The translations under genes were made by a program, and so were the position numbers. From contig JAJQGJ010000009.1 in NCBI GenBank assembly GCA_021200565.1, positions 1 through 33,482 on the forward strand: a stretch of DNA of 33,482 nt, written 5' to 3'. Origin of the DNA: Oscillospiraceae bacterium (GTDB taxonomy: Bacteria > Bacillota > Clostridia > Oscillospirales > Ruminococcaceae). Under the pieces are notes generated by a model that did no database searches, was not told where the DNA came from, and saw nothing but the letters and a program-made list of their open reading frames with translations. Below, piece after piece: positions 1 to 33,482 of this stretch. Every line of letters begins with the position of its first letter. The stretch's first letter is position 1.

Positions 1-17
1 TCCTTCTTATTTTTCTT

Positions 18-554
18 CTATTTTGCTATTGACTTTTTATAGCTGGTCTTTCTGACAACCAGCGTGAGCCTGAGGTCGCAAAGCGTTATCGTTGACCCTT
101 CGTTAACCCTTTTAGGCGTGTTTTTTACCAATCTTTCTCCATCAACAAGCGTCCCATAGGTGCTTAAATCCTGAACTATCACCCCAAGATTTCTGCGTGG
201 AGTTACCCTGATATGCTGCCTGCTGACAGACGGATAATCGCTGAGAAGCTCTGCTCCTATGCCGGTTCTGCCGACTATTCCTCCCTCATCGGGAATCGGT
301 ATCTCCGTGCCGGACAAAAACCTGAGGGCATACTTTGTGCTGCTGACAACAAAGCTGTCGCCCGCCTGCGTGTCCATCTCTTCATCCTGAGGCTTTCTGG
401 CGCCATTTAACAGCTCCTGAACCTTGGGATCGTTCTCATTATATGTCTGAAAATCCACCAATCTTCGCCCGCATGAAGGACAGTTGTCCGGAAAGCTCAG
501 CCGCTTCTCAAAAACTATCTTCTCCCCGCATGAACATATCTTGCAAAAGCTCAT
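18..554 (-). CDS. Zinc-ribbon FHA-domain protein
   Basis: A 178-aa protein. The N-terminus carries a Cys cluster (C4, C7, C9, C25, C28) that looks like a zinc ribbon. A linker leads to a C-terminal forkhead-associated domain at about 75-170, with the diagnostic GR (95-96), SRQH (111-114) and a DLSTYGT turn in place of the usual N-G-T. FHA domains bind phosphothreonine peptides, so this is a likely reader of the Ser/Thr kinase encoded two genes upstream. An SD (GGAGGAG) precedes the ATG. The gene begins 3 bases after the stop of the coiled-coil gene and is the last of the train inside the window; the operon may continue beyond base 1. No transmembrane segment is seen. The FHA call is firm; the partner is inferred. 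Confidence 0.9.
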   Translation of the reverse strand: MSFCKICSCGEKIVFEKRLSFPDNCPSCGRRLVDFQTYNENDPKVQELLNGARKPQDEEMDTQAGDSFVVSSTKYALRFLSGTEIPIPDEGGIVGRTGIGAELLSDYPSVSRQHIRVTPRRNLGVIVQDLSTYGTLVDGERLVKNTPKRVNEGSTITLCDLRLTLVVRKTSYKKSIAK

Positions 555-557
555 TTG

Positions 558-1631
558 TTACTCCTCCGTTGTGCGAGCTTTGAGCTCGGTTCTTCTTGCT
601 TTTTTCTGCTGCCTGGTTTTCTTCGAATCCTGAAGATCGCTCTGGGCACATATCGTGTCCAAGGATGCCGGCTCGACATAGACGTGATTGAAAACGATGC
701 CTTTCTCCAGTGCCAGCTCCTCCACCTCACGGTACATCGAGCAAATACTGTTTGCACCGGCTTCAAGGGCACGCTTCTGGTCGAGCGAGCCTTCTTTTGT
801 CTTCGCTATGGGCTCAAACATGATGCCCGAGCCGTCTGCACCTACGAATACATCGCACAGGGGCTGACCGTCAACAGAGAAGAGCTGACCTTCTGTGTGG
901 TCAAGAACCACCTGGTCTTTTACCGAGCAGCCGAGGCTTGCCATGATTTCTTCAATGGTGCTCATGATGTAGGCGTCCTGCTTCTGCTTTTCTGCAAGAG
1001 CAAGCAGCCGCTTTTTAGCGCTTGATACCTTTTCGGGGAGCGTTTCGACCGGCTCCTCTCCGACTAACTGGCACAGGGCGCAGTAATCGTAATACTCGCT
1101 CTCAAGCTTCTGATAATCAACCATCGAGCAAAGAGTGCCGCCCTGGATATAGCTCTCGATCCTCATCTTAAGATACTTAAGCTTGTCTTCAATGTCCATT
1201 TTCTGATTGCTGAGAGTCTTGGAGGTTTCGAGTAAAACCCGCTCTTTATCAAGAGCATCCTGCTCGGTGAGAACTGCACGGTCATCAATAGAGTCAACCA
1301 GCTTCTCTATTTCCTGCTCAAGCTGCGATGAGAAGATATGATTCTCCTCGAGAAGTGAAGACAGGTCTAAAATGGTCCGTGACGGCGCAGACTGCTCATC
1401 ACGCAGCTCCTCTCCGATACGTACCTTGCATATAAATCCGCTGACTCCCTCATCATCATTTGTGACTGTGACCTCCATATTTGATGAGGTGGAAGTCACA
1501 ACGCTGTTCTTATGTCCCTCAAGAAGCTGTGCTCTAATCTTGTTGATGTTTTCCATCAGCTCGGCTTTGAGTCTCGCTTTTCGCATAGCCTCAAGCTGCG
1601 CTGTCGAATAGTAGCTACTCACAATCTTCAC
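558..1631 (-). CDS. Coiled-coil protein, unknown function
   Basis: A 357-aa protein not recognised as a named family. It has a charged helical N-terminus (about 10-40), a predicted coiled coil at about 100-215, a mixed alpha/beta region at about 230-320, and a basic Lys/Arg-rich tail at about 335-357. It has no signal peptide, membrane segment or catalytic motif that I can see. It starts 8 bases after the kinase stop and ends 3 bases before the FHA gene, so it is almost certainly cotranscribed with both and may be a scaffold or kinase substrate (inference). Thr/Ser-rich stretches near 45-55 could be phosphosites, but that is only a guess. Confidence 0.8.
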   Translation of the reverse strand: MKIVSSYYSTAQLEAMRKARLKAELMENINKIRAQLLEGHKNSVVTSTSSNMEVTVTNDDEGVSGFICKVRIGEELRDEQSAPSRTILDLSSLLEENHIFSSQLEQEIEKLVDSIDDRAVLTEQDALDKERVLLETSKTLSNQKMDIEDKLKYLKMRIESYIQGGTLCSMVDYQKLESEYYDYCALCQLVGEEPVETLPEKVSSAKKRLLALAEKQKQDAYIMSTIEEIMASLGCSVKDQVVLDHTEGQLFSVDGQPLCDVFVGADGSGIMFEPIAKTKEGSLDQKRALEAGANSICSMYREVEELALEKGIVFNHVYVEPASLDTICAQSDLQDSKKTRQQKKARRTELKARTTEE

Positions 1632-1639
1632 CCTCTATC

Positions 1640-3226
1640 TTATAATTCATCCATATGTCTGAGCTCTCTTTCATAGCCCATCCTGTAGAACCACGCCTTG
1701 AACTGGTCGGAAGAAAGCATTGAGTCGATCTCCTTAGCGGAATGCCCTGTGATAGCAGAAATGAGAGTATCCAAAGAATCAACAGTCTTTCCGAAAACGC
1801 TGATGCTTGACTTTCCCTGGAGCGCAAAGCAAATTGTGCAGATTGCAGTCATATCTGCATTCGAATTCTTCCTTATGAGTTGTTCAAGCCGGTCAACCTG
1901 AGCCTGATCATACTGCATCTCCCTCAGATATGTAACCAGCATTCCGGAATAGAGGAATCTTATGGCAATCTGATCTCTTCCGGAAGCCAATGAACTCACG
2001 TAGCTTGGAAGATCCTGATATTCCTTGCCGCAGTAAAAAATTTGCCCTGAGCCCTTTTCCAGCAAGAGAAGAAGCCTGAATACAGCGGCATCCTCATCAT
2101 GCAAAATCACAAGCGGGCGAATTTCGGAAGCCAGCTCCTTGTCAAATTGCTGCACAAAATCTATGAGCTCTCTTCGCTTGACAACCTTTTTTGCCTGCTC
2201 CCAGTGAGCCTTGATTGCGTTTGCAAGCTGATGAAGAGTAGACACGGAAAGTGTCTGACCATCGAAGCGTCCGAAAATAAGTGGCTTTTTGGGACGTTCT
2301 CTTGCCGGGCGGGCATAGGAGCCTCTGCTGACAGGGCTCATATATTCGCCCTCTAGCCATCTTTTGACTTCATCATATCCCCAACGGCTCTCTTCATCCT
2401 CTGTGATGAGCCCTTTGACAAGATTCAAAAAACGTCCCTCAATCTGACTCGGCAGCTCAATGCCGTTTTCCCACGCCCTTGAAATCTCCTCGACGGACAT
2501 TCCGGAAAAGAGCGAGTGCCCTAAAATCATTCTGCAAATAACCAACCCAAATGAGCCGTAATCATAAGCGGGTGACATAGAAGCACTCCACAGAAGGGTC
2601 CGGACTCTCGGAGCGTATTCGGGAGTTCCTCTTGCCACATCTATAAGCTTTCCGTTTGCGTTTGTATACCCGCTGACGCCGCAGTCGCCGATTACAACAC
2701 GCTTCTTGCCGTCAGCGTAAAACAGATTGCTCGGCTTTATATCACAATGTACAATTCCACGCTTATGCAGCTCGTTGAGACCTTCGTTGATGGAAGGAAT
2801 AATGACTTCCTGCAGATGGGCGCTGTTGACCTCGGCTTCTTTTTCTAGTGTTCCCTCCGGATAATAATCGTATATTTCAAAATATCTGTCCTGATAGTCG
2901 CCGCATTCGACGACATGTGCGATATTCGGGTGACGGACGTTCATCAGAAAATCCTGAATCTGAGATGATGGTCGCCAGCCATCGTGGTAGATTTTGACTA
3001 CATACGGCTTTCCCCATTTTCTTGCCAGGTAGACATCAGACTGCTTCCCCTGCCCGCTCATAAGGGAGCTTATTATATAGCTGTCGGCAACAGATTCGCC
3101 TGACATCAGGTGCATTTGTGCAGAGGAAGTATTTGTTCCTGACGAGCCTGGCGCTACTGTGGCGGCTGCATCAATATTCTTTTGACCAGCTTGCCCGGGA
3201 GCCCTTGTTTCATCCGCATTTATCAT
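1640..3226 (-). CDS. Ser/Thr protein kinase (non-RD type) with C-terminal extension
   Basis: A 528-aa protein. After a low-complexity Ala/Ser/Thr N-terminus (1-45) comes a protein kinase fold at about 50-300: glycine loop GQGKQSDVY (58-66), VVK lysine K78, catalytic loop HCDIKPSN (160-167, D162), metal-binding DCG at 181-183 in place of DFG, and GTPEYAP (200-206) as the P+1/APE segment. The residue before the catalytic Asp is Cys rather than Arg, making it a non-RD kinase; such kinases usually do not need activation-loop phosphorylation. The helical C-terminal 200 residues are not recognised. No transmembrane anchor is seen, unlike PknB-type kinases. The start ATG overlaps the radical SAM stop by 4 bases, implying coupled translation. 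It likely phosphorylates neighbours read by the FHA protein (inference). Confidence 0.92.
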   Translation of the reverse strand: MINADETRAPGQAGQKNIDAAATVAPGSSGTNTSSAQMHLMSGESVADSYIISSLMSGQGKQSDVYLARKWGKPYVVKIYHDGWRPSSQIQDFLMNVRHPNIAHVVECGDYQDRYFEIYDYYPEGTLEKEAEVNSAHLQEVIIPSINEGLNELHKRGIVHCDIKPSNLFYADGKKRVVIGDCGVSGYTNANGKLIDVARGTPEYAPRVRTLLWSASMSPAYDYGSFGLVICRMILGHSLFSGMSVEEISRAWENGIELPSQIEGRFLNLVKGLITEDEESRWGYDEVKRWLEGEYMSPVSRGSYARPARERPKKPLIFGRFDGQTLSVSTLHQLANAIKAHWEQAKKVVKRRELIDFVQQFDKELASEIRPLVILHDEDAAVFRLLLLLEKGSGQIFYCGKEYQDLPSYVSSLASGRDQIAIRFLYSGMLVTYLREMQYDQAQVDRLEQLIRKNSNADMTAICTICFALQGKSSISVFGKTVDSLDTLISAITGHSAKEIDSMLSSDQFKAWFYRMGYERELRHMDEL

Positions 3227-3783
3227 TTCTTCACCTCCGGAATACCGATAGTCAGCATACTGTTTCCGTATAAAACGGTCTGAACCTCACGTTTGCAGGC
3301 GTCAAGACCACGGTATAGCTCGTGATGTCTGAAAACGTGAAGCTTCTGGTTTGAGGAGCCTCTTATTCCTATGCTGTCATTGAGCTCGTCAACATAGGGT
3401 CCGTCGACTATTGCAGATGATTGCGCAATAATTCTGTCGACATTCTCATCATGCATGGCAGCGAGCTCATCAAGCGTAAAGCCGGTGTAGATGAGAATAT
3501 CGTCGCTTATGAGAGCAAGCTCTTCAACCAGGTCGCAAAGAGCATCAGGCTGCAGAAAAGGCTCGCCCCCGGAAATGGTGAAGCCATCGGGAGATTTTCC
3601 TATGCGTCTTATGATTCCGATTATCTCGGAGGTCGACAATTCCTTTCCGGCTTCTATGGATTTAAGCTCAGGGCTGATGCAGCCCTGGCAATTACGGCAA
3701 CAGCCGGCTGTCCAGATTCCGATTCGCTCTCCTGGTCCCAGAGTTTTTACAGGGTAATATATCCGTGCGACACTTAAAGGCAT
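3223..3783 (-). CDS. NrdG/PflA-like radical SAM activating protein
   Basis: A 186-aa protein from ATG 3783, which is preceded by an SD-like GGAGC. The open frame extends further upstream, but that part overlaps the preceding gene and lacks family similarity. The N-terminal half carries the radical SAM [4Fe-4S] motif C28-x3-C32-x2-C35, then SGGEP at 71-75, which binds SAM. Length and layout fit the anaerobic ribonucleotide reductase activase/glycyl-radical-enzyme activase class, which makes a 5'-deoxyadenosyl radical and installs a glycyl radical on a partner. No NrdD- or PFL-like partner with a C-terminal glycyl-radical motif is encoded here, so the substrate is unknown and may be another protein of this operon. 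It starts 5 bases after the 348-aa gene and overlaps the kinase gene. Confidence 0.88.
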   Translation of the reverse strand: MPLSVARIYYPVKTLGPGERIGIWTAGCCRNCQGCISPELKSIEAGKELSTSEIIGIIRRIGKSPDGFTISGGEPFLQPDALCDLVEELALISDDILIYTGFTLDELAAMHDENVDRIIAQSSAIVDGPYVDELNDSIGIRGSSNQKLHVFRHHELYRGLDACKREVQTVLYGNSMLTIGIPEVKK

Positions 3784-3788
3784 AATTC

Positions 3789-4835
3789 TCAGAGCTCCGT
3801 TGTAAAGTGGGACGGGCAAACGAGCCTCCCGCCGGAAACCGTTCCTCCGCAGAAGAGGCAATGTCCGTTTCTTTTGCGAAGATATATCTCGTGCCCCATC
3901 TGCCACTGGTTCATTGCGTTTACAAGCACGTCGGAAGAGATGCAGAACGGTCTTCCATCTGTGAGAATCCTGAGACATTCTGTCGGTGTCGGTATTTTTC
4001 TTGTCAGCTCGCTCTGAAACGGAGAACGGGTTTTTGTGACAACATCCGCCCTGAGGAAATCGAGCGCCTTCGACGGAGGCGTGGAAAGAAGATTTCCAAC
4101 ACCCCAGCAATACGGTTCGTCCTGCTTGTCGGCTTCATAGGCGTCAATATTCAGAAAAGCATGTGTGCCAATCGGCTCTCTGTGCAAAGTGCTTGTGAGT
4201 ATCTCAACGCTTGCGGTGCTTTCAAAGCTCAGATGAAAATAATCCCCGCCAAAGAGAGCCTGCCCGCCGAGTTTGCGCTTGCTGATAACCCAGCTGTAAC
4301 CGGGACGGCTCACTTTCATAAGCCTTTTCAGATATTTCGTGTTTACTGCATTGATATATTCCTGCAGTCCCGGATTAGCTGACCAGGTCAGGTCTCTGAC
4401 ATCATCCATCCCGCCATAGAGCATAATGAGGTACACAGCGGTGTTCGCAGTCTGCTTCAACGCCTCGACATAGTCCATTATGTCCTTCTTTGGAAGAACC
4501 GTTATACTTTCTGTGAACGGCTCGGGAGAACGAAGAAGCCCCTGGCAGACAGAAGCCTCGCTTTCTATCATTTCGTTCGCCTGACGGATGCTCTCAAGCG
4601 TCTTAAGTGCTTCATAAGGATTGGCTCTGAGCTTGTTTATGAGCTTCTCACCATTTTCTCTCATAGACCCACCGATGCCAGAGTAGAAGTTATAGTTATT
4701 CAGGTAATCCTGAAGCCTAAGAACGTCGTCATCCGAAGATATTGCATCCTCATACAGCTGATTCAGTTCGTAGTCGTGCCCATTGGTCTCACGGCGCAAT
4801 ATATTCAAAAGGTAAATTACTCTTTTCGCATCCAT
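3789..4835 (-). CDS. Unknown protein with C-terminal Cys cluster
   Basis: A 348-aa protein with no family I recognise. The first half is helical and polar. The second half is mixed and ends in a putative metal-binding knuckle (CLFCGG, then CPSH) within the last 25 residues, which could be a zinc ribbon. It has no signal peptide or convincing transmembrane segment. It sits immediately upstream (5 bases) of the radical SAM gene, with which it is probably translated, making it one candidate for the activase's target or accessory (inference). An RPGY motif mid-protein is not convincing as a glycyl-radical loop because that loop normally lies near the C-terminus. Confidence 0.8.
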   Translation of the reverse strand: MDAKRVIYLLNILRRETNGHDYELNQLYEDAISSDDDVLRLQDYLNNYNFYSGIGGSMRENGEKLINKLRANPYEALKTLESIRQANEMIESEASVCQGLLRSPEPFTESITVLPKKDIMDYVEALKQTANTAVYLIMLYGGMDDVRDLTWSANPGLQEYINAVNTKYLKRLMKVSRPGYSWVISKRKLGGQALFGGDYFHLSFESTASVEILTSTLHREPIGTHAFLNIDAYEADKQDEPYCWGVGNLLSTPPSKALDFLRADVVTKTRSPFQSELTRKIPTPTECLRILTDGRPFCISSDVLVNAMNQWQMGHEIYLRKRNGHCLFCGGTVSGGRLVCPSHFTTEL

Positions 4836-4854
4836 TCCGCTTCATCCTTATCCG

Positions 4855-5280
4855 TCATTTGCCGTACTGCTGCAGTATCTCTGCCAATGCTATATATCTC
4901 GGGTCGTTCGGAGAGTAAGTCAGGGCTGCGCTGATGTGCTCAAGTGCATGAATTCTTGCATATTCTCCTCTTCCGTCGTTCAACTCGAGAATTGCCAGAA
5001 GAAATTCCCGGTCTCCGCAGAATGACATTCTTGATGAGCTCCGTCTGAGCTCAAGTCTGCCATAGCCTGAGCCGCCTCTCAACGCTTCAGACATCACAGT
5101 TTGGTCAGACACCATAGAACCGGCGTTATTACTGCTGGGAGCTTGCTCTTCCGTTACTGCTATTTTCCTGCCTCTTGAGTGCAGAATGTCACGGGCAGCG
5201 CTGACAGGCTCATATTCTGCGGCAAGAGTGTAGCACTCCTTGAGAAGCGACAGCTCCATGCCATCAGGTGAATCTTTCAT
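4855..5280 (-). CDS. Small helical protein, unknown function
   Basis: A 141-aa protein. A helical N-terminus (1-40), a Ser/Gly-rich linker (50-75) and a C-terminal pair of helices (about 85-138) that reads like one or two TPR-type repeats. An SD (GGAGG) lies 7 bases before the ATG. It is the first gene after the intrinsic terminator at 5298-5328 and heads the downstream half of the train (unknown 348-aa, radical SAM, kinase, coiled coil, FHA). No enzyme motif is visible. It could be an adaptor (inference). Confidence 0.72.
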   Translation of the reverse strand: MKDSPDGMELSLLKECYTLAAEYEPVSAARDILHSRGRKIAVTEEQAPSSNNAGSMVSDQTVMSEALRGGSGYGRLELRRSSSRMSFCGDREFLLAILELNDGRGEYARIHALEHISAALTYSPNDPRYIALAEILQQYGK

Positions 5281-5297
5281 CTTTCATCCTCCAAAGC

Positions 5298-5328
5298 AAA
5301 AATGCGGGAGGGAGCGCTTCCCTCCCGC
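5298..5328 (-). terminator. Internal intrinsic terminator splitting the operon
   Basis: On the minus strand a 10-bp GC-rich stem (GCGGGAGGGA / TCCCTCCCGC, forward 5304-5313 and 5319-5328) with a 5-nt loop is followed by ATTTTTG. It sits just after the membrane-protein gene and before the 141-aa gene, with no evident promoter in the 57-bp gap. It probably lowers expression of the signalling half relative to the motor half. Confidence 0.82.
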
Positions 5329-5337
5329 TGTCTGCAG

Positions 5338-5673
5338 TCAGATAGTACTGTTATTGTTTATCGTAGTGTTGAGCTGCTTCTGTGCCGCTTCCACTTTATC
5401 AGTGATTGCAGAAGCCCTACTGTGCATAAGGTATACTCCAACAAATCCGCCAATAAAAAGACAAGCCCCAAGAGCCACTAATACATTAAAGCCACAAAGG
5501 ACAAAGCCAATCACAGAAATGATCAACAAATACCAGGATTTTGTCTTGTCTGAGCTCGCACTATTTAAGGCTCCGCTTCCTAATCTTTCTGCTTCCGTAC
5601 ACAAATTTCTGTGAGCACTGGTAATGTCACTTTCGCATTTGTTGATTGCCCTTCTTGCTTCCTGAACTGTCAT
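5338..5673 (-). CDS. Small two-TM membrane protein
   Basis: A 111-aa protein: an amphipathic/coiled N-terminal helix (1-42), two adjacent hydrophobic segments at about 46-64 and 66-84 forming a hairpin, and a short polar C-terminal helix. Both ends are therefore predicted on the same face of the membrane. A strong SD (AAAGGAGGAG) precedes the ATG, and the gene follows the FtsK-like ATPase by 14 bases. It is the only clear membrane protein of the gene train, so it is the obvious candidate for a membrane anchor or pore component. Homology to EssA/EssB/YukC-type secretion proteins is not apparent. Confidence 0.78.
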   Translation of the reverse strand: MTVQEARRAINKCESDITSAHRNLCTEAERLGSGALNSASSDKTKSWYLLIISVIGFVLCGFNVLVALGACLFIGGFVGVYLMHSRASAITDKVEAAQKQLNTTINNNSTI

Positions 5674-5687
5674 TTCAAGCTCCTCCT

Positions 5688-7289
5688 TTATTCGCCGGTA
5701 GCCTTTTTATATGCCAATGAATAATCGTCTATCCATTCCTTTGCAGGGATGTCGTATGGGCGGAAGTGAGTGTTTCTGACATCGTTATTTATGTCCATAT
5801 ACACTGCGCTCTTGCCCTTTATGTTCCTTGATGGAGGCTCCGAGACAAGAATATCCATCGAGTCGTCATCAAGGTCATAGGCGATTCGCTTGCCAAACAT
5901 TCCGTCGTAGTTGTCGCCGAGAATATTTTCGATGCTTCTGATTCCCTCGCCCCAGACAATGCTGTTTACACCAAGCTTCGGACCATATGTTAAGATTCTC
6001 TGAAGCTTCTCAAGAGTGCTCAGACCGTCGCTGTCATCATCATAGATTCTGTGAGTGCGCAGCTTTCTTGCTCTGTTGATACCGAAGAACATGAAGAATA
6101 GTCGGTCAGCGGTTGATTTTCTTCCCTCGGAGCGTGCCATGACCTCATCGTACACGGTATTTATCATACCTTCAATATCGCCGACACCGGTGATTCCAAT
6201 CTGATTCTTGAAGCTGTCTCTGAGATACTTGAAATCGCACTCATCATCAGAGATTTCATCGGCGAGCAGGTCCACAATGTAAACAAGCTTGTTTGACTTG
6301 TTATTCTCGGTGTTAAGCTCCTCATAGAGAACGCTCATGGCTGAAAACTCGAACAGACTGAGAGCCATCTTTTCATCTCTGGTCACGATAAGCAGATTGT
6401 CGCTGTCCTTTGAACGAAGCTCAGAAATAAACTGAGTCTTCTTGCCGAAGCCTTGTCCGAGAAGCAAGCCATAGCTGTCACTGGAGTCTGTCAGAGGCTG
6501 GATGGTGTGCGGACCGACCTTTACAAGCTGATTGAAGCAGTTGTAGAAATTGTCCTCAGCGTTTGTCAGCATGATGCGTGTACTCAGATTCTTGTAAAGC
6601 TCACTGACGGCGGGATCTCTGTAGTACTCATCGAGACATTCCAAGAGCCTCTTGCGCTCGTCATCTTCGAGGAAGCTCACCTGGAAGTAGTTGTTGGCAG
6701 ACTCCACGCCTCCTCCGTTGTTGTAGATAGCTGAACCTGCATCCTGGTTCCGCCGCAAAGTCTCGGCAGCGGAGTTGTCGCTGCTCAGAATGGACGAAGC
6801 GCCTTCTTCGGCACCCTTTATCGCAATGCGGATGGACATCTGACTGAAATATGCTTCAAGACCGGAGCAATTACGGAAGTCCTGGCATGCAAGAATAAGA
6901 TGGATTCCCATCGCACGCCCCTGCATTACAAGTCTGTTGATGCAGGAAAGACATTCTGAGCTTATCGAGTCGCTTTCATCGCTCTTACGGAAAAGCTCCT
7001 GTACCTCGTCGAATATCATAACCAGCTTTGGAATCTTTGCAACGCCCGAAAGCTCAGAGTAGCCGTTAATATCCGATTTGCCATAACGGCTGAAATATTT
7101 GGTTCTTGCTTCAAGCTCATTGCAAAGCTCCTTTAACACGTTAAGACCGAATTCACGCTCACTGTTCAATGCCACAACACGAAGCGAGGGAAGCCTGTAC
7201 TGTGTGTAAATATTGAACTCGACGCCCTCCTTGAAGTCAAGAAGATACATCTGCACCTCATCCGGAGAGTAGCTTATCATCGTGCTCAT
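5688..7289 (-). CDS. FtsK/SpoIIIE-type ATPase, C-terminal part (frameshifted)
   Basis: The 533-aa open frame is the C-terminal part of one ATPase whose N-terminal part is at 7286-9397. It contains Walker B (LVMIFDE, D94/E95), the FtsK-type GIHLILACQ segment that follows, and a second, degenerate ATPase-like module whose P-loop reads GQGFGKKT at about 270. The ATG at 7289 has no SD and lies inside the P-loop domain, so it is not a natural start. Reading this frame upstream to 7328 gives TGAGKSTLLHTLIMST, completing the Walker A motif begun in the other frame. Joined by a -1 shift at 7328-7334 the product is 1236 aa. Translocases of this type pump DNA or protein through a membrane channel. Confidence 0.85.
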   Translation of the reverse strand: MSTMISYSPDEVQMYLLDFKEGVEFNIYTQYRLPSLRVVALNSEREFGLNVLKELCNELEARTKYFSRYGKSDINGYSELSGVAKIPKLVMIFDEVQELFRKSDESDSISSECLSCINRLVMQGRAMGIHLILACQDFRNCSGLEAYFSQMSIRIAIKGAEEGASSILSSDNSAAETLRRNQDAGSAIYNNGGGVESANNYFQVSFLEDDERKRLLECLDEYYRDPAVSELYKNLSTRIMLTNAEDNFYNCFNQLVKVGPHTIQPLTDSSDSYGLLLGQGFGKKTQFISELRSKDSDNLLIVTRDEKMALSLFEFSAMSVLYEELNTENNKSNKLVYIVDLLADEISDDECDFKYLRDSFKNQIGITGVGDIEGMINTVYDEVMARSEGRKSTADRLFFMFFGINRARKLRTHRIYDDDSDGLSTLEKLQRILTYGPKLGVNSIVWGEGIRSIENILGDNYDGMFGKRIAYDLDDDSMDILVSEPPSRNIKGKSAVYMDINNDVRNTHFRPYDIPAKEWIDDYSLAYKKATGE

Positions 7290-9397
7290 GATGAGGGTAT
7301 GTAAGAGTGTAGACTTGCCGGCGCCGGTTTTCCCGCTATGAGCGCATGGTGCTCGGTGCTGCCGCCGCCTCTGCCCAGAACCATCTTGACAACATCGTTT
7401 GCGCCCTTGATTCCCAAAGGAATATCAATCTCGTCATGATTTCCGGTGAACCAGTTGTTGCTGTCATAGATGTCCGACCTATACATGTCTGCAAACTTCT
7501 CTATCTTTCCATGTGTACGGTCTATTTCTTCAGCAAGCAGAAACAGAATGTCATCCTTGTTTTCGAGGGCATCAGCCATATCATCGAGCTGCAGGAATAA
7601 TCCATCGCTCTTATCTCCTACAAGCAGCAGCTTTCCGCCGGTGGCTCTTGTTTCAACCACGCTCTGAGAGATTTCGGTGACCAGGGTTTCATGTCTCTGC
7701 AGCAGCTTGCCGAGCTCCACATCATTTGCGCAGATAAGTACACAAACTCCGAGAAAAGCGCTGTTTCTCACGATGGCGTGAAGGTCCTTGAGTGCGGTAT
7801 CGCTGAAGCCGGTCGGGAAGTCGGTGATTGCAAGCACCCTAACAACTTCCTTTTTCAGTCTGCTTTCCTTATCGGTGCCATATGCCTGGGTCATATTTTC
7901 GAGCTTCTGGCGGAGCGTTGCTATGGCGTTCTCGATGTCACGTTCCTTGCTCCAGATTTTTGTATCGATGATTCTCGAGGCATTGGGACCCTTTGCGAGC
8001 TTCGGAATGTCGGGGAAGCTTGTGCCCATCTCAAGCGGGTCTATCATCGTCGCCTCAAGCTTGCCTGCCGGGAAGGACATGAACAGCTTCAGAAGAAGCG
8101 GCTGCATCATGCTCTGGACTGTTGTTTTCTCTTTGGGAGAATAGCGGATCATGAGGGATATTCCGTCATCCAGGCTCTGGCTGTAGGGGATGCTGACGGT
8201 GTATGAGCCGGCTTCTCTTCTGCCGAATTCATCCGTCTGAGTCTCTACTGCCTGTACAATCGCCATATCGTCCTTACTCTGATTGGGGAGAGTGCAGCCG
8301 ATGGTGCCGAGCATAATCTGGTCGGGAACCAGCTCAACGCATTCATAGCGGGCTCCATTGAACCTTGTGGACATGACTCCCTGAGCATAAGCCTTGACGG
8401 TGGCTTTATTGAAGCCGGAAGCGATGTCGGCACGGCGCTCTTCGCAGATGCTTCTGTTTCTGATTTCGAAGCGACGCTCTATCTGTTTATCTCTTTCAAT
8501 CTGCTCGCTACGAGCCTTTTCGATCTTTTCGTTTCTTGCTCTTTCGGCTTCGGCGATGCAACAGTCACGCAAGGTTTTATATGCGTTGATTTTCCTGTCA
8601 ATAGCCTTCTGCACGGTGTCATTCGCTTTGCGGACACTGCCCATCGAAGCGCTCACAGCGCCTCTTACCGCAGAAGCTTTTTCGGGAATACGAGACTGGA
8701 AAAGCTCACAGCCCTGAAAGATATTCTTGGCAGGGTTGCGTCTGCTTTCTGTTGCATTGACATTCTTGTTGCATTCTTCCTGGAATCTCTTCTTTGAAGA
8801 TTCGCATTCTCTGTTTGCACTCAAGACTTCAGAATCATAAATCTGCTGGCTCTGAGTCTTGTCACGCTCATACTCCTTGCGTGCATTCGCAAGCTCTTGT
8901 CTGAATGCAGAGGTATGCTGCTTGAGCGCCATAAGAGCAGTGGTCGACTTCTTATGACCATAAGGCATGTCCCGCCAGTTCATCCAAGGGTGAACCGGAT
9001 CATCATCTTCGGCACTCACAGATCCCCGATCCAACGGTTTGGAATCGAGCACATCGATAACCACTTCCGGAATCTTATTCGGTGCGTCGTTAACCACTGA
9101 ATCAACAAACACTTCGGGGATATGCACAGCTGGAGCTGGAGCTGAAGCTGGATTTGACGTCGGCTTCACAATATCAGATTCCGAAACCTTGACCAGATAG
9201 ACCTCGCCCGAAGAGCCGATTCCGGTAACCTGGACACGGATAGCGTCGCCGGCTTTCATGCCCGGCTCCTGCTCAGCGTCCCATATGATTCCGACAACGC
9301 CGGGACTGACCTCCACAAAAATCCCATACGGTGCAAAGTCCTGTATCCTGCCAGTCAGCTGCTGACCAACCGAAAGAACTCCATTAAATTCGCTCAT
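7286..9397 (-). CDS. S1 / coiled-coil / FtsK-like ATPase, N-terminal part (frameshifted)
   Basis: A 703-aa frame. Residues 5-75 form an S1-type OB fold (VGQQLTGRIQDFAPYGIFVEV and following strands). A Pro/Ala linker follows, then a long charged coiled coil at about 150-330, then a degenerate FtsK-like module at about 385-590 (YSPKEKTT where a P-loop would be). The frame then enters a second P-loop domain, ALIAGK, and goes out of frame at codon 690: the last 13 residues before the stop are not FtsK-like. A -1 shift at the GGGAAAA heptamer (7328-7334) restores GKTGAGKST. Three tandem ATPase-like modules with one good P-loop recall the EssC/YukB layout, but EssC has FHA rather than S1 domains at its N-terminus. 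The ribosome binding site is weak. Confidence 0.85.
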   Translation of the reverse strand: MSEFNGVLSVGQQLTGRIQDFAPYGIFVEVSPGVVGIIWDAEQEPGMKAGDAIRVQVTGIGSSGEVYLVKVSESDIVKPTSNPASAPAPAVHIPEVFVDSVVNDAPNKIPEVVIDVLDSKPLDRGSVSAEDDDPVHPWMNWRDMPYGHKKSTTALMALKQHTSAFRQELANARKEYERDKTQSQQIYDSEVLSANRECESSKKRFQEECNKNVNATESRRNPAKNIFQGCELFQSRIPEKASAVRGAVSASMGSVRKANDTVQKAIDRKINAYKTLRDCCIAEAERARNEKIEKARSEQIERDKQIERRFEIRNRSICEERRADIASGFNKATVKAYAQGVMSTRFNGARYECVELVPDQIMLGTIGCTLPNQSKDDMAIVQAVETQTDEFGRREAGSYTVSIPYSQSLDDGISLMIRYSPKEKTTVQSMMQPLLLKLFMSFPAGKLEATMIDPLEMGTSFPDIPKLAKGPNASRIIDTKIWSKERDIENAIATLRQKLENMTQAYGTDKESRLKKEVVRVLAITDFPTGFSDTALKDLHAIVRNSAFLGVCVLICANDVELGKLLQRHETLVTEISQSVVETRATGGKLLLVGDKSDGLFLQLDDMADALENKDDILFLLAEEIDRTHGKIEKFADMYRSDIYDSNNWFTGNHDEIDIPLGIKGANDVVKMVLGRGGGSTEHHALIAGKPAPASLHSYIPSS
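7318..7334 (-). other. -1 slippery heptamer plus GC palindrome at Walker A
   Basis: In the upstream frame the minus strand reads GCG GGA AAA CCG, giving the canonical X XXY YYZ heptamer G GGA AAA (7334 to 7328). It is followed at once by the 10-bp palindrome CCGGCGCCGG (7318-7327). Slipping back one base gives exactly the P-loop GKTGAGKST. Either recoding or a one-A deletion or sequencing error in the A-run would look the same here. Confidence 0.6.
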
Positions 9398-9445
9398 ATT
9401 AGTACCTCTTTTCTGTAAATTATTAGTATATCATAGTGCTTTTTC

Positions 9446-9649
9446 TCAATCGAAATTACCGTCGACATGAAGCGCACGCTTCGGAAGATAATTGGCTATT
9501 TCCCTTTTCTCCTCAACAGCTTTCATAAGTGCTTCCAGATACTCATCTTTGGTGCAGGCATAATCGCTCGGGGAAGGCGCATATCCGAAGAGTTCATAAT
9601 ACTTGATGTTATACGGTATGCATTTGTCTGCGAATTCTATTGAGTTCAT
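9446..9649 (-). CDS. Small acidic protein, unknown function
   Basis: A 67-aa protein. The start at 9649 is chosen because AGGAGG lies 9 bases upstream; a longer open frame to 9688 overlaps the preceding gene and has no SD. It contains a Tyr-rich central part (YNIKYYELFGYAPS) and a helical KDEYLEALMKAVEEKR segment. No family is recognised. It lies 13 bases after the HExxH protein gene and could be a cognate immunity or chaperone protein for it, by analogy with effector/immunity gene pairs (inference only). Confidence 0.72.
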   Translation of the reverse strand: MNSIEFADKCIPYNIKYYELFGYAPSPSDYACTKDEYLEALMKAVEEKREIANYLPKRALHVDGNFD

Positions 9650-9662
9650 TTTTTGATTCCTC

Positions 9663-11429
9663 CTAGTCATTGATGCCGTAGAACTCATTGTATTGCTTAT
9701 AGATGCTCGGAAAATAGGTCTTTAAGAATTCCTTTGATGTGCCGTTGTCAAGGCATCTGATTGCCCCCATCTCGGCATATATTTCACCCATTCGCATTGA
9801 AGTGCCGCCATCGGAAGCACGAATCCCGTATCGGTCTATGCCCATCCAGTAATCATTAGAATGAGTCCACGTGGGAATTCCATTTTCAGCGAATTTGTTA
9901 ATTATTTCTCTGTCATTTCCGTTCTCTCCGAACACTGCGAATATCAGGTCAGAGACAGCCTTATCCTTAGCCGCACAAGAGCCGCTGACCGCATCCTTAA
10001 GCATCATATCGAACTTTTTCTGTCCCTCTTCTGTGGATCTGTCCATGCTGGCTAAATCAGCCTTAACAGCAGATATGAATTCGGGCTTTTTTGACTCCCA
10101 TCCCCTTTGATGATCCAAAAAATGAGATAATTCATGCGGCAACGTTTCCTGAAATTCATCATCGTCAGCCTGTTCATTCATGAATACCTGCTGCAGACCT
10201 GGAGAATAGTATGAACAGTTTTTTACCCACTGACCCTGATCGTTGAATCCATAACCGCTGTCAGTGATCGGCTTGACTTTCCCAGCAAGCTCATTCAACG
10301 CCTCAACAATCTGCCTGGGAGCTTTTCTGAACGCATGCTCAGCTGCACTCTCACGCTTTTGTGGAATCTTGCCCTTGAGCGTTGTTTCCATCAGCTCAGT
10401 TTTTGCCTTGAGTTCCGCTGCAAGCTCCTCAAAATCCGGCACCTTGTGCTCATAAAGGTGATATGTGCCGTCCTCACAGTCTGCGGAGAGGATTTGTGTG
10501 TACTCCTTGTCGAATTCTGCGATGGCTGCTTCCATGGTTGAACCGTCGGTGACGCCTTTGTCACGCAGGCTGTCACGATAGATTTCGAGCATGTTGTCGA
10601 TATATCTTCTGCCCTCATCCCACATCTGCTGAGGTGACTTTTTTCTCACCAGCTGCCTTTCCGGCTCTTCCTCAGTCTGCTGCTTCAGACATAGAAGAAT
10701 ATTCTGCATGGCATTGAGCTTGGCTCTCCTTTCGTCGATCGACAAGCCTCGATCCTGCAGCTCTCCTGTCAGCTGATCCATATAGTCGGGATTCCCGCTT
10801 TCGTGTGAGGGACTGTATCCGTCTGCAAGCGACGATGAAGAGCCTCCATGATAGCTCTGAGCGACTCCGCTCAGATCAAGAGCGGAACGGGGTGTCGTGG
10901 TCCAGGGATTGCCGGCACCGCCTTCGCTGACCGGCACATACTCCGCCGTGGCTTCGATGCCCATGCTCTCAAGGAGTGCTACCTTTATGTCCTCGATTTC
11001 GTTCAGCCTTTCAGCCATACCCTTGGTTAGCTCATAGGAATCTCTGCCAAACGCACCGCCTTTCAAGCGCCCAAGCTTTTGCAGATTGCTCCGGGTTGTT
11101 TTGTTATGCTGCTCGATGCTCGCAACCTGTTCTTTCTTCTCCCTGTTGATCCGGTCAAAATCACCCTGGGCCTTTGCGAGAGCCCGCTGGCTCGCCTCAA
11201 GCTGGCTCTGAGCCATATTCAGCTGTGTCTGAGCCTCACGAACGTCGCCCTTAGGATTTCCCTCTCCATCGGTTTCACTGACGGCGGCTAATCTTGCCCT
11301 GGCAGCAGCAACCGCACTGCTGCAGGAGGCAACCATATTCCTGCAGACACCTAACTTTCGCTCAGCCTTGTTGCCCTTTTCAATAAGTCCTTCAGCATCT
11401 CTTCCGAACTCTTTGAAGCTTTTCGCCAT
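9663..11429 (-). CDS. Coiled-coil protein with C-terminal HExxH metalloprotease-like domain
   Basis: A 588-aa protein. The N-terminal 130 residues are Ala/Gln/Arg-rich heptad-like helices, followed by a Gly/Ser/Pro linker (about 170-220), a further helical region, and a C-terminal domain with HELSH at about 432-436, then GEIYAEMGA at about 545-553, which fits a downstream Glu ligand (gluzincin-type zinc peptidase). It has no Sec signal peptide. A long helical N-terminus plus a toxin-like peptidase resembles non-Sec effectors of LXG/type VII systems, though no LXG signature is evident. It is flanked by two translocase-like ATPase genes and follows a small helical protein gene. It could instead be an internal protease of the apparatus. 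Confidence 0.82.
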   Translation of the reverse strand: MAKSFKEFGRDAEGLIEKGNKAERKLGVCRNMVASCSSAVAAARARLAAVSETDGEGNPKGDVREAQTQLNMAQSQLEASQRALAKAQGDFDRINREKKEQVASIEQHNKTTRSNLQKLGRLKGGAFGRDSYELTKGMAERLNEIEDIKVALLESMGIEATAEYVPVSEGGAGNPWTTTPRSALDLSGVAQSYHGGSSSSLADGYSPSHESGNPDYMDQLTGELQDRGLSIDERRAKLNAMQNILLCLKQQTEEEPERQLVRKKSPQQMWDEGRRYIDNMLEIYRDSLRDKGVTDGSTMEAAIAEFDKEYTQILSADCEDGTYHLYEHKVPDFEELAAELKAKTELMETTLKGKIPQKRESAAEHAFRKAPRQIVEALNELAGKVKPITDSGYGFNDQGQWVKNCSYYSPGLQQVFMNEQADDDEFQETLPHELSHFLDHQRGWESKKPEFISAVKADLASMDRSTEEGQKKFDMMLKDAVSGSCAAKDKAVSDLIFAVFGENGNDREIINKFAENGIPTWTHSNDYWMGIDRYGIRASDGGTSMRMGEIYAEMGAIRCLDNGTSKEFLKTYFPSIYKQYNEFYGIND

Positions 11430-11456
11430 GAGTATGCATGCTCCTCCCGCCTGTTA

Positions 11457-11951
11457 TTAACCGAATGCTTTTGATATACTGCTCTTGAGTCTCCTGATTT
11501 CCTGCTGGGTTTCTTCTGAAAGACCCTCGACATCGGAAATTAGACCTTCGTATTCACTCGCACTGCTTTCAAGCTTCTGCGAGCCGGTTTCAGCAGCTTC
11601 TCTGCCAATTTCAGAAACTTGAGATGCTCTTTCGAGGCTGGAAATACCAGAGCGGACGTTTCCGAGCTCGCTTCTTGCGGTATCCGACACTTCTCTGCTC
11701 TTTTCGGATACCTCCCTGCCCTTTGTCTCTTCTACCTGTTCGGAAAATCCCTCATCAAAGCTTGACTGATACTTCCTTCCAGTTTCGATCATTGACTCAA
11801 GGTCTTCATCGTCCTGCAGTTCGATACCCTCCAGGATTTCATTGATTTCATCAGCCTGCTCGTTCATTTCGCTGCCAAGCTCTGTGGCTTCTTTGCCGGT
11901 TTCCCTGACTTCGCCGATGCCTTCGTTAAGTTTTAGTTTGAATCCGCCCAT
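11457..11951 (-). CDS. Small all-helical protein
   Basis: A 164-aa, very acidic and Ser/Glu-rich protein, essentially a continuous string of amphipathic helices with repeated S-E-V/S-E-I heptads and only one aromatic-poor turn. An SD (AAAGGAG) precedes the ATG. It sits 16 bases after the HerA-like ATPase gene and 27 bases before the HExxH protein gene. Size and helicity recall WXG100/LXG-partner proteins exported with their cargo, but no WxG motif is present, so the comparison rests on context and composition only. Confidence 0.75.
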   Translation of the reverse strand: MGGFKLKLNEGIGEVRETGKEATELGSEMNEQADEINEILEGIELQDDEDLESMIETGRKYQSSFDEGFSEQVEETKGREVSEKSREVSDTARSELGNVRSGISSLERASQVSEIGREAAETGSQKLESSASEYEGLISDVEGLSEETQQEIRRLKSSISKAFG

Positions 11952-11967
11952 AATGTAACTCCTTTAC

Positions 11968-14883
11968 TTATTTGGTTCGTTGTAACCGTTTTTGTTTCTG
12001 AAGACAGTATTTCTTATAGAGCTTCTCTATTTCTGTCTTGACACTCTTCAAAGCTCCTGACTCTTCAGTGACTTTGGTTACAGACAGGCATAATTCTGCA
12101 GCAAAATCTACAATCTGAGTCTGCAAGGCGTCAATCCCGACCAAATCCTCTTCTGGAATATCAAAGCGCTTCCAGCGCCCGGTTTTCAGCCTTTCAAGGG
12201 TATAGACCCAGTCCTTGGCTGTTGTCATCAATCCAATGGCTTCACTTTTCTTAGTGTCAGCCACTTCTGAAAGCTCTTCAAGTTTAACCTGGCATTCATA
12301 GTAGTCATCATATAGCTTTTCTTTTTCAGCATCGGGAACTACACGTATGCCTCTCTCGATTTTTTCGCAGTACTGCCCGAAAGCATCCCGCTCTGCAAGC
12401 TGGTTCAGATAATCGTAATACCACTTTTCAGATGCAGCAATCTTCGGCTTGATCTCTTCAAACATGCGGGAATACTTTTTCAGGATGATCCTGACGCTTG
12501 TCCGGTTTTCCTCAAGATAATTGGCGTTATCTCTGAGCGCCTTGCAAAGCTCTTCATCACTTTTTGGGGTGGTATCTTCGGGCTTGTCATTGATGTCGAT
12601 GCGCCATTGCTGTATATGTACATTGAAGGGACGCATCAGGCTCTCGTAGAATATCAGAGCTTCGCCGACCGGGAATGTGGACATCTCTTCGAGCTGCAGC
12701 TGGCTTGCCGCCATTGTGCTTCCCAGAAGAGAACGGTCATCGGCTGAGGTGATTCTCAGACCAAGCTTCAGACCGGTGTTTTTCAGCACCTCCTGCGCCA
12801 TGACTGACGGCAGCTGGTCTGCAATAACTATGCCCTCCTTGAGAGCACGGACCTCAGCAAGCATTTTCACGATGAACTCTGTTGCTGCCTGCTTCGGGTC
12901 TGCATCCACTCCGGGCTGCTTTTCAGATTCGGGACCGATGAGATTGTGCGCTTCCTCAATGAAGATAACGTGTCTGACATCCTTGTCGGTCTTGGGATTT
13001 GCTTTCAGCGTTTCCCGTATCAGGGAACAGAGCATCAGCGTCAGGAAGTTTGCAGGACCTGTGCCCATCGATTCGAGCTCGATAATTGCTGGAACCTCAA
13101 GCCATTTCTCCGGTGGGAAGGTCGACTCAGGGACATCGAAAACGTCGCCCATTTCTCGCCTGAGGAGACTTCCGATACGCACTTTCAGTGCCGATTCCAA
13201 GTTGCCGCTGACTTCAGCGCTGTATTTAGTGCTCTTAAGCTCCTGTTCAAGTCTCCGATAGAGCATCGACATCGTCGGGAGCCGCTTCTTATTGACTCCG
13301 TCCTTGTCTTTTTCTTCGCCGGTGTATCTGTGCTCGGGTATCCATCCGAGCTCTCTGTAAACCGCTTCAATGGCGGTATCAAGCAGGAACGGCATCGGGT
13401 TATCAAGCTGGAATGCTCCCTCGAATACAGAACACATCCTCCTGATATGCTCGGCAACAAGCGTCCCTTTCGGCATTTCAAAAGGATTTATATGTAGAGG
13501 AAAGCTCATGTCTGCATTCGGCGCAAACAGATAGACTCCCTGCATTTCCGGGTCGTTGAGAAGCGCTCTGTACTCCTGCTTTGCCGGCTCGAGCACCAGA
13601 AAAGGAATCCTGGCTTCCTCGTTCTTCCATAGCGAAGAGGTGATATGGTGCATGGTATTTGTTTTGCCGGAGCCGGGAACGCCGGAGATGAATGCATGCT
13701 TCGGCAAAAGGCTCAGCGGGAAGTTGACATCATACCCGTTGCGATCCTTTCCGAGATAAAGAGCATTCTTGCTGCCGTAAAACTGAGGTGCAGTCTCTTT
13801 CGGAAGCTGGATTGTCTCTCCATCATATAGAGCTGGGAATCTGAAAAACGGAGCGATTTCTTCAAGAGAAAAGAGCGTCGGCAGATAGTTCAGATTGATT
13901 CCGACAGTGTTCTCCTGGCATATGATAAGACCGGGTCTTCCCTTCCTCATAACCGCTCTGTCTCTTAAGTTGTCGAGCGATTCGACTTCACCATACAAAA
14001 AGCTTAAGGGAGAAAACCTCGATGTAAATGTGGAAATGCTGTATTTACCCTTCATCAGGCTTTCCGAGCCGGCTGCATCGAGTATTGAAGTGGCATCCTC
14101 ACGGTTGTTTGCGAATACCATGATATTGGAAATAAAGTGCGGAGAGGATTCGTATTTTTCAATCATATCCTCATAATTATCGAGCACATCCTTGCCGTCG
14201 TAATCACGCTTCATTCCGCTGCTGCGGTCATCCTGCCTCTTTCTGAGAATATTCATCGGCTTGCGTAGTGCTTCACGAAGGGAGCCACTTCGTTCAACAG
14301 GATACAAATCCACTCTGTAGAGCGCAGTCTTATCAAGAGAGCTCATCATTCTGCACATATCATAAAGTCGCCCGTCGTCATTCATTTCCCATTCACGCAG
14401 CATATAGTAGTCGTCGCCCTCACCGCTTCCGGCAGGGAGAAGAGTTTCGGTTTTCGTCAGAAAGCTGCACACGCTGAACTCCGGCTGTGGAATTCCTTTT
14501 CTTTGGAAGAACGTGTCGAGAGAGGCGGGAATCTTCTTGTCGTTACTGTCGGTTTCAGCTTCAAACTCTTCAAATCTGAAGAAAGCTGACAATGAAGAGG
14601 ATTCAATCATTGCCTGGACGTTCCGCATGGAGTCCTCATTGCCACGTATGAGAAGGAAGATATTGAGCCGTCTTCCGGGAGTGTCCTTTTCCTTGTCCTC
14701 CGGCTTCAAATACAGGTAAAAAAGATGGTATGACAGTCCGGACACAATGCCAGCTCTGTTCAGCTGACGCAAAAAGGAGATGTGCTTTTTGATAACGCCA
14801 TCGACGCCATTTTCCTCAAGCGATGAGTATTTATTCAGAGTCAGATCAGGCAGCTGCCTGATTGTATACCATCTTTCCGCCAT
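11968..14883 (-). CDS. HerA-like pumping ATPase
   Basis: A 971-aa protein, first gene of the train. A roughly 380-residue N-terminal region has no recognised fold. The ATPase core has Walker A GVPGSGKTNT at about 400, a VLEPAKQEYR segment, Walker B VIFIEEAHNLI at about 635, and a VIADQLPS/GLRITSADDRS region typical of the HerA/VirB4-like branch. A helical C-terminal tail (about 780-971) is rich in charged coiled coil. HerA-family hexamers translocate DNA (with NurA or Sir2-type nucleases) or drive conjugation-type export; no nuclease partner is encoded nearby. AAGGAG lies 14 bases before the ATG, which is long; see the short upstream ORF at 14846-14893. Confidence 0.88.
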   Translation of the reverse strand: MAERWYTIRQLPDLTLNKYSSLEENGVDGVIKKHISFLRQLNRAGIVSGLSYHLFYLYLKPEDKEKDTPGRRLNIFLLIRGNEDSMRNVQAMIESSSLSAFFRFEEFEAETDSNDKKIPASLDTFFQRKGIPQPEFSVCSFLTKTETLLPAGSGEGDDYYMLREWEMNDDGRLYDMCRMMSSLDKTALYRVDLYPVERSGSLREALRKPMNILRKRQDDRSSGMKRDYDGKDVLDNYEDMIEKYESSPHFISNIMVFANNREDATSILDAAGSESLMKGKYSISTFTSRFSPLSFLYGEVESLDNLRDRAVMRKGRPGLIICQENTVGINLNYLPTLFSLEEIAPFFRFPALYDGETIQLPKETAPQFYGSKNALYLGKDRNGYDVNFPLSLLPKHAFISGVPGSGKTNTMHHITSSLWKNEEARIPFLVLEPAKQEYRALLNDPEMQGVYLFAPNADMSFPLHINPFEMPKGTLVAEHIRRMCSVFEGAFQLDNPMPFLLDTAIEAVYRELGWIPEHRYTGEEKDKDGVNKKRLPTMSMLYRRLEQELKSTKYSAEVSGNLESALKVRIGSLLRREMGDVFDVPESTFPPEKWLEVPAIIELESMGTGPANFLTLMLCSLIRETLKANPKTDKDVRHVIFIEEAHNLIGPESEKQPGVDADPKQAATEFIVKMLAEVRALKEGIVIADQLPSVMAQEVLKNTGLKLGLRITSADDRSLLGSTMAASQLQLEEMSTFPVGEALIFYESLMRPFNVHIQQWRIDINDKPEDTTPKSDEELCKALRDNANYLEENRTSVRIILKKYSRMFEEIKPKIAASEKWYYDYLNQLAERDAFGQYCEKIERGIRVVPDAEKEKLYDDYYECQVKLEELSEVADTKKSEAIGLMTTAKDWVYTLERLKTGRWKRFDIPEEDLVGIDALQTQIVDFAAELCLSVTKVTEESGALKSVKTEIEKLYKKYCLQKQKRLQRTK

Positions 14884-14893
14884 AACGATTCAT
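14846..14893 (-). CDS. Possible 15-codon upstream overlapping ORF
   Basis: An ATG at 14893 sits 4 bases after AAGGAG, a closer fit to that SD than the ATPase start at 14883, which lies 10 bases further on in another frame. It would encode 15 residues and stop at TGA inside the ATPase gene. It may tune ATPase translation or be chance. Confidence 0.25.
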   Translation of the reverse strand: MNRYGGKMVYNQAAA

Positions 14894-14953
14894 TGCTCTC
14901 CTTTTTCCCTGGATTTTCAAATAAATGTGATTTCAAATTCACAAATCTCACAC

Positions 14954-15001
14954 AATACTTGTGTACATGATACCATGTTTATGTTGTTTATGTCAAGTAT
15001 T
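14954..15001 (-). promoter_or_regulatory. Promoter of the minus-strand operon with nested repeats
   Basis: On the minus strand TTGACA (14991-14996), an 18-bp spacer and TATCAT (14967-14972) form a good sigma-A promoter for the 14883-18 gene train. It is bracketed by a perfect 8-bp inverted repeat AATACTTG/CAAGTATT (14954-14961, 14994-15001). The -10 lies in a second palindrome ACATG-ATAC-CATGT (14965-14978), and the spacer holds two copies of TGTTTATG (14976-14983, 14985-14992). This suggests a repressor-controlled promoter. Confidence 0.7.
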
Positions 15002-15077
15002 TTTCGACAATAAGTTGGTTCCCATGTCGCTTTGTTTCATTCAGATTTACCATCCTTCAAAACTTCCAAACTCCCTC

Positions 15078-15106
15078 TTGCATTCCCCTTCGCAAAGTGC
15101 TATACT
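15078..15106 (+). promoter_or_regulatory. Promoter of tRNA-Val
   Basis: TTGCAT (15078-15083), a 17-bp spacer and TATACT (15101-15106), 9 bases before the first tRNA base. Confidence 0.8.
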
Positions 15107-15115
15107 TATAGCCAT

Positions 15116-15192
15116 GGAAGCATAGCTCAGCTGGGATGAGCGTTCGCCTCACACGCGAGAGGTCACGGGTTCGAGCCCCGTTGCTTCCACCA
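15116..15192 (+). tRNA. tRNA-Val(CAC)
   Basis: A full cloverleaf: acceptor GGAAGCA/TGCTTCC, D arm GCTC/GAGC, anticodon stem TTCGC/GCGAG with loop CTCACAC (anticodon CAC, Val), T arm ACGGG-TTCGAGC-CCCGT, discriminator A and an encoded CCA. Total 77 nt. An open frame that runs across it (from 15136) is spurious. Confidence 0.95.
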
Positions 15193-15194
15193 TT

Positions 15195-15229
15195 AAAGCC
15201 GGCGTGCATGAGGTGTGCATGCCGGTTTT
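15195..15229 (+). terminator. tRNA-Val terminator
   Basis: A 10-bp stem CCGGCGTGCA/TGCATGCCGG (one G-T pair), 7-nt loop and TTTT directly after the tRNA. Confidence 0.8.
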
Positions 15230-15279
15230 GTCATCAGACGGTTGGGACAAGCGAATTTAGCAAGGAATTTCAAAAACGT

Positions 15280-15309
15280 ATTGCATCATGCGATACAATA
15301 TGCTATAAT
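15280..15309 (+). promoter_or_regulatory. relBE-type promoter with palindromic operator
   Basis: TTGCAT (15281-15286), 17-bp spacer, TATAAT (15304-15309). The -35 box lies inside an inverted repeat ATTGnATC-N4-GATnCAAT (15280-15299). Antitoxins of this type repress their own promoters, so this is the expected autoregulatory operator. Confidence 0.8.
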
Positions 15310-15333
15310 AGAAGCATGAAAGGCGGTGTTGAC

Positions 15334-15633
15334 ATGGCTGTTAAAAGTGCAAATGTAACAGCAAGAGTTGAGCCTGATGTCAAAACTGAAGCTGAGGCTA
15401 TCATAGCCGAGCTGGGGCTGTCTGTTTCTGCAGTTATCAACTCTCTGTACAAGCAAATAATTCTGAAGAATGGCATCCCATACACGCTGACGATTCCAAG
15501 TGCTCCGAAAGCCCGTGATGAGATGACCAAGGCTGAGTTCGATGCCATGATGGAAACAGGTCTCAATCAGGTGAAGAATGGCGAGTCGATTCCTGCCGAG
15601 CAAGCATTTGAAGAGCTTCTGAAAGGTATCTGA
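15334..15633 (+). CDS. RelB/DinJ-family antitoxin
   Basis: A 99-aa protein. The start at 15334 is chosen over the in-frame ATG at 15316 because AAGGCGG lies 7 bases upstream and because the family begins close to the conserved VTARVEPDVKTEAEAI ribbon-helix-helix segment. The RHH DNA-binding domain (about 3-50) dimerises and binds the operator; the C-terminal tail (about 55-99) wraps around and neutralises the toxin. The stop codon overlaps the toxin start by one base (TGATG), the usual coupling of these pairs. Confidence 0.92.
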   Translation: MAVKSANVTARVEPDVKTEAEAIIAELGLSVSAVINSLYKQIILKNGIPYTLTIPSAPKARDEMTKAEFDAMMETGLNQVKNGESIPAEQAFEELLKGI

Positions 15634-15965
15634 TGAAGACATACAAAGTGAGACTTTCCCCACTTGCACTCGAACAGATGGCTGAAATCTGCGACTATAT
15701 CCTCCATCAGCTTCAGAATCCCGATGCTGCCCGTAATCTCATAAAAAGGATTCGAGCTGATGTGATGAAGCTTGATCAAATGCCGGAAAGGTTTCAGCTT
15801 GTCGATGAAGAACCTTGGCGGAGCCGAGGTATCAGAAAGCTGATTGTCAAGAACTTCTATGCCTACTATTGGATAGATGAGGAATCAGTAATCGTATACA
15901 TCACAGCGGTTACCTACGCCAAAAGAGACCAGAAAAGCGTTCTTGAAAGAATGGGCACTGAATAA
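15633..15965 (+). CDS. RelE/ParE-superfamily toxin
   Basis: A 110-aa protein of the RelE/ParE fold: N-terminal strand YKVRLSPLALEQMAEICDYI, two helices, then beta strands with RGIRKLIVKNFYAYYWID and VIVYITAVTYAKRD. The last segment holds the conserved basic/Tyr residues of RelE/YoeB-like mRNA interferases, though ParE (gyrase-targeting) members look similar, so the target is not fixed by sequence. Translation is coupled to the antitoxin. A terminator follows at 15972-15998. Confidence 0.92.
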   Translation: MKTYKVRLSPLALEQMAEICDYILHQLQNPDAARNLIKRIRADVMKLDQMPERFQLVDEEPWRSRGIRKLIVKNFYAYYWIDEESVIVYITAVTYAKRDQKSVLERMGTE

Positions 15966-15971
15966 ATAGCT

Positions 15972-15998
15972 AAAAAGCACCAGCTTGGTGCTTTTTTG
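15972..15998 (+). terminator. Terminator of the toxin-antitoxin operon
   Basis: A 10-bp stem AAAAGCACCA/TGGTGCTTTT with a 3-nt loop running into a T6 tract. Confidence 0.9.
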
Positions 15999-16013
15999 TG
16001 CCAAAATTTGCTC

Positions 16014-16042
16014 TTGAAACTCTTACTGATTTGTGGTATAGT
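16014..16042 (+). promoter_or_regulatory. thrB promoter
   Basis: TTGAAA (16014-16019), 17-bp spacer, TATAGT (16037-16042), 35 bases before the thrB start. Confidence 0.78.
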
Positions 16043-16077
16043 CTTTAGAGAAATTGTGGCACAAAAGGAGACTTTTT

Positions 16078-16965
16078 ATGATAAAAATCCGCATACCGGC
16101 AACCAGTGCGAATCTGGGTGCGGGGTTCGATGCACTTGGGCTTGCGCTTGACTACTACAACTTCGTCGAAATGGAGGAGTCGGACAGAGTTGACATCAGC
16201 TCAACTGACGACGTCAGAATTCCTACCGATGAGAGCAATCTCATCTACATTTCCGCCCGTGATCTCTTCGAGGTCTGCGGAAGAAAGCTCGAGGGGCTTA
16301 AGATTATCCAGTCAAACAACATCCCCATGGCTCGTGGCTTGGGTTCATCTTCAGCCTGCATTGTTGCCGGGCTTGTCGGTGCGAATCACCTTCTCGGGAA
16401 TCCTCTGACTACTGACGACCTCGTCAATCTCTCAGCTCAGATTGAGGGGCACCCTGACAACACGGCTCCGGCTCTTCTTGGCGGAATCGTCACAGCCGTT
16501 TTCGACGGCAGGCAGGTTCACTGGGTCAAGCAGGAGGTCTACACCAAGCTCAAGTTCTACGCCATCATTCCCGATTTCGAGCTCAAGACTGAGCTGGCAC
16601 GTGCTTGTCTTCCGAAAGAAATTCCGCACAAGGACGCTGTCTATAACCTTTCAAGAGCCGCCTTGTTCTCGGCTTCTCTTCTGACAGGAAAGTTCGAAAA
16701 TCTCCGTGAAGCAGTCAACGACAAGCTTCATCAGCCGTACCGAATGGAGCTCATTCCACACTGTCAGGAGGTCTTCGACATCGCCTACAGTCACGGCGCA
16801 TACGGCGTCTACATAAGCGGAGCCGGTCCCACAATAATGGCTATCGCCGACGACAGAAACACCTACTTTGCCGGAAAGACCCGCTTCTCCCTTGAGAATG
16901 CCGGACTTGCAAGCTGGCAGGTCAAGGAGCTAAGCATTGACAATGTCGGAACGGCGCTAATCTGA
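16078..16965 (+). CDS. thrB: Homoserine kinase
   Basis: A 295-aa GHMP kinase that phosphorylates L-homoserine with ATP in threonine synthesis; cytoplasmic. The N-terminus IRIPATSANLGAGFDALGLAL is the family signature, and the ATP-binding loop is GLGSSSA at 87-93, followed by the EGHPDN segment and the C-terminal GAYGVYISGAGPTIMAI motif. The start at 16078 has AAAAGGAG 7 bases upstream; an earlier ATG at 16054 lacks one. It stands alone with its own promoter and terminator, not next to hom or thrC. Confidence 0.95.
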   Translation: MIKIRIPATSANLGAGFDALGLALDYYNFVEMEESDRVDISSTDDVRIPTDESNLIYISARDLFEVCGRKLEGLKIIQSNNIPMARGLGSSSACIVAGLVGANHLLGNPLTTDDLVNLSAQIEGHPDNTAPALLGGIVTAVFDGRQVHWVKQEVYTKLKFYAIIPDFELKTELARACLPKEIPHKDAVYNLSRAALFSASLLTGKFENLREAVNDKLHQPYRMELIPHCQEVFDIAYSHGAYGVYISGAGPTIMAIADDRNTYFAGKTRFSLENAGLASWQVKELSIDNVGTALI

Positions 16966-16976
16966 TTCTGAACACA

Positions 16977-17010
16977 AAAAAGCCGCAGGAGCGAATCCTA
17001 CGGCTTTTCT
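16977..17010. terminator. Bidirectional terminator between thrB and the GH2 gene
   Basis: AAAAGCCG-C-AGGA / TCCT-A-CGGCTTTT, with one internal mismatch and a 5-nt loop, flanked by T-runs on both strands. It serves the convergent thrB and GH2 genes. Confidence 0.88.
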
Positions 17011-17019
17011 TATACCTGT

Positions 17020-20000
17020 TTATCTGTCAAACTCGATTGAGTAGAGATCGAAATCGCAACCCGGGAGATAGATGAGCTTGACGTCAGTCTTTCCGGTGAC
17101 AGCCGGAATATCGAACGTCTTTGTCACTAATCCCTCCTCGCCATAGAAGATGACGGCGGTTGAATCCTTCTGACCGTTTTCATCGAAGAAGCGGATGTGA
17201 ACAGTGTCGCTTGTGTTGTAGGTTCTGCCGGTGATGGTTACTGTCTTGACATCGCCCGAGCCGAAGTCGAAGTCGTTGAACTCAACTGTTACGTTGTTGC
17301 CAATGTGAGCGATGCAGTCGGGCTTGATCTCGAAAGCGTCGCCATAGACTCCATCAGTGGTTGTTGCGGGGATGAGTTCACCTATTCTTGAGGACTTCTC
17401 GAACTGGAAGCCCTGGAAGCGGACTTCACGTGAGCATGTGATGACAAAGCAGATGTCCTTTGTGCCGGTAAGCTTTTCTGTGAGAGCTATGTCATCATAC
17501 TGATAGTGGTTCCAGATAGCTTCCTTCAGAGATGCGAGCTTGCCGTAGGATTTGCCCTCACGGTCAATTATCTCGACGTTTATCGTCTCGTAGGCGTTGA
17601 GATAGAGTCCGACTCGAACCTTATCCGAGCCAGCTTTTCCGAAGTCGACATTGTTAAACCAAACCTCCGAGCGCCCGACCTTCGTCTGGATTCCTCCCTC
17701 GAAAACGTCCTGGTAATCCTCGCCAGACTTCGAATGGAGCGCAGCATGTACGAACTCAGGATACGGATCGAATCCAGCCAGACCGAAGCCGGAGCTCTTC
17801 ATCTCGATTTCCGAGATAATCTCTTCATATTCGGTGCCATTCTTGCAGTAGGCTCTCAGTCTGTATTCGCCGTCGCCGTTCGGAACTACCACTACCTTGC
17901 CGTCGATATTCTTAACCTCAGCCAAATTGGTCTGGATTCCGGAGTCGTTTATGACCTTGTAGCCGATGTCGGATGATGAGAAGGTTGAATTCTTCGGGAA
18001 GATTTCGGTTGTGACAACGCATTCGCCAGACTCAGGAGTTATATGCTGGGCGGAGACGTGCATGTCAATCTTTCTGACGGGAATATCTGATGAGCGCACG
18101 CTCGGCTTGCATTTCAGGATGCAGGAAACGCCGTCTCTATGGGCTGTGGGAGTTGCACTCAGAACGAGCTTTTCAGCAGGCAAGCCGTTCGATTCGGCAG
18201 TAACTGTAATCTCGCCTGCTTTGTCGGTTGCAGCAATTATTGCAAGAAGCTTGCCATTGAAGAGCTTTCTTTCGGATTCCTGATACTGACCGTAGTCGCT
18301 CGAGTCGCCGTTGTCCATTCCGACAAGTCTGCCGGCACCGGTAACGGTGATATTGACTCTGTTTCTGGCGTTTTCAACGGTATAGCCGCTTTCATCCGCC
18401 ATCGAGATCTCGATAAAGATGAGGTCTCTGCAATCGGCTCTGAGAGTTGTTTTGTTGGGAGTGAGGACGATTCTTGCCGGGTCGCCAAACGAGTGTCTTA
18501 TCTGCTCACAGACTACGTTTCCATTCTCGTCATATCCGACAGCCTTTATCTCGCCTTTTTCGTATGGAACCTTCCATCTGCCGCTGAGGGCTTCGCCGTT
18601 CACATGGTCGTGGGTGTATCTTCCCTTTGAAACGCCGTTGACGAAGAGCTCAGACTCATGGCAGTTTGAATAGATGAAGAGGTCGATAAGCTGTCCCTCG
18701 TTGAAGTCCCAATAGGGATAGAGGTGCACAAACGGCTCGGCATTCTTCGCCCACTCGGCTTTGTAGGCATAGAAGGAGTCCTTCGGGAAGCCTGCGGTGT
18801 CGATATGTCCGAAATAGGAATTCTTTGTCCAGTAAGGAGTCGGTTCGCCGATGTAGTCCCATGCAGTCCAGATGTACTGTCCCAAGGAGAATTCGTGCTT
18901 TCTGTCCTGGATGATGTTGTATTCCGGCGAAATTGCTCCCCAGCCGGTGGCGCAGTTCATAAGAGCTGAGCACTGGTGGTCGTCGTGGGTGGTGCTGACC
19001 TTTGATGCCGGGAAGTGATATGTGCCACGGGACTGGATAGTCGATGCGGTCTCGCTTCCATAAATAACCCAGTCGGGATGCTTGGCGTGGTGCTCGTTGT
19101 AGAGACGCTCGGCGTAGTTATAACCCACTGTTTCTATATGCTCAGCGCAGTTCTGTGCGCCCTCCCACGCCATATAGTTAGAACCGATGGTGACCGGATG
19201 CATGTGTCTGTAGTCGTCGATGTGTACGCATCTTGTCAGCTCGTCGGTAATTTCAACTCCCCTGTGGGAGGCGTGGGTGTCGTATATCTCGTTTCCGATG
19301 CTCCACATGATGATTGAGACGTGGTTGCGGTCTCTTCTTATCCAGCTTCTTGTGTCACGCTCGTGCCACTCAGGGAAGAAGCGTGCATAGTCGTAGGTAG
19401 TCTTCTTAAGCTCCCACATGTCAAAGCACTCGGAGTCGATAAGGATTCCCATCTCGTCAGCCAGATCCATAAGCTCGACGCTCGGGGGATTGTGGGAAGT
19501 ACGGATTGAATTGACGCCCATTTCCTGCATCTTTTCGAGCTGTCTTCTCGTGGTTTCTATATTGACGGCAGAGCCAAGTGCGCCCTGGTCGTGGTGGAGG
19601 CATGCGCCGTTGATTTTGAGGTGTCTGCCGTTGAGGAAGAAGCCTTTGTTGGCATCAAACTGAACCGTCTTGAAGCCGACACGCTGTGAGACTTCATAAA
19701 CTATCTCGCCATTCTTTACGAGCTCAGTCTTCAAAGTGTAGAGATACGGGTCGTCAACGTCCCAGAGACGGACTTCGCCGAGAGCGATTTCCTGGCTGTC
19801 GGTAGTAGTTTCTGAGCTGAGAATAACACTGCTTTCAGAGACTTTTACAGCGTTTCCGTCCATGTCGGAAAGAGTGTGCCTAAGAACCGCTTCGCCGGAG
19901 CCGGTCAGTTCTGTGTCGATAATTGCTTTCCAGCCGGTTTCAGTGCTTTCAGGGCAGAAATATACGCCGTCGGGAACTATTCTGTCTGAGCCCGATTCGG

Positions 20001-20403
20001 TTAAGTAGACGTTTCTGAAAATGCCTGCGCCTGCATACCAACGGGAATTCGGGGAACGATGCCTGATGAAGACTTCAACCTCGTTCTCGCCCTCCCTGAC
20101 ATCCGCAAGAGGCACATCGAAAGTGGTGTAGCCATACTTCCACTCGCAGACCTTCTCGCCGTTCAGGTAAACAGTCGAGTCCATGTAGACACCCTCAAAG
20201 CGGAGGATATAGACCTTGCCTTGAGTGTTTTCGAGGGTAAATGTCTTCTTGTAGTAGCCGTCGCCGTCGGCATAGAGACCCCTGGTGTCGGCTATGAGCC
20301 AGTCGTGAGGGATGTCGACAGGACTAAAGTCGCTCTCAAGCGGCTTTTCATCCGGCTTCTTGAGAGCAAACTGCCAGCCGGCGTTAAATAAAGTTCTTTT
20401 CAT
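17020..20403 (-). CDS. Glycoside hydrolase family 2 (beta-galactosidase-like)
   Basis: An 1127-aa protein. Order: GH2 sugar-binding domain (about 1-150), Ig-like domain (160-250), TIM barrel (255-545) with acid/base Glu in MWSIGNEIYD (about 371) and nucleophile Glu in VIYGSETAS (about 452), a DUF4982-like domain (about 550-620), an invasin-like GH2 C-terminal domain (about 635-735), a further Ig-like domain, and one or two C-terminal jelly-roll carbohydrate-binding-like domains (from about 850). No signal peptide, so it acts inside the cell on imported oligosaccharides. GH2 covers galactosidases, glucuronidases and mannosidases; the DUF4982 layout favours beta-galactosidase, but specificity is not settled. 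GGAGGT precedes the ATG. No transporter or regulator gene adjoins it. Confidence 0.92.
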   Translation of the reverse strand: MKRTLFNAGWQFALKKPDEKPLESDFSPVDIPHDWLIADTRGLYADGDGYYKKTFTLENTQGKVYILRFEGVYMDSTVYLNGEKVCEWKYGYTTFDVPLADVREGENEVEVFIRHRSPNSRWYAGAGIFRNVYLTESGSDRIVPDGVYFCPESTETGWKAIIDTELTGSGEAVLRHTLSDMDGNAVKVSESSVILSSETTTDSQEIALGEVRLWDVDDPYLYTLKTELVKNGEIVYEVSQRVGFKTVQFDANKGFFLNGRHLKINGACLHHDQGALGSAVNIETTRRQLEKMQEMGVNSIRTSHNPPSVELMDLADEMGILIDSECFDMWELKKTTYDYARFFPEWHERDTRSWIRRDRNHVSIIMWSIGNEIYDTHASHRGVEITDELTRCVHIDDYRHMHPVTIGSNYMAWEGAQNCAEHIETVGYNYAERLYNEHHAKHPDWVIYGSETASTIQSRGTYHFPASKVSTTHDDHQCSALMNCATGWGAISPEYNIIQDRKHEFSLGQYIWTAWDYIGEPTPYWTKNSYFGHIDTAGFPKDSFYAYKAEWAKNAEPFVHLYPYWDFNEGQLIDLFIYSNCHESELFVNGVSKGRYTHDHVNGEALSGRWKVPYEKGEIKAVGYDENGNVVCEQIRHSFGDPARIVLTPNKTTLRADCRDLIFIEISMADESGYTVENARNRVNITVTGAGRLVGMDNGDSSDYGQYQESERKLFNGKLLAIIAATDKAGEITVTAESNGLPAEKLVLSATPTAHRDGVSCILKCKPSVRSSDIPVRKIDMHVSAQHITPESGECVVTTEIFPKNSTFSSSDIGYKVINDSGIQTNLAEVKNIDGKVVVVPNGDGEYRLRAYCKNGTEYEEIISEIEMKSSGFGLAGFDPYPEFVHAALHSKSGEDYQDVFEGGIQTKVGRSEVWFNNVDFGKAGSDKVRVGLYLNAYETINVEIIDREGKSYGKLASLKEAIWNHYQYDDIALTEKLTGTKDICFVITCSREVRFQGFQFEKSSRIGELIPATTTDGVYGDAFEIKPDCIAHIGNNVTVEFNDFDFGSGDVKTVTITGRTYNTSDTVHIRFFDENGQKDSTAVIFYGEEGLVTKTFDIPAVTGKTDVKLIYLPGCDFDLYSIEFDR

Positions 20404-20451
20404 ATTATTGTACCTCCGGATTGCAAGAGTAATCGTGAGAATTATTTTCGT

Positions 20452-20507
20452 GCCGTCTTAAAACGGCTTTGTGAGTACATTATAACAGAGCATTATGCAA
20501 AATACAA
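20452..20507 (-). promoter_or_regulatory. Promoter and possible operator of the GH2 gene
   Basis: On the minus strand TTGTAT (20502-20507), 17-bp spacer, TATAAT (20479-20484). A 16-bp near-palindrome GCCGTTTTAAGACGGC (20452-20467) lies just after the expected transcription start, a position suited to a repressor such as a LacI-family regulator. Confidence 0.7.
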
Positions 20508-20595
20508 TACCCAATTTTCAATAGCTAAAAACTTCTTATGCGCACTTTCATATTTTCATATTCACCTGCTTTAAAATTTTTAACGTTCACTGCTA

Positions 20596-20624
20596 TTGAC
20601 ATGGGCTTCAAAGTGATATATAAT
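20596..20624 (+). promoter_or_regulatory. Consensus promoter of the mgtE leader
   Basis: A perfect TTGACA (20596-20601), 17-bp spacer, TATAAT (20619-20624). Transcription should start near 20631, leaving a 230-nt leader before mgtE. Confidence 0.9.
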
Positions 20625-20630
20625 TGGTAT

Positions 20631-20860
20631 GTTCGGCAAAAAGCCGAAAAATATAGCTTTTATAAGGAGTGAAAATCGTGGATTCCGGCAGTAGTAGCCC
20701 CATACCTCGGGGGAAAAGCATAAGTAGAGCTTGCGGTTTTGCGATTGTAAGCTCCCGAATGTTCTCTGATTCGCCAAGGCAGCTGTAAAGCCCGCCCAAG
20801 ATTCAGGGATATATTCCATTTGCCTTTCCTCTGATCAATCACGAATCGGAGGGATTTTTT
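20631..20860 (+). promoter_or_regulatory. Structured mgtE leader ending in terminator/SD hairpin
   Basis: The leader holds several hairpins: TTCGGC/GCCGAA at its 5' end, an 8-bp stem GAGCTTGC/GTAAGCTC (20727-20734 with 20747-20754), and two similar GGCAG...AGCCC elements near 20687 and 20779. It ends in a 10-bp stem TTCCTCTGAT/ATCGGAGGGA (20826-20835, 20845-20854) followed by TTTTTT. This looks like an intrinsic terminator whose 3' arm contains the mgtE SD. The hairpin loop can pair with TCGTGGATT at 20676-20684. It does not match the M-box magnesium riboswitch as I know it. A 6S-type RNA is not excluded. Confidence 0.6.
20678..20788 (+). CDS. Possible 36-aa leader peptide upstream of mgtE
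   Basis: A GTG start at 20678 with AAGGAG 8 bases upstream opens a 36-codon frame ending TAA. The peptide starts MDSGSSSPIPRGK and ends DSPRQL, rich in Ser and with scattered Pro. It covers the internal hairpin and stops before the terminator stem, the layout expected of a translated leader that controls attenuation. Enterobacterial mgtA uses a Pro-containing leader peptide (MgtL) in magnesium sensing, but no homology is claimed. The frame could also be chance within a structured RNA. Confidence 0.4.
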   Translation: MDSGSSSPIPRGKSISRACGFAIVSSRMFSDSPRQL

Positions 20861-22228
20861 ATGGAAAGAACAACAGTATTCGACATTGTAATCAAGCTCT
20901 TAGAGCAGCGCAAGTTTGCCGAGCTCAAGCTCATTATGACTGAGATGAATCCGGCGGACATTGCATCTATTTTCGAGGAGGCTGAGGAGAAGGACATTCC
21001 GCTCATCTTCCGGCTTCTGCCAAAGGACCTGGCTTATGAGACATTTGCCTATCTCGACTCGGATATGCAGGAGCAGCTTATCCTGGCATTCTCAGATAAG
21101 GAAATAAGGGACCTTGTTGACGAGCTCTTCTTGGATGATACCGTCGATATTATCGAAGAAATGCCCGCTAACGTCGTCAACAGAATTTTAAAGAACACCG
21201 ACGAAGCGACCAGGCGACAGATTAACGAGCTTCTCGCCTATCCTGACGACAGCGCAGGAAGCGTCATGACGACTGAGTTCATCTACTTTGCAAAAGAGAT
21301 GACGGTTGACGAAGCTTTTGTAAAAATCAGAAAACTGGGCGTTGTCAAAGAGACGATCTACACCTGCTACGTCACTGAGGACAGAGTGCTCTTAGGCGTC
21401 GTCTCGTTACTCGAGCTTCTCACCGCCGACCCGGAAACGACTGTCGGCGACATCATGGACACGAATGTCATCTCAGTCGGAACGAAAGATGATAAAGAGA
21501 CGGTGGCAAGAGACCTTGCAAAGTACAACCTTCTTGCCATCCCGGTTGTTGACGCCGAGAAAAAGCTCGTCGGAATCGTAACCGTCGACGACGCTATCGA
21601 CGTTCTTACTGACGAGAGCACCGAGGACATCGAAAAGATGGCGGCTATCATGCCGTCTGACAAGCCCTATTTCAAGACGAGTGTCTTTGAGATGTTCAGA
21701 AAGCGTATTCCGTGGCTTCTTTTACTCATGGTCTCGGCTACGTTCACAAGCGCAATCATAACAGGCTTTGAAGAAAAGTTAGCTGCGAGCGTCGTTCTGA
21801 CGGCATTTATCCCGATGCTTATGGACTCGGGAGGAAACGCCGGCGGACAATCCTCTGCGACAATCATTCGTGGACTTTCCTTAGGCGACATAAACCTTCG
21901 GGACATTGGAAGAGTTATCTGGAAGGAACTCCGGGTTGCGCTCATCTGTGGTGCAGTTCTTGCAGTATTCAACTTTGCGAAAATTCTTCTTGTGGACAGG
22001 CTTCTTCTTGGAAACACCGACATCACAGTTCTTGTTGACATGGTTGTCTGCCTGACGCTCTTCATAGCGATTGTTGTGGCAAAGCTGATAGGCTGTACTC
22101 TCCCTATCGGTGCCAAGGCGATTGGAATCGACCCGGCAGTAATGGCGAGCCCGTTCATCACGACAATAGTCGATGCAACTTCACTTTTGGCTTACTTCCT
22201 GATTGCAACGGCGATTCTCAAAATATAA
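20861..22228 (+). CDS. mgtE: MgtE magnesium transporter/channel
   Basis: A 455-aa protein. An N-terminal helical superhelix domain (about 5-130), two CBS domains (about 135-260) that sense cytosolic Mg2+, a plug helix, then five membrane segments from about residue 285. The pore signature is present as SGGNAGGQSS in the first loop and DPAVMASPFITTIVDA near the C-terminus. It carries out Mg2+ uptake across the cell membrane. GGAGGG lies 7 bases before the ATG, with a T6 run between, because the SD lies in the leader terminator hairpin. This suggests regulation by transcription attenuation and SD occlusion. A REP doublet follows directly after the stop. Confidence 0.95.
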   Translation: MERTTVFDIVIKLLEQRKFAELKLIMTEMNPADIASIFEEAEEKDIPLIFRLLPKDLAYETFAYLDSDMQEQLILAFSDKEIRDLVDELFLDDTVDIIEEMPANVVNRILKNTDEATRRQINELLAYPDDSAGSVMTTEFIYFAKEMTVDEAFVKIRKLGVVKETIYTCYVTEDRVLLGVVSLLELLTADPETTVGDIMDTNVISVGTKDDKETVARDLAKYNLLAIPVVDAEKKLVGIVTVDDAIDVLTDESTEDIEKMAAIMPSDKPYFKTSVFEMFRKRIPWLLLLMVSATFTSAIITGFEEKLAASVVLTAFIPMLMDSGGNAGGQSSATIIRGLSLGDINLRDIGRVIWKELRVALICGAVLAVFNFAKILLVDRLLLGNTDITVLVDMVVCLTLFIAIVVAKLIGCTLPIGAKAIGIDPAVMASPFITTIVDATSLLAYFLIATAILKI

Positions 22229-22229
22229 T

Positions 22230-22302
22230 TGTAGGGGCGGATATTATCCGCCCGCCAAACCCTCGACAACTCACTTTCGGGCGGATAATATCCGCCCCTA
22301 CA
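22230..22302. repeat. REP doublet (REPIN-like) after mgtE
   Basis: Two 25-bp copies (22230-22254 and 22278-22302) of a TGTAGGGGCGGATATTAT... repeat face each other. Each has the palindromic core GGGCGGATATTATCCGCCC or its complement, and the outer ends read TGTAGGGG and CCCCTACA. The same doublet form occurs inside 23957-24242 and at 28752-28889. It could also fold as a terminator-like hairpin for mgtE. Confidence 0.85.
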
Positions 22303-22322
22303 TAATCGGCACGGAGGTTCAT

Positions 22323-22757
22323 ATGGAATTAATAGTCAAAACCTATAATGAGCTCACAAAAGACGAGCTCTATGACATACTTTATCTTCGCTCAGACGTC
22401 TTCATAATGGAGCAGGAGCGGGTTTGCAGGGATGTTGACGGCGATGACAGAAATGCGCTTCACGTCTGGCTCAAGGACGAGAACGGCATGGCAGCATATT
22501 TGCGAATCCTCTATAACAGTGAGACTAAAACCGCCCTGATCGGCAGAGTTATCGCTGTCAGGCGCAGAGCCGGTCTCGGCAAAAAAATAGTCACCGAAGC
22601 TCTCGGGATTTCAAAAGAGCATTTCGGTGCGGAAAAGGTATTGGTGCATGCACAGGAATGTGCAAATGGCTTCTATGAAAAATGCGGCTTCAGGACAATT
22701 TCTGAGCCGAAGTTTGAAGACGGAAGCTTGCATCTCTGGATGGAAACCAATTTGTAA
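22323..22757 (+). CDS. GNAT acetyltransferase, ElaA-like
   Basis: A 144-aa protein. The start at 22323 has GGAGG 5 bases upstream; the longer open frame runs back through the REP repeat and is not real. The sequence has the ElaA layout: [16 protein letters not shown], a [14 protein letters not shown] strand pair, the acetyl-CoA loop [18 protein letters not shown] (V-x4-R-x-x-G-x-G/A type) and [17 protein letters not shown]. It transfers an acetyl group from acetyl-CoA; the acceptor of this subfamily is not established. It precedes the ridA-like gene by 26 bases, so the two may be cotranscribed. Confidence 0.88.
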
Positions 22758-22783
22758 AATATACAACAGAAAGGATAATAACA

Positions 22784-23155
22784 ATGAACGCAGTATTCAC
22801 AAAATCGGCACCTGCGGCGATTGGTCCCTATTCGCAGGCAATAGTTTCTGGAAACATGGTCTATTCTTCCGGACAGATTCCGCTCGATCCCGAGACCGGA
22901 GTTTTGGTCGGAACTGAAATTGAGGCTCAGACCGAGCAGGTATGCCGCAATCTCTCCGAGGTTCTCAAGGCTGCCGGCTCGAGCCTTGAAAAGGTTGTCA
23001 AGACCACATGCTTCCTTAACGACATTGCAGATTTCGGAAAGTTCAACGCTGTCTACGAAAAGTACTTCACCGGCAAGCCGGCAAGAAGCTGTGTAGAGGT
23101 TGCAGCTCTGCCGAAGGGTGCACTCGTTGAGGTTGAAGTAATTGCAGAGGTGTAA
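22784..23155 (+). CDS. ridA: RidA-family reactive intermediate deaminase
   Basis: A 123-aa protein of the RidA/YjgF/UK114 family, near the usual length. It has [24 protein letters not shown] at the N-terminus, the central ETEQ-like [15 protein letters not shown] helix, and the signature [23 protein letters not shown], including the active-site Arg and terminal Glu. Members hydrolyse 2-aminoacrylate and related enamines/imines released by PLP enzymes, protecting those enzymes. An AAAGGA SD is present. A terminator lies at 23185-23211. Confidence 0.94.
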
Positions 23156-23184
23156 CCTCTCCGTCTGTGCCTACGGCGCATCCA

Positions 23185-23211
23185 CCTCCCCTTGACAGGG
23201 GGAGGCTTTTT
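23185..23211 (+). terminator. Terminator after ridA
   Basis: CCTCCCC/GGGGAGG stem with a 7-nt loop followed by CTTTTT; it is also the left part of a repeat-like block that runs to 23289. Confidence 0.75.
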
Positions 23212-23244
23212 GCGCTTCTACAAAACTTTAAGAGAATGAAAATG

Positions 23245-23289
23245 GCTCCCCTGTTAAGGGGAGCTGGCGCAAAGCGCCTGAGGGGTTAT
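23245..23289. repeat. Copy of a clostridial hairpin repeat (family B)
   Basis: GCTCCCC/GGGGAGC hairpin (23245-23264), then GGCGC-AAA-GCGCC (23266-23278), then TGAGGGGTTAT. The same order (G/C-rich hairpin, AGCTG, small hairpin, TGAGrGGGT) is found at 28342-28390. It abuts the tadA stop codon and may act as its terminator. Confidence 0.6.
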
Positions 23290-23744
23290 TTCCTACGCAG
23301 TTCCCTGAAGAATTTGCTCAATATCTCCGAGCACTCTTCAGCCATCACTTCTGAGATTACTTCCGGTTTGTGGTTATATGGGAGATCAAATAGGTTTATG
23401 ACAGAGCTAAGTGAGCCGGCTTTCGGGTCGGTGGCTCCATAAACTACCCGGGGAAGCCTCGAATTTATGATGGCTCCGGCGCACATCGGGCAGGGCTCAA
23501 GGGTCACGTACATTGTGCAGCCAATGAGACGCCAGCCGCCTAAAGCTTTGCTTGCTTCGTCTATTGCCATTATTTCGGCATGGGCAAGAGGAGACTTTGC
23601 CGATTCACGGAGGTTATAACCATTACCCACAATCTCGCCGGTTGCGTCCTTCACGATGATTGCACCAACTGGCGTTTCGCCTAAAGAATACGCCCTTTCG
23701 GCGAGCTCGAGGGCGCATTTCATATAATACTCGTGATTTTCCAT
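23286..23744 (-). CDS. tadA: tRNA adenosine deaminase
   Basis: A 152-aa zinc-dependent deaminase that converts A34 to inosine in tRNA-Arg(ACG). Zinc ligands and catalytic Glu are in HAE (55-57) and PCPMC (84-88), with TPVGAIIV and GGWRLIGCTMYVTLE around them. AGGAGG lies 10 bases upstream of the ATG. The start overlaps the stop of the preceding transposase gene (TGATG), so its translation is now coupled to a mobile-element gene. Its place after recR fits the Bacillus tadA-scr-dnaX-yaaK-recR neighbourhood, rearranged. Confidence 0.95.
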   Translation of the reverse strand: MENHEYYMKCALELAERAYSLGETPVGAIIVKDATGEIVGNGYNLRESAKSPLAHAEIMAIDEASKALGGWRLIGCTMYVTLEPCPMCAGAIINSRLPRVVYGATDPKAGSLSSVINLFDLPYNHKPEVISEVMAEECSEILSKFFRELRRK

Positions 23745-24352
23745 CAGGGCTCGACCTCCTTGAGGGCTTCTGGATTGAAGAAGTATGTAACTGTGTCATC
23801 TTCCTTCCATTTCAGAGGATTATTATCGATATAGTTACATGCTTCTTGATATTCAATCTCATTCCAAATGATCCTATCGTAAAATGATTTTTGCCAGACT
23901 GAGAACCCAATTTGCCGGGAAGACCACCGCTTCATCGAACCGACGATGGTTGATAATGTAGGGGCGGATATTATCCGCCCGTCTTTTTGCGGATTGCGCT
24001 CTCCTTCCGGAATCGGAAGTATCCGAACGAGCATATGAATATGATTTGGCATCACACAATACCTTTGCATTTCCACATTTCTGTAGTGTAACGGGATATT
24101 CTCTATCGCAGTTTTTACTATTTCGCCATATGGGGATAATGGTATCTTCCCTTGCCTGATGGCATCGTATAGGTCAGAATTCGATGGTGACAGACCGATG
24201 TCATTTGCCTTGGGTTGCGGGCGGATAATATCCGCCCCTACATCCCACAGCACAGCGCTTCGATTCTTTAAACATGCCGTAACGAAATAAAGGTTAGCAC
24301 CTGAATAATCGTAACCCTGCAAACGTATTTTTTTACGCTCAGGCAAATTCAT
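23744..24352 (-). CDS. REP-associated tyrosine transposase (RAYT, Y1_Tnp)
   Basis: A 202-aa protein of the IS200/IS605-related Y1 transposase superfamily, RAYT branch: RKKIRLQGYDYSGANLYFVT at the start, metal-binding HxH in MPNHIHMLV (H104, H106), and the nucleophile Tyr in QKSFYDRII (Y158). The start at 24352 has GGAG 7 bases upstream. RAYTs are thought to spread REP palindromes. Two REP copies lie in frame inside this gene: 24218-24242 encodes GADIIRP (39-45) and 23957-23981 encodes GRIISAP (125-131). It has no IS605-type ends of its own that I can see. It lies between recR and tadA, overlapping the tadA start. Confidence 0.92.
   Translation of the reverse strand: MNLPERKKIRLQGYDYSGANLYFVTACLKNRSAVLWDVGADIIRPQPKANDIGLSPSNSDLYDAIRQGKIPLSPYGEIVKTAIENIPLHYRNVEMQRYCVMPNHIHMLVRILPIPEGERNPQKDGRIISAPTLSTIVGSMKRWSSRQIGFSVWQKSFYDRIIWNEIEYQEACNYIDNNPLKWKEDDTVTYFFNPEALKEVEP
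23957..23981. repeat. REP copy inside the transposase gene (left)
   Basis: A full 25-bp copy beginning TGTAGGGGCGG at 23957. Read on the minus strand in the gene's frame it encodes GRIISAPT. Confidence 0.9.
24218..24242. repeat. REP copy inside the transposase gene (right)
   Basis: A full 25-bp copy in the opposite orientation, ending CCCCTACA at 24242. On the minus strand in frame it encodes VGADIIRP. With the left copy it makes a 286-bp doublet. Confidence 0.9.
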
Positions 24353-24370
24353 TCTACCACTCCCGGACAA

Positions 24371-24973
24371 TCATATCTCATTCCTGTTCTCAAGCGCCTT
24401 GAAGAGTGTCACCTCATCGGCATACTCGAGCATTGCGCCTATCGGGAGACCGAATGCGAGGCGGGTGGTCTTGACTCCGAGAGGCTTTAAGAGCTTACTT
24501 AAATACATTGCCGTGGCTTCGCCCTCAGGGGTGGGATTTGTCGCCATGATGACTTCCCTGACAGTTCCGTCGCCGATTCGCCTAAGAAGCTCGTTCACTC
24601 TCAGCTTGTCGGGAGTGACGCCGTCAATCGGAGATATGAGACCGTGGAGGACGTGGTAGACACCCTTATACTCCTTGGTGCGCTCGAATGCGGCGATGTC
24701 CTTCGGGTTCTCGACAACGCAGATGGTCGAATGATCTCTTGATTCATCAGAGCATACCGAACAGATCTCCTTTTCGGTGAGATTCTGGCATATTTTGCAG
24801 CAGTGGACGGTTTTATGCGCATTGACAATGGCGTCGGCAAAAGCCTGAGCCTCTTCGTCGGTCATCGACATGACGAAATACGATAGCCTCTGCGCTGTTT
24901 TCATGCCTATTCCCGGGAGCTTGGCGAACTGCTCCGCCAATATTGTCAGCGGGAGAGCGTTTGCGTCCGCCAT
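24371..24973 (-). CDS. recR: Recombination mediator RecR
   Basis: A 200-aa protein of typical length. HhH region [15 protein letters not shown] (19-33), zinc finger C59-x2-C62...C71-x2-C74, Toprim domain from [16 protein letters not shown] onward, and the C-terminal [23 protein letters not shown]. With RecO/RecF it loads RecA at gaps and stalled forks. The start overlaps the ybaB stop by one base, and the gene follows dnaX and ybaB as in Bacillus. Confidence 0.96.
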
Positions 24974-25320
24974 CAGAACATTCCCGGCATGTTCATTCCG
25001 CCGGTGATCTTCTGCATTCCTGCATTCGATTCAGTATCAATCTGTGTGAGAACTTCGTTTACAGCGCTTGCAACGAGATCCTCGAGCATTTCGACATCCT
25101 CCGGGTCGACAACCTCCGGCTGGATAGCGACGCCCAGGACTTCACGCTTGCCGTTCATAGTTATTTCAACGGCACCGCCGCCGACAGTGGCTTTGAATTC
25201 TCTTGCTTCGAAGTCGGTCTGGAATGCCTCCATCTCCTCCTGCATCTTCTGAGCCTGGCGGATCATCTGGTTCATGTTCTGCTGTCCGCCGCCCATTCCC
25301 TGTGGTAATCTTGATTTCAT
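24973..25320 (-). CDS. YbaB/EbfC nucleoid-associated protein
   Basis: A 115-aa protein with the family core [48 protein letters not shown] and a helical C-terminus ending in a Gly/Met-rich tail. It is a dimeric, tweezer-like DNA-binding protein. It lies between dnaX and recR, its standard place, 18 bases after the dnaX stop. An AAGGAG-type SD is present. Confidence 0.95.
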
Positions 25321-25338
25321 TGTGATTGCTCCTTTATT

Positions 25339-26937
25339 TTAGTCAATATCGAACGGAATGTCTTCACGTCTCGCCTTTTCCATAAGCTCGGCCACCTTGT
25401 CCTCTTTGGGACTGCTGTCCGGGTCTTTTTTTACGCAGCGAGCTCCTATTGCATAGCTCCTGCCGGTTATCTCCTTGACGACGTCACGGAGAGATTTCGC
25501 ATTCTCCGGCTTCTTGAAAAGGCTTAAGAAGAACTCCGACTGAACCTCGATCATCAGCCTGTTGCCATAAATTATCCCTCTCGACTCGCTCAGCGCTCCT
25601 GCACAGCCGGGATTAACTTCGGTGAGCCGCTCCAGAACCTCGTCCCACTGTGGGAAGAGAACCGGTTCCTGCGCTTGCTCCGGCTCTGGTTCCAGGTCTT
25701 TTGGCTTTGGTGGCTTAGGTGCCGGTCTTTCAGGTCTTACGGCGGGAGATGGTCTTACTCCGCTCCGCTTAAGCTCCTCTATTTCATCCTCAAGCGCCGA
25801 GATGCGGTTGGTAAGTTCATTCACTGCGCTGTCGGAAACCGCTACTTCTCGCTTCGAGGCGACGTTGCACATCCGGATTACTGCCATTTCAAGCGCTGTC
25901 CTCTTGGATGCAGCTGTGGGCATAGAATCGCCGGCGGTCTGAAGTATATCCAAAAGCGAAAGTGTTTTATCAAGTGTCAGCTTCCCTGCTATCTCCTGAA
26001 GCTTCTTAAGCTCGTCGGGAAGGCAGCCAAGAAGTCTCTCATTATCAGGCGATGTTTCAATCAGCATTATATTTCTCAGCTGGAATATGAGCTCGTCGCA
26101 GAGGCGGGACATGTCTTTAGACGCTGCATAGAGCCTGTCGATGTCCGAAAGAACGTCAGCCGACTTGCCATCAGCAATGCTGTCAAGAATCTCATAGAGT
26201 GCATATCTGTCAGCAGTTCCCGAAACCTCCGAAACGGTTGAAACGGTTATATTGTCGCTCACAGCCATGCACTGATCCAGAATCGAGAGAGCGTCTCTCA
26301 TTGCGCCGTCGGAAATTCTTGCTATAGCGGTTGCAGCTTCGTCGTCAAGAGCTATCTTCTCCTGCTCTGCTATATAGAGAAGTCTTGCCTTGATGTCCTC
26401 CGGGAGAATTCTCCTGAAGTCAAACCTCTGGCACCTCGAAATAATCGTTAAGGGCACCTTATGGATTTCGGTTGTCGCAAGGATAAACTTGACGTGCTCC
26501 GGCGGCTCTTCCATAATCTTAAGAAGTGCGCCCCAGGCTTGGTTCGAGAGCATATGAACCTCGTCGATGATGTAGACCTTGTATCTTGCGAGCTCGGGAG
26601 TGTAGACTGTCGACTCCCTCAGCTCTCTTATATCGTCGACACCGGTGTTGGAGGCGGCGTCAATTTCGATGATGTCGTTTAAAGTTCCGTTGTCGGCTGC
26701 CTTGCAGATGTCGCATTCAAGGCAGGGTCTTCCGTCGTGAGGGTTGCGGCAGTTGACGGCTTTTGCAAAAATCCTGGCGCATGTTGTCTTGCCGGTTCCA
26801 CGGGAGCCGGTGAACAGGTAGGCATGAGCAGTCTTGCCCTCACTGATCTGACGCTTGAGCGTAGTTGTTATATGCGGCTGGGAAACAACGTCATCAAACG
26901 TCATTGGACGCCACTTGCGGTACAGTGCGCGGTACAA
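25339..26937 (-). CDS. dnaX: DNA polymerase III subunit gamma/tau
   Basis: A 532-aa clamp-loader ATPase. The start is taken as TTG 26937 (YRALYRKWRP, matching the family N-terminus), with GGAGG 9 bases upstream; the in-frame ATG at 26955 lies upstream of that SD and has none of its own. AAA+ motifs: Walker A GSRGTGKT (44-51), zinc-binding Cys cluster C-x8-C-x2-C-x2-C, Walker B VYIIDEVHML, sensor 1 LATTE, and SRCQRFDF. A Pro-rich linker (about 385-405) leads to the tau C-terminal domain. A run of seven A lies near codon 505. The gene is downstream of the SRP RNA, as in Bacillus. Confidence 0.95.
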   Translation of the reverse strand: MYRALYRKWRPMTFDDVVSQPHITTTLKRQISEGKTAHAYLFTGSRGTGKTTCARIFAKAVNCRNPHDGRPCLECDICKAADNGTLNDIIEIDAASNTGVDDIRELRESTVYTPELARYKVYIIDEVHMLSNQAWGALLKIMEEPPEHVKFILATTEIHKVPLTIISRCQRFDFRRILPEDIKARLLYIAEQEKIALDDEAATAIARISDGAMRDALSILDQCMAVSDNITVSTVSEVSGTADRYALYEILDSIADGKSADVLSDIDRLYAASKDMSRLCDELIFQLRNIMLIETSPDNERLLGCLPDELKKLQEIAGKLTLDKTLSLLDILQTAGDSMPTAASKRTALEMAVIRMCNVASKREVAVSDSAVNELTNRISALEDEIEELKRSGVRPSPAVRPERPAPKPPKPKDLEPEPEQAQEPVLFPQWDEVLERLTEVNPGCAGALSESRGIIYGNRLMIEVQSEFFLSLFKKPENAKSLRDVVKEITGRSYAIGARCVKKDPDSSPKEDKVAELMEKARREDIPFDID

Positions 26938-26989
26938 AACACTCCACCTCCACATCTTATGATTGCCAAAGTTTGCTTTCTGACGGAAA

Positions 26990-27066
26990 AATTCGTAATG
27001 CGTAATGCGTAATTATAACCGCTGAGCGCAACATAATTACGAATTACGAATTACGAATTACGCATT
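26990..27066. repeat. Inverted ATTACGAATTACG repeat between SRP RNA and dnaX
   Basis: A 27-nt left arm (26990-27016) and a 34-nt right arm (27033-27066) are inverted copies with two mismatches over 27 bp, built of TAATTCG/TAATGCG units, around a 16-nt centre. The transcript would fold into a long AT-rich hairpin in the dnaX leader. It resembles small non-coding mobile repeats found between genes in clostridia. Confidence 0.75.
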
Positions 27067-27209
27067 GAAAAAAAGTCCAATCCGACATGTTGGTGTGCAG
27101 GCGAGACTGTGTCACACGAAGCATTCTGCTTAATGCTGCTCGGTTCCCCGCCTGACATGGTTCACAGCGCGTCGTTGCACAGGACCCGCACACCTACATC
27201 TCGGATTGG
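27067..27209 (-). ncRNA. ffs: Signal recognition particle RNA (small bacterial type)
   Basis: The minus strand carries the helix 8 core ATGTCAGGCGGGGAACCGAG with a GGAA tetraloop and the following GAGCAGCA, the conserved asymmetric-loop sequence bound by Ffh. The ends CCAATCCGA (27209-27201) and TCGGATTGG (27085-27077) pair as the closing stem, with further pairing GGTGTGC/GCACACC inside. The RNA is 133 nt (27077-27209), and T7 (27068-27074) follows the closing stem as its terminator. Position just upstream of dnaX matches scr in Bacillus, but the RNA lacks an Alu domain. Confidence 0.9.
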
Positions 27210-27224
27210 CTACTGACTTTAGAT

Positions 27225-27253
27225 AGTATACCACACTTCTCTCCCTTTTTCAA
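27225..27253 (-). promoter_or_regulatory. SRP RNA promoter
   Basis: Minus strand TTGAAA (27248-27253), 17-bp spacer, TATACT (27225-27230), 15 bases before the closing stem. Read-through may also feed dnaX. Confidence 0.85.
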
Positions 27254-27316
27254 GCCCAAATTGCGGTTTTGTTTTCATATCTTCAAAAAAATTTTCTTCA
27301 ATTCACCGATTTGCTA

Positions 27317-27345
27317 TTGCCGATTTCAAAACAATATGGTATAAT
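27317..27345 (+). promoter_or_regulatory. Promoter of the sugar isomerase/epimerase gene
   Basis: TTGCCG (27317-27322), 17-bp spacer, TATAAT (27340-27345), divergent from the SRP RNA promoter. Confidence 0.72.
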
Positions 27346-27414
27346 ATTAATCGAAATCTTGCGAAAGTTTTGTGACAATCGGCAAGCAATGTCAAACGGG
27401 GTGCATGGTAAAAG

Positions 27415-28245
27415 ATGAGCAGTGTAAAATTATTCTCATTCGGCGGCGAAATAAAGACTGAGCTCAGCGACCAGATTGAAGCTGTAAAGCGCAACGGTCT
27501 TAGCGGAATTGAGCTCGGCAGAACGGAATTTGGTCCCATTTCGGACATTTCCTTTGTTGCGGCGTGCCTTATCCGAAAAAAGCTGAACGACTCAGGGCTC
27601 GAGGTTCTCGCTCTTGCCACAACCATCGGCAGGATAGGCATCAAGGACGATTTCGAAGCGCAGATTGAGAAGCTCAAGAACACTCTCGAGGTCTGCCAGG
27701 TCTTAGGAACTGAGAAAATCCGGGTGAGCTCCTTCTACATCCCAGGATTTGAGAATCCGAATGACTATCGGCAGCTGGTTATTGACCGCATGGGGCGGAT
27801 GAACGAGCTCGCCGGCTCGCACGGCGTGACCCTTTGCCTTGAAAACCTCTCCGGCTGCTTCGGAGGAACTTCGGGAAGGTGCCACGATATTCTCTCGACA
27901 TTTCCCGAGATGGTCGGCATTTTTAACCCGGTTGAATTCGTGAAGTCAAAAGAAGACGTCATGGCTGCATGGGACACTCTCCGCTCAAGAATTGCATATA
28001 TTCACATTTCAGATATTTCAGAGGACGGCAAACCCGTTCCCGCCGGCAGCGGCGTTGCTCAGATAAGAGAGCTGACCCGCAAATTCATAGAACGAGGCGG
28101 CAGAAACTTCTCCATCGACCCGGGGCTCACCGTCAGGCGTTCAAACAAGCAGCCTCAGCAGGACAGATTTGCATACAAAAACACCGACGCAGCATTCGAT
28201 GCAGCGTGCGGAGGGTTCAAGGCAATTATTGGGATAAGAAGTTAG
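27415..28245 (+). CDS. Sugar phosphate isomerase/epimerase (xylose isomerase-like TIM barrel)
   Basis: A 276-aa TIM-barrel protein of the AP endonuclease 2/IolE-like superfamily. Barrel landmarks are IEAVKRNGLSGIELG (strand 1), GLEVLALATTIG, VCQVLGTEKIRVSSF, GVTLCLENLSG with a candidate metal-binding Glu, MVGIFNPVEF, and IAYIHISDI with a His/Asp metal site, then FSIDPGL. Such enzymes isomerise or epimerise sugars, inositols or keto acids using a divalent metal; the substrate cannot be read from sequence. The SD is poor (GGGGTG well upstream). The gene stands alone. Confidence 0.85.
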   Translation: MSSVKLFSFGGEIKTELSDQIEAVKRNGLSGIELGRTEFGPISDISFVAACLIRKKLNDSGLEVLALATTIGRIGIKDDFEAQIEKLKNTLEVCQVLGTEKIRVSSFYIPGFENPNDYRQLVIDRMGRMNELAGSHGVTLCLENLSGCFGGTSGRCHDILSTFPEMVGIFNPVEFVKSKEDVMAAWDTLRSRIAYIHISDISEDGKPVPAGSGVAQIRELTRKFIERGGRNFSIDPGLTVRRSNKQPQQDRFAYKNTDAAFDAACGGFKAIIGIRS

Positions 28246-28273
28246 TCGCCTGTCGGGCGACTGCGCTCTGCGC

Positions 28274-28388
28274 ACCCTCTCAGTCAGCTTCGCTGACAGC
28301 TCTCCCAGAGGGAGAGCCAAGTTGTTCGAGAAGGCAATTTCTCGGCTCCCCTTTGGGGGAGCTGTCGCCGTCAGGCGACTGAGAGGGT
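28274..28388. repeat. 115-bp hairpin-rich repeat element (family B)
   Basis: Perfect 12-bp inverted ends ACCCTCTCAGTC (28274-28285) and GACTGAGAGGGT (28377-28388) enclose a string of local hairpins: GTCAGC/GCTGAC, CTCTCCC/GGGAGAG, GGCTCCCC/GGGGGAGC, GTCGCC/GGCGAC. A related partial copy is at 23245-23289. It has no coding capacity and looks like a MITE-type or REP-type intergenic element. Confidence 0.75.
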
Positions 28389-28428
28389 ATGACCGCAGGG
28401 AGTGCTTTCCACAAATACGTCTTAGTAA

Positions 28429-28563
28429 TCAGTACTCAAAATCATCCCACGCCGGGAAATACTCTCCGAAATCTTCGTAGCCGTCTGGGAGGAGATACTC
28501 TATCTCTGCAAGGCGGCTCATGTGAGTGCAGACGTAGACTCTTGTGGCGCCGGAGATGTGGTA
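28429..28563 (-). pseudogene. Gene remnant (C-terminal fragment)
   Basis: A 44-codon stretch on the minus strand ends in TGA at 28429-28431 and reads like genuine coding sequence (TRVYVCTHMSRLAEIEY, then a DGYEDFGEYFPAWDDFEY tail), but it is closed by a stop immediately upstream and has no start with an SD. It lies just beyond the truncated lipoprotein in another frame, so both may be pieces of one decayed gene. Confidence 0.45.
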
Positions 28564-28580
28564 TCATCCTCCACTTCGGA

Positions 28581-28730
28581 CTATTCGACTCCTTCACCAT
28601 CTCTGGCTTGGATCAAGCCTCCGCCGACGACTTCATCTTCGGCATCGTCGGTGTTTCCTGAATCACAACCGGCGAGGGTCAGGAGCATGATGAGGGCTAA
28701 CAGAATGGATAATAGTTTTCTTAGTTTCAT
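28581..28730 (-). pseudogene. Truncated lipoprotein
   Basis: From ATG 28730 (AAAGGA 9 bases upstream) a 49-aa product begins MKLRKLLSILLALIMLLTLAGC, a clear lipoprotein signal peptide with lipobox LAGC and Cys22 as the lipidated residue, followed by a short acidic Gly-rich tail. The frame then meets TAG, and further codons of acidic/Ser-Thr-Pro character continue beyond it (SEVEDDTTSPAPQEST). This suggests an originally longer lipoprotein cut by a nonsense change. It could still be made as a tiny lipopeptide. Confidence 0.6.
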
Positions 28731-28751
28731 GGTGATTTTTCCTTTCTTCTG

Positions 28752-28889
28752 TGTAGGGGCGGATATTATCCGCCCGTTGTAGTGCTGACATCCTTGATGT
28801 CGAGATTGACGGTGCAACCGTTCTTAACGGATATTATCCGCCCGTTTTCGGTGCTGTCCTTGTGCGGGCGGATGATATCCGCCCCTACA
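28752..28889. repeat. REP cluster (two full copies in doublet plus one partial)
   Basis: Full copies at 28752-28776 (TGTAGGGG end outward) and 28865-28889 (CCCCTACA end outward, one base changed in the core), with a partial copy at 28827-28844 lacking the TGTAGGG end. This is the same palindrome family as at 22230-22302 and inside the RAYT gene. Confidence 0.88.
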
Positions 28890-28917
28890 AATTGACGTCC
28901 TTACCCTTAATACAAAT

Positions 28918-28944
28918 TACAAGCCCCGATTATTGCATCGGGGC
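28918..28944 (-). terminator. Terminator of the small membrane protein gene
   Basis: An 8-bp stem GCCCCGAT/ATCGGGGC (28923-28930, 28937-28944) with a 6-nt loop, followed on the minus strand by the T-rich TTGTAATTTGT. Confidence 0.7.
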
Positions 28945-28955
28945 GAAAAATTTTT

Positions 28956-29354
28956 TCATGGATTTTCGGGTGATTCTGAGTTGACCTTTTCATAAACCTC
29001 TTCCTCGGAGGCAACCGGCTCGGCTTCGACTATTTCAACGCCGTCGGAGCTCTCTTCAGTGGTGTCTTCTTCCTGCTCAGACTTTTTACGGTTGCGGATG
29101 TCGATGATAAGGCGAGCTAATCTGAGAGCGGCAATTACTATCGGAAGGATGCGGACCAAGGTCTCAAGCGACTGAACCGTAAAGCGAGCTCTTCTTGCCT
29201 TGCGCTCACGCTTCCTGCGGGCAATCTCACGCTGGCGCTTTCTCTCGGCGAACCAGCCACGGGCAGCCATAATCATGGTTGCTATCAAGCCAAGATTCGC
29301 TCCGACTGCCACTCCCCTGTCTCTTTTCTTGTCTTTTTTTGTGATCGTAAGCAT
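28956..29354 (-). CDS. Small basic membrane-associated protein, unknown function
   Basis: A 132-aa protein. It has a basic start, a hydrophobic stretch at about 16-32, a strongly basic Arg/Lys helix (about 36-57), a second hydrophobic stretch (about 60-83), and a long acidic tail (about 92-132). The pattern suggests a membrane-associated protein with a positive loop and a negative tail. No family is recognised. AAAGGAG lies 7 bases before the ATG. It is transcribed alone from 29384-29412 and ends at the hairpin at 28918-28944. Confidence 0.75.
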   Translation of the reverse strand: MLTITKKDKKRDRGVAVGANLGLIATMIMAARGWFAERKRQREIARRKRERKARRARFTVQSLETLVRILPIVIAALRLARLIIDIRNRKKSEQEEDTTEESSDGVEIVEAEPVASEEEVYEKVNSESPENP

Positions 29355-29383
29355 GGCTTTTCTCCTTTCAGATTCCTGATATT

Positions 29384-29412
29384 ATCATAATACTTCCGAG
29401 CAAGATTGTCAA
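29384..29412 (-). promoter_or_regulatory. Promoter of the small membrane protein gene
   Basis: Minus strand TTGACA (29407-29412), 17-bp spacer, TATGAT (29384-29389), divergent from the TetR-gene promoter 20 bp away. Confidence 0.8.
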
Positions 29413-29431
29413 GTAGCAGGCAGAATTACTA

Positions 29432-29460
29432 TTGACTAATCCCCTTTAAAGTGCTACAAT
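29432..29460 (+). promoter_or_regulatory. Promoter of the TetR-family gene
   Basis: TTGACT (29432-29437), 17-bp spacer, TACAAT (29455-29460). Confidence 0.78.
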
Positions 29461-29506
29461 ATCTTCATACGCAATTTTTGCTTTTTTCAAGAGGCGATAT
29501 TAATAT

Positions 29507-30169
29507 ATGGGACTTGCCCGTAATTACAACAAACACATCAAAGATGATGTTTCTACTATAGACTTCAGCGCAGACCTTACCGACGAAGAAAACCTATCAC
29601 CCAAGCACAGAAGAATTTTATACCTCCTTGACCGGTGCTTCGACTGCATCTGCGACCTTGGTCTTGAACACGCCGGAACCGGTGCTCTCGCAAAATACTG
29701 CGGAACCAGCTCGGCGAACCTTTTCAACAACTACTTCAACGACAAGGACGAAATTATCGTTCACTGCTGTGCAAGATGCATGCAGAAGGTTGAGGATGAC
29801 TTCATGAGCCGGGCGCCACAGAATCCGTCCGAAATCGAAAACTACATAATGACCATGCCTTACATCACCGCTGAGCTCCATGGCAAAAAGTACAGGGCGA
29901 TGTATCAGATTTACTCCTCGCCGAAATATCTTGATGAGGGAAAGAAGTTCTTCGACGGCGTCACCAAGCGCTACACCGAGTATGCCAACCAGCTTGCGCC
30001 AAAGCTCGGGCTTCCTGCCGATGCTGTTCAGGGGCTCATCTTCATCTTCGTCAGAGCCTGCGTGCACTACGCCATGTTCGAAAACGAGGAATACCTCAAG
30101 AGCCAGCAAAAGATTCTTATCTCAATGGTTCACGCCATGATGGCTCACGCTTTGCAGCCTTCAAAATAA
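29507..30169 (+). CDS. TetR-family transcriptional regulator
   Basis: A 220-aa protein. Residues about 42-90 form the TetR helix-turn-helix: RILYLLDRCFDCICDLGLEHAGTGALAKYCGTSSANLFNNYFNDKDEII, with the typical NLFNNYFxxKDEI recognition-helix end. The C-terminal helical domain (about 95-215) would bind a ligand and dimerise; it contains a Cys pair (CCARC) just after the HTH. The N-terminal 40 residues are longer than usual. The likely targets are nearby: the palindromes in the 30261-30302 leader of the secreted protein gene and the divergent promoter pair at 29384-29460 (inference). Confidence 0.88.
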   Translation: MGLARNYNKHIKDDVSTIDFSADLTDEENLSPKHRRILYLLDRCFDCICDLGLEHAGTGALAKYCGTSSANLFNNYFNDKDEIIVHCCARCMQKVEDDFMSRAPQNPSEIENYIMTMPYITAELHGKKYRAMYQIYSSPKYLDEGKKFFDGVTKRYTEYANQLAPKLGLPADAVQGLIFIFVRACVHYAMFENEEYLKSQQKILISMVHAMMAHALQPSK

Positions 30170-30175
30170 GTTTCC

Positions 30176-30209
30176 ACTTCCGCTTTTTCGGTAAAGGCGG
30201 AAGTTTTTT
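30176..30209 (+). terminator. Terminator of the TetR-family gene
   Basis: ACTTCCGC/GCGGAAGT stem (30176-30183, 30197-30204) with a T6 tail. Confidence 0.9.
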
Positions 30210-30230
30210 CTAAAAATTGCGAAAAGCCTA

Positions 30231-30302
30231 TTGACAAGTGGCTATAATTTATGTTATAATTAAGTGAGGGAACTAAAATAAGTGCTCACTTACTATGTGA
30301 GC
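30231..30302 (+). promoter_or_regulatory. Promoter and repeat-rich leader of the secreted protein gene
   Basis: TTGACA (30231-30236), 18-bp spacer, TATAAT (30255-30260). At the transcription start an 8-bp inverted repeat TAAGTGAG/CTCACTTA (30261-30268, 30285-30292) overlaps a second one, GCTCAC/GTGAGC (30284-30289, 30297-30302). The middle CTCAC can pair with either neighbour. This could be an operator for the adjacent TetR regulator or an alternative RNA fold. Confidence 0.7.
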
Positions 30303-30369
30303 TTCTCTTCACAAATTCCACACCCCGGGCTGACCCCCGCCATTCTATTCACTTTCAAGGAGGTAACCT

Positions 30370-33300
30370 ATGAAAAAACGTATCCTATCCGTCATCCTGG
30401 CAGTCGCCATGCTGTTCTCACTATGCGTGCCGACATCATATGCAGCAAGCTATGAGATAACAAAAACCAGCTACACCTCATTTGGTGTATGCATCATTTC
30501 ATGGACAGATGTTGACGCACCATATGGCTATCTGGTCAAAGCCTATGAAGAAGGCTCTACTACGGCTATATACTCGGATGTTCTGACTGACACTTATGTC
30601 TTCATGCGGTTATTTGCTGAGGACGGCAAGTATTACTATATCACTGTATCCGCCTACAACGTATCTGGTGCTCCGACAGCTACATCTGATGCTTATCAGT
30701 ACAATGCGAGTAGTGATACATCATACCCTAATATAATCTACTCTGCTTCCTACGACACCACCGCTGAAACGCTGTCGTGGAAGAGCTATGGTACTGGTTT
30801 TTATGGGTATAGAATTGATACCTACATATCCGGTGATGAAGACACTATTTACAAGCAAACTTATACTCAAAGCACTTCCATTTCCGCTTCTGAAATCTAT
30901 CCGGATTCTGGAACGTACTGGTTCAAAATCTTTTTGGTTGATGAACAAGGCGTCAACATCAATACCAGCTCAAATGCATGGATTTGCGTAAGGACAGGCT
31001 CATATGAATACACCTTCCCCGCTCACACCCACTCCTACACCTCCGCAGTCACCACTGCAGCCACCTGCACTGAAAATGGCGTGATGACTTACACCTGCTC
31101 GTGCGGAGACTCCTATACAGAGGTTATCCCGGCAACCGGGCATGACTACGAATCAGTCGTAACCGCTCCTACCTGCACTGAAGGAGGGTATACCACCTTT
31201 ACCTGCACAGGATGTGGTCAATACTACACAGCCTACAATACTGCGGCTACCGGTCACTCCACCGAAATCCGGAACGCCGTCGATGCTACCTGCACCACTG
31301 ACGGCTACACCGGCGACGAAGTCTGCACCGTGTGCGAGGAGACAATAACCTCCGGCGAGGTTATCCCGGCAACCGGGCACAACTATGAAAACGGCGTATG
31401 CACGGTGTGCGGAGAGGCTGAGCCGGGCACTCCGGCTACTGGAGATGTTGATAACGGTTCGGCAAGCGTTACCGTTTCGGACACCGAGAACTCCTCCATC
31501 AAGGCGGATGTCATCAACGAAAAATATGTCTCTGTTGGCACGGTTACTATCAACACAACCGAAACCTCCGGCACTCTTGAGATAAAGACCGTTACCGGCA
31601 GCACAAGCGGAGAGCTTCAGTACACCGAGCCGTCAACCGGCAACTCGGTGAGCTTGTCCACGAGCTCTGCCATCACCGTAAACTCTGTCATCAGCGGCAA
31701 AGTCACCAACTCTTCGGAAGCAGAATTCACCGCCAAGGGCACCGTTCTCTTCTATGGCGACCTTTCGTTCACTGATGCAAACAGCCAGAGCATCGATGTC
31801 AGCGGCTCTACCTTCACTATAGACCTGACTCCAAGCGGAAGCACTATCGACCCCGACAGCCTTGTAGTTCTCCACTACACTGGCTCAGCCTGGGAACAGC
31901 TTGATAGCTCCGCCACAGCTGATACAAACGGAAAAATCACCGTCTCGTTCACAACCACAACCCTTTCACCGGTTATGGTTCTGACGACGTCGGCAAGCTA
32001 TGGCTATGTTTCCGTCGGCGAAGTATACCTCTATGACGGCTACTACACCACCGACGGCGCAACCTCCTCGAATGAAAATCTCCCCACTTCCGGCTATGCC
32101 TACTACAGCGGCGGCGTGCTCTATCTGAATGCGTTTGAATATACGTATACAGGAACTGCCTCAGAATTCAGCCTCATAAAGGGAGGAAGCTATGAGCTGA
32201 CTGTAGACCTATGCAATACGACCTCCACCCTCTCCGGCGGAGCCTATGGCATCTACTGTAAATACAACTTCATCGTTCAGAACGGAGAACTGGTTCTGGA
32301 CCTCGAACTCGGCGATAACTGGTACACAGTCGGACTCTACAACTATAATTACAACTACAGAAGAGATATAACCCTCAACGACTGCAAGCTGACTGTCACT
32401 GCTCCATATGGATCGGCGATTTCCTCAGTCGGCGACATCAATATCAACAGAAGCACCATCATCGCAGAATGCTGGGACGGTGAAGACAACTGCTGTGCAA
32501 TCGGATCCGGCGGCAACTTCGGCGGCAACATCAATATAACCGACAGTACCATAGAGGCAACTGTCACTATAGATAGCACACTTTCAGTCGACGACGCCGG
32601 TAATGCAGGCTGTATAGACTCGACAGAGGCAATCACCATCACAAACAGCACCATTACTGCCATCGTTAATGCCGGCAATGGTGCCGTCGATGGCGTAATC
32701 TCATCATCCAACGACCTCACCATCACAAACAGCACTATAACCGTAACAGCCAGTGGCAACAGCGTCTGGAGTACAGTGGCTTCCAATCACGGCAGCGTCA
32801 TAATTGAGGAAGGCAGCACTATAACATCAACCGGTGAAGGCAAATATGCCGAAGATGCTATCTGGGCAAAGGCTGCTATAACGATTTCAGAAAGCACTGT
32901 AACATCAACTATCACCAACTTAGACACCGGTAAATACCCTGCAGGCACTGATGATGAAGATAAGGTTCCCGAATGGTGGACATATGATGTCTATGCTATC
33001 CGTGCATATGATGACATCACTATCATCGACTCCAATGTGGAGGCTACAGTGGTTCTCAAGAATTATTCTTCCTCTCCTGATTTCACCATCAACGGCATTG
33101 CAATCGCTGCGACGGATTCATCATTTATATTGAGTCCCTCCTCCGGCGAAACGATGAGCGTCAAGCTAGGCAAGACTGGCACACCGACGACATATTCGAC
33201 ACAGACGACTATCGCTGATTCCGCCTGGTCGGGCTATAACTACGTCCTGATAAGCACCTCAGCCGCAGTCTCCCACACCCACACCTACACCTCCGAAGTC

Positions 33301-33482
33301 ACCACAGAAGCCACCTGTACTGAGGATGGCGTGAGGACCTACACCTGCACCGAGTGCGGCGACTCTTATACAGAGTCAATCCCGGCTACCGGGCACACAG
33401 GAGACGAACCACCGGTAGTTGAAAACGAGGTTGCAGCGACCTGCACGACAGATGGCTCATATGACTCGGTTGTCTACTGCTC
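30370..33482 (+). CDS. Large secreted repeat protein (3' end outside window)
   Basis: Open for at least 1037 codons with no stop before the window edge. AAGGAGG precedes the ATG. Signal peptide MKKRILSVILAVAMLFSLCVPTSYA with cleavage near residue 25. Then two fibronectin III-like domains (about 28-110 and 115-215), three Cys-rich HxH...CTxxG...C-x-C-G...IPATGH modules (about 219-350), a Thr/Ser-rich beta domain (about 360-560), a beta-helix-like stretch with recurring ITxSTIxA/T rungs (about 650-920), and another Cys-rich module at about 969-1009. Such proteins are cell-surface or extracellular in gut clostridia; adhesion or glycan binding is plausible. Cell-wall anchor or dockerin, if any, lies beyond the window. 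Confidence 0.88.
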   Translation, partial: MKKRILSVILAVAMLFSLCVPTSYAASYEITKTSYTSFGVCIISWTDVDAPYGYLVKAYEEGSTTAIYSDVLTDTYVFMRLFAEDGKYYYITVSAYNVSGAPTATSDAYQYNASSDTSYPNIIYSASYDTTAETLSWKSYGTGFYGYRIDTYISGDEDTIYKQTYTQSTSISASEIYPDSGTYWFKIFLVDEQGVNINTSSNAWICVRTGSYEYTFPAHTHSYTSAVTTAATCTENGVMTYTCSCGDSYTEVIPATGHDYESVVTAPTCTEGGYTTFTCTGCGQYYTAYNTAATGHSTEIRNAVDATCTTDGYTGDEVCTVCEETITSGEVIPATGHNYENGVCTVCGEAEPGTPATGDVDNGSASVTVSDTENSSIKADVINEKYVSVGTVTINTTETSGTLEIKTVTGSTSGELQYTEPSTGNSVSLSTSSAITVNSVISGKVTNSSEAEFTAKGTVLFYGDLSFTDANSQSIDVSGSTFTIDLTPSGSTIDPDSLVVLHYTGSAWEQLDSSATADTNGKITVSFTTTTLSPVMVLTTSASYGYVSVGEVYLYDGYYTTDGATSSNENLPTSGYAYYSGGVLYLNAFEYTYTGTASEFSLIKGGSYELTVDLCNTTSTLSGGAYGIYCKYNFIVQNGELVLDLELGDNWYTVGLYNYNYNYRRDITLNDCKLTVTAPYGSAISSVGDININRSTIIAECWDGEDNCCAIGSGGNFGGNINITDSTIEATVTIDSTLSVDDAGNAGCIDSTEAITITNSTITAIVNAGNGAVDGVISSSNDLTITNSTITVTASGNSVWSTVASNHGSVIIEEGSTITSTGEGKYAEDAIWAKAAITISESTVTSTITNLDTGKYPAGTDDEDKVPEWWTYDVYAIRAYDDITIIDSNVEATVVLKNYSSSPDFTINGIAIAATDSSFILSPSSGETMSVKLGKTGTPTTYSTQTTIADSAWSGYNYVLISTSAAVSHTHTYTSEVTTEATCTEDGVRTYTCTECGDSYTESIPATGHTGDEPPVVENEVAATCTTDGSYDSVVYC
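31024..31143 (+). repeat. Cys-rich module DNA repeat, copy A (copy B at 33274-33396)
   Basis: About 120 bp encoding the HTHSYTSxVTTxATCTExG...IPATGH module recurs 2.25 kb downstream at 33274-33396 with a 3-base length difference (extra codon in CTECGD versus CSCGD) and scattered changes. It reflects internal duplication within the secreted protein gene. Confidence 0.8.

Follow-up and report, generated by a model that had tools for sequence, protein, structure and literature searches.

We have analysed a window of 33,482 nt, a stretch of a contig of an Oscillospiraceae bacterium. Its open reading frames show 12 close-packed genes, all of them in the minus strand, which fill positions 18–14883. 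A sequence-only reading of this DNA had proposed these twelve genes as one set. They are real, but one more gene belongs to the conserved block, 13 in all: this last one codes for a ClpB-type AAA+ protein and in the genome of the window it opens another contig (G000:C17:61-1878). Genes for PP2C or vWA proteins, which the earlier reading had suggested looking for to the left of position 1, were not found; in the relatives the AAA+ gene follows there. The left end of the contig (1–52) lies inside a multi-copy repeat of about 52 bp, which is listed at nine other contig ends and probably represents an insertion sequence. Apparently the 13th gene sits behind it.

The same gene order and strand, including the 13th gene, are found contiguous in four other metagenome genomes, and both ends of the block are seen on two contigs in a fifth genome. 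This bears out the earlier proposal of a conserved block with two motors of the FtsK/HerA superfamily, a membrane protein, a cargo and phospho-signalling parts. Its parts are not scattered singly, an outcome that would have told against a system: the block is contiguous in four of the seven genome loci found and one more locus has both ends only. In the four contiguous relatives the order is kept despite an identity of 30–69% to the non-swapped genes of the window (tblastn, where matched), and the outer neighbours differ. Values of dN/dS across all 13 genes are 0.012–0.132 in the two of these four genomes which we compared; the block is under purifying selection in these two relatives. The shared order and strand, the degree of identity and the dN/dS values indicate that the block is more than a chance association. 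In two of the seven loci (L063 and L064, in the stretches available) we find its 5' part without the rest, namely motor 1, the helical protein, the zincin and a gene of the 80-aa type; the block is therefore modular.

The block is rare and apparently mobile. In L061 an integrase is found upstream and an Eco29kI-type restriction-modification pair about 2 kb downstream. With tblastn neither the 348-aa protein nor the effector matched any plasmid; motor 1 matched 43 plasmid records, none over 80% of the query. The 5' part of the S1-FtsK gene matched one plasmid record; for its 3' part the matching records numbered 23 for plasmids and 15 for the phage collection, and six of these regions were inspected. 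Neither S1-FtsK nor motor 1 had a match in viral contigs; an FtsK profile gave 24 short matches there. A single viral-contig locus for the 348-aa protein was dismissed: its basis was a match of 22 residues in a phage-like contig, and a five-row alignment of this protein had no viral-contig match. The Pfam families above cutoff in the block are FHA, Pkinase, Fer4_12/Radical_SAM and FtsK_SpoIIIE. Below cutoff we find HerA/DUF87 (23.0 vs 23.2 bits), S1 (13.9 vs 22) and DUF6782, in the toxin domain (19.9 vs 27).

The two motors

Motor 1 (11968–14883, minus strand) is an ATPase of 971 aa of the HerA/FtsK superfamily, with a Walker A motif GVPGSGKTNT and a Walker-B-like motif HVIFIEEAH. Hydropathy gives no TM segment. 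The earlier label of HerA-like is right as to the superfamily, but the protein models as VirB4-like. The confidence of the model is moderate (pLDDT 61.6). In structure comparisons its N-terminus is VirB4-like, and the VirB4 N-terminal domain and the RecA motor are both present; full-length VirB4 matches have an rmsd of 15 or more. The model also matches DndH, with the best Z, and the ATPases of SIR2-HerA defence. The profile of motor 1 has no match in the PDB, so that the VirB4-like assignment rests on the fold.

The gene of motor 2 is read in the window as two ORFs in the minus strand, with a frameshift at the Walker A motif. The 5' part (7286–9397) has an S1-like domain, a coiled coil and a first ATPase domain (D1) without Walker A, and ends at the disrupted Walker A of D2. 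The 3' part (5688–7289) contains the remainder of D2 (FtsK_SpoIIIE) and a D3 without Walker A. Of the S1-FtsK ATPase described in the sequence-only reading the FtsK assignment stands; the S1 domain is sub-threshold and the single gene is broken. In L060, L061, L062 and L065 motor 2 is intact as a single ORF. The alignment of these four copies shows three ATPase domains with Walker A in the middle one only, they have an N-terminal coiled coil by eye, and hydropathy finds no TM segment, with one stretch flagged inside D1. Motor 2 is a soluble ATPase of the EccC/YukB type, which groups with the T7SS motors. The frameshift is either a sequencing error or a true lesion, and motor 2 may be non-functional in this strain. 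A programmed frameshift was rejected as the simplest reading, with four relatives intact. In one orthologue of motor 2 a GroEL apical domain is spliced into the protein (phmmer against PDB sequences; the stretch has no Pfam match). This insertion points to a protein cargo and gives a direct handle on the type of substrate.

The effector and the control genes

The effector and its small gene sit between the two motors, on one strand, in each of the four contiguous relatives. The effector gene of the window (9663–11429, minus strand, 588 aa) has a conserved N-terminal domain, residues 1–170 (10920–11429), and a variable C-terminal domain which is zincin-like, with an HExxH motif (9663–10397). 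The 170 N-terminal residues are 46–60% identical in five relatives, and conservation extends over about 170–200 residues. There is one effector copy in each of the six carrier genomes. Variation of the C-terminal domain had been named in the earlier reading as a test, and it is indeed found: five readable effector genes have four kinds of C-terminus. The C-terminal domain is swapped jointly with the small gene after it, with sharp borders. The HExxH protein is thus not fixed but is a polymorphic effector, toxin-like and swappable, and its small gene varies along with it.

In L060 the effector tip is a toxin domain, a papain-fold deamidase (PF15644, E=1.8e-16, 61.6 bits, cutoff 24.1). Other metallopeptidase-like tips occur among the relatives; the toxin domain of L065 is below the Pfam cutoff, the tip of L062 has no Pfam match, and both have HExxH tips to which the zincin profile of the window gives no match. 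A conserved N-terminal domain, a variable C-terminal domain and a recognised toxin domain, as in L060, are features of polymorphic toxins, and all of them are found here. In related loci there are papain-fold deamidase, WHH/LHH nuclease, TNT and SUKH families, which we take to be families of exported polymorphic toxin systems.

The 80-aa gene (9446–9688, minus strand) overlaps the 3' end of the effector and is a candidate immunity gene. It has no Pfam match, and none of the four kinds of small gene which co-vary with the toxin tip has a Pfam immunity family. Its relatives come after a zincin in L032/L064 and L063; with its profile there was no match to the 82-aa gene of L058. Just before the effector lies the gene of a 164-aa protein (11457–11951, minus strand), helical by eye, which is a candidate effector partner and is 50–58% identical in five relatives. 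It has a weak match (E=0.0083) to a small protein encoded at the FtsK locus L120, and its counterpart in L060 gives 11.7 bits with WXG100 (cutoff 27.3). The effector profile has no PDB match and its N-terminal profile has none in those related loci, of FtsK or HerA type, that were compared; a shared origin with LXG/WXG domains is therefore not supported.

The other genes are also in the minus strand. A 111-aa protein (5338–5673) has two TM segments by hydropathy, the sole such protein in the block apart from the D1 stretch of motor 2; there is no clear gene for an envelope-spanning channel in the block. Two conserved proteins follow, one of 141 aa (4855–5280) with no Pfam family and one of 348 aa (3789–4835) with a C-terminal cysteine/histidine motif and no Pfam family above cutoff. 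The structure model of the latter is poor (pLDDT 46.9) and its PDB profile search gave only matches with E of at least 0.2. Then we find an NrdG-like radical SAM activase (3223–3810, start codon provisional), a non-RD Ser/Thr kinase of 528 aa (1640–3226) with HCD in place of HRD and the catalytic K/D/D read in the sequence, a 357-aa protein (558–1631) with a coiled coil by eye, 38–46% identical in five relatives, and an FHA protein of 178 aa (18–554) with a cysteine-rich N-terminus, whose last 12 codons or so lie in the repeat. The same signalling core adjoins a helicase-nuclease (helicase-REase) in locus L119, and related control genes are present in three loci of one genome, which suggests that the kinase, FHA, AAA+ and radical SAM genes are a plug-in module for conflict systems. 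An FtsK relative in L031 adjoins vWA, PP2C, kinase and CARF genes.

Possible functions of the block

We lean towards reading the locus as a phospho-regulated delivery system for polymorphic toxins, with two pumping ATPases. The N-terminal domain of the effector would be an address label, to which the 164-aa helical protein probably binds; the C-terminal domain, here a zincin-like metallopeptidase, would be the toxin and the 80-aa gene would protect the producer. The EccC-like S1-FtsK motor would engage the effector, and the VirB4-like motor would drive or gate the transfer of the effector at the membrane, where the 111-aa protein marks the site, much as LXG/WXG cargo is handled by EssC/EccC and T4SS cargo by VirB4. 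Phosphorylation through the kinase, the FHA protein and the coiled-coil partner would switch the system on, and the AAA+ protein and the radical SAM enzyme would remodel or activate it. Regulated export is plausible; within it we infer partner binding, the direction of transport, the immunity function, the phospho-switch and the roles of the AAA+ and radical SAM proteins. Against toxin delivery stand the lack of a clear channel gene and of a WXG100 protein that passes Pfam, the empty search with the effector N-terminal profile in the related loci, the sub-cutoff toxin domain of the window and its 80-aa partner without a Pfam match, and the presence of a single such effector in each genome. The moderate confidence of the motor 1 model, the high rmsd of its full-length VirB4 matches and a motor 2 that may be non-functional in this strain also count against it; the core of L119 beside a helicase-nuclease and the restriction-modification pair of L061 would fit defence.

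An intracellular anti-phage defence appears rather unlikely, but it deserves to be considered: one or both motors would pump or sense DNA and a kinase/FHA signal would free the toxin inside the infected cell, as in abortive infection, while the small gene would act as a safety antidote. The signalling core shared with L119, the integrase and restriction-modification genes around the block in L061, the neighbours of the FtsK relative in L031, the matches of motor 1 to DndH and SIR2-HerA ATPases and the absence of a membrane channel agree with it, and EssC-like ATPase cassettes are carried in a defence context by CoCoNuT III-A operons, in the portions of PMC11090510 available to us. However the joint swapping of tip and small gene fits exported polymorphic toxins, as far as described in the available part of PMC3482391. 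The toxin-system families of related loci, the grouping of motor 2 with T7SS motors, the protein substrate implied by the GroEL apical domain and the VirB4-like N-terminus of motor 1 also speak against defence.

The block might instead be two adjacent independent systems, a VirB4-like ATPase with its effector cassette beside an EssC-like FtsK/kinase module. The 5' part found without the rest in L063 and L064 (with the cassette as in L032/L064 and L063) and the FtsK loci without motor 1 nearby (L120, L058) would agree, but the constant place of the effector and small gene between the motors in the four contiguous relatives, at such low identity, makes this improbable. Very improbable is the remnant of a conjugation-like DNA transfer element with VirB4- and FtsK-type motors: the model of motor 1, the integrase of L061 and the patchy distribution could be explained in this way, but the block has a swappable effector cassette, a motor 2 which is EccC-like rather than a DNA translocase, and no relaxase or other mating-channel gene recognised by Pfam.

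Returning to toxin delivery, we tentatively suggest a distinct, undescribed machine: a VirB4-like and a soluble EccC-like motor would handle a single swappable toxin in series and dispense with a classical envelope channel. Their control would lie with the module of kinase, FHA, AAA+ and radical SAM proteins, which this bacterium would also attach to other conflict machines. The VirB4-like family, often found beside dynamin-like GTPases and nuclease toxins, would then be a wider family of toxin-delivery motors. The block joins type IV-like and type VII-like motors in one conserved operon with a swappable effector tip, and is a natural case in which to ask how ATPases of the soluble EccC/VirB4 type can transport proteins when no channel is known.

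Comparison with known systems

We have found no description of the whole system in the literature, and its halves resemble known modules, the mobile T7SS and the CoCoNuT III-A extensions. The sequence-only reading had recognised no named system either, in agreement with the PADLOC and NCBIfam runs, where ten of the 13 ORFs were used (those of 141, 111 and 80 aa were omitted) with only partial or sub-threshold matches. The MADS6 kinase (55.4 bits, cutoff 460) and HerA_antiphage (25.7 bits, cutoff 800) are below the NCBIfam cutoffs; among the PADLOC mad matches listed there are only mad6 (the kinase) and mad8 (both motors).

T6SS is a secretion machine with kinase-FHA control and a ClpV-like AAA+ protein. 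The block shares this type of control and an AAA+ protein, here of ClpB type, and no structural gene of T6SS is seen in it. The available text names the T6SS threonine-phosphorylation pathway in the discussion of PMC11217815 and ClpV in PMC3482391. As for type IV secretion and conjugation, no relaxase or VirB channel protein has a Pfam match in the block. The HerA-effector defence systems (SIR2-HerA and DUF4297-HerA, from structure matches) and the HerA/FtsK capture systems, in the accessible part of PMC12839542, likewise have a motor of the HerA/FtsK superfamily beside an effector; the block differs from them by its VirB4-like N-terminus and by a swappable, toxin-like effector with a small partner gene.

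CoCoNuT III-A is closer. In the sections of PMC11090510 at hand, the ATPase of variant 1 is soluble and EssC-like, with a coiled coil at its N-terminus, and of its three ATPase domains D2 alone is predicted to be active; in variant 3 a VirB4-like ATPase carries a fused EccE3-like domain and comes with a small helical protein. A kinase is found nearby. The block likewise has a soluble three-domain EssC-like motor, a VirB4-like motor, a small helical protein and a kinase. It differs from what is described there by having both motors in one operon, an S1-like domain in its FtsK protein, polymorphic tips, and FHA, radical SAM and ClpB-type AAA+ proteins. The CoCoNuT III-A core (McrB-like GTPase, McrC-like nuclease, helicase) has no Pfam match among the block proteins, and neither CARF nor vWA has a match in the block.

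In the mobile T7SS the YueA-like ATPase has only its middle domain active (PMC3482391, Table 1 note 6, within the available text). Three FtsK domains, Walker A in the middle one only, an N-terminal coiled coil and no TM segment characterise the EssC-like ATPases of the mobile T7SS and CoCoNuT type, and motor 2 has them all. The architecture of motor 2 and the link with polymorphic toxins are thus shared with the mobile T7SS as presented there; the block has a second, VirB4-like motor and no identified WXG100 protein. In the portions consulted of PMC11217815 and PMC9600955, T7SSb/LXG effectors have a conserved N-terminal domain about as long as the one here, and a partner gene that codes for a small helical protein; the former also reports frequent kinase, phosphatase and FHA parts in T7SSc-j. 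The block shares with T7SSb/LXG and T7SSc-T7SSj the EccC/EssC-type motor, the layout of effector and candidate partner and the kinase/FHA parts. There are no Pfam matches in the block to YukD/EsaB (ubiquitin-like, TsxB) and none above cutoff to WXG100 (TsxA). According to the same portions, T7SSa-T7SSj have a membrane-bound EccC/EssC (TsxC) with four NTPase domains, whereas the motor of the block has three ATPase domains and no TM segment; to these systems the block adds a VirB4-like second motor and a radical SAM enzyme.

The thirteen-gene block and its distribution

The sequence-only reading had described twelve close-packed minus-strand genes at 18-14883, and we confirm them. The window spans bases 1-33,482 of its contig, which is 40,237 bases long and belongs to a genome (G000) of 2.18 Mb in 24 contigs. 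Its left end (window 1-52) consists of about 52 bp of a repeat, also found at nine further contig ends. Contig C17 starts with another repeat end, with thirteen matches, nine confirmed at contig ends; it is followed by an AAA+ (ClpB-type) gene (C17:61-1878), 77% identical to the gene after FHA in relatives. We infer that an insertion sequence separates the FHA and AAA+ genes in this genome; the pairing of the two contigs rests on synteny because the repeat copies are so numerous. Multi-copy repeat ends lie at contig ends of this assembly at window 1-52, the C17 start and C2:40183-40230. A RelB/ParE toxin-antitoxin pair is present upstream of the block and divergent from it (window 15136-15965).

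A pattern scan of GTDB species genomes with motor 1, the 971-aa HerA/VirB4-like ATPase, gave 136 stretches that fit a pattern, seven of which encode relatives. Motor 1 is 65-68% identical in five of these seven loci: L059 (RUG11850), L060 (NALB_7813), L061 (an Eisenbergiella MAG), L062 (a Roseburia MAG) and L065 (RUG11872). The last four have a single run of motor 1, helical protein, effector, small gene, FtsK, 2-TM, 141-aa and 348-aa proteins, radical SAM and kinase, with the 357-aa, FHA and AAA+ genes in succession after the kinase. The 2-TM ORF of L062 had no tblastn match and was found by reading the sequence. Of the block, the L059 genome shows two parts on separate contigs: motor 1 through effector, and kinase through AAA+. 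The other two loci, L063 (an 8-kb contig) and L064 (on the contig of L032), have motor 1, a helical protein, a zincin and a gene of the 80-aa type; FtsK was not found in their examined stretches. All thirteen genes show dN/dS of 0.012-0.132 between the L060 and L061 genomes, as rough ratios, six with dS above 1.

The block is rare. Full-length motor 1 is found in one of 41 relatives' genomes, the window's own, and its motor domain is matched in seven. At E<=1e-40 motor 1 has matches in 11 of 295 genomes of the order; besides the window's, only G058, a MAG of the same order, matches over most of the length. The 5' part of S1-FtsK is present in 1/394 order genomes and 1/398 phylum genomes, the 348-aa family in 1/398 (the window's own) and the wider FtsK motor profile in 6/394, the window's included. 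Counts from these genome samples and from the pattern scan are lower bounds.

Some loci have additional features. A GroEL apical domain is found in frame inside the EccC-like FtsK ATPase at L060:6855-7367. For L061:8286-9978 and L102:7897-9706, the genes upstream of the block encode a tyrosine integrase and an HTH regulator, and those downstream a C5 methylase and an Eco29kI-type endonuclease.

The effector and its small gene

By sequence comparison the putative effector, the HExxH protein, is polymorphic. Its residues 1-200 have 38-62% identity per 50-residue window with L061, L062 and L065; past residue 200 L065 falls to 4-23%, while L061 and L062 retain a middle patch and then diverge. At DNA level L061 and L065 match with 78% identity from motor 1 as far as roughly residue 215 of the effector; the match is absent at 14117-15575 and resumes at 15576 with 79%, FtsK starting at 15578. 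This gap between matching flanks indicates that tip and small gene have been exchanged together. Tip and small gene are both shared between L060 and L061, which are 85-86% identical.

The C-terminus in L060 is a papain-fold glutamine deamidase (PF15644, E=1.8e-16); in L065 it is SprT-like/DUF6782, below the Pfam cutoff, and in L062 it has an HExxH string and no Pfam match. In profile searches with the window zincin, the zincins of L032 and L063 match and the tips of L062 and L065 do not. The N-terminal domain is present in one copy in each of six carrier genomes and was not found in a seventh, that of L063. A three-sequence profile also matches the effector of L058, a fecal contig with FtsK, at E=2.7e-10 in a small search set.

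L058 (MT836827, labelled Bacteriophage sp.) has the order ThiF/E1-like gene, small gene, FtsK, effector, recombinase-like ORF. Its effector has a zincin tip and a weakly WXG100-like N-terminus (13.8 bits vs 27.3); L058 is perhaps a bacterial mobile toxin locus, not a phage. In L032 the stretch that follows the zincin cassette (L032:15895-19288) encodes Lgt and a 628-aa protein that belongs to no Pfam family, then a 104-aa protein and one resembling Prok-JAB (24.7 bits, cutoff 25).

Related loci and the family of motor 1

Two sister loci of the block lie on contig C5 of the same genome (G000). L120 (C5:297000-316999), an FtsK-type system, encodes a coiled-coil-bearing FtsK and two proteins of 89 aa, along with kinase, PP2C, AAA+, radical SAM and FHA; its effector ends in an LHH nuclease (PF14411, E=4.6e-21), with a SUKH immunity gene in the same locus. 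In L119 (C5:24000-43999) kinase, coiled coil, FHA, radical SAM, AAA+ and PP2C adjoin a fusion of superfamily-I helicase and MTES_1575 nuclease, followed by a DUF4236 protein; FtsK is absent, and L119 is possibly a defence locus. The window kinase, radical SAM and AAA+ profiles match in both loci, the 357-aa and FHA profiles (the latter weakly, E=0.0023) in L119 and not in L120: a related core of signalling genes is reused.

We examined nineteen places, in eighteen loci, with ATPases related to motor 1. From fourteen of them we scanned 23 downstream and 11 upstream neighbour genes, the latter chosen by eye through GTPase motifs; five places were omitted, with neighbours none or dissimilar. Pfam gave Dynamin_N in 11 of 34, WHH/Colicin-DNase in 7, SMI1_KNR4 in 5 and LHH in 2, and L036 has an additional TNT-domain gene; this non-random sample supports a link of the family to toxins. 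A dynamin-like GTPase gene precedes the ATPase in eleven loci (L030, L033, L035, L037, L039-L045; by eye, then Pfam), several of which continue with a gene for a WHH/LHH nuclease and a SUKH or other small gene. Among the matches listed in open-licence PMC literature we found no description of this neighbourhood. In L033 (G000:C23:10000-29999) the ATPase beside the dynamin-like gene is a paralogue of motor 1 with 32% identity; after the two, genes of about 250-320 and 175 aa alternate, the first two of these without Pfam match at E 0.01.

Delivery or defence

According to excerpts of PMC9600955, LXG effectors need small helical partners. The block effector has the same pattern as theirs: label domain, swappable tip, small downstream gene. 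Since the block also encodes motors of the EccC and VirB4 types and a protein with two TM segments, our best reading is protein delivery, and the presence of kinase and FHA suggests phospho-gating. Intracellular defence, the chief rival, draws support from L119, from the restriction-modification neighbours of L061 and from the CoCoNuT relatives.

The matches listed in open-licence PMC literature gave no description of this gene combination. Known systems resemble it in part, as excerpted in their sources: in CoCoNuT both motor types occur, as separate extensions (PMC11090510); Zhang et al. 2012 describe a mobile T7SS with a three-domain ATPase (PMC3482391); a TerY-P island that combines genes for WxG, FtsK and an LHH nuclease is described in a pan-genome study of H. 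pylori; and T7SSc-j are T7SS bearing kinase/FHA, with membrane-bound ATPases (PMC11217815).
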